Virus record (IMG/VR): IMGVR_UViG_3300035456_000001
Location: 1-29,888 of that record
Length of the DNA: 29,888 nucleotides
Strand: one strand, 5' to 3'
DNA from: a virus
Shown: positions 1-29,888 of the stretch, in pieces
How the letters are laid out: each line of letters begins with the position of its first letter
How positions within the stretch are numbered: the first letter of the stretch is position 1
The notes under the pieces: model-generated
What the model saw: the letters and a program-made list of their open reading frames with translations, nothing else
What the model was told of the DNA's origin: nothing
The model's database searches: none
Made by a program: the position numbers and the translations under genes

Positions 1-2163
1 CCATTCCTTAATTGCACTGTTAGCCAGAATTGATTTATCCATTTCAGCAAGTTTTAACTTTACCAAGTCAATAGGATTCTTAGATACTGGTTCTAGTCCA
101 TACTTAATTCCTTCCATTATATCATCAAAGACCTTATCCTTCCTAAATGCTTCACTTCCACCAAATGATCTTTTATCTGTAAGAAATTGATTTGCTTTTA
201 CTTCATCTTTCCATATTCCAGGAAAGTAATTCTCAAGAACATTCTCTAAAGGAACTCCAGCTTTCTCAAGTTTCTTAAGTCTGTCATTAAAAAGTTCCTT
301 AATTCTATCCGCAATACCTTTCATTTGAGGAGTCATTTCTCTTCCTTGGCTCATATCAGACATAAACTTAATTCCAAGGTTTTCGTTTAAAGGAACATTT
401 TTATTAAACACTCCCATCTTATCAAACATTTTACTATCACTAGCAAGTTTTGAACTAGCTATCTCAGCATCATGATGTGCTATACCAAGCTTAGAACCTA
501 AGACTTCTGCAGCAGCTATGTGCTGAGGAGACTTGCTGGTAGGAAGTAGTAACGACTGCAAACCTTCCTTCGCTTTTTTTCCAGCTTCAAAACCTGGCAT
601 GAAGAAATCTTGAACTGCTTTAACAGTCCCTGAGTTTTTTGCAGCAAGAGCTAATTTTTGCGCAGCTTGAAAACCAAAGGGGTCGGAGTATAAAGTTAAT
701 CCTCTCTTAGCCAACTCATCCTTTGCTCCTTGCACACCTTTCTCAGTCTGTTGCTTTAAAGCATCTTCTGGCATACGAGAGAAGACAGAGGTGTCTTTAC
801 CTACAGCAACCCCGTCAATTTTTGACCTTTCTGCTAACTGCTTCTTATTAGGTAAAATAAAATCATCTGTCTTAGCTGAATAAAGACCATCAAAGCCATC
901 TTTTAAAGCTTTATCAACTTTCTTCTGAATAAACTCAGGAGTAACTTCGTGCCCCCAAGCTTTATTCCCATAATAATTAAATGTCTGTTCTGGAGTAAGA
1001 TAGTCTTCTATATTAGCTAACTTCTTTCCGGCAAGATCTACACTATGAGTTTCTACATTTTCTTGTGCTCTTCCCATAGCATCAGATATTACTGGGTCAC
1101 CATACCAGTTACCACCTTGACCTTTAGTCTCAACTCGATGGACTACGTAGGGTTGGTCACTTGGTATAGTAATAGAAGTATCTGTTTTAGGTAAAGTCTT
1201 TCCGCTTTCTACTGCAGCCTTTTCTACTGCTTCTCGCTCTGCAACAGTCTTCTGTACAAAGTCAGAAGCAGCTCTTTGATTAACTTCTTTGGGAGGTTCT
1301 CCAATTCTTTCTGGAACGTCATTTAAAAAGTCTTCTGCTTTAGTAGACCTAATTCCTTGTGCAGCTTCCTTTTCTTTAGCAAGTTGTGTAGCGTTTTCTA
1401 AAGTAGTATTTTTAATATCTAATTCTGGAGCAGACTTAGAAGTAACATCGCTCTTAGGAGTAGTTACTTCAGTAGTAGGTTGTATACTAGTAGCTGCTTT
1501 TTCTGCATTAATCTTAGTTATATTTTCATTAACTAAATCTCTAATAGTTTCCTTTACAGCATTATTAACTGGTTTAGTATTGCTAATTGCTGCAACTGTT
1601 TTAGGAACTGTTTCAGATACAGACTGAGATAAAGGAATCATCATTGCATTTTTAACAGGAGTAACTGCACCAGTAATACCAGATACTTCTCTTGCTTCTC
1701 GTAAGGCATTTAAATTCTTAGCTTCAAGTCCACTAACAAGTTTACTAGCTCCCTTTTTAAATAACCCAGGAAATTCTGACCCACCACCACTAAGCCATGC
1801 TGCAGTTTCTCTTGCAGCATCTAAAACCTTACCAACAAGAGGTTTTGCTGCACGAATACCAGAAACTGCACCAAAAGAAGCTGCAACTACTGGGTCTTGA
1901 AGAAAAGGTATTGAAGTATCATATTTTTCTAGTTCAGGATTAGGTACAGTTTTACCTTCTTTATCTTTTACAGGAGTAAAAGCTGCACTAAGTTTCCCTG
2001 TTTTAATATCAAGCTCAGGTGCAGCTTCTTCATCATATGGAGTAAGTCCTGTAAGAAACTCAGTAGCTTTCTGCCAAAAAGGAACTTCCTTTTTATTTAA
2101 AAAGTCTTCTGCTTTAGTAGAAGTACTAGGTATATCAGAATTTAAGAATTCTTCAGCGTTCAT
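1..2163 (-). CDS. Large virion (probable ejection) protein, C-terminus cut by window edge
   Basis: The reading frame is open from the ATG at 2163-2161 to the window edge, giving 721 visible residues and no stop. It is the third of three consecutive genes with ejection-protein character, in the place where P22-like phages keep their large injected protein. The protein is rich in Lys, Ala and Glu, with helical stretches. Residues about 338-440 (from PYVVHRVETKGQGGNWYGDP to GFDGLYSAKTDDFILPN) resemble the ADP-ribosyltransferase-like segments seen in phage polyvalent proteins: an initial HR, a later aromatic/Gly segment and a closing GFDG. This is by eye only. The motif STKAEDFLN occurs twice and AEEFLN once in the first 285 residues. 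The ATG overlaps the stop of the preceding gene by one base (TAATG), suggesting translational coupling. Ejection role is inferred from position. Confidence 0.7.
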   Translation of the reverse strand, partial: MNAEEFLNSDIPSTSTKAEDFLNKKEVPFWQKATEFLTGLTPYDEEAAPELDIKTGKLSAAFTPVKDKEGKTVPNPELEKYDTSIPFLQDPVVAASFGAVSGIRAAKPLVGKVLDAARETAAWLSGGGSEFPGLFKKGASKLVSGLEAKNLNALREAREVSGITGAVTPVKNAMMIPLSQSVSETVPKTVAAISNTKPVNNAVKETIRDLVNENITKINAEKAATSIQPTTEVTTPKSDVTSKSAPELDIKNTTLENATQLAKEKEAAQGIRSTKAEDFLNDVPERIGEPPKEVNQRAASDFVQKTVAEREAVEKAAVESGKTLPKTDTSITIPSDQPYVVHRVETKGQGGNWYGDPVISDAMGRAQENVETHSVDLAGKKLANIEDYLTPEQTFNYYGNKAWGHEVTPEFIQKKVDKALKDGFDGLYSAKTDDFILPNKKQLAERSKIDGVAVGKDTSVFSRMPEDALKQQTEKGVQGAKDELAKRGLTLYSDPFGFQAAQKLALAAKNSGTVKAVQDFFMPGFEAGKKAKEGLQSLLLPTSKSPQHIAAAEVLGSKLGIAHHDAEIASSKLASDSKMFDKMGVFNKNVPLNENLGIKFMSDMSQGREMTPQMKGIADRIKELFNDRLKKLEKAGVPLENVLENYFPGIWKDEVKANQFLTDKRSFGGSEAFRKDKVFDDIMEGIKYGLEPVSKNPIDLVKLKLAEMDKSILANSAIKEW
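1321..1347. repeat. 27-bp direct repeat, copy 1 (inside ejection-type gene)
   Basis: This 27-bp segment is identical to 2095-2121. The copies are 774 bp apart, a multiple of three, so both encode the same peptide (STKAEDFLN in the minus-strand gene). The identity ends abruptly on both sides. It suggests an internal duplication or gene conversion of a short functional peptide. Confidence 0.85.
2095..2121. repeat. 27-bp direct repeat, copy 2
   Basis: Second, exact copy of the segment at 1321-1347, in the same reading frame and near the N-terminus of the large ejection-type protein. A related peptide, AEEFLN, follows the start codon directly. Confidence 0.85.
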
Positions 2164-3188
2164 TATTTTATCCCAAATTTTTCTACAAGAATTTTAACTG
2201 CATCTTCTTTCTTTATCTTACCATCTTTAAAGTCTTTTCTTACATCTTCAGCAGTTTTATAATCTCCACCCTTCTTCGCTGCTTCTTCCGAAGATTTCTT
2301 TTTGGCTTCAATAGCTTGTGTTAAAGCACCCTTAGGTTTATTAGAAGCAGAAGGAGCAAACTGAATACCTTTAGACTGTTCTGCAGAAGCTGCTTCCCAA
2401 TCACCGTCAGCATTCATAGCTTCAATAGTTCCATCAGACTTAACTCTAACAGTTTCACCAGAAGCATTAGTTCCAATCTTAGCTTTAGAAGCTTTCACAG
2501 CCTCTCTTTTACTTTTCTCTACTGTAGCTTTATCCAAAGTCTCTTGATGTTTAGCAGCTCTATTCTCTTTAGCAATTGGATCAACTACTGGTTCCCAAGG
2601 AACACTTGTATCAGGAACTACTTTTCCTCTACCTTGGCTCATAAATCTTTGTTTAATAAGCTTAGGATTCTCAGCTGATACTGGCTGCGTTTTATCAAAC
2701 TTAGGATTAAGAATAGTTAAATCTTCTTTTTTAGTAAGACTAGTATCGTTAACTAACTTCCTTGCGTTAGCTAAACTATCTGCATACTGTTCAAACATGT
2801 CAGTATCAAAATAAGTAGCTCCGTTCTTTCCCTTTGTATAAAATGTGTCTACACTAGGTAGATCGTGTCCTTTACTAGCGTAATATTGCTGCACTTTATT
2901 ATACGCTAAATCTGGGTTAGGATTATCTACTACAAACTTAACAGCTTTAGCTGTTTCATCTGCTTCAGTAGAATCTTCCTTTTGCTGAGCTTCTCTAGTC
3001 TGAATAACTCTCAAAGCATTCTGTGACTCTCTTTCAGCAATAAGCGAAGGTGAGTTAGCTTCCCTAGTAGCTATCTCACTCTGCAAATTCTTATTCATCA
3101 TATCAGCGTGTTTCATACTTGCTATTTTAGCAAGCGTATTACTTATATCAACAGGCTGAGCAATTACGGGTTCAGGTATTTGGGGCAT
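2163..3188 (-). CDS. Probable virion/ejection protein, helical, unknown function
   Basis: This 341-residue protein has no recognised catalytic motif. It is strongly charged, with heptad-like Ala/Lys/Glu/Gln runs at about residues 15-85 and again at 210-340, so long helices or coiled coils are likely. The C-terminus (KKEDAVKILVEKFGIK) looks like a small helical hairpin. It lies between a 235-residue DNA-transfer-like protein and the large partial protein, matching the three-gene ejection cassette (gp7, gp20, gp16) of P22-like phages in order; sequence identity to those cannot be judged here. Start is the ATG at 3188, preceded by a Shine-Dalgarno-like AAAGGAGAA. Its stop overlaps the next ATG by one base. 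Confidence 0.6.
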   Translation of the reverse strand: MPQIPEPVIAQPVDISNTLAKIASMKHADMMNKNLQSEIATREANSPSLIAERESQNALRVIQTREAQQKEDSTEADETAKAVKFVVDNPNPDLAYNKVQQYYASKGHDLPSVDTFYTKGKNGATYFDTDMFEQYADSLANARKLVNDTSLTKKEDLTILNPKFDKTQPVSAENPKLIKQRFMSQGRGKVVPDTSVPWEPVVDPIAKENRAAKHQETLDKATVEKSKREAVKASKAKIGTNASGETVRVKSDGTIEAMNADGDWEAASAEQSKGIQFAPSASNKPKGALTQAIEAKKKSSEEAAKKGGDYKTAEDVRKDFKDGKIKKEDAVKILVEKFGIK

Positions 3189-3202
3189 TTTAATTTTCTC
3201 CT

Positions 3203-3910
3203 TTAAGCAAACAGACTAACGTAGTCCGCAACAGACATTCCTGCTTCATTAGCTGCTTCAATAGTATCCATACCATAAGTAGAAGCTGCACCAGTATTGG
3301 CTCCATTTAAATACTTATACATCATATAATTATTTACTCCAGCATTACTCATATTAGACAAGTTACCAGTAATAGCATTACTAGCATTCATTGTACCAGC
3401 TGCTTGAGCATTACCAATATTAACAGCATTTTGTGCCATGTTAGCTCCAACATTATTAGCATTGCTTGCTGAAGCATTAGCCGTAGTCATTCCCTGTCCA
3501 GCAAGTGATTGTAACGGCGCAAGACTTTGATAGTAATTACCTAAGAAATTCTGATAATCACCAGTAGCATAATCCTGTCCAAATCTAGTCAACGCTTTAC
3601 TAGCAGCTCCAGACTGTGCTCCACCTCTAGCTGCTGCACTATTATTAATAGCTTTAGTTCCTTCGCCCATTCTAAAATCATATCCAGGACTTTTCTTATA
3701 GTCTCCTGGACCAGCCGCAATTTTTTGCTGAAGGGTTTGAAGAGCATTTTGACCTGCCTCTCTCCAAGGAGTTTGATCTGCTCTACCTTCCTCATACTTT
3801 TTAAGATCGATTTGTTGTGCATTAAGATTTGCATCAACTTGTTTATTAGTAGCTGACCTAGAACTATCAGCTCCAACAATAGAAGCAATCGGCCCAGATA
3901 TAAAACTCAT
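3203..3910 (-). CDS. DNA-transfer/ejection-like protein
   Basis: This 235-residue protein has the layout of the podovirus proteins often annotated as DNA transfer protein. It starts with a small hydrophobic segment (FISGPIASIVGA), followed by a Gln-rich helix, a WREAGQNALQTLQQ segment (about residues 49-62), the signature SPGYDFRMGEG near residue 80, and a long Ala/Asn/Gly-rich low-complexity tail (about 140-200). Such proteins leave the virion with the DNA and help it cross the cell envelope. It directly follows the GNAT gene (its ATG at 3910 touches the GNAT stop), with GGAG-type ribosome binding inside the GNAT end. Assignment rests on recognised motif style and on position before two more candidate ejection proteins. 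Confidence 0.6.
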   Translation of the reverse strand: MSFISGPIASIVGADSSRSATNKQVDANLNAQQIDLKKYEEGRADQTPWREAGQNALQTLQQKIAAGPGDYKKSPGYDFRMGEGTKAINNSAAARGGAQSGAASKALTRFGQDYATGDYQNFLGNYYQSLAPLQSLAGQGMTTANASASNANNVGANMAQNAVNIGNAQAAGTMNASNAITGNLSNMSNAGVNNYMMYKYLNGANTGAASTYGMDTIEAANEAGMSVADYVSLFA

Positions 3911-3911
3911 A

Positions 3912-4358
3912 TTAGAACTCCTTTACAAAATGCTGTTCTACTAATTCATAATCTAATCTATTATAAAGATTAGGTAACCTATTTTCAAAAGAATCGGCAA
4001 GGTGAATCATAGCACAGGCATCACAATTATTTCTTTTCGCCCAAGCTTCAAAAGCCTTGATTAATTTCAAACCACTTCCTCTGTGTTCTGGAGTAACATA
4101 CCAAAAAGTTTCTACTGCTGTAATTCTTGGATAATGTAAGTCAGGACCTTTAACACATCCAAGTCCACCAACCATCTTATCTATGCTTCCACTTTCATCT
4201 GTAAGAATTATCATTGCCCCCATATTATCAGTAATTAACTTTTTATAAACTTTAGTAGCATGATCTATATCTACTTTTACAAACTTAGTACACTCTTCAA
4301 ATTTAGTCATAAAAGTGGATACTGCTCTTACTTCACTTATTAAAGCTTCTCTAATCAT
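3912..4358 (-). CDS. GNAT-family N-acetyltransferase
   Basis: This 148-residue protein has the GNAT fold pattern: beta strands around MGAMIILTDESG and KMVGGLGCVK, then strand AVETFWYVTPEHRGSGL, where residues 92-97 (HRGSGL) form the acetyl-CoA pyrophosphate loop (consensus Q/R-x-x-G-x-G/A). A helix follows (LKLIKAFEAWAKRN). The C-terminal LYNRLDYELVEQHF has the Tyr commonly used as general acid. The family transfers acetyl from acetyl-CoA to an amine; the substrate here is unknown. Its ATG overlaps the stop of the radical SAM gene (ATGA), so the two are very probably co-translated and may work together. GNAT genes occur in virion clusters of other podoviruses, often without known targets. Confidence 0.85.
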   Translation of the reverse strand: MIREALISEVRAVSTFMTKFEECTKFVKVDIDHATKVYKKLITDNMGAMIILTDESGSIDKMVGGLGCVKGPDLHYPRITAVETFWYVTPEHRGSGLKLIKAFEAWAKRNNCDACAMIHLADSFENRLPNLYNRLDYELVEQHFVKEF

Positions 4359-5425
4359 ACTACAAACTCCGAATAAACATATTTTTCATTAGCTACTGCG
4401 TACTCTTCAAACGAAGAATTAAGAAACAAAGTTTCTTCCTTAGTTATACTTCTCTTATACCCATTCTTAGTTCCAATAAAAGGTTGCACAAGAGAAGGAA
4501 ATATATGCTTATTATCTTTTATATTATTTACTTCACTTACTATATCAGCATAACTTTCATCTTCAAAACCAAGTAATAAATTACCATGATAGTTTATTTT
4601 ATACTTTTCAAGTAAATCTATAGTCTTATAAATATCTTCAACTCTTAACTGCTTATTCATCGCGTCAAGTTTCTCTTGCTTAAAAGATTCAATACCAATT
4701 AAAAAGTATTTACAATAACTATCTTTTGCTACTTTAGCCATTTCATTATCAAACTTGTCACATCTGATACTTGCACTCCAAGGAATTTTTCTAGTCTTCA
4801 TTTCAGAACACAAATGAATAAATCTAGACTTACTAAAATTAAAAGTATTATCATTAAATATAACTAATTCAATACCATACTTAATTATATAAAAATCAAC
4901 TTCTTCCATAACACTCTTAACTTTTCTGTATCTAAACTTACAAGTTTGTGAGCAGAACGTGCAGTTAAAAACACAGCCACGAGAAGTTAATACCCCGATG
5001 TGCTTTAGCTCATTTGCTTCAAAGTACTTGTCAATACCAAACCCATCAAAATCTGGGTAAGGTATCTTATCAATATTTATATCTTTATCATACTCACCTA
5101 CACAAACAGAGTCTACATGCTGCCTCATCTCTTCTTCACAAAATGTTCCAAGTGCTCCACCAAGAGAAGTTAAAATACCAGCTTCTCTGCATATTGCTGC
5201 GTCTCTTATAATTTGATTTTTAAATGAAGCAAAACCTGTGAACATTACTAAATCTTGATTTTTTATTTCTTCCTTAAAATCATAATCATAAAGGTTATAA
5301 TTTAATATTTTTACATTATGACCCTTAGACTTAAGAATAGAGGATACATATAAAAAACCAAGTGGATAGCAACAAGCATCACTTAGTGGTATTCCATAAG
5401 TATAGCAGACAAGAGTTATATTCAT
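4355..5425 (-). CDS. Radical SAM protein with B12-binding-like N-terminus
   Basis: This 356-residue protein carries the radical SAM cluster motif CxxxCxxC at C151, C155 and C158 (TSRGCVFNCTFCSQ), which binds a 4Fe-4S cluster for S-adenosylmethionine cleavage. Further radical SAM features are NDNTF at about 191-195, GIES at 244-247 and GNLLLGF at 281-287. The first 130 residues look like the Rossmann domain of B12-binding radical SAM enzymes: PLGFLYVSSILKSKGHNVKI near the start, a SLGGALGTF loop at 87-95, and the linker KIPYPDFDGF. The cobalamin-ligating DxHxxG motif is not seen, so cobalamin binding is doubtful. The gene sits among virion genes, coupled to a GNAT acetyltransferase. The substrate is unknown; a virion or cell-envelope target is a guess. 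A GAAGG ribosome site precedes the ATG. Confidence 0.88.
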   Translation of the reverse strand: MNITLVCYTYGIPLSDACCYPLGFLYVSSILKSKGHNVKILNYNLYDYDFKEEIKNQDLVMFTGFASFKNQIIRDAAICREAGILTSLGGALGTFCEEEMRQHVDSVCVGEYDKDINIDKIPYPDFDGFGIDKYFEANELKHIGVLTSRGCVFNCTFCSQTCKFRYRKVKSVMEEVDFYIIKYGIELVIFNDNTFNFSKSRFIHLCSEMKTRKIPWSASIRCDKFDNEMAKVAKDSYCKYFLIGIESFKQEKLDAMNKQLRVEDIYKTIDLLEKYKINYHGNLLLGFEDESYADIVSEVNNIKDNKHIFPSLVQPFIGTKNGYKRSITKEETLFLNSSFEEYAVANEKYVYSEFVV

Positions 5426-5438
5426 CTTACCTTCACTT

Positions 5439-5460
5439 TCAGAATGGTCAATTATTGACC
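5439..5460. promoter_or_regulatory. Dispersed palindrome site 1, upstream of radical SAM gene
   Basis: GGTCAATTATTGACC (5446-5460) is a perfect palindrome apart from its central base and extends by one more pair (T...A). It is preceded by the flank TCAGAAT. The site lies 20 bp upstream of the radical SAM ATG on the minus strand, in the short gap behind the 122-residue gene. Identical or near-identical sites occur around 12786, 22757, 25230 and 27774. An operator for a phage or host regulator is the likeliest reading. Confidence 0.6.
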
Positions 5461-5477
5461 AACCATCTTACGTATTA

Positions 5478-5846
5478 TTAAGCTAATCCTACTTCACCTT
5501 CTGCCTGAAAAGTTAGTGTTGTTCCTGCACTTGCACCACCAACAAGAAAGTCTGCTGCGTCAAGTCTTAACTGTCCATACCAGTCAACATAAGAATTAGC
5601 TGCTACATTTGAACCTGTTCCCATGAACTCTTTACCTGCCCCATTATCACCAGTTGTACTTATCCAAAGCGAGAATGTAGCAGCACTAGCAGTCTTGTTT
5701 ATAATCCTAATATGTCTTAGAATTATATACGAAGCAGTAGGAGTATAACCAGTTCCACTTCCTGCAGCTGCTGGGTTTAAAATGTTTGTAGTTGTAGTCG
5801 CTGAAAGAGCAACTGGACCAACTCTTAGTAAACGATTTGCTGCCAT
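5478..5846 (-). CDS. Small beta-rich virion-type protein, unknown
   Basis: This 122-residue protein is rich in Thr, Ser, Ala and Gly, with alternating hydrophobic residues (YIILRHIRIINKTASAAT, TLTFQAEGEVGLA) that suggest a compact beta-sandwich. No transmembrane segment or catalytic motif is visible. It lies in the tail region, two genes after the tail fibre, and has a clear AAAGGAG ribosome site before ATG 5846. A small tail- or capsid-associated structural protein is the best guess; comparable small beta proteins are common beside podovirus fibres. Function unproven. Confidence 0.6.
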   Translation of the reverse strand: MAANRLLRVGPVALSATTTTNILNPAAAGSGTGYTPTASYIILRHIRIINKTASAATFSLWISTTGDNGAGKEFMGTGSNVAANSYVDWYGQLRLDAADFLVGGASAGTTLTFQAEGEVGLA

Positions 5847-5865
5847 AATAAATCTCCTTTTAGTA

Positions 5866-6015
5866 TTACTTTATTTGACTTAAACTTACTAAAACAGTAA
5901 CAAGAACTTGCACTGCTAAAGCTAATCCAGCATTGCAAGCATTTTCAAAGCTATCGTACTGCACACCGCTGCGGTTTTTAATTTCTGCTAATATAAGTTG
6001 TTCTAAGTTTTCCAT
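5866..6015 (-). CDS. 49-residue membrane peptide, holin-like candidate
   Basis: A short gene occupies the gap between the tail fibre and the 122-residue gene. ATG 6015-6013 is preceded by TAGAGGA at good spacing, and the stop is at 5868-5866. The product begins MENLEQLILAEIKNRSG and ends with a hydrophobic segment of about 20 residues (AGLALAVQVLVTVLVSLSQ) followed by Ile-Lys. One probable membrane segment with a charged N-terminus is compatible with a small holin or an envelope-associated tail peptide. No lysozyme or endolysin lies beside it, so a lysis role is speculative. Confidence 0.55.
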   Translation of the reverse strand: MENLEQLILAEIKNRSGVQYDSFENACNAGLALAVQVLVTVLVSLSQIK

Positions 6016-6024
6016 AATATTCCT

Positions 6025-8397
6025 CTAATATCTCATTACGCCGACAATGCTGCCGCCCGTTGCGCCGCCTGAATATTGGTTGCCGTTTGAATCACAGCCT
6101 ATATGGCCGCCGTAAGCACTGCCGCTTGCATTTGTTGATGATGTCTGAATCCTTGCTGATGCATCCCATACGATTGCTTTTGTATTTGAGGGAATCATCT
6201 CCTTGCTTAACTGCCGTATGTATAGAGTTGTCGAAGCTGCAAAAGTCAAAGACGTTATCGGATTATCAAGATAAGTAATTTCATTCACCACCGGAAAATA
6301 ATTACCGCTACCGATTGAACTGCCATAAGTAAACATGGGTTGCTCTAAGTAAGCATAACAGCCTTTAGTGAATTTGAATCTTACTGTTATTGACGTAGGT
6401 GCTGCGCCCATTGTAGCGGTTACTTCCAACCATTGCCACGTTGAATTTCCTGTGTGCGCTATTGAGGTTGTAGTAGTTGAACCGTCATAAAGTTCAAGAT
6501 AACAAGCTGCTGCGGTATTACAGAAAACCCATGAGCCGAATGTTACTGCCCGCCCTGCGTATCTCTGGCGTAGAACTACGTCTGTGTTACCATTGCCATT
6601 CCACGTTAAATAATAAGTCGAAGCATCAGAAGTAATAGCATAAGCGGCATAGTAATTCCCTGCTTTGGTATTCGCACCTGACGGCTCACGAGATAACTTT
6701 AGACCTGATGTTTTTGTCCAGCCATCCATTGCAACCGTGTCTGCTGCTATACAGGCTGGCGTAGGCGTTAAAGCTGTCACATCATAGATAGTTAATGAAT
6801 CAAAGTAAACATGACCTGTCGCACTATTGTCAAATGATATATAAGTTGTCGTACCTGTCGGCACAAAATAAGCTGCGGGCGCAAGCGTCCAGTTGGTGTT
6901 ATTATAAGTTCCAGAACCAGAATCATAATACTGCACACCTTCTGCCGCTGTCCCGACTTTAACCCTCGGTCTGCCATTGGCATCGTTCTTATAATAGAAA
7001 TCAATCTGATATAAATGCCCTGCGACTGTTGTGATCGGGAAAGCATTTGTCGTTGCTACTGCATCAAAGCAATTTCCTGTTTGTCCACCAGCTACGATTG
7101 CCGGAGTTGCAGAGCTTCTTATTCCCGTGTCATAGCAAGATATTGAGTCAAAGAAGGCAGTTAAGGTATCAGCTCCGTCATTTATAAAATGAATATATGT
7201 CGTTGTACTCGTAGCAATAAAATAAATAGTATGTAATGTAAAAGAAGCATTGGAAAAATCAGTTGAATCATATATCTGATTGCCACCAAGTGAAGTTCCC
7301 ACCCACACCCTTAAAGCAGATGAAGTACCGTTTTTAGAATACCACGATAACTGGTATAAACCGTGATTGACTGTTGTTATTATTTGATAAGCATATTGGC
7401 TTGCTGCCCCACTATTTGTAATTCTAAGGCAATTTCCTGTCTGTCCACTTCCTACACTAGTAATAAGACCAAAGCCCGTAACTGTCCACCCCGTAGTTAC
7501 TGAATCAATACCTCCATTTGTAACCAGCGATCCTGCCGTAGTGTATCCTGCATTAGCTGAATCAAGAATTCCAAACACAGAGCCAGAAGCATCAAAACCA
7601 CCGAAGGGTGCAAGACTACCAGCAGAAATCAAAGCTGCATTAGTACCGTCAAGAGTAAACGATAGAGCAGCCGGAGCATTGCCAGGAGTCGGCGGGGTTG
7701 ATAAAATTCCGCCTGACCATATATCGAAACGGGAATTTGTAAGTTGATTAGCAATACTTACGCCTGACACGCTTGCCATATTTATAAGCTGTGAACCATC
7801 AACGGCAGGTATCTTTGCGTTAGCATCTAGCTGTAAAAGATTATTTGCTGTTGTCCCGACTGTATAGCCATCAACAATAGTGTTTCCACCTGCTCCCCAT
7901 TTTGTAACCATTCCTGGTGTAGGAGAAGCTACACCTGTGACAGGATAGGTCAAAACGTTACTACTTCCTACTATATTAAGTCCATCTTGACCATCTTGAC
8001 CATCCTCAAACATTGCTCCAACAAATACTCCTTGCGGGCCAGTATCACCTTTATCACCTTTATCACCTTTATCTCCTTTTATAGAAAGTCCATCATTACC
8101 ATCTTCTCCGTCTAGTCCAGAAACAAATTGTCCTTGGTCACCTTTACTACCTTTAGCTCCAGGAATTGGCATACCTTCTTCGCCATCAACTCCGTCTAAA
8201 GCAAAGCCAGCTGGTCCAGCTATACCAGTAGCTCCAGTATTACCTGTATCTCCTTTATCCCCCTTAGGTCCAACAGTAGCGGATAAAAGACTTGCTACTT
8301 GCTGAAAGAATATTCTCCATGTCGGAGTGGTAACAACACTCTTAGGATCTGTATTCAAGGGATCTTGAATCGGGGGAGTAGATAATAATTGACTCAT
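6025..8397 (-). CDS. Tail fibre with collagen-like repeats and duplicated beta-sandwich domains
   Basis: This 790-residue protein starts with a short N-terminal part (about 1-42, including TPTWRIFFQQVASLL), probably the virion attachment end. Collagen-like Gly-X-Y triplets fill about residues 43-123 (GPKGDKGDTG, GDKGDKGDKGDTG) with another short run at 132-139. From about 320 to 420 and 440 to 540 two similar jelly-roll domains follow, each starting GQTGNC and ending FDS plus a short strand, with the repeated TSTTTYI/TGTTTYI segment. A third beta-sandwich covers about 555-690. They resemble carbohydrate-binding modules, so a receptor-binding role is likely. The last 60 residues (GGHIGCDSNGNQYSGGATGG) resemble a fibre tip. 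The ATG abuts the hub stop directly. The downstream two-thirds uses more GC-rich codons than its neighbours, suggesting exchange of the receptor-binding part. Confidence 0.85.
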   Translation of the reverse strand: MSQLLSTPPIQDPLNTDPKSVVTTPTWRIFFQQVASLLSATVGPKGDKGDTGNTGATGIAGPAGFALDGVDGEEGMPIPGAKGSKGDQGQFVSGLDGEDGNDGLSIKGDKGDKGDKGDTGPQGVFVGAMFEDGQDGQDGLNIVGSSNVLTYPVTGVASPTPGMVTKWGAGGNTIVDGYTVGTTANNLLQLDANAKIPAVDGSQLINMASVSGVSIANQLTNSRFDIWSGGILSTPPTPGNAPAALSFTLDGTNAALISAGSLAPFGGFDASGSVFGILDSANAGYTTAGSLVTNGGIDSVTTGWTVTGFGLITSVGSGQTGNCLRITNSGAASQYAYQIITTVNHGLYQLSWYSKNGTSSALRVWVGTSLGGNQIYDSTDFSNASFTLHTIYFIATSTTTYIHFINDGADTLTAFFDSISCYDTGIRSSATPAIVAGGQTGNCFDAVATTNAFPITTVAGHLYQIDFYYKNDANGRPRVKVGTAAEGVQYYDSGSGTYNNTNWTLAPAAYFVPTGTTTYISFDNSATGHVYFDSLTIYDVTALTPTPACIAADTVAMDGWTKTSGLKLSREPSGANTKAGNYYAAYAITSDASTYYLTWNGNGNTDVVLRQRYAGRAVTFGSWVFCNTAAACYLELYDGSTTTTSIAHTGNSTWQWLEVTATMGAAPTSITVRFKFTKGCYAYLEQPMFTYGSSIGSGNYFPVVNEITYLDNPITSLTFAASTTLYIRQLSKEMIPSNTKAIVWDASARIQTSSTNASGSAYGGHIGCDSNGNQYSGGATGGSIVGVMRY

Positions 8398-11300
8398 CTA
8401 AGCACTAAGCTCCTCAAATCTAGCTGTTACATTTGCAAGTATAAACTTAACAGGTTCATACATAGTTAATTCGTAAATTCTATTTCTAGCCTTTCCAAGT
8501 CTTAACCATCTTTGTCTCTGCTGTTTACTACCTGCAGTACCAAGATATCTATAATCAACACTTGACCAAGTATTTCCATCATCATCTGAGAATGACAAAC
8601 CTACTTGTGGATTTGAGCCACTACCAGTTCCTGACAAACCAACGCCAGCTTCAAACTCAAGACAAATCTCATCATGGATTATATTAACTCCCTTATCACT
8701 AATTATCTGAGCTCTTCTAGTTCTTTTAATAAGTTCTCCATTATCAGTATATACTTGGTTATTCAGAATATAAATACTTCCGTTACTATAATCTCCTACT
8801 ATATACTTTCCATTAAAGTGGAAACCAATAGCACCTCTGTGTCTTCCAAAGTTATTTAAAACTCCTGGATTAACATAGCTACTCCATTCGTGCCAGTAGT
8901 CAGTGACCAGATCGTAAACCCAAGTCTTATTAGCAGTTGGAAATACAAACACTACAAATATCTGCCCAAGATTTCTATATTCATAAGCTACCGCATCTGA
9001 CACTGTAGAGTAACTTTGCAGTTCTTTATCTATATGAATAGTAGAAACCTTTTGAAACTGATATCCTACACTACGAACAATTTCTTTATTATCATTTATA
9101 AGATACCACTGACCTTCTACACTGCACAACGAAGCAAGTGCTCCAATGCCTTGCTCAATAAGTGCGCCTTGCATTCTTGCAAAAGGAAAATCACTCCCAC
9201 CTTGGTTATACCAAACCTCAGTAGTATCTGTTCCAAACAGCCAAAGAGCTTCTTGTGTAGCACCGCAGCAAAGAAGATTATCTGGACTTCCTTCTGCCGT
9301 AGCATAATCAAGAGCATCCCAAGATGTTACATCATATAAACCTGATATATAAAACTGACCAGTACTAACTTTAGTTACTATAAGAAATCCATCTAAAAAG
9401 CAGCACGAACCTGCAGCCGGAAAGTCTGCATCATTGATTGCTGTTAAGATATTAGTTGAAAGTGTTACATAGTAACCATGAGCTGTTCCATCAACTATCA
9501 GTAACTGAGTACCATTACTATCCATTGACACGAATCCAGTAGAAGTAGTCAATGTACCAAGCGATGATGTTACGCCAGCAGTAGTAATACACAAAACTTG
9601 ATTTGCTATTACTACGTAAAGCTTATTATTAAAAACTCCTCCACCTCTAAAATCTCCGCTTGTAAAAGAGAAGTAAGGAATATTAGTCCAAGTAGCAGCT
9701 CCTGTTACACCAGCAAGACCATTTACATTAGCTTGATAAAGTTCCTCAATCTGCCAACTAGTAAATGTACCGCTTCCATATGTCTGTGCTACAGACACTA
9801 CCATAGTAGTAGAAGAATAAGAAGTAATTGTTCCTGCCATCCAATTATTATTATCTGCTGTATCAGAAATAAGTACTCCATTTCCTACCTGATAACTTAA
9901 TCCTGCTTGTGTAGTAAATGATTTACTTGCTGCTTCAATAAGTAATGAAGTAGATGAAGTTGCAAGAGCTGGAGTTGTATAAGTATAAAACATATTACTT
10001 ATGTAAAATACACTACTTACATCAGCATTAGCAATAGTAATAATCAAAGAATCAATAGTATTCTTATCAGCACTAGCTATAGAAGTCAAGTCTATAGTAC
10101 AAGTCTGCCACGCATCACTACTCATTATGCTCGGAGTAACACTTGTAGTAGTTCCTCCAGAATCATGAAGTCCTACAGTAACATTACTACCAGTTATCGT
10201 ATTATACAAACTAAAACTAACTGTGTCTACTCCAACTAAATTAAATGTTGGGCTAAGTGATAAAGTCAAAGTAGCGTTAGCACAACCTTGCTGTACACTT
10301 ACTTTACCGCTATACTTTCCAAAAGTAGTAATAAGACTTTCAGAAGTAACGATTGGAACAAGTGGATACTGCGTAGTAGGAATAGTAAAACTACTTGTAT
10401 GCCGTATTATCCCTTTACTAATTCTAAACTCTTCAAGATTACCGTTTAAAGCATGGCTATGAATTTTTCCTATTTTAAGTACACTACCTATATCGTGCAT
10501 CTGGTTAGTAGAAATTGCTTTAACAGTTGTTAAAGTCTTACTCATACCATCAATAAGCAGATAAACATTAGCACCACTACGCCCCCATTCTATATGATGC
10601 CATACTCCAGAATCCGCAAGCATTGTATAGTAATAAGAAGCCTGTACTACACCACCCCAGTCATGATAAAAAACATACTTCTCATAATACTGCCCACCAG
10701 AAAGAAATCTTTCATTAGTAATTCGCCAGTCATTTCCTGCTGTTAAACCATCTTGCCCACAAAGTCCCTGAGTATTAGCATCAACTGTCGCATACCTTAT
10801 ACGAAAGTCAATAGAGAAAGCACCAGTACCAAAATACCAGTCAGCCGAGTCAGGATAGCTTACATATTGGTCGCTAACAGCAGGATTAAAATTACCAGAG
10901 CCAATTCCAAAAACTTTTTGGCTTGTGTCAATAGTAGCTCCTACTACTGTAGGAGTATGTGAACTTGCAGATGAATCACTAAAATCACTATCCATATGAA
11001 GCATAAGTTTAGTATAACTATCTAAACTTACACCACCAACTACATAAGCTGCCTGAATGTCAGCATCACTTGCATACTGAAACAAATCAATTGGAACAGT
11101 AGTTCCTACACTTCTACTTCCACCATTTGCAGTAACTGTTCCGGTAGTCTTGCTATCATAAAAAAGACTTGCAGTACCACCGTTTCCTCCATTTCCTCCA
11201 ATACCACTTCCAGTACCATCATTAGTAGGACTTCCTGCATTACTACCATTTACTTGAATCAACCCATTATTAGTAAATGTTCTTGCAAAGATATTAACAA

Positions 11301-11805
11301 ACCCACCACCTTGCCCACCAGCTCCACCAGTGCTAGTTGATCCTCCTCCATTACCACCATCTCCGCCGACACCTGCTCCAGCAATCAGTGGATCTCCGCC
11401 ACTACCACCTAAATTTGCTGCAGCTATACCATAACCAACTCCACCTACACCACCACTTCCACCACTAGCAGCATTAGTAATCGTACCATTGTTAGTCAGT
11501 GTTCCACTACACATTACTGTGTATCCACCTGTGTCAAGTGTAATACCTGAATTAATAGTAAGATTAGTATACTCCATATCCTTAGTAAGAGTAGTATCAA
11601 CAGAGATAGTCGCTGCTCCATTAGCTCCACTTCCATAAGAACTAATCTTAGTAAAGAACTGAAGACCAGGAGTTCCAGCCATAGAAAGAATATTCTTTGC
11701 TTCCTTGTTATCAATTACTGGATAGCAATTAACACTTTTCTGGCAATTAATCCTCGGTGAGTTATTAGTATAAGCTCCACCTATAAATGGTATTTGTACA
11801 GGCAT
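8398..11805 (-). CDS. P22 gp10-like tail hub (packaged-DNA stabilisation) with large adhesin-like insertion
   Basis: The ATG at 11805 is chosen over the TTG six bases upstream because TAGGA sits at proper distance only from the ATG; this gives 1135 residues. The first 55 residues (PFIGGAYTNNSPRINCQKSVNCYP, AGTPGLQFF; shown in parts) and the last about 440 residues match the gp10 family pattern, including EVWYNQGGSDFPFARMQGA, GYQFQKVSTIHIDKEL and WVYDLVTDYWHEWS. In P22, gp10 (about 470 residues) is a beta-propeller hub closing the portal channel. Between these ends about 640 residues are inserted: a Gly-rich repeat region (about 110-235), a LamG/concanavalin-like domain (about 265-475; LMLHMDSDFSDSSASSH, VWHHIEWGRSGANVYLLIDG), then another beta domain (about 490-690). 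The insert probably projects from the tail as an adhesin. Confidence 0.75.
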   Translation of the reverse strand: MPVQIPFIGGAYTNNSPRINCQKSVNCYPVIDNKEAKNILSMAGTPGLQFFTKISSYGSGANGAATISVDTTLTKDMEYTNLTINSGITLDTGGYTVMCSGTLTNNGTITNAASGGSGGVGGVGYGIAAANLGGSGGDPLIAGAGVGGDGGNGGGSTSTGGAGGQGGGFVNIFARTFTNNGLIQVNGSNAGSPTNDGTGSGIGGNGGNGGTASLFYDSKTTGTVTANGGSRSVGTTVPIDLFQYASDADIQAAYVVGGVSLDSYTKLMLHMDSDFSDSSASSHTPTVVGATIDTSQKVFGIGSGNFNPAVSDQYVSYPDSADWYFGTGAFSIDFRIRYATVDANTQGLCGQDGLTAGNDWRITNERFLSGGQYYEKYVFYHDWGGVVQASYYYTMLADSGVWHHIEWGRSGANVYLLIDGMSKTLTTVKAISTNQMHDIGSVLKIGKIHSHALNGNLEEFRISKGIIRHTSSFTIPTTQYPLVPIVTSESLITTFGKYSGKVSVQQGCANATLTLSLSPTFNLVGVDTVSFSLYNTITGSNVTVGLHDSGGTTTSVTPSIMSSDAWQTCTIDLTSIASADKNTIDSLIITIANADVSSVFYISNMFYTYTTPALATSSTSLLIEAASKSFTTQAGLSYQVGNGVLISDTADNNNWMAGTITSYSSTTMVVSVAQTYGSGTFTSWQIEELYQANVNGLAGVTGAATWTNIPYFSFTSGDFRGGGVFNNKLYVVIANQVLCITTAGVTSSLGTLTTSTGFVSMDSNGTQLLIVDGTAHGYYVTLSTNILTAINDADFPAAGSCCFLDGFLIVTKVSTGQFYISGLYDVTSWDALDYATAEGSPDNLLCCGATQEALWLFGTDTTEVWYNQGGSDFPFARMQGALIEQGIGALASLCSVEGQWYLINDNKEIVRSVGYQFQKVSTIHIDKELQSYSTVSDAVAYEYRNLGQIFVVFVFPTANKTWVYDLVTDYWHEWSSYVNPGVLNNFGRHRGAIGFHFNGKYIVGDYSNGSIYILNNQVYTDNGELIKRTRRAQIISDKGVNIIHDEICLEFEAGVGLSGTGSGSNPQVGLSFSDDDGNTWSSVDYRYLGTAGSKQQRQRWLRLGKARNRIYELTMYEPVKFILANVTARFEELSA

Positions 11806-11814
11806 TATCAATTC

Positions 11815-12000
11815 CTAGTTAGTAATAACATCATGTTTAATTTCTGTCCAAGTTCCGCCACCAGTATAAACAAATTCATCACTAGTATCTGTCTCAATAA
11901 ATCTACTACCAGGCCTAACACATTTATCATCACCTGGTTTTGTATCTGTAGATAAACCATAGTAAAAAAGTGTATGCTCGAAAGGACCGATTACTGCCAT
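11815..12000 (-). CDS. Small conserved tail-region protein, unknown
   Basis: This 61-residue protein reads MAVIGPFEHTLFYYGLSTD, then a turn region, then SRFIETDTSDEFVYTGGGTW. The pattern (opening hydrophobic strand, FIETDT, closing TW) is typical of short phage proteins placed near tail genes, whose role is unknown to me. AAAGGAG precedes ATG 12000. It sits between the gp4-like adaptor and the gp10-like hub, so a minor structural role is plausible. Confidence 0.6.
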   Translation of the reverse strand: MAVIGPFEHTLFYYGLSTDTKPGDDKCVRPGSRFIETDTSDEFVYTGGGTWTEIKHDVITN

Positions 12001-12011
12001 AATATTCTCCT

Positions 12012-12731
12012 TTAATGATACGTGTCTGAGTTAATTGAATACCGAGTTCCTTGTGGTGAACTCGCCGGAGTTATAATCATAGCTTCTGTTACTTGATTAG
12101 AAGAATTAACTGCAATAATACTATCAAGTGTTGCTGTAGCAATAGCAGCTATTGAAGCTGTAACAGCTTTACCATATTCATCTGCAAGTCTAACCGCAAG
12201 ATTATAAGTAATAGCTTCTTCATAATTAGGCGGAAATGCAAGTGTATCAGTTAATCCACTAAATGAACTGGTCTCTGTGAAAGGTTTAAGACTATCAATC
12301 ACCATAGTCTCTACATCACTAGGTACAGGATATAAGTAAACATTAGCAAGCGGATACGTTGGCTGAAAGTAAAGTGCATAAGGTCTACTTACAGTTCCTT
12401 TAACTGATATACTTCTATACTTATCTTCCGAAATTATATCAATTGTATGTGTTACACCTTCACTATCAGTAATGTAACAACCAAGTAATTGCGAAGGTCT
12501 AGTAGTATTTATATCTCCATCAGTTCCCCAAGCATACAAATACTGCCCAGGAACTAAAGTTACATTCTCTTTAGTAGATGCGAAGACTAGTAATCTTCTA
12601 CTTTCCCATGCTCTCAGCATTGATTGCAAAGCAGAGAGACCATCATTCAGTTCATTAACTGAAGGAGTCTCCCCACTTGCATACAAGGATAGTTTTCGCA
12701 TTGAAGCTTTTACAATATCTTGTACTTGCAT
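12012..12731 (-). CDS. P22 gp4-like head-tail adaptor
   Basis: This 239-residue protein opens with the helical pattern of the gp4 tail-accessory family: DIVKASMRKLSLYASGETPS followed by LNDGLSALQSMLRAWESRRLLVF. The middle has ALYFQPTYPLANVYLYPVPS, and the end has PPNYEEAITYNLAVRLADEYGK, typical of head-completion proteins that bind below the portal and receive the tail hub. Length and position (after coat genes, before the gp10-like hub) agree. In P22, gp4 also has muramidase activity, which cannot be judged here. The stop is 12 bp ahead of the 61-residue gene, and the start is 5 bp after the 118-residue gene's stop. Confidence 0.8.
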   Translation of the reverse strand: MQVQDIVKASMRKLSLYASGETPSVNELNDGLSALQSMLRAWESRRLLVFASTKENVTLVPGQYLYAWGTDGDINTTRPSQLLGCYITDSEGVTHTIDIISEDKYRSISVKGTVSRPYALYFQPTYPLANVYLYPVPSDVETMVIDSLKPFTETSSFSGLTDTLAFPPNYEEAITYNLAVRLADEYGKAVTASIAAIATATLDSIIAVNSSNQVTEAMIITPASSPQGTRYSINSDTYH

Positions 12732-12735
12732 TTAA

Positions 12736-13092
12736 CTATTCCTCAAAAAGACTCTTAGTCTTTTCCGTTTGTTTTGAATCAGAATGGTCAATAATTGACT
12801 CGGTTTCTGGCATCATATCTTCAGCCAGACCTTTACCTTCGTTATTAAAAGCTTCTTTAGCTTGTTCAGCTTTCCAAATTTCTTCGTGTCCTGGAAGTAA
12901 TCTCACCTTCCCTGGATGATCTTTCCAACCAGCTTTATCAAGTTCATCAAGTTGTTTGTCTGTCTTAACTAATATTCCTTCAGGACAAGTAATATGAAAT
13001 CTCCAAGCAGGAGTTTTCTCTTGTGAAGCTAAAGGAGCCTCAACTACTACTTCCGGCTTACCACTTCCAAGTAATTGATTATTTGAAGCCAT
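12736..13092 (-). CDS. Unknown 118-residue protein in head gene cluster
   Basis: I do not recognise this family. The middle WRFHITCPEGILVKTDKQLDELDKAGWKDHPGKVRLLPG (residues about 30-68) looks like a compact fold, followed by a charged, acidic tail (LAEDMMPETESIIDHSD...). The placement between a beta-helix-like protein and the gp4-like adaptor suggests a virion or assembly role. ATG 13092 is preceded by GGAGG. The reverse complement of a dispersed palindrome site (12779-12800) falls within the codons for SIIDHSDS near the C-terminus. Confidence 0.6.
   Translation of the reverse strand: MASNNQLLGSGKPEVVVEAPLASQEKTPAWRFHITCPEGILVKTDKQLDELDKAGWKDHPGKVRLLPGHEEIWKAEQAKEAFNNEGKGLAEDMMPETESIIDHSDSKQTEKTKSLFEE
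12779..12800. promoter_or_regulatory. Dispersed palindrome site 2, inside the 118-residue gene
   Basis: TCAGAAT followed by GGTCAATAATTGACT matches the site at 5439-5460 at nearly every base, including the flank, although it is within coding sequence. It lies about 50 bp upstream of the gp4-like gene's start on the minus strand. Confidence 0.5.
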
Positions 13093-13116
13093 TTAAAATT
13101 CCTCCAGTTTAAACGT

Positions 13117-13138
13117 GGAGCAGATTATCCGCTGCTCC
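13117..13138 (-). terminator. Hairpin between beta-helix-like gene and the 118-residue gene
   Basis: GGAGCAG and CTGCTCC form a 7-bp stem with an 8-base loop, in the gap after the stop of the 334-residue gene. Read on the minus strand it is followed by ACGTTTAAAC, only a weak T-run, and then by the GGAGG site of the next gene. It could be a weak terminator, an attenuator lowering expression after the coat genes, or an mRNA-stabilising stem. Confidence 0.4.
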
Positions 13139-13153
13139 GCCGGAGTTAATTAT

Positions 13154-14158
13154 TTATGTTTCTAAGTTACTTTGTGAACCATTACCTGTACCAGTAGCTC
13201 CATCCATGTTATCACAGTATGAATGTGCCGCAGTACCACCAGTCAACAATGCACTGGCTGCGACTGCTCCTCTATTACCAATCGCACAAGCCATTGTATT
13301 AATAGAAACGCAGTTCGTAATAGCACCACCAGAAGGAGTAACTGCAATACCACCACTAGATGAAAACACATTAAAGTCTGTATGACCTTTAACTGCAAGA
13401 TTAGAAATACCTACTGTAGCAGTATTACCATCTCCAATTGTTAGCTCATTCCCACAAACTCTGCAGCCAGTTGCCTGTGCTGCAATATCAATAGCTGCAA
13501 TAGTACCAGTTACACCAGTACCAGTTTCTGAAATAAACCAGTTTCTAGTAATTCCACCCCACGCACCAGCTGCACCTGAACCAACAATAGCTGCAGCAGG
13601 AGAAGCAGTCCATACCAACATAAAGGAATTATGATGGATATTAGGAGAAAGTGCTGTAGCTGCAAGAGTAATAGCTGCAACATCAGCATAATTCTTTACA
13701 TAGAAACCAGCAAACTCAATAGCTTGTGCAGTAAAATTAATTACCGCAGTAGCTGCAACTATTGACTTTAATCGTGCAGTGTTACCTATAGGAAAGTCAT
13801 AACCAATTCCTGTAGGACAAATAATATGCACACCTTTCTTTGTTGCCTGAAGAGTAGTCGTAATTGAGTAATTAGTATCACTCGGCATTATAACTACTGT
13901 ATCATCTCTATTAGCTACACAAGCATTAAGCGCCGCCTGAATAGCTCCGTCAGCTGCAAGAGACGTAGCAATATACAAAGGAAACGAACCATCTGCATAA
14001 GTAACACCAGCAAGTCTCTTTGTAAAATCTGCTACAACCGCAGTATCAGCAGCATTTACAACATAATAGGTATTACCAAGTCCACGCTTAGGACTACCCA
14101 TCATAGTTGTAAAGCCGTAATACTCATTCTCGTTTTCAAAAAGTCTGTCTTTATACAT
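13154..14158 (-). CDS. Beta-helix-like virion protein next to the coat gene
   Basis: This 334-residue protein has an N-terminal part (GLGNTYYVVNAADTAVVADF) followed by repeated short strands with Asn and Gly turns: DTVVIMPSDTNYSITTTLQ, GVHIICPTGIGYDF, LKSIVAATAVINFTAQAIEF, ALSPNIHHNSFMLV, AAAIVGSGAAGAWGGITRNW, CVSINTMACAIGN. This is the texture of a right-handed parallel beta-helix as in pectate-lyase-like and tailspike proteins. No catalytic acid cluster can be assigned. Its place between coat and gp4-like adaptor suggests an abundant decoration or head-fibre protein rather than a tailspike. The Ala/Thr-rich composition supports a structural role. It begins 14 bp after the coat stop with a GGAGG-like site. 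Confidence 0.6.
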   Translation of the reverse strand: MYKDRLFENENEYYGFTTMMGSPKRGLGNTYYVVNAADTAVVADFTKRLAGVTYADGSFPLYIATSLAADGAIQAALNACVANRDDTVVIMPSDTNYSITTTLQATKKGVHIICPTGIGYDFPIGNTARLKSIVAATAVINFTAQAIEFAGFYVKNYADVAAITLAATALSPNIHHNSFMLVWTASPAAAIVGSGAAGAWGGITRNWFISETGTGVTGTIAAIDIAAQATGCRVCGNELTIGDGNTATVGISNLAVKGHTDFNVFSSSGGIAVTPSGGAITNCVSINTMACAIGNRGAVAASALLTGGTAAHSYCDNMDGATGTGNGSQSNLET

Positions 14159-14172
14159 AAGTCACTTCCTCC

Positions 14173-15372
14173 TTAACCCCACAGCCGGACTGCAAGCTCC
14201 GGATAAAGTGTCTTAGTACCATACAGAATATCCAGACGAATAATCTCTTCATCTGCATCAATATCGTACTGTTTAACAACACGAATCGAGATACCTGCAT
14301 CTGCATCAGTCTCTCTTGCGCCCCAGACATTTGCCGGCATTTCAATAGGAACTGTTACCAAAGCAAAAGCATTAGGATGAAATACAAGATTCTGCGGATA
14401 CGCTGTTGAAGCAGTACCAACAAAAGTTAAAGCAGCTGTAGTTAAAGGCAGTGCATCAACATTAGAGTACGGATTCGTTGCTCCATAAACGCAAGTCGGA
14501 GTAATAGGAATCGTCATATCTGCACTTGTATCAGCCGTAGTAGTCGTTACTGCCCATCTACGCAGATTACCTGTCGATACACCATTTACAGGATTAACTG
14601 CATTAGTAGCTGCTACTGTAAAAATATCACCTTTGTTAACTGTATTACTTCCACTCCATCCATTAGTTACAAAGCTTGTAGCACCCGTAACAGTTGCACC
14701 ATTCATCAACGGAGTAGCACCAGCAGTAAACGCACCTGTCGTGTGACGATTAATATTCTGATCTGAATAAATATTCAGGTTAGCGATAGTACCAAGATAG
14801 CCTTTAGTAATAATATCATTTGCAGGTTTAGCAGCAAACGTGCCTTTCAAACCATCAGCCAATGCCCAGTTTGCACTAGGATTAACTACCGCAACTCGTC
14901 CTTCACTAGGAACTGCTTCATCATCCAGTATTGTCTGAGCATCACCAAGGACTTTGAAAGTCGATGGAGTTGTTCCAGGAGTACCAGCATAATTATAAAC
15001 ATCTGTATACAGTCCGCACAGATCATAGTCAACCGTATTAGCTAACGAATCGCATGCCGGAGAAATATAACGCTTACTATAGTCTTCAATAGTAGTCGTC
15101 AAATCAACTGAACTAAATGCCCAGCTAACATGCGCCTGTGTAGACATAGTAATTGAAGTACTCGGCTCAGAAATATTTGTATTACTTCTTGCCTGAGTCT
15201 TGGTTGTCCGAAACTTGTTCGGTTTCCTTACAGTAATAGTCTGCCCAACTTTGACAAACTCATTCTTGTAAGCCATATGTACGTGCCTAGCCATTGCCAA
15301 GTGATTGATCAACTGCATCAACGATTCTTTAGCTATAATGGTAGGGGTAAGTAAAGTATTACTTGAAGTCAT
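14173..15372 (-). CDS. Major capsid protein, P22 coat family
   Basis: This 399-residue protein (P22 coat is 430) has the coat-family N-terminus: TPTIIAKESLMQLINHLAMA, then EFVKVGQTITVRKPNKFR, a region of short strands (ISEPSTSITMSTQAHVSWAF), and DLTTTIEDYSKRYISPACDS followed by VDYDLCGLYTDVYNY. The C-terminal half has FHPNAFALVTVPIEMP, then SIRVVKQYDIDADEEIIRLD and LYGTKTLYPELAVRLWG, all typical of the family. The protein has the HK97 fold and builds the icosahedral shell. The scaffold gene lies directly upstream, 13 bp away, and the portal further upstream, the usual order. AAGGAG precedes ATG 15372. Confidence 0.9.
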   Translation of the reverse strand: MTSSNTLLTPTIIAKESLMQLINHLAMARHVHMAYKNEFVKVGQTITVRKPNKFRTTKTQARSNTNISEPSTSITMSTQAHVSWAFSSVDLTTTIEDYSKRYISPACDSLANTVDYDLCGLYTDVYNYAGTPGTTPSTFKVLGDAQTILDDEAVPSEGRVAVVNPSANWALADGLKGTFAAKPANDIITKGYLGTIANLNIYSDQNINRHTTGAFTAGATPLMNGATVTGATSFVTNGWSGSNTVNKGDIFTVAATNAVNPVNGVSTGNLRRWAVTTTTADTSADMTIPITPTCVYGATNPYSNVDALPLTTAALTFVGTASTAYPQNLVFHPNAFALVTVPIEMPANVWGARETDADAGISIRVVKQYDIDADEEIIRLDILYGTKTLYPELAVRLWG

Positions 15373-15385
15373 TTTAAACTACTCC

Positions 15386-16444
15386 TTATTTCTTTTGGCT
15401 CTCTCTCCAAGCCCTATATTCCTTTTGATTCATTTTACTTGGATCTTTTTCAACAACACCAAGTGTCTTAACAGGCTTTATAGGAGGTGGAGCAGAAGAT
15501 ACCTTTTTAATTTGTTTAACAACAGGTTTAGGTTTAGCTTTCTCTTTTTCCTCTTCTGTATCTTCATCAGTAGTAACATCCTGAGATACATTCTCAGGTT
15601 CCTCAGCTAACGCAACCCCTATCTTTCCAACTTCAATCGCAGCTTTCTTTGCTGACATAGCAGAAATCTCACTAGCCAAATCTGGGTTCAAACCAAGATA
15701 ATGCATAATATCTTCTGAAGCATCAGATTCAATAATTATTCCAAGTAACTCAGGAGTAATCTTAAGATCTGTATTTCCAGCAGTCTCATCCCAGTCTTCA
15801 TATTTTACCTTACCGCGCTCAACCAGACTCACTATTGTTTCTTGTAACTCAGTTTCTGCTCTTAGCTCTTCAGCCGTTTTCTTACCTTTATCAGTTTCTT
15901 CTTGCTTAGTCTTTAACTTTTGGTCAATCTTCCAATCTGTAAGAGCTTCTGTAAAGTCTTCATCACTCTCAAAATCTGCCCTCTTGGGTTTATCTGTTGC
16001 TGGAACATTAGACTTAAGTTTCAAGTTTTCAGCTTCAAGTTCCTGAACTTTATTTTTAAAGAAGTCCCGTTCTCGTTCAGCAACACGTTGATTCTTCACT
16101 GCCTTATCAATGCGCTTTTGAACACTTTCAGGAACCTTCTCAGCCTTTTCTTTTTCTAACTTCTCCTTTGCTTCTCTTTCAGTCTTTGCCTCTTCTGTTT
16201 CCTCTACTTCTTCTTCAGTATCTTCTTCATCTTCCTTCTTCTTTTTCTCTTCCTCTTCTTTCTTTTTCTTAGCTTCAGCTTTTTCTTTTAGTATTTCTGG
16301 GTGTTCAAGCCTTTCATCTTCTTCATTAACCTCATCCGAAGAAGTAATAATCGGAGTAGTAGAATCAACTGACATAAGGTTCGGACTATCAACTCCATTA
16401 ATAGGTTGGTTAATTGCTTCAACTTCAAATATGGATTTTAACAT
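15386..16444 (-). CDS. Scaffolding protein
   Basis: This 352-residue protein is highly charged and mostly helical. A Glu/Lys-rich coiled coil spans about residues 40-150 (EKAEAKKKKEEEEKKKKE, KEKLEKEKAEK, FFKNKVQELEAENLKLKS), followed by an acidic globular part (DWDETAGNTDLKITPELLGI) and a basic C-terminal tail ending KEYRAWRESQKK, the kind of coat-binding helix P22-type scaffolds use. Position between portal and coat supports the call. The ATG at 16444 is preferred over the TTG at 16450, because GAGGAG lies eight bases before the ATG and only two before the TTG. Scaffolds guide coat assembly and leave the prohead. Confidence 0.8.
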   Translation of the reverse strand: MLKSIFEVEAINQPINGVDSPNLMSVDSTTPIITSSDEVNEEDERLEHPEILKEKAEAKKKKEEEEKKKKEDEEDTEEEVEETEEAKTEREAKEKLEKEKAEKVPESVQKRIDKAVKNQRVAERERDFFKNKVQELEAENLKLKSNVPATDKPKRADFESDEDFTEALTDWKIDQKLKTKQEETDKGKKTAEELRAETELQETIVSLVERGKVKYEDWDETAGNTDLKITPELLGIIIESDASEDIMHYLGLNPDLASEISAMSAKKAAIEVGKIGVALAEEPENVSQDVTTDEDTEEEKEKAKPKPVVKQIKKVSSAPPPIKPVKTLGVVEKDPSKMNQKEYRAWRESQKK

Positions 16445-16466
16445 TAGCAAATCTCCTCGATCTGAG

Positions 16467-16481
16467 CTAGGTAAAACCTAG
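16467..16481 (-). other. Short hairpin in the scaffold gene leader
   Basis: CTAGGT-AAA-ACCTAG forms a 6-bp stem with a 3-base loop, about 22 bp upstream of the scaffold ATG. There is no T-run, so it is not a terminator. It might affect mRNA processing or translation of the scaffold; this is a weak inference. Confidence 0.3.
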
Positions 16482-16504
16482 AACGGTTAAATGGTTTAGT
16501 TGCT

Positions 16505-16708
16505 TTAAGCCTTATCCATCATAAGACTTCTAATCACACTATGATCTCCATCACCAGCAGCCTTCATAGCATTCTTATACTTAGGTTTCTTTCCTGTAGC
16601 AAGTGAAAGACCAGTAGCATGCTGAGCAATGGCTGCTGCAGAACCTTTACTCTTTCCTTTCGACTTTAACTTCTTATAGAGAATATCTACTTTAGAACCT
16701 TTAGGCAT
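16505..16708 (-). CDS. Small basic protein between portal and scaffold
   Basis: This 67-residue, Lys-rich protein reads MPKGSKVDILYKKLKSKGKS, with the recurring phage motif KGxAAAIAQxxTGxSLxTG (KGSAAAIAQHATGLSLATG, about residues 22-40). Small proteins of this pattern are commonly encoded beside phage portal genes; their function is unknown to me. The ATG overlaps the portal stop by 8 bp, implying translational coupling with the portal. Confidence 0.65.
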   Translation of the reverse strand: MPKGSKVDILYKKLKSKGKSKGSAAAIAQHATGLSLATGKKPKYKNAMKAAGDGDHSVIRSLMMDKA

Positions 16709-19700
16709 TTTGATTATCTCCTTGTACTGGCATAGGTTGCTCAGCAGGCTGCGAGTTTTCTTGCGGAGCAGGTTGATTAAGTGCAGCTAACTTATCATGC
16801 TCTTCTTTTAAGACTTCTCCTAACAAACTTCTTACTTGCTCTTTACTTTCAGCAGCAAGCATTTCATTTTTAATTATAAGCTCCTTTAGCTTTTCTTGTT
16901 CTTGCTGTAACTTTAACTTAGCCTCTTCCAAACTTAACTGAGACTCTTGTAGTTTAATCTGTGCCTCTTGCATCGCCATCTGTTGCTGCGGGTTTGGAGG
17001 CGGAGGGGGCGGAGGCGCCGGAGCTTCTTTCCCCTCCTTTTTAGCCTCGTCTGCAGCCATCTTAGCCTTGATCTCAGGAGGAAGGAGAAAAGCGAGACGC
17101 TGCGCAACTTCTTCAGAACCAGGCCAATCCTGATACTTCGCATACAAGTCACCAATAACGCCGGCAGCTTGTGGGTAGTATTGTATAAACTCTTGCATTG
17201 ACTGTCTAGCTTCAGTACGTTGAGTAGTAAAGCTTGGACCGACAGTTACTGTAATGTCATAACTTCCTACTGACAAATCATTAATAATCTTCTCAGGGTT
17301 TTCTGGATCTTCAACATTTACAGCATCAAATCCATAACTTCCATCATCTAAACCAAGACGAATTACTCTTTCTGTATCTAAAATACCAGGAGCAATATCA
17401 ACCAAAATTCTTCCAAGATGCTCAATTGATCTTGAAAGATTATCAATAAAGGAGAATGTTCCAACATCACCTTCTTGTTTACGTTCTCTAATAGCTACAC
17501 CACTTCGTTCATTGCTGTGCATACCAAGACTTGCTCTTTGCAAGCCAATAGTATCACGCATTTCTTGATCTGTAGTAGCTGTGTTCTCACTCATAGCAGA
17601 AGAAGCTTGCGGAGGTGGTTCTCTGTGAGGCCAGCCTGGAGCTTCTTTATCTATCTCTACCAATATATAAGGATAATTCTTTCGTTGAAGATTATCCCAC
17701 TGAGTTTTATGCTCTCCAAGTTGTCTCGCAGTAATAAAGTAAGGTACTCTTGGTTGAAGAGCAGTTACTTCTGTATCAGTTGAATTATGAGTAGGCACCA
17801 TTCCTATACCAGCCAAATAAAGACTTGTTGGACTATCAACCGTAATACACTTTACTGGAACAGAAGGGACTTCTTGGATAGACTTAATACTATATCTCTT
17901 AGTACGTCTAGCCTCTTCTTCACGATTTCCAAGTCCTGCTAACTTACGAGAAAGTCTAAATACTGGTAAACGAGTAGTAAACGAAAACTGATACTCAATT
18001 TGTCTGTGTGAACTATTAGTAAGTTTATTAAAAGCTGTTCTATTACGAACACAATGCTTTGATTTGATACCAAGAGTTCTAAGTAACTCTGCAAAACCTT
18101 TTGCAAGTTCTAACTCCACAGTAGTAAAACTACAAGAACCATTTGTAGTACTAACAGAACCATCAGTATCCATTAAACCTTGCAATAATTGAAGTCGTTG
18201 TTCTTTTGAACCTCTAACATAGGAATAAGGAATATGTTTATTATTTAGTAAACCAAGTGCAGTAAATTTACTCCTTATTCCAAGAATTGTTTGCCGAATA
18301 CAATTTCCACTATCATTATGATAATCACTTAAATTACAACCAAACCACTTTAAGTGTGATGATAGTTCTAATGCATCATCTTTATGTTGAGTAAAGTTTG
18401 GTTCTGCAGAGGTACCATCTCCAAGCCATACTCCTAACACATAAGGAGGAATAGAATATTCTTGTTCTGGCAAATCTAAAGGTTCAGTTACGTTTATAAA
18501 GTGTTTTCCAGGAACTAACTGATCAGTAGTTATAGTTTTATTTTCCCAATTAAAGGTCTGTGATGTTCTTTTTCCTCGTTCTTCTACAGTCCAAAGATGT
18601 TTAATATCAGCTACTATAGTAGAATTATCGTCAAATGTAACCTCTAAACATTTTCTATTTTCAAAAACCTGACTAATATTAATAACAGTACAAACTTTAC
18701 CTTTATCATCAAAAACTTTCTGACCAACAAGAATATTTTCCATTGTTAGCCACCCAGATGGAGTAGGTATTAGTGTATTTAAGGAAAGAGCTCTCCAGTA
18801 ATTATACATTCTTTGAGGATCTTTACCATGACGAATAAGACCTTCAATAATTTTCTTCCCACCTACATTAATTTCCTTACCCCATACAGGAACTATTGGG
18901 ATATATTTCTTACCAACCCAAGTAGCTTCTTCAAGTACTTCATTACCAGAACACTTGTACCATTTAACTTCGTAAGTTTCTACTTCTCTATGTTTTACTT
19001 CTTCATCACCTTCTTTAAGTTCGTCTACAATTCGGTTATCTTTAAGTAAATAAATAGTCTTTTTAACTGGTTCTTTTACAAAGTACTCAGCAAGACGAAC
19101 TGTTTTCTCATTAGCCCAGCCTTCTGTATACAAAGCATCAGCAGAATTAAACGGCATTGGCTCTTTTTTATAAGTATCTTTATACTCATCACGACCCATT
19201 TCAGTAATTATAATACAATACTCAGCATCTGAACAATCATATTCCTGATGTCTTCCCCAATATACTGCCAGAGCATTTTCAATCTTTTCTATATAGGCTT
19301 CTTGATTAAATGAAGAATCAGAAGTATACTTAGTAACTACTCTCATTGCTCCATAGCCACAAGAAACAGCATGCTCAAAAGCATGATCAACAGCTATATC
19401 AGATTTTGATATCTGCTGCACATGTTTAATCCAACCAGAAAGCAACGTAGCTACTCTTTTATCAGCTTTGTCATCAACAGGTATTACTTTAATAGCTGGT
19501 CGGTTCATTCTCTGATCGCCAACTACCTGACTAATAAACGTAGGCATTTTATTTATTTCAAGACAAGGTCTTCCATTAGCTTCTCTATCAGCTTTAATCT
19601 CAGCAGGCCATTGTTTTCCTGGAACATATATAAACTCAAGATCATCAAAAGCAGCTTTACGATTATCACCATCTTCGTCTTGAGCTACTTTGAGTCTGTC

Positions 19701-19742
19701 TTTAAGCTCATCCAAAATCTTTTTGTGCTTAGCAGATAACAT
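16701..19742 (-). CDS. Portal protein, P22 type, interrupted by an intein
   Basis: The 1013-residue precursor becomes 677 residues after intein removal, close to P22 portal (725). The N-extein has the portal pattern: YVPGKQWPAEIKADREANGR, QVVGDQRMNRPAIKV, a run around SCGYGAMRVVT, and DPQRMYNYWR (309-317). The C-extein continues STDTEVTALQPRVPYF and later LQRASLGMHSNERSGVAI. Joining residue 317 to 654 gives NYWRSTDTE, the expected continuous family motif. The C-terminus has a poly-proline stretch (about residues 904-911) and a long coiled coil (QIKLQESQLSLEEAKLKLQQ), compatible with the C-terminal barrel of P22-like portals. The dodecameric portal is the DNA entry ring and terminase dock. The intein must splice for function. 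Confidence 0.9.
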   Translation of the reverse strand: MLSAKHKKILDELKDRLKVAQDEDGDNRKAAFDDLEFIYVPGKQWPAEIKADREANGRPCLEINKMPTFISQVVGDQRMNRPAIKVIPVDDKADKRVATLLSGWIKHVQQISKSDIAVDHAFEHAVSCGYGAMRVVTKYTSDSSFNQEAYIEKIENALAVYWGRHQEYDCSDAEYCIIITEMGRDEYKDTYKKEPMPFNSADALYTEGWANEKTVRLAEYFVKEPVKKTIYLLKDNRIVDELKEGDEEVKHREVETYEVKWYKCSGNEVLEEATWVGKKYIPIVPVWGKEINVGGKKIIEGLIRHGKDPQRMYNYWRALSLNTLIPTPSGWLTMENILVGQKVFDDKGKVCTVINISQVFENRKCLEVTFDDNSTIVADIKHLWTVEERGKRTSQTFNWENKTITTDQLVPGKHFINVTEPLDLPEQEYSIPPYVLGVWLGDGTSAEPNFTQHKDDALELSSHLKWFGCNLSDYHNDSGNCIRQTILGIRSKFTALGLLNNKHIPYSYVRGSKEQRLQLLQGLMDTDGSVSTTNGSCSFTTVELELAKGFAELLRTLGIKSKHCVRNRTAFNKLTNSSHRQIEYQFSFTTRLPVFRLSRKLAGLGNREEEARRTKRYSIKSIQEVPSVPVKCITVDSPTSLYLAGIGMVPTHNSTDTEVTALQPRVPYFITARQLGEHKTQWDNLQRKNYPYILVEIDKEAPGWPHREPPPQASSAMSENTATTDQEMRDTIGLQRASLGMHSNERSGVAIRERKQEGDVGTFSFIDNLSRSIEHLGRILVDIAPGILDTERVIRLGLDDGSYGFDAVNVEDPENPEKIINDLSVGSYDITVTVGPSFTTQRTEARQSMQEFIQYYPQAAGVIGDLYAKYQDWPGSEEVAQRLAFLLPPEIKAKMAADEAKKEGKEAPAPPPPPPPNPQQQMAMQEAQIKLQESQLSLEEAKLKLQQEQEKLKELIIKNEMLAAESKEQVRSLLGEVLKEEHDKLAALNQPAPQENSQPAEQPMPVQGDNQNA
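17784..18791 (-). mobile_element. Class 3-type intein with LAGLIDADG endonuclease in the portal gene
   Basis: The 336-residue insert spans precursor residues Ala318 to Asn653. It begins ALSLNTLIPTPSGWLTM (block A with Ala rather than Cys/Ser at position 1) and ends LYLAGIGMVPTHN, followed by Ser+1. The class 3 signature is complete: Trp384 in block B (KHLW), Cys632 in block F (VKCITVD) and Thr651 in block G (PTHN). Known class 3 inteins start splicing from the block F Cys instead of residue 1. A homing endonuclease of the LAGLIDADG type sits inside: YVLGVWLGDGTS (434-445) and LLQGLMDTDGSV (519-530), both with the acidic residue, so it could be active. The reading frame is open throughout. Confidence 0.9.
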
Positions 19743-19961
19743 TTATCTAATCCTCACACCAACTAAGTTATTGTGTCTTACTAAATCTAAAACAGATAAA
19801 CCTTCTGTAAGTTTATCAAACATTTCCTGTGTTACATTTTTATAGACTGACTTATTTCCACCACCAAAGATAACTATTAAATTACCAGAAGCCTCGTTAT
19901 ACGCTATAGACTTTACATTCTCATCATGAGAAAGTACTTGTGTCAGTACTACAGCATCCAC
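19743..19961 (-). CDS. KTSC-domain-like small protein
   Basis: This 72-residue protein follows the KTSC pattern: VKSIAYNEASGNLIVIFGGGNKSVYKNV then MFDKLTEGLSVLDLV (shown in parts, positions about 16-60), where a Ser-containing strand, a strand with F-x-G-G and a Y-x-x-V hairpin are followed by a helix. The final residues of the usual motif are diverged, so this is moderate. The function of KTSC domains is unknown, though they occur often in phage and mobile-element genes. The start is GTG at 19961, with GGTGA upstream, overlapping the terminase end by 13 bp; the product stops immediately before the portal ATG. Confidence 0.55.
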   Translation of the reverse strand: MDAVVLTQVLSHDENVKSIAYNEASGNLIVIFGGGNKSVYKNVTQEMFDKLTEGLSVLDLVRHNNLVGVRIR

Positions 19962-22441
19962 GCAGATTCACCATAACCATTACTATAATTTCTTTTAACT
20001 TCTTCTTGCTTCAGCTTAGCAAATACTTTCGTAGCACTGTTTGCAAAGTACTCAGTAAGTCCAAGTGCATCAGCAATATTAGGAGAAGCAATTCCTCTTG
20101 CTTTCATATCTTTCTTAGACTCTACAATTATTCCACCATGCTGATTAAATTTATACCTAACTGTAGCAAGTTCATTTGCAAGTTGGTTTCCTAAAGACTC
20201 TGTATCACCAACAAGTTTTACTTCTGGAAAACTATACTTACCAAGTATACAGTTATCTCTAACTCTTACCCAAAGTTCATCCCGTAGTTTATGAAATTTT
20301 TCTATGTTACTTGAAGAATTTGTTACATTTACTTGGTAAAGATTTCGTAAATTATGTTTTTCAAGCCAGTCTGCTACACCAGCACCAACACCTATAACAT
20401 CTATAGCTACACCACTAGCATTAAGTTCTTGGTAAGTTTGGTTTATAAAACCACCTAGGTCTATAGTATTAAGTTTTCTAAAAGTTTCCCAAGGATCAAT
20501 TCTAAGTCCTTGTCTTGGCAAAATTATAGATGCGTCGCTGCCATAGCGTGCCACGTCTACACCTAGATATAGTGGCTCATCTTCAGCAACATCAAAAGTG
20601 TTACCAATACACTGAATTGCTGCCCACAAAGGAATTAAAGTATTTTCATCTTGTAACGGAGGATTTCCTTCTACACGTATTCTAAAAATATTAGAATCTA
20701 TACCATACTTTCTAGCAAAATATTCTGGCATAGACTTATCTACATTACTAGATTTTCTTGAATCCCAATGAAGTCTATACCAATCCTGCTTAGCAGACTC
20801 ACTAAAATGTGTATCATAATAATAACCAGAATTACGAGTCATATTACCAATAAGCAAAACCTTATTGTCTGGCTGAGACATGGCGCCTTCAAGTGGTATA
20901 AAGGTTGGGTCAGGTATTCCAGAACTCTCGTCACATATGATTAAAAGATGGTCACCATGTAGCCCAGCCAGAGTTTCAGCTTGTTCATCTTTAGTTGCTC
21001 TAACAGAAGGAGAAATTAATCTCAACCACCACTCTTTACTAGCATCTTTTTGTATAACAGAATCCTTTAATATTCTAAATTCGTCTGCAACCAACGACTG
21101 TCTAAGCCACTTAGATATTTCAGCTAAAAATATATCTCGTAATTGTCTGTTTGTAGGAGCAGTAACTACAACTTTTGCATAAGGCCTTGTTACAAGAAAC
21201 CATAAAGCAATCCACGAAGCTACGGCATCTTTTCCTGTATTATGTGTTACTGTAAAATCACCAAGAACATATAAGCTATTCCCATCTAACTCAAATCCAT
21301 AATAGGTATCTTCAGCAAGTCTCTCAACCGAAAAACCAAAATGAAGGTTAGTTTTTAAATTTTCTAAAACCTTCTTTCTTTCTATTTGTGTAGGAATTAA
21401 ATGTGTATCACCAGAAATATAAATAACATTTTTATAACTCTTTTTTTGGATATTCTTATAAGTCCATGTGCCAATAGTCTTTTGTAATGTAGCCTTAAGA
21501 CCAACCGATTGGCACAAAAATAAAATGTCTTCTGCTACTTCATCAGATTTTTGAGTAATAGAAAATTGTCTAGAGTGTGCATCTTTAGAACCATCAGAAT
21601 CTATTAAGCCAGCAAGTAATTGCAAGCGTGCTTTCTTAGAATTAAATAAATACTCCTTTGGAATATGCTTATTACTATATAAATTATAGTATTTAAGTGC
21701 AGCTATAAAAGGATTTTGTAAGTTATTACTTTCTTGTACAGTAGAAAAGACTAGCCGATGCCTAATATCCTGATACGTAGACATTTTAAGATTATTAGCT
21801 TCTCCAAAAGCTTGCCATATGCCAATAACCTCTTTATCTATATTAGTTAATTCAGCTTGATTATGTGTTCCATCTCCAAGCCAAAGACCAAGAATATATG
21901 GAGGAATCTTTACATTATATTCAGGATATTCAATTCCTACTCTGTAACCAACAAACTTTTTTCTTTTATATTCAGGCCAAGATAAATAATCTCTGACAGA
22001 GACATTTATTTTATCACCTGCTTTATATCTAGCAGTTTTACCTAAATTACCACTACACACAAGTGAAAGAATATGACTCATGTTTACATCATAGTAAGTA
22101 TTATTATGATACTTAATACGTGCCATTTCTTCTGTACCAGAATAAAGTTTAAGAACTGTTCTAGGAGTATTATCATCTCCCATAATAAGATCTCCAACTT
22201 TAATATCTTGTACTGCTTTAAAACCATAAGGATACATATGTATAATGGCATTTCTTGCATGACAGCCGTGCCCAGAACGTACTGTTATACGCTTTTCCTT
22301 ACCAATAGCTTGTAATAACTCAATCTGTTGCTCAGTTGGCTCAGCTTTAATACACTCCTTCACGAACTGAAGAGGAGAATTCTTCCACTCCTTTAGTTTA
22401 TTAATAACTGATTTATGTATGTCAGGAGTATTAAGTTCCAC
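19949..22441 (-). CDS. Terminase large subunit, interrupted by an intein in the Walker A loop
   Basis: The 830-residue precursor becomes 488 residues after intein removal, the usual TerL length. The Walker A motif is split: RSGHG (55-59) then TGKDA after the intein, together giving SGHGTGKD. Walker B is LLIICDES (499-506, catalytic E505). The nuclease domain shows LGVDVARYGSDASI (D629) and, near the C-terminus, SPNIADALGLTEYFA (D791). The protein pumps DNA into the prohead through the portal and cuts the concatemer. Upstream are an HNH-like protein and the small subunit; downstream the KTSC-like gene overlaps by 13 bp. Splicing is essential, because the intein removes the ATP-binding loop's continuity. 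Confidence 0.93.
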   Translation of the reverse strand: MELNTPDIHKSVINKLKEWKNSPLQFVKECIKAEPTEQQIELLQAIGKEKRITVRSGHGCHARNAIIHMYPYGFKAVQDIKVGDLIMGDDNTPRTVLKLYSGTEEMARIKYHNNTYYDVNMSHILSLVCSGNLGKTARYKAGDKINVSVRDYLSWPEYKRKKFVGYRVGIEYPEYNVKIPPYILGLWLGDGTHNQAELTNIDKEVIGIWQAFGEANNLKMSTYQDIRHRLVFSTVQESNNLQNPFIAALKYYNLYSNKHIPKEYLFNSKKARLQLLAGLIDSDGSKDAHSRQFSITQKSDEVAEDILFLCQSVGLKATLQKTIGTWTYKNIQKKSYKNVIYISGDTHLIPTQIERKKVLENLKTNLHFGFSVERLAEDTYYGFELDGNSLYVLGDFTVTHNTGKDAVASWIALWFLVTRPYAKVVVTAPTNRQLRDIFLAEISKWLRQSLVADEFRILKDSVIQKDASKEWWLRLISPSVRATKDEQAETLAGLHGDHLLIICDESSGIPDPTFIPLEGAMSQPDNKVLLIGNMTRNSGYYYDTHFSESAKQDWYRLHWDSRKSSNVDKSMPEYFARKYGIDSNIFRIRVEGNPPLQDENTLIPLWAAIQCIGNTFDVAEDEPLYLGVDVARYGSDASIILPRQGLRIDPWETFRKLNTIDLGGFINQTYQELNASGVAIDVIGVGAGVADWLEKHNLRNLYQVNVTNSSSNIEKFHKLRDELWVRVRDNCILGKYSFPEVKLVGDTESLGNQLANELATVRYKFNQHGGIIVESKKDMKARGIASPNIADALGLTEYFANSATKVFAKLKQEEVKRNYSNGYGESAWML
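21239..22264 (-). mobile_element. Class 1-type intein with LAGLIDADG endonuclease in terminase Walker A
   Basis: The 342-residue intein spans precursor residues Cys60 to Asn401. It starts CHARNAIIHMYPYGF (nucleophilic Cys1) and ends YVLGDFTVTHN followed by Thr+1, so ordinary class 1 splicing is expected. Block B shows VNMSHILSL without the class 3 Trp, and block F (YYGFELD) has no Cys, in contrast with the portal intein. LAGLIDADG motifs are YILGLWLGDGTH (182-193) and LLAGLIDSDGSK (275-286). Insertion between Gly59 and Thr402 lies in the most conserved DNA of the gene, as is usual for homing sites. Confidence 0.9.
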
Positions 22442-22673
22442 TAAAGCGCAACCAAATAAGTATTCGTTCTAAGTTAGTTAGTTTATGATAAACTCTTGTA
22501 CTTCTCGCTGCTTGCTTATTTAACCTTGTTATTTCTTTATGACACTTAATACAAATAGTAACCGTGATCTCAGGATCATAAACAATATGATGTCTTTCTA
22601 ACTTAGCCCTCTTTCCACACTTTTTACACTTAGGTAATTTTAAAAAAGCTGCTCTCTGTTTACTTGTAGTCAT
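22431..22673 (-). CDS. HNH-type protein upstream of terminase large subunit
   Basis: This 80-residue protein has CKKCG (C16, C19), ERHHIVYD (H28, H29) and ICIKCHKEI (C41, C44, H45), the zinc-ribbon and HH...CxxCH layout of small HNH nucleases. Small HNH proteins beside phage terminase genes (for example HK97 gp74) help packaging by cutting or stimulating terminase. The last conserved His of the HNH core is not evident, so nuclease activity is uncertain. The C-terminus (NLERILIWLRF) is helical. It overlaps the terminase start by 11 bp, indicating coupling. Confidence 0.7.
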   Translation of the reverse strand: MTTSKQRAAFLKLPKCKKCGKRAKLERHHIVYDPEITVTICIKCHKEITRLNKQAARSTRVYHKLTNLERILIWLRFSGT

Positions 22674-22741
22674 ACCTCACTAGCCAAACGTGCAGTTAAG
22701 AGCGGGTAACAACAAAAATCCACGCGGTCGGGTCGCTCAAC

Positions 22742-22939
22742 TCAATTTGCCAGAAAGGTCAATTGTTGACCATTTGACTGGTACGCGCGGGTTAGAATCT
22801 GCCCGTGTATCAGGGCGTGGATGTTAGTTATGTTTCCTTTTGGTGAAAGTTCTGCAATCAGCCCGCCGAGCAGTAAGCCTTCATTCGTGGGCTTCATGAT
22901 TGGGATTACTCCAAGCTGTGGTTGGTTGTCAGGTATCAT
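22742..22939 (-). CDS. Unknown 65-residue protein after the small terminase
   Basis: I do not recognise this protein (MIPDNQPQLGVIPIMKPTNE..., ending GQQLTFLAN). It has a hydrophobic GLLLGGLIAEL segment but is too short to call a membrane protein with confidence. Its start directly abuts the stop of the terminase small subunit. Codon use here is less AT-rich than in the structural genes. A dispersed palindrome site lies in its last codons. Confidence 0.5.
   Translation of the reverse strand: MIPDNQPQLGVIPIMKPTNEGLLLGGLIAELSPKGNITNIHALIHGQILTRAYQSNGQQLTFLAN
22751..22771. promoter_or_regulatory. Dispersed palindrome site 3, upstream of HNH/terminase
   Basis: CCAGAAA followed by GGTCAATTGTTGACC (22757-22771) matches the family at 5439 with one base different in the spacer. 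It overlaps the end of the 65-residue gene and lies about 80 bp upstream of the HNH gene on the minus strand. Confidence 0.5.
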
Positions 22940-23425
22940 CTAAAAATCCTGTTCGTCTATCTCGTTTATTGAAGTCACTTGACCTTCATCATTCGTGCTG
23001 TCTGTATACTCCGCATCAGTGATCGAGAGGTCAGGGAGTTGTGTTCCAGCAGCCAGTGCTTGCTCCTGTTTCTCCATATAAATTAAGTGAGCAACAAGTC
23101 CTTTAATCTCACTCGGCTTGTTCTCAATTACTAATTCCTTATCCTTTAAAATCTTATAACTCGCCACCAAGTCTTTCAGTGGAGCCTCTTCAATCTTTCC
23201 AGGCGTAATAGCTTCCAAAATTCTTGCTTGCAAAGCAGTTAGTTGCAGGGACTGAATCGACCGGTATTGAAGCAGCAACCCTTGCTCCTTTTGAATCTCT
23301 GCAATACGAGCCCTGAGGGTCGGCGGAGTAATGCTCAACTCTCCTGCCACAGAAGGAATACTCTCTCCTCTCATAAGGAGATCCAACGCCGCTTCAATAT
23401 CAAACTCTTTCTGTGGTCTACCCAT
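22940..23425 (-). CDS. Terminase small subunit (HTH DNA-binding)
   Basis: This 161-residue protein starts MGRPQKEFDIEAALDLLMRG and carries a helix-turn-helix at about residues 11-45 (IEAALDLLMRGESIPSVAGE, then ITPPTLRARIAEIQ), the pattern of phage small terminases that recognise the packaging site. The middle forms helices (LQLTALQARILEAI; LVASYKILKDKELVIENK) suited for oligomer ring formation. The C-terminus is acidic (SITDAEYTDSTNDEGQ). Position before TerL supports the call. A general HTH regulator is the alternative. AAAGGAAG precedes ATG 23425. Confidence 0.7.
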   Translation of the reverse strand: MGRPQKEFDIEAALDLLMRGESIPSVAGELSITPPTLRARIAEIQKEQGLLLQYRSIQSLQLTALQARILEAITPGKIEEAPLKDLVASYKILKDKELVIENKPSEIKGLVAHLIYMEKQEQALAAGTQLPDLSITDAEYTDSTNDEGQVTSINEIDEQDF

Positions 23426-23461
23426 TATAGACTTCCTTTATTACAGGCAGGCAGTGCCTTG

Positions 23462-23734
23462 TTATTTCTTTATTGGGTGTTTGGTTCGGAAGGTCAATAC
23501 TATACCTTCCTTCTTTGCTTTCTTAATTGCCTCACGTTCTTCATAATTAGGCTTTCCAATAGTAAACATAATTTCTGTTCTTTTCTCATCTTTGTTAATT
23601 TTTCCACCAAAGCGTTTCCTTGTCGCCTTAATTGTTAAGTTATCATTTTTGTACGCAAACCATGTTGACTTATACGCTCCACCAACCAAAATACGTTCTG
23701 CGAGTTCTGCAAAAACTTTGCTCCTGTAATCCAT
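23462..23734 (-). CDS. Unknown 90-residue basic protein
   Basis: No family is recognised. The protein has an N-terminal helix (YRSKVFAELAERILVGGAYK), a central basic beta-like part (DNLTIKATRKRFGGKINKDE) and a C-terminal segment KKEGIVLTFRTKHPIKK. The high Lys/Arg content would fit a nucleic-acid-binding protein. AAAGGAG precedes ATG 23734. It is the second gene of the leftward cluster. Confidence 0.5.
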   Translation of the reverse strand: MDYRSKVFAELAERILVGGAYKSTWFAYKNDNLTIKATRKRFGGKINKDEKRTEIMFTIGKPNYEEREAIKKAKKEGIVLTFRTKHPIKK

Positions 23735-23787
23735 TTTAATCTCCTTTTAGGTCTATCAAAAGACCGCTCCGAAAATAAGGCTTCTGC

Positions 23788-24003
23788 CTACCCATTAAAC
23801 CCGCACCCTTCCTCAGGAAGAAGATTCCTACAGTTCCCTACATGCGAAGGTTTATACTCACTGCAAAGATAACTTTGCTCTCCCGCTGTACATTTATACC
23901 TCGCCTCCAGCTTCCTATAATCCTTCTTAATCTCCACTGGCGCGGGGGATTCAATACTTCTAAAAGTCTCTTCCAGTTTTACTCTAATCTCTTGCTCTAC
24001 CAT
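23788..24003 (-). CDS. Unknown 71-residue protein with four Cys
   Basis: This is the first gene after the leftward promoter. Four cysteines are spaced across the C-terminal half (C38, C47, C58, C67: CTAGEQSYLC ... NCRNLLPEEGC), suggesting a zinc site or disulfides. The N-terminal half is a charged helix (EQEIRVKLEETFRSIES). No family recognised. The site before ATG 24003 is weak (GGAAAAG), and the start may be imperfectly chosen. Confidence 0.45.
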   Translation of the reverse strand: MVEQEIRVKLEETFRSIESPAPVEIKKDYRKLEARYKCTAGEQSYLCSEYKPSHVGNCRNLLPEEGCGFNG

Positions 24004-24041
24004 TTCTTTTCCAAATCCAACCCTTCTTTTATACTAGCCAC

Positions 24042-24070
24042 ACCATACCATGTATTTCGATAGTTGTCAA
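24042..24070 (-). promoter_or_regulatory. Leftward sigma70-type promoter for the packaging/virion cluster
   Basis: Read on the minus strand: -35 TTGACA (24070-24065), 17-bp spacer beginning ACT, -10 TATGGT (24047-24042). The first gene starts about 40 bp downstream. It shares the unusual TTGACAACT start with three rightward promoters, suggesting one promoter family. Confidence 0.5.
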
Positions 24071-24354
24071 CTAATATTTACTAGTTATGCTAAATATTTC
24101 ACAACTACATTTACCCATTCGTGCCACTTAGACCAAAAGTAAAAACTTACCTTGGGGGAATATAGGGGTAGTATAGGCTATAAGGTACTGGTCTATGGTC
24201 GTATACCCCTCCCCTGACGGAGCGTCAAGTTATTGACATTGAAGCGAGCTTCCCGCTGCAATAGTCATGCCAAGCTTTAATCAAACGAAAAATAAAATTG
24301 TTGTTGTGGGCAGATGTTTGCGGTTATGGCATGGGCTGATTACTTTTTACCCAC

Positions 24355-24368
24355 CGACATTATTGTCG
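24355..24368. promoter_or_regulatory. Operator-like palindrome CGACATTATTGTCG, copy 1
   Basis: CGACA-TTAT-TGTCG is an inverted repeat of two 5-bp arms around a 4-bp centre. It is exactly repeated at 24444-24457, and a near copy begins 20 bp to the right. Confidence 0.6.
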
Positions 24369-24374
24369 AACGCT

Positions 24375-24388
24375 CGTCATTTTTGTCG
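24375..24388. promoter_or_regulatory. Operator-like palindrome, copy 2 (imperfect)
   Basis: CGTCATTTTTGTCG differs from the copy at 24355 at two positions. The start-to-start distance of 20 bp, about two helical turns, suggests cooperative binding on one face of the DNA. Confidence 0.55.
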
Positions 24389-24406
24389 AATGGTGTAAGC
24401 TATTAA

Positions 24407-24420
24407 TATCATTATTGATT
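24407..24420. promoter_or_regulatory. Degenerate palindrome site, copy 3
   Basis: The core CATTATTG (24410-24417) is intact and flanked symmetrically (ATCA-TTAT-TGAT), but the outer CGA/TCG arms are changed. Confidence 0.35.
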
Positions 24421-24443
24421 CGCCAGATTTTACGAAAATCGCT

Positions 24444-24457
24444 CGACATTATTGTCG
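24444..24457. promoter_or_regulatory. Operator-like palindrome CGACATTATTGTCG, copy 4
   Basis: Exact match to the 14-bp site at 24355-24368. Confidence 0.6.
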
Positions 24458-24579
24458 GATTTGCTCCATTTATTTTATGACCGTCGGTCATTGTTTTCGC
24501 CAGAAATGCAATGATTCCGCATGGTTGCAGACTTTCTTTTCGTCAGTGATTATTTGGCACAATGTCTGCATACATATAA

Positions 24580-24593
24580 AAACAATAATGACA
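24580..24593. promoter_or_regulatory. Degenerate palindrome site, copy 5 (reverse)
   Basis: The core CAATAATG (24583-24590) is the complement of CATTATTG; the outer arms match only in part. It lies about 90 bp before the first rightward gene. Confidence 0.35.
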
Positions 24594-24651
24594 CAATGTT
24601 CTTTGACAATTAAATATTGAGATTCATGCCTTCCATAATGTCCGCCTTCAT

Positions 24652-24665
24652 TAACATTATTGAAA
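24652..24665. promoter_or_regulatory. Degenerate palindrome site, copy 6, next to the ribosome site
   Basis: The core CATTATTG (24655-24662) lies 8 bp ahead of the GGAGG site of the first rightward gene, a position from which a bound protein would block the transcript. Confidence 0.35.
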
Positions 24666-24683
24666 ATAATGGAGGATTTAATC

Positions 24684-25163
24684 ATGGCAAAAAGAATAAT
24701 TAAATGGACTTTGGATAATACCACGCTGAACATGCACAAATACGTTGGCACGGTTAACGGCAAGGAAAACGCAACAGAGCTTATTTGCGGATTTGAATTG
24801 GTTGAACTGTTCCCTGACTTCACAACAATGGCTGATATTCAAAAGCAGGTTATTGTTTACGGAATCAAACAAAAACTGATGGACAAGGGGGCGAGCGAAA
24901 TTGCCGACACTGAAGGTAAAATCGTATCCGCAAAAAATAAATTCGCAGACCTCGTTGCGGGTAAATGGTCAGGTGATCGAACAAATGCAACAGGCGCAGC
25001 CGAAGATAAACGTGCATTTTCTGAATTAAAAACACTCACAAAAGAAGTCAGCATGAACGGTTTAATGATGAAAAGGCTCATGTATCCCGCAACATTCACT
25101 GACGATGATGAAACAAAACTTCAGGAATTTATTAACCGCGCAGCCAAGCAGGGAAGGAAATAG
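24684..25163 (+). CDS. Conserved phage-type protein, unknown function (first rightward gene)
   Basis: The ATG at 24684 is chosen because GGAGG lies eight bases upstream; the earlier in-frame ATGs have no such site. The 159-residue product starts MAKRIIKWTLDN, has a FELVELFPDF segment and then the recurring phage pattern QKQVIVYGIKQKLMDKGA (about residues 54-71), followed by a KNKFADLVAGKWSGDR segment. I recognise this layout (domain with yGikQkl and a later G-x-W) from small phage proteins of unknown function. The C-terminal part is helical and charged. No enzymatic motif is seen. Being the first gene after the operator cluster, it may be early-expressed and regulated by those sites. Confidence 0.7.
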   Translation: MAKRIIKWTLDNTTLNMHKYVGTVNGKENATELICGFELVELFPDFTTMADIQKQVIVYGIKQKLMDKGASEIADTEGKIVSAKNKFADLVAGKWSGDRTNATGAAEDKRAFSELKTLTKEVSMNGLMMKRLMYPATFTDDDETKLQEFINRAAKQGRK

Positions 25164-25222
25164 TCAGGAAGTAACTAAACACGAAGGTGGACATTGTAGA
25201 GGGCAGGAATCGTATTTAATTG

Positions 25223-25244
25223 TCAGAATAGTCAATAATTGACC
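25223..25244. promoter_or_regulatory. Dispersed palindrome site 4, upstream of a promoter
   Basis: TCAGAAT followed by AGTCAATAATTGACC (25230-25244), one base off the consensus. It ends 20 bp before the -35 box of the promoter at 25265. Confidence 0.6.
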
Positions 25245-25264
25245 ACGTTTCTTAAATATAACTA

Positions 25265-25293
25265 TTGACAACTGGTTAATAGTGTGATAAGAT
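25265..25293 (+). promoter_or_regulatory. Rightward sigma70-type promoter 1
   Basis: -35 TTGACA (25265-25270), 17-bp spacer starting ACTG and ending GTGA, -10 TAAGAT (25288-25293). It drives the 26-residue peptide gene and possibly the genes beyond. Confidence 0.65.
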
Positions 25294-25318
25294 ATTTAAT
25301 AAACGAAAGGAGACTGCC

Positions 25319-25399
25319 ATGCAAAAATTCTGGTTTGTTATATACAGCTTTATAATAATATACAGCGGGCTTTGTATTTACTTAATATGGTTTAGGTAA
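25319..25399 (+). CDS. 26-residue membrane peptide
   Basis: A small ORF follows the promoter at 25265 with a good ribosome site (AAAGGAGA) before its ATG. The product starts MQKFWFVIYSFIIIYSGLC and ends YLIWFR; it is almost entirely hydrophobic and could span the membrane once. Promoter plus ribosome site make it believable as a real gene, but a leader peptide or chance ORF remains possible. Confidence 0.5.
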   Translation: MQKFWFVIYSFIIIYSGLCIYLIWFR

Positions 25400-25415
25400 G
25401 GTAAATATTAGTAAT

Positions 25416-25450
25416 CGTAAATCGTCAAACGTATATTGTATATCGTAAAT
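25416..25450 (+). repeat. Five tandem 7-bp iterons (consensus CGTAWAT)
   Basis: The units read CGTAAAT, CGTCAAA, CGTATAT, TGTATAT, CGTAAAT without gaps. Short tandem direct repeats next to an AT-rich tract are a hallmark of initiator-binding iterons at replication origins. A matching inverted array lies at 25646-25666. Confidence 0.6.
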
Positions 25451-25477
25451 TCAATAATAGTGTATAATTCGATTAAC

Positions 25478-25490
25478 GATTACCGATTAC
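25478..25490. repeat. 13-bp inverted repeat, left arm (GATTACCGATTAC)
   Basis: Exact reverse complement of 25606-25618. The arms enclose about 115 bp including the AT-rich tract, so the region could form a cruciform or present two initiator sites. Confidence 0.7.
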
Positions 25491-25542
25491 TGCTAAGGGG
25501 CTTCAATCGTCTTAGACTAGGGCTCTTTCTCTCCCTCTCAGT

Positions 25543-25600
25543 AATATATATATACTTATATATATTATATAAGAAAAGAATATTTATTTTAAGAAATTAA
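25543..25600. other. AT-rich tract, candidate DNA unwinding element
   Basis: Alternating TA runs (ATATATATATAC, then TTATATATATTATATAAG) followed by an A/T-only stretch lie in the middle of the inverted repeats and iterons. Easy melting fits an origin; no initiator gene is present in the window to prove it. Confidence 0.45.
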
Positions 25601-25605
25601 ATAGT

Positions 25606-25618
25606 GTAATCGGTAATC
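25606..25618. repeat. 13-bp inverted repeat, right arm (GTAATCGGTAATC)
   Basis: Exact reverse complement of 25478-25490. Confidence 0.7.
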
Positions 25619-25645
25619 ATAAACCGGAAAATAACTCAGAATGTA

Positions 25646-25666
25646 ATTTACAATATACGATATACG
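25646..25666 (-). repeat. Three tandem 7-bp iterons, inverted array
   Basis: On the minus strand the units read CGTATAT, CGTATAT, TGTAAAT, the same consensus as the array at 25416-25450 but facing it. An extra CGATAAAC flanks it. Confidence 0.55.
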
Positions 25667-25724
25667 GTTTATCGGATTGCATAAATTACACTATTAAATA
25701 AATTGTCAAACTATACAAAACTAA

Positions 25725-25753
25725 TTGACAACTGCATAAATGTATGATATTAT
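25725..25753 (+). promoter_or_regulatory. Rightward sigma70-type promoter 2
   Basis: -35 TTGACA (25725-25730), 17-bp spacer starting ACTG and ending ATGA, -10 TATTAT (25748-25753). The transcript would begin just ahead of the ribosome site of the gene at 25780. Confidence 0.65.
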
Positions 25754-25779
25754 TGGATAAAATAATAAAAGGAGTATTT

Positions 25780-26193
25780 ATGCAAAAGGGAGTGATTCAG
25801 AACGAAGACTGTGTGATTAAAGTCCTGACGGAAGGTAGAGAGTTTGTGCTGGTTTGCGAAGATGAAAAAGATGCACACTCTAAGCGAGTATCTTTATATA
25901 ATGCAAGAAGAAGACTATCCGCCGTTGACCAGAGAAAAATAGTTATTCACAAGGAAAGAATGAAGGATAACTGGGTAGTAAGAGTTTATAGAGGAAGTCC
26001 TAATATTATGGAAGTAGTTAATGGAGAGCTTGTACCTTATGAAGAAATAGCCACGTTGTCTGAAACTGGAAATAAACTACTTTCTGAAATGTTAAGTAAA
26101 GGAATGAATGAAGAAGAAGTATTTGACATACTTAAAGAAAGAGGTGAAGCAGAGAAGTCTATTAGAGAAGAAATAAGGAAACTGAGTATATGA
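25780..26193 (+). CDS. Unknown 137-residue early-region protein
   Basis: The ATG at 25780 is preferred over the one at 25744 because the promoter -10 box overlaps the latter and AAAGGAG precedes the former. The N-terminal half has several strands (VIKVLTEGREFVLVCEDEKD; RKIVIHKERMKDNWVVRVYR) and contains a basic NARRRLSAVDQRK stretch; the C-terminal half is a charged helical region (MLSKGMNEEEVFDILKERGE). No family recognised. It overlaps the following HNH-AP2 gene by 4 bp (ATGA), indicating translational coupling. Confidence 0.6.
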   Translation: MQKGVIQNEDCVIKVLTEGREFVLVCEDEKDAHSKRVSLYNARRRLSAVDQRKIVIHKERMKDNWVVRVYRGSPNIMEVVNGELVPYEEIATLSETGNKLLSEMLSKGMNEEEVFDILKERGEAEKSIREEIRKLSI

Positions 26194-26753
26194 GGCTTAT
26201 TAGGTGTCTTGGTAAGAAGTCAGCAATGGTAGATGATGCTGACTATGATAGACTAAAGAAGTTCTTCTGGAAAGCTGTTCCTGCTGGGAAGACTTTTTAT
26301 GCTATGAGAAAGCCCACTGGCTCTAAGTGGTATAATTGGAATATGTACTGGGATATTATGGGTAAGCCAGAAAAGGGTTTTGTAGTAGATCATAAGAATG
26401 GGTATGGACTTGATTACCAGAGAAATAATTTAAGTATTATAACAACAAGACAAAACGCTCAGAATAAACATAGTAAAAAGACTTCAAAATATTGCGGAGT
26501 TTCTTTAGATAAATCTAACAAGTGGCGGGCACAAATTACTGTATTAAATGAGGTTGTTTATCTTGGTACTTACGAAACAGAAGAAGAAGCGTACGAAGTT
26601 TATAAAAGTAAAGCTGAATTGTTTTCAGAGGTATTAGATAATACTCCGTTACCAATTAAAACAGAAGAAGAAACAGACATAGAAAGACAGAAAGTTCTTA
26701 TGAGAAAAGATAAATGGACTGAGGAACAAATAAAGGAGTATTTTAATGATTAA
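26190..26753 (+). CDS. HNH endonuclease with AP2 DNA-binding domain (homing-type)
   Basis: This 187-residue protein combines an HNH nuclease (VVDHKNGYGLDYQRNNLSII, residues about 65-84, then TTRQNAQNK) with a C-terminal AP2-like domain (YCGVSLDKSNKWRAQITV, then YLGTYETEEEAYEVYKS; about 101-140). Phage HNH-AP2 proteins are free-standing homing endonucleases that spread themselves into related phages. Residues past 145 form a charged tail (TEEETDIERQKVLMRKDKWT) that may belong to a second helix pair. It starts inside the end of the previous gene and is followed by a small gene overlapping its last codons, so it is embedded in an operon. Confidence 0.88.
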   Translation: MRLIRCLGKKSAMVDDADYDRLKKFFWKAVPAGKTFYAMRKPTGSKWYNWNMYWDIMGKPEKGFVVDHKNGYGLDYQRNNLSIITTRQNAQNKHSKKTSKYCGVSLDKSNKWRAQITVLNEVVYLGTYETEEEAYEVYKSKAELFSEVLDNTPLPIKTEEETDIERQKVLMRKDKWTEEQIKEYFND

Positions 26754-26925
26754 AATCCCCGCCCTCAGCATCTTACAAAACGGTATGCAGCAAGTTAGCA
26801 AAACTAAATGGCTGCCGATGTATACAGACTTGCTGACCAAAAGTACGTTTTTAGTACAACTACATAAAGGTGAGACAGTTGATAAAGCTGTAGGAAGAGT
26901 TAGGGAAAGGTTTAATATTAAATAA
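26746..26925 (+). CDS. Unknown 59-residue protein after the HNH-AP2 gene
   Basis: ATG 26746 overlaps the end of the HNH-AP2 gene, with AAAGGAG 6-12 bp upstream. The product reads MIKIPALSILQNGMQQVSKT and then KWLPMYTDLLTKSTFLVQLH, ending in a basic helix (KAVGRVRERFNIK). No family recognised. Open frame, ribosome site and tight packing support it as real. Confidence 0.55.
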   Translation: MIKIPALSILQNGMQQVSKTKWLPMYTDLLTKSTFLVQLHKGETVDKAVGRVRERFNIK

Positions 26926-26943
26926 GAAAAGGAGGAAAAGTAA

Positions 26944-27333
26944 ATGACTAAAGAAAAATTTAAAGAGTATGAAAAGGTTTGTAAGGATTTGTGGAAAGAA
27001 CTTTCAAAAAAGAAAAATTTAGAGAAGTCTAAAGATCAGATTAATAGGGATATTTATAGCTATAATAACCTGTGTCCTGCCTGTGAAATAGCTAGTAGAA
27101 TATCACAACGTAAGTCTTTTTTCTGTATGTTTTGTCCCATAGATGTTTGGAGAAAGAAAGCGTTAGCTGAGCCAGACGTAGATGCTGTCTGCCTGAGAAG
27201 TAATAATGCTTATGGTGTTTGGGCAAACCTAAGCTGTCTTGATGTAAACAGTACACCAGCACAACGTCTTGCAGCTGCACTAAAGATCTCTAAGTATAAA
27301 TGGACTTACTTAAAAGAATACAAAAATATTTAA
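26944..27333 (+). CDS. Small zinc-binding-type protein, unknown function
   Basis: This 129-residue protein has two CxxC pairs, CPAC (C44, C47) and CMFC (C61, C64), in the arrangement of a zinc ribbon, followed by PIDVWR. The N-terminus is a Lys-rich helix (KFKEYEKVCKDLWKELSKKK). The C-terminal part is helical (PAQRLAAALKISKYKWTYLK). The two-CxxC layout with a following P-x-x-x-W is familiar from small phage early proteins without known role. AGGAGG precedes ATG 26944. Confidence 0.6.
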   Translation: MTKEKFKEYEKVCKDLWKELSKKKNLEKSKDQINRDIYSYNNLCPACEIASRISQRKSFFCMFCPIDVWRKKALAEPDVDAVCLRSNNAYGVWANLSCLDVNSTPAQRLAAALKISKYKWTYLKEYKNI

Positions 27334-27344
27334 AGGAGGAGGTT

Positions 27345-27512
27345 ATGTTAGTAGATTTCACAATTAGTATAGAGGTAGATGATGATTACTTAGATGACGG
27401 AGTAAAGGAATCTGAGCTTGAGACTAAACTTAATAAAGTTTTATCAGACCTTGATGAAGTTATAGGTACGTCAGAGTTTAACTTTAACGATTCATCTTGG
27501 GAGTATTTATAA
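27345..27512 (+). CDS. Unknown 55-residue acidic protein
   Basis: ATG 27345 is supported by AAAGGAGG just upstream, in preference to the longer frame at 27300 that overlaps the preceding gene. The product is very acidic (DFTISIEVDDDYLDDGVKES; LDEVIGTSEFNFNDSS). It resembles small acidic early proteins of phages, which often mimic DNA to bind host or defence proteins, but nothing specific is seen. Confidence 0.5.
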   Translation: MLVDFTISIEVDDDYLDDGVKESELETKLNKVLSDLDEVIGTSEFNFNDSSWEYL

Positions 27513-27524
27513 AGGAGGAATAGT

Positions 27525-27770
27525 ATGGCTAAAAGTAAGATTAAATACGTGCATACTAAGTGGGGATTAAGAAGACTGTTTTGTATGTGTGATAGTGAAA
27601 GAGCAGTAGACCACTATGACTTTGTGTCGGAGAAAGTCTCCCCGAAGTCCATCCTCCTGTCAAGTGTAACTATGCTTAATGAATGTGAAAAGTGTAATAA
27701 ATACTTCACTTGGGTATTTAAATTCAGCGAAGACGCAAAGAAATGGAAGAAGTTGATTGGGATTAAGTAA
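27525..27770 (+). CDS. Small zinc-binding-type protein, unknown
   Basis: This 81-residue protein has a CMC motif (C20, C22) and a CEKC motif (C54, C57), so a zinc site is likely. The N-terminus is basic (KSKIKYVHTKWGLRRLF), and the end is Lys- and Trp-containing (FKFSEDAKKWKKLIGIK). No family recognised. AAAGGAGG precedes ATG 27525. Confidence 0.55.
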   Translation: MAKSKIKYVHTKWGLRRLFCMCDSERAVDHYDFVSEKVSPKSILLSSVTMLNECEKCNKYFTWVFKFSEDAKKWKKLIGIK

Positions 27771-27773
27771 CGT

Positions 27774-27795
27774 GGTCAATAATTGACCTTTCTTG
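27774..27795. promoter_or_regulatory. Dispersed palindrome site 5, upstream of promoter 3
   Basis: GGTCAATAATTGACC (27774-27788) is a perfect match to the consensus palindrome, directly after the stop of the 81-residue gene. Here the flank (TTTCTTGG) lies on the right, so the site points the opposite way to the others. It ends about 37 bp before the -35 box at 27826. Confidence 0.6.
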
Positions 27796-27825
27796 GAAAT
27801 TAATTGAAAAGCTTAAATAAACTTG

Positions 27826-27854
27826 TTGACAACTGTTTAAAAGTATGATAAGAT
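27826..27854 (+). promoter_or_regulatory. Rightward sigma70-type promoter 3
   Basis: -35 TTGACA (27826-27831), 17-bp spacer starting ACTG and ending ATGA, -10 TAAGAT (27849-27854). It stands ahead of the gene at 27881. Confidence 0.65.
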
Positions 27855-27880
27855 AAAAATAAAAACGAATGGAGGATTTA

Positions 27881-28144
27881 ATGCGTTTAGGTACTGGTTT
27901 TCTAATCGCTATGGTAGTTATAATTTGTTCTTACCTTGCTTATGTAGTTATAGTTCTTCCAACCCCACAAGTAGGTGTGCTTGCACTTACTGAGCAAGAA
28001 GTAAATGAATTTCACTGTCTTGCGAAGTATCATAAGCTTAATAAGAGTAGAGCAGTAATTTATAACTATCCAAGTGATCCGTATTTCTACTATGAAGGAA
28101 AGAAAGTAAACTTTAAAGTGAAAGGAGTTTGTAAAGATGAGTGA
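27881..28144 (+). CDS. Unknown membrane-anchored protein, 87 residues
   Basis: ATG 27881 is preferred over the one at 27869, since GGAGG lies eight bases before it. The N-terminus is a clear membrane segment (GTGFLIAMVVIICSYLAYVV, about residues 4-23) followed by a soluble part containing two Cys (C48, C84 approximately) and several Tyr (VIYNYPSDPYFYYEGKK). An inner-membrane anchor with a periplasmic domain is plausible. It could affect superinfection or the envelope. The stop overlaps the next gene by 8 bp. Confidence 0.6.
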   Translation: MRLGTGFLIAMVVIICSYLAYVVIVLPTPQVGVLALTEQEVNEFHCLAKYHKLNKSRAVIYNYPSDPYFYYEGKKVNFKVKGVCKDE

Positions 28145-28349
28145 AAAAGCCTTAACTATTGGAGAATTTCGTAAGTTAACTGCAGACCTTCCGGCGGACA
28201 CAGAGGTCTTTGTAACAGTCCAGATGAATGATGACTTAGGTTACTTTCCTGTGGAAGATATAAAGACTGATACAAGACCATGTTGTTTGCTGACTGGTGA
28301 AGAAGTAATAATGATTGAAGATAACGGAGAATTAAAGGAGGTAAAGTAA
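28137..28349 (+). CDS. Unknown 70-residue phage protein
   Basis: The product opens MSEKALTIGEFRKLTADLPA and continues DTEVFVTVQMNDDLGYFPVE, with the motif (LPaDteVfv, then pVeDI) common in small phage proteins of unknown role. It is acidic at the end. The start overlaps the preceding gene, with GGAG-type sequence inside that gene's end. Confidence 0.55.
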   Translation: MSEKALTIGEFRKLTADLPADTEVFVTVQMNDDLGYFPVEDIKTDTRPCCLLTGEEVIMIEDNGELKEVK

Positions 28350-28350
28350 A

Positions 28351-28587
28351 ATGACTAATCAAGAAGTGATAAATAAATACTTTGGTAAAATAATAGGAAA
28401 TAAATTGAAAAGTAATATCCTTGATTATCATGGAGGATATTATTTAAAAGTTAAGTGTGATAGTAAAGATATTCATGACTTTCTCAGCAACTCGTTTATC
28501 TGGTCAAACACTCCCGAAGGTAATGAGTACTGGTTTAAAAAAGCTCAAAAAGGGGAAGGAGTAAAAATATGCAACACGCAGGAATAG
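28351..28587 (+). CDS. Unknown 78-residue protein
   Basis: The product opens MTNQEVINKYFGKIIGNKLK, followed by beta-like segments (YHGGYYLKVKCDSKDIHDF) and a Lys-rich end. No family recognised. AAGGAGG precedes ATG 28351, and the end overlaps the outer-membrane barrel gene by 19 bp, suggesting coupling. Confidence 0.5.
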   Translation: MTNQEVINKYFGKIIGNKLKSNILDYHGGYYLKVKCDSKDIHDFLSNSFIWSNTPEGNEYWFKKAQKGEGVKICNTQE

Positions 28588-29420
28588 GAACTTCAAACCC
28601 AGATATAGAAGATATCTCTGAGGTATACGATGAAGATAGAAAGCACTTGCAAAATGCTATCTATAAAATTCCAACGCAGAAGACTTACACTCCCCGAGCC
28701 CTGCGAGCTGGTAAAGTTATTCAGCTTGTAAAGAATGGAGTAAAGCAAAAGGCGACAGCTGGAATGGTCACGGGGTTTATGCTTCTCTTACTGCCGTTCT
28801 TAACTGCACAAGCGGAAGATTTTACTGCTGAGGCTAAAGTATTTAAGACTATTTTTAATAACTCTACTTATGCTTATGAAACAGTAAAAGATAACGAAGG
28901 TGTTCAGGTAAATTTTGGGTATAAAAGTCTTTATCTGTTCTTGTCTGCTGAAGATATGAACATCTATGGAGTACGAACTAATATTCTTGGAGCTGGACTA
29001 GGAATTAAGATTCCTATAGTTAAAGGACTGTCTGCGTTTGGTCAAGCTGGGTATTACTATATACTTGATAATGGAAATTCAAGTGTAGAGATACTCGGAA
29101 GTGAACTTAACCACAGACTTGCTCCGGATTATCCTCCGACAAAATTTGATTATTACAAGCTTGATAGTAATGATACTTGGGGAGGAACGGTTGGAGTAGA
29201 CTATAATTATAACTTTACTAAGTCAATCTCACTAGGAATATCCGTTGCTTATAGGTTTATGTCTATTCATGAGAATGTTAAGGGATACTACTCAACTCCG
29301 CATGGAAGCTGTCCAGCTTATGGAGGAATATGTCCGGCTAATCAAGTCTATTGGCAAGCCGAAGGTAATCATGATGTAAGTGGAGCTCAAATAGGAATAG
29401 GAGCTAAGATTGAGTTTTAG
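28569..29420 (+). CDS. Outer-membrane beta-barrel protein with N-terminal extension and internal signal sequence
   Basis: This 283-residue protein has a hydrophobic segment at about 62-82 (TAGMVTGFMLLLLPFLTAQA) ending in A-x-A before EDF, a signal-peptidase I type site after residue 82. The mature part (about 200 residues) is a series of amphipathic strands separated by Asn/Asp/Gly turns: NLSILG-type repeats such as ILGAGLGIKIPIVKGLSAFG, WGGTVGVDYNYNFTKSISLG, ISVAYRFMSIHENV. It ends in GIGAKIEF with a terminal Phe, the C-terminal signal for BAM-dependent insertion. About 60 charged, soluble residues precede the signal sequence, which is unusual; the strong AAGGAG site before ATG 28569 supports the long start. 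A role in superinfection exclusion or host-surface change is inferred. It could also be a porin-like moron gene. Confidence 0.8.
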   Translation: MQHAGIGTSNPDIEDISEVYDEDRKHLQNAIYKIPTQKTYTPRALRAGKVIQLVKNGVKQKATAGMVTGFMLLLLPFLTAQAEDFTAEAKVFKTIFNNSTYAYETVKDNEGVQVNFGYKSLYLFLSAEDMNIYGVRTNILGAGLGIKIPIVKGLSAFGQAGYYYILDNGNSSVEILGSELNHRLAPDYPPTKFDYYKLDSNDTWGGTVGVDYNYNFTKSISLGISVAYRFMSIHENVKGYYSTPHGSCPAYGGICPANQVYWQAEGNHDVSGAQIGIGAKIEF

Positions 29421-29422
29421 AT

Positions 29423-29436
29423 GGAGCGTAGTGATC
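29423..29436. repeat. 14-bp GC-rich direct repeat, left copy
   Basis: GGAGCGTAGTGATC directly follows the barrel gene's stop and matches 29848-29861 at 12 of 14 positions. The pair brackets the DUF3307-like gene. Confidence 0.5.
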
Positions 29437-29477
29437 GACTGCAACGCCCTTGTTATCTGATTTTACGGAGGTGAAAA

Positions 29478-29828
29478 ATGACATATTTGCTAGGGCATTT
29501 GGTTGGTGATTATCTGCTGCAAAATGATTGGATGGCACTAAATAAAAAGGCTTACACAGCGAAAGGATGGCTTGCTTGCACGGTGCATTGCTTGTTGTAC
29601 TCATTGGCCGTTTGCCTCTTTACTGGTTGGTGTGACTGGCGGTTTTTGTTAGTTTTTGTAACGCACTTTGCACTTGATAAAACAATGGTTGTTGTCTGGT
29701 ATATGAACTTTACAGGCTCGTTTCGCCGTATTATTTCAGACAAAAGCAATCCTTCGGCAATTTGGGCTTATGCGATAGTGGACAATACTTTTCACTTAGT
29801 AACGTTGTATCTCATAAGCATGATCTAA
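29478..29828 (+). CDS. DUF3307-type membrane protein
   Basis: This 116-residue protein fits the DUF3307 pattern: LLGHLVGDYLLQNDWMALNK (residues 4-23; H7, D11, Q15) then VHCLLYSLAVCLF, VFVTHFALDKTMVV (H63, D67) and a final hydrophobic segment (TFHLVTLYLISMI). Three to four membrane segments are probable. Function is unknown; relatives occur in bacteria and phages. The gene has GGAGG before ATG 29478. Its codons are more GC-rich than its neighbours and it is bracketed by a short repeat, signs of a recently acquired insertion (moron). Confidence 0.8.
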   Translation: MTYLLGHLVGDYLLQNDWMALNKKAYTAKGWLACTVHCLLYSLAVCLFTGWCDWRFLLVFVTHFALDKTMVVVWYMNFTGSFRRIISDKSNPSAIWAYAIVDNTFHLVTLYLISMI

Positions 29829-29847
29829 ATATAACAGTGAAGTGGCC

Positions 29848-29861
29848 GGAGCGCAGCGATC
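29848..29861. repeat. 14-bp GC-rich direct repeat, right copy
   Basis: GGAGCGCAGCGATC, two differences from the copy at 29423. It ends exactly where the adapter-like sequence begins. Confidence 0.5.
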
Positions 29862-29888
29862 AGATCGGAAGAGCGTCGTGTAGGGAAA
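29862..29888 (+). other. Illumina adapter sequence (assembly artefact)
   Basis: AGATCGGAAGAGCGTCGTGT and the following AGGGAAA match the start of the Illumina TruSeq adapter read-through sequence. These 27 bases are not phage DNA. The true assembled sequence ends at about 29861. Confidence 0.97.

Follow-up and report, generated by a model that had tools for sequence, protein, structure and literature searches.

Dispersed odd-centred palindromes in related phages, predicted loading sites for a ParB-methyltransferase fusion protein

Introduction

The proteins of the ParABS partition and Noc-NBS systems combine a ParB_N fold, GxRR and ENxxR boxes, and a helix-turn-helix (HTH) whose helix residues set the sequence of the DNA site (PMC7383237, PMC8429893). 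In ParB, contacts with parS involve G170-K171-S172-R173 as well as N178 and T179, and a role of residue 173 in specificity has been proven (PMC7383237). Both parS and NBS are even palindromes of 16 bp, and chromosomal ParB carries a dimerisation domain at its C terminus and has ParA as its partner.

The OB operators of KorB are numerous odd-centred palindromes dispersed over one replicon. KorB of RK2 is a ParB-family NTP clamp with a role beyond partition (PMC11790492); it works on a plasmid together with KorA and the ParA-like IncC, silences promoters, and has no methyltransferase.

Dispersed repeats have also been described in phages. The stoperators of Cluster A lack symmetry, and their orientation follows transcription (PMC4351075). 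The Cluster O mycobacteriophages carry 17-bp repeats, TGTTCGG-NNN-CCGAACA, of which there are 34 in Corndog and whose function was reported as unknown (PMC4351075). These repeats have dyad symmetry and a 3-bp spacer, are spread genome-wide over intergenic and coding sequence independently of promoters and orientation, and occur in phages that encode a ParB-like protein (Corndog gp90, YungJamal gp91). On the protein side, a 2025 survey of the ParB-CTPase fold describes, in the passages searched, phage-enriched ParB-N6N4 methyltransferase fusions and suggests an anti-defence role for them (PMC12704722).

The phages studied here have an array that resembles the Cluster O repeats in each of these properties, but differs in its half-site (GGTCAA rather than TGTTCGG), in its lower density, and in that the Cluster O hosts are mycobacterial. 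They also encode a protein with the domain combination given in the searched passages of the survey, ParB_N and N6_N4_Mtase in one chain. Those passages report no DNA sites for such fusions, whereas arrays are found here, and a literature search, which covered sources other than subscription journals and preprints, found nothing linking phage ParB fusions to dispersed sites. The site family, its architecture and conservation, its association with the fusion gene, and the covariation of half-site and recognition helix were computed directly.

Results

Six sites in the window

In the window, that is, the whole 29,888-base virus record analyzed, the structural genes are on the minus strand, and the plus strand holds a smaller gene set. 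The first-pass annotation had noted five palindromes, at 5446, 12786, 22757, 25230, and 27774, all of which are present, with GGTCAATAATTGACC-like cores (Table 1). The flanks it described (TCAGAAT beside 5446, 12786, and 25230; CCAGAAA beside 22757) match the sequence exactly, and 27774 has a flank too (TTTCTTG). Its placement of the sites also stands: 5446 lies 20 bp ahead of the radical SAM ATG, 25230 and 27774 lie upstream of TTGACA-17-TAAGAT promoters, and 12786 and 22757 lie in coding sequence. Two points are revised. The match at 813, taken for an isolated weaker one, carries the full element and is a sixth member of the family. The motif is also longer than the 22 bp proposed, as the flank is one of a pair, with MAG (A/C-A-G) bordering the core on the opposite side, giving about 30 bp. 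The suggested comparison with shuffled sequence places the family clearly above chance: 13 strand matches with at most three mismatches were found in the window against 0.67 +/- 0.92 expected from dinucleotide shuffles, a number reached by none of 100 shuffles.

Table 1. Sites and genes of the window discussed in the text
Feature	Element	Position	Strand	Location or remark	Profile score
Site 1	CAG-N6-CGTCAATTTTTGACC-TTT-CTG	804..833	+	inside ORF 1-2163 (-)	28.7
Site 2	AAG-N6-GGTCAATAATTGACC-ATT-CTG	5440..5469	-	between ORF 5478-5846 and radical SAM gene 4355-5425	38.5
Site 3	CAG-N6-AGTCAATTATTGACC-ATT-CTG	12780..12809	-	near 3' end of ORF 12736-13092	33.9
Site 4	CAG-N6-GGTCAACAATTGACC-TTT-CTG	22751..22780	-	3' end of ORF 22742-22939, just past small terminase gene region	39.7
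Site 5	AAG-N6-GGTCAATTATTGACT-ATT-CTG	25224..25253	-	intergenic, 20 bp upstream of promoter 25265-25293	32.0
Site 6	AAG-N6-GGTCAATAATTGACC-TTT-CTT	27765..27794	+	intergenic, 37 bp upstream of promoter 27826-27854	38.9
Probable small terminase gene		22940..23425	-	used to find related phages with the same sites	
Portal gene		16701..19742	-	appears intein-bearing	
Large terminase gene		19949..22441	-	appears intein-bearing	
Radical SAM/B12-binding-like gene		4355..5425	-	structural arm	
Acetyltransferase-like gene		3912..4358	-	structural arm	
HNH endonuclease gene		26190..26753	+	PHROG 99, 1e-27	
HNH-like ORF		22431..22673	-	near terminase genes	

Architecture and conservation of the element

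Related loci were collected by a DNA pattern scan of viral contigs and through relatives of the probable small terminase (26 loci, 55-79% identical). Most of the loci reached contain the same element of about 30 bp, MAG-N6/7-RGTCAA-NNN-TTGACC-WTT-CTK, in 6-16 copies per phage, mainly in short gaps between genes and in both orientations; in many relatives one site lies 8-13 bp past the stop of the small terminase gene. On 1.02 Mb of related loci the profile matches 308 strand-specific windows (216 positions), compared with 4 in reversed sequence. The family is thus conserved in related phages, a property on which the first-pass annotation had made it depend.

The core is a 15-bp palindrome, and asymmetry is confined to the spacing of the outer flanks. 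Full MAG at a spacing of 6 or 7 is present in 103 of 131 dereplicated sites, and a second lineage (G016 and G017) is symmetric, with MAG-N3 to the left of the core and N3-CTK to its right. Across the 131 sites no pair of arm positions covaries, and the outer pair is often mismatched, A:C and C:C being common. The lack of covariation together with the frequent outer A:C mismatches argues for a protein-DNA site; judged by these sequence features, the palindrome is a DNA operator and not an RNA hairpin.

Position, spacing, and host

The sites are intergenic in 102 of 137 cases, where only about 7% of the sequence is non-coding according to a simple gene caller. A typical site lies in a gap inside one operon, with a stop 4-14 bp before it and the next start 15-40 bp beyond it, and orientation relative to the genes is unbiased (61 same, 50 opposite, p = 0.34). 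Such placement and orientation fit neither promoters nor stoperators. TTGACC as a promoter -35 box was considered and ruled out, as there is no -10 box at 17 bp and orientation is mixed.

Gaps between sites are on average more even than under random placement, with a CV of 0.31-0.82 that is below 1 in 18 of 18 genomes; the evenness reaches P < 0.02 in eight of these and is not significant in ten. For instance, the 13 sites of one phage (G063) are on average 3.9 kb apart, with a CV of 0.33. Because coverage is even and genome-wide, it suggests that the whole phage molecule is the target.

A 7.7-Mb Desulfobacterales metagenome-assembled genome (MAG) contains four strict matches, all of them on a single 56.6-kb phage contig with homology to the window, and the other 7.6 Mb of the bin contain no strict site. 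The motif is thus the phage's and not that of the MAG genome, and the bin membership of the phage contig suggests a Desulfobacterales host. A host regulon was ruled out by this restriction of strict sites to the phage contig, and a scan of 84,980 genomes, with 12 stretches against about 7.5 expected by chance (a rough estimate), was also counted against it. Separately, three Bacteroidetes MAG contigs (L112, L113, and L121) have in common a site-like element, AGAAAGGTCAANNNTTGACC, with near-identical flanks, which is either a chance match or a separate repeat.

Phages with the sites encode a ParB-methyltransferase fusion

Eight near-complete phages with the motif have few protein families in common. 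One of these is a protein of 442 residues composed of ParB_N, an HTH, and an N6/N4 methyltransferase; others are a PD-(D/E)XK nuclease, a Sak4-type ATPase, and a UDG-DNA polymerase. The ParB_N-HTH-methyltransferase fusion is present in 13 of the 36 records searched; among records of 40 kb or more, G024 and G030 alone lack it, and every related phage with clustered sites on a contig of at least 40 kb has it. G024, with a related small terminase, has neither fusion nor sites; G030 has no fusion and one doubtful site. The 29.9-kb window lacks the fusion gene as well as the adjoining polymerase, nuclease, and ATPase genes and is evidently incomplete; the phage's own fusion gene presumably belongs to the replication module, which is missing from the window.

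Phages without the fusion served as the control of the palindrome scan, reversed sequence being meaningless for palindromes. Among contigs of at least 12 kb found through a related DNA polymerase and having no fusion, 0 of 14 have a palindrome with p < 1e-6, compared with 14 of 39 contigs having the fusion (Mann-Whitney p = 0.0013); the same scan found none in T7 and phiKMV. Some fusion phages (G059, G064, and G069) have no significant palindrome, and no odd-centred palindrome array was found in Vibrio ABTNL-3 and Microcystis Mel-JY34, whose fusions are distant and have a poorly aligned HTH. The fusion gene itself is preceded in several phages by a site, about 20-45 bp upstream, a position compatible with autoregulation. 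A ParA ATPase (PF13614) was found in 0 of 20 genomes, with 14 of 14 controls positive, and a ParABS partition system is thereby ruled out.

Fold and motifs of the fusion protein

Residues 1-115 of the fusion have profile matches to Noc, Spo0J, and ParB, and residues 200-430 to methyltransferases; the ParB_N domain, identified in the relatives of the window, is Pfam PF02195. The AlphaFold2 model, built from a 53-sequence alignment, has a mean pLDDT of 91, places the HTH at helices 136-143 and 147-162, and has a Foldseek probability of 1.0 to Noc/ParB and to the beta-class methyltransferases CcrM, M1.HpyAVI, MboIIA, and M.BceJIV. Box II (GGRR/GERR) and Box III (E[EA]NxxR) are conserved among the fusions. 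The C-terminal dimerisation domain of ParB is replaced by N6_N4_Mtase, and the fusion to a methyltransferase is kept among proteins down to about 28% identity. About half of the site-bearing proteins have the canonical motif IV, DPPY/F, and the rest have DPIY, DPLY, DPQY, DPEY, or DFPY, so methyltransferase activity is uncertain.

The half-site follows the recognition helix

Further phages were gathered by the fusion protein alone and scanned de novo for any over-represented inverted repeat. The same 5-3-5 geometry was recovered with different half-sites: CGTAA-3-TTACG (G044, n = 14, p = 2e-29; G043, n = 9, p = 2e-21), TACAC-3-GTGTA (G063, n = 11, p = 4e-25), TTCAA-3-TTGAA in four phages (G060, G061, G062, and G066), CTCAA-3-TTGAG (G067, n = 9), and TCCCA-3-TGGGA in Desulfofustis phage LS06-2018-MD01 (OP947158, n = 6). 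The pattern CGTAANNNTTACG is absent from the 28 other fusion phages searched.

The half-site varies with the residue that follows V/I in the helix. With proteins more than 70% identical removed, a hydrophobic residue goes with the GTCAA half-site in 19 of 19 proteins, and R, E, S, T, or N with another half-site in 9 of 9; Fisher's test gives p = 1.4e-7 for this set, which is still partly non-independent owing to relatedness. The CGTAA and TACAC proteins form two nested switches, their nearest relatives outside the helix being GTCAA proteins, to which they are 50-55% identical there; two GTCAA proteins can be as little as 35% identical. Extra loci fetched once the rule was seen have mostly S or T at the key position. 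None of those with S or T has GTCAA, three have TTCAA, and every palindrome with p < 1e-6 in the extra loci is odd-centred. In an alignment made by eye, the K/R/E position of the fusion helix seems to correspond to residue 173 of Caulobacter ParB.

Four new fusion phages (L441, L420, L410, and L419) have more odd-centred palindromes, namely TGTTC-7-GAACA, ATGCA-3-TGCAT, GTTCA-5-TGAAC, and TGAAA-1-TTTCA, which are possible further entries of the helix code.

Discussion

We propose, with a probability of roughly 65%, that the ParB_N-HTH-methyltransferase fusion binds the palindromes and that they serve to load it as a clamp. Taken singly, the predicted identity of the binder is the firm part, the fusion very probably being the protein in question, and clamp loading is the probable use of the sites. 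Whole-genome methylation of the phage DNA as the purpose is put forward tentatively.

The palindromes would be parS-like loading sites for a phage ParB NTP-clamp joined to a beta-class N6/N4 DNA methyltransferase. The HTH of a fusion dimer would recognise the 6-3-6 palindrome, and a region adjacent to the HTH may read the outer MAG/CTK. By analogy with ParB and KorB, nucleotide binding would close the clamp on DNA, and the clamp would then slide off the site; these steps are predicted from the conserved boxes and from what the two proteins are known to do. The nucleotide may not be CTP, since, in the searched passages of the survey, a bacterial methyltransferase fusion bound ATP (PMC12704722). 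Sites every few kb would load the enzyme across the whole phage genome, and phage rather than host DNA would be methylated or otherwise marked. Delivery of the methyltransferase is the weakest step because motif IV deviates in about half of the proteins. The likeness to known ParB systems also has its limits: the sites are odd-centred whereas parS and NBS are even, and the fusion has a methyltransferase and no ParA where chromosomal ParB has a dimerisation domain and a ParA partner.

The array may serve something other than methylation, as the Cluster O phages combine an array with a ParB-like protein that, in contrast to the fusion, has no methyltransferase match. YungJamal was used as the Cluster O representative in place of Corndog. 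BLAST placed the Cluster O repeat at about 37-39 places in each of the eight best-matching mycobacteriophage records, and the Cluster O phage KJ829260 (L396) encodes a ParB-like protein with an HTH-like stretch. The Cluster O ParB-like protein is a candidate binder of the 17-bp repeats, and by analogy the parallel supports the idea of a ParB array and leaves the payload open. More speculatively, in many ParA-less phages a ParB clamp might be a delivery vehicle with evenly spaced, genome-wide loading sites and an exchangeable C-terminal payload. If so, the loading sites, and not the enzyme's own short recognition sequence, would direct modification to self DNA, an aiming principle different from that of ordinary restriction-modification enzymes, and the repeats of Cluster O would represent the same system carrying a different payload. 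A few helix residues would predict the DNA site of dozens of ParB-methyltransferase fusions, whose binding, loading, and methylation become directly testable. A protein family catalogued in 2025 and a kind of repeat described in Cluster O in 2015, both previously without a function, would gain a testable job.

The drift of motif IV also bears on a neighbouring reading, in which a dispersed ParB clamp condenses, bridges, or protects the DNA or helps to replicate or package it, methylation being secondary. Regular spacing over the early and late arms, the 20 genomes searched without ParA, and the methyltransferase-free Cluster O protein agree with such genome organisation, but the persistence of the fusion to about 28% identity suggests that the methyltransferase matters, and we hold this reading to be unlikely, if worth keeping in mind. 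The two window sites just upstream of strong promoters and those ahead of the fusion gene in several phages would suit long-range transcriptional silencing or timing by the fusion, as by KorB on RK2 (PMC11790492). Such a role is rather improbable, however, as orientation is unbiased and most sites lie within operons, where the gaps leave no room for a promoter; the authors who described the comparable repeats of Cluster O considered control of initiation unlikely (PMC4351075).

Association by itself cannot name the binder, since the replication module travels en bloc, and another, unrecognised phage protein co-occurring with the fusion might occupy the sites. There is little room for it: the half-site tracks the helix residues of the fusion, including the switches nested among close relatives, and the remaining families common to all eight genomes are the nuclease, the Sak4-type ATPase, and the DNA polymerase.

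The first-pass annotation had likened the sites to the stoperators of phage L5. Its view of them as dispersed binding sites is supported, for a DNA-binding protein that the phage encodes but the window lacks; the repressor part is not supported. The many dispersed sites with a fixed flank do recall an L5-like system, but they are palindromic and not oriented with transcription, lie mostly in gaps too short for a promoter, and obey a helix code indicative of ParB, and stoperators are highly improbable. No cognate repressor is found in the window, and in the relatives annotation covered the conserved families. Finally, an RNA hairpin, terminator, or processing signal is scarcely credible, for although a 6-bp stem and a 3-nt loop between genes could fold and one site scored as terminator-like, the lack of arm covariation rules out a hairpin or terminator, and there are mismatched outer pairs, no T-run, both orientations, and some sites within coding sequence.

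Returning from the palindromes to the genes around them, the portal and large terminase of the window, at about 1013 and 830 aa compared with 657 and 492 aa in a relative (G002 contig 511), both appear to contain inteins, with intein-like insert sequence. The radical SAM-like and acetyltransferase-like genes (families 33 and 34) are adjacent in G010 and lie close together in G002. HNH genes, two of which are found in the window, also occur in relatives and are likely of the homing type.

Follow-up and report, generated by a model that had tools for sequence, protein, structure and literature searches.

The portal gene of a P22-like phage, found in a 29.9-kb IMG/VR virus record (29,888 nt, analysed as a whole and hereafter called the window), is interrupted by an insert. 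Very probably this insert is a class 3 intein that splices in cis, carries a LAGLIDADG homing endonuclease and lives as a parasite in the portal stem. The insertion site is fixed, and is in use by at least eight phage lineages.

The portal gene and its insert

Features of the window are listed in Table 1. The interrupted gene resides in a P22-like packaging block, together with terminase, scaffold and coat genes. The Pfam model P22_portal (PF16510) matches both flanks of the insert (E 1.5e-161, whole protein), and the joined exteins match the portal structures 7sfs (E 6e-41) and 5jj1 (E 6.5e-32), of the Sf6 and P22 portals. The insert is in frame, begins with ALSLNTLIPTPSGW, ends with GMVPTHN and is followed by STDTEV. 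LAGLIDADG_3 (PF14528) matches it at 7.3e-11. The Pfam intein splicing model PF14890 found no match anywhere in the window, so that the portal intein needs other means of recognition. The initial annotation had placed the insert in a P22-like portal, at coordinates which proved exact, and had described a signature made by Ala1, W384, C632 and T651. Each of these residues was found at its position (W384, C632 and T651 of the precursor are W67, C315 and T334 of the intein), and the intein ends with THN/S.

Table 1. Coordinates of the portal gene, its predicted intein, and other features of the window
Feature	Position	Strand	Remarks
GNAT acetyltransferase gene	3912-4358	-	adjoins the radical SAM gene
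B12-binding radical SAM protein gene	4355-5425	-	
Coat gene	14173-15372		
Scaffold gene	15386-16450		
P22-like portal precursor gene (N-extein, intein, C-extein)	16701-19742	-	1013 aa
C-extein	16701-17783	-	N-terminal start STDTEV...
Ser+1	17781-17783	-	first C-extein residue, predicted branch-point nucleophile
Block G, Thr334-His335-Asn336	17784-17792	-	Thr of the WCT triplet, penultimate His, predicted cyclising Asn
Predicted class 3 intein with LAGLIDADG endonuclease domain	17784-18791	-	336 aa, ORF aa 318-653
Block F, Cys315 (C632)	17847-17849	-	F:4, predicted initiating nucleophile
LAGLIDADG motif 2	18159-18188	-	LLQGLMDTDG region, LQGLMDTDGS (Asp210)
LAGLIDADG motif 1	18414-18443	-	YVLGVWLGDG (Asp125)
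Block B, His65-Leu-Trp67	18591-18599	-	catalytic His (B:10), Trp (B:12) of the WCT triplet; roles from PMC5222942, PMC7664689
Intein residue 1	18789-18791	-	Ala, no nucleophile (Arg in L062, L072)
N-extein	18792-19742	-	portal residues 1-317, C-terminal end ...MYNYWR
Terminase large subunit gene	19949-22441		
Terminase intein, class 1, LAGLIDADG	21239-22264	-	342 aa; Cys1, no W at B:12, no C at F:4
Likely HNH-AP2 homing endonuclease gene	26190-26753	+	free-standing

Assignment to class 3

The portal intein was aligned with 15 class 3 and 8 class 1 phage intein references. Class 3 inteins feature His B:10, Trp B:12, Cys F:4, Thr G:5, His G:6, Asn G:7 and Ser+1 (PMC5222942); in the alignment H65, W67, C315, T334, H335 and N336 of the portal intein correspond to the six block positions, and are followed by Ser+1. 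A Cys-His-Thr triad has been described in the class 3 intein MchDnaB1 (PMC7664689). The WCT triplet is complete in all eight portal inteins known to us from this site, and position 1 is either Ala or Arg. In class 1 references, including the terminase intein of the same phage, residue 1 is Cys, the Trp position is filled by Leu and the Cys position by Gly. Class 1 inteins start with a Cys, Ser or Thr nucleophile, and such a start is ruled out because the portal intein has Ala in first position, and two relatives have Arg, which would not be tolerated in class 1. In class 2 inteins residue 1 is no nucleophile either, but they lack the class 3 triplet, which is complete here. Two acidic motifs, the PF14528 match and a match to PI-SceI over the whole chain mark the endonuclease domain as one of the LAGLIDADG type; the catalytic Asp residues of both motifs (D125 and D210) are conserved in 8 out of 8 portal inteins, and the motifs are intact, as had been proposed.

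Phage inteins are homologous to the insert over its full length (best E 2e-59), and the solved class 3 DnaB inteins 6rix and 6bs8 are homologous at E 4e-23 to 6e-23, which together exclude a chance resemblance. In the trees, 23 class 3 rows and 8 class 1 rows separate at 100/100, both with the full intein and with the splicing domain alone; the endonuclease domain is therefore not driving the result. The portal inteins form a clade of their own (support 100/100 with the full intein, 98/95 with the splicing domain, 99/97 with the endonuclease domain), and group with class 3 inteins found in terminases, helicases and RecB/Cas4 proteins of phages; outside the portal clade, the branching order within class 3 is poorly resolved. 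Block residues and trees agree on the class 3 reading made in the initial annotation, no grouping with class 1 was seen, and by sequence the portal insert is thus assigned to class 3. Class 3 inteins had also been regarded as a minority, but 1701 have been counted in nr, 82.5% of which carry LAGLIDADG motifs (PMC7891396), so they are not rare.

Predicted fold

An AlphaFold2 model was built from the eight portal inteins (mean pLDDT 79.8), and in the model the insert has the HINT fold. The match to PI-SceI (Z 24.3) extends over 320 residues, that is the full length. Among the mini-inteins listed, the class 3 DnaB inteins 6bs8 and 6rix rank at the top (Z 18.6, 1.8-2.2 A, 38-40% identity), and gp41-1 (Z 16-17) and the other class 1 mini-inteins score below them. 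Confidence is low at residues 252-261, 291-296, and 329-336, the latter being the C-terminal eight residues, which limits what the model can tell of active-site geometry.

Occupied and vacant portals

Scans of IMG/VR identified seven further phage lineages with a portal intein at exactly this site: L001, L016, L017, L058 (also L060, and the 3' part in L067), L062, L066 and L072. About 30 distinct related portals are vacant, and feature an uninterrupted NYW-x-S-x-DTE motif or close variants. The joined flanks of the window portal (...MYNYWR/STDTEV...) restore the vacant-relative motif NYW[QNSTE]-S-x-DTE, and the sequence NYWRSTDTE anticipated from extein joining thus finds its counterpart in the vacant relatives. 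Comparison with intein-free portals, as had been suggested, indicates that the insert is facultative, rather than a fixed domain of homologous portals. The +1 Ser is invariant across occupied and vacant census rows. Occupied alleles may show a preference for TCN and GAT codons at this position.

Sequences bearing the intein are all metagenomic contigs. The insert is absent from each of the best-ranked 60 cultured or database portals, and no relative was found in bacterial and archaeal genomes searched with three portal inteins. A portal search of the same kinds of genomes identified three portals, all vacant, from MAGs whose taxa are unrelated.

Mobility of the portal intein

The single clade (100/100) made by the eight portal inteins is at variance with the distribution of the carriers, which are scattered among vacant portals on the portal tree, from which rows L056, L059, L063 and L065 (marked '?' in the census) were left out. 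Intein presence requires 7 changes on this tree, at least 6 of which are forced, much as with shuffled labels (mean 7.4). Inteins from L062 and L072 are 89% identical (pS 0.37), their exteins 80-81% (pS 0.70-0.72); the lower pS of the inteins shows that the move of the intein is younger than the split of these portals. In the remaining pairs, without L062/L072, pN of 0.19-0.40 versus pS of 0.55-0.76 denotes purifying selection on the intein. The inteins of L062 (3964-4986) and L072 (3852-4874), both class 3, start with Arg, odd at position 1, yet have been recently mobile.

The vacant L061 and the occupied L072 portals differ by 14 mismatches only in 1,674 bp around the site. Twelve are found within 33 nt (-8 to +25), and 2 in the other 1,641 (P 3e-20), a cluster expected as the footprint of homing with short co-conversion. 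The outgroup L032 has the L061 base at 6 of the 12 positions and the L072 base at 4, and sides with L061 in all three amino acid differences (Phe, Ala, Met); a gain in L072, rather than a loss in L061, is modestly favoured. The sequence shared by L061 and L072 extends only 159 bp upstream of the site, and the L072 allele comes from one metagenome contig, so that it may, with low probability, be a chimeric assembly. From scattered presence, identity of the site and the co-conversion footprint, which agree with it, we infer repeated homing into this spot by the predicted endonuclease. In mixed infections, the enzyme would cut intein-less portal alleles, and repair would copy the intein plus a few flanking bases. 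The near-identical occupied/vacant pair makes homing at the site directly testable, the expected co-conversion tract being already visible.

Proposed splicing pathway and alternative explanations

We infer splicing and cleavage from residues, phylogeny, fold, and selection, and the chemistry is modelled on that of experimentally studied class 3 inteins. Cys315, aided by His65 and Thr334, would attack the Arg317-Ala318 bond, generating a block F branched thioester; the acyl chain would be transferred to Ser+1, Asn336 would cyclise, and an O-to-N shift would ligate NYWR to STDTE, restoring a portal of 677 residues. The insertion site maps between residues 334 and 335 of the P22 portal, in which residues 320-343 make the stem (PMC12005531). 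As the insert interrupts the stem, the unspliced product probably does not function, and formation of a working ring probably requires splicing.

Cleavage without ligation is known for some HINT-fold domains, and the insert could be a domain no longer spliced and retained in the portal of the virion. This is very unlikely: the insert splits the stem and adjoins a motif that hardly varies among vacant relatives, divergent copies under purifying selection have kept all splicing residues, and a near-identical phage is vacant, its differences from the occupied one being almost confined to the vicinity of the site. Even less credence is given to an intein of class 1 or class 2, or a degenerate intein devoid of the N-terminal nucleophile, which would merely resemble class 3. 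Ala is found at position 1 in class 2 inteins also, and the HINT fold is common to all intein classes (PMC7664689), but the residues at Trp B:12, Cys F:4 and Thr G:5, kept in 8/8 copies and replaced in class 1 references by Leu and Gly at the first two, and the 100/100 split from class 1 in the tree, argue against it, as does the +1 Ser, usual for class 3, whereas in class 2 inteins it is the +1 residue that attacks directly (PMC5222942).

Conditional splicing, for example under redox control via Cys315, could time the assembly of the portal ring, given that a precursor is implausible as a ring former, that H2O2 can inhibit N-cleavage in class 3 inteins (PMC7664689), and that splicing of mycobacterial DnaB has been proposed as a stress sensor (PMC6195587). 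A patchy distribution, the many close relatives that are vacant and a homing endonuclease that looks intact fit instead a selfish element without host function, and none of the features seen suggests regulation, which makes such a switch highly improbable. The initial annotation had assumed that the DNA entry ring forms under the control of splicing; this part is unsupported, splicing being probably required, but a requirement is no evidence of regulation, and nothing else indicates it. It is similarly hard to credit that the block F Cys senses the redox state of the host, and delays assembly of the portal ring until conditions suit packaging; if true, capsid assembly would here be timed by protein splicing.

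A second intein in the terminase gene

Besides the portal insert, which is best read as a splicing and homing class 3 intein, the phage carries a second intein in the adjacent packaging gene, within the Walker A motif (SGHG/TGKD) of the terminase large subunit. The two elements share the genome and the presence of a LAGLIDADG domain, but the terminase intein differs in having Cys1, in lacking the WCT triplet, and in its Walker A site. Both inteins are found together in the window, L001 and L058; L066 has the portal intein only, L006, L009 and L025 the terminase intein only, and many phages neither. The two are distributed independently. Similar terminase inteins were observed in L001/L057, L006, L009, L025, L056, L058 and L070. 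L063, from another P22-like phage, carries a terminase gene (392-2998, + strand) in which an insert with the class 3 residue set (A1, H, W, C, THN/S) interrupts another motif of the terminase.

Other features of the genome

The free-standing gene likely encoding an HNH-AP2 homing endonuclease (Pfam matches are below cut-off) is possibly a third mobile element in a small genome. The B12-binding radical SAM protein best resembles, among NCBIfam models, PhpK-type P-methyltransferases, far below cut-off; its gene and the adjoining GNAT gene are both located among the tail genes of this P22-like phage, and represent unusual cargo. The palindrome GGTCAATNATTGACC is found at 5446, 12786, 22757, 25230, 27774 and, in a weaker version, at 813. 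These six sites with up to 2 mismatches in the window compare with 0.09 expected by chance, and are possibly operators of a phage regulator. A repeat with TTGACAACTG...TATGATA, similar to sigma-70 promoters, occurs in three copies, at 25251, 25711 and 27812, ahead of rightward genes.

Comparison with known inteins

Portal inteins (PORT) are known in cluster C1 mycobacteriophages (PMC5050341). In the accessible full-text literature, which covers few subscription papers, this was the only report on portal inteins, besides incidental mentions; in the same literature and in the sequence collections, no class 3 intein in a portal was found. The insertion site appears new for this known kind of intein, and extends the hosts of class 3 inteins to a structural, non-enzymatic protein. 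In annotating this group, a portal of about 1,000 aa is to be read as the precursor of one of about 680 aa. The C1 mycobacteriophage inteins of Tyke (L095) and ET08 (L096) reside likewise in a phage portal gene, but measure 268 and 356 aa, feature Cys1 without the class 3 triplet as a set, which makes them class 1, and occupy two other sites in a different portal family. Ghost gp104 had been taken for a C1 mycobacteriophage portal and was discarded; the portal is gp89, whose relatives carry class 1 inteins.

Class 3 inteins of phages have been identified in the TerL of Synechococcus phage B23 and of Mycobacterium phages Gaia and Nebkiss, in the DnaB of Brevibacterium phage Rousseau, and in the RecB of Mycobacterium phage Traft412. 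The portal intein is homologous to these over its full length (37-39% identity), and shares with them a non-nucleophilic position 1, the H.W, C and THN residues, the size and the LAGLIDADG domain. In contrast, its host is a portal rather than an NTPase or a nuclease, and the eight portal inteins are a clade apart. The mini-inteins MchDnaB1 (6rix/6riy) and MsmDnaB1 (6bs8) have no endonuclease domain and are located in DnaB, unlike the portal intein, but its splicing domain superposes on theirs at 1.8-2.2 A, with 38-40% identity, and H65, W67, and the Cys and Thr of the Cys-His-Thr triad and WCT set of MchDnaB1 are conserved in it.
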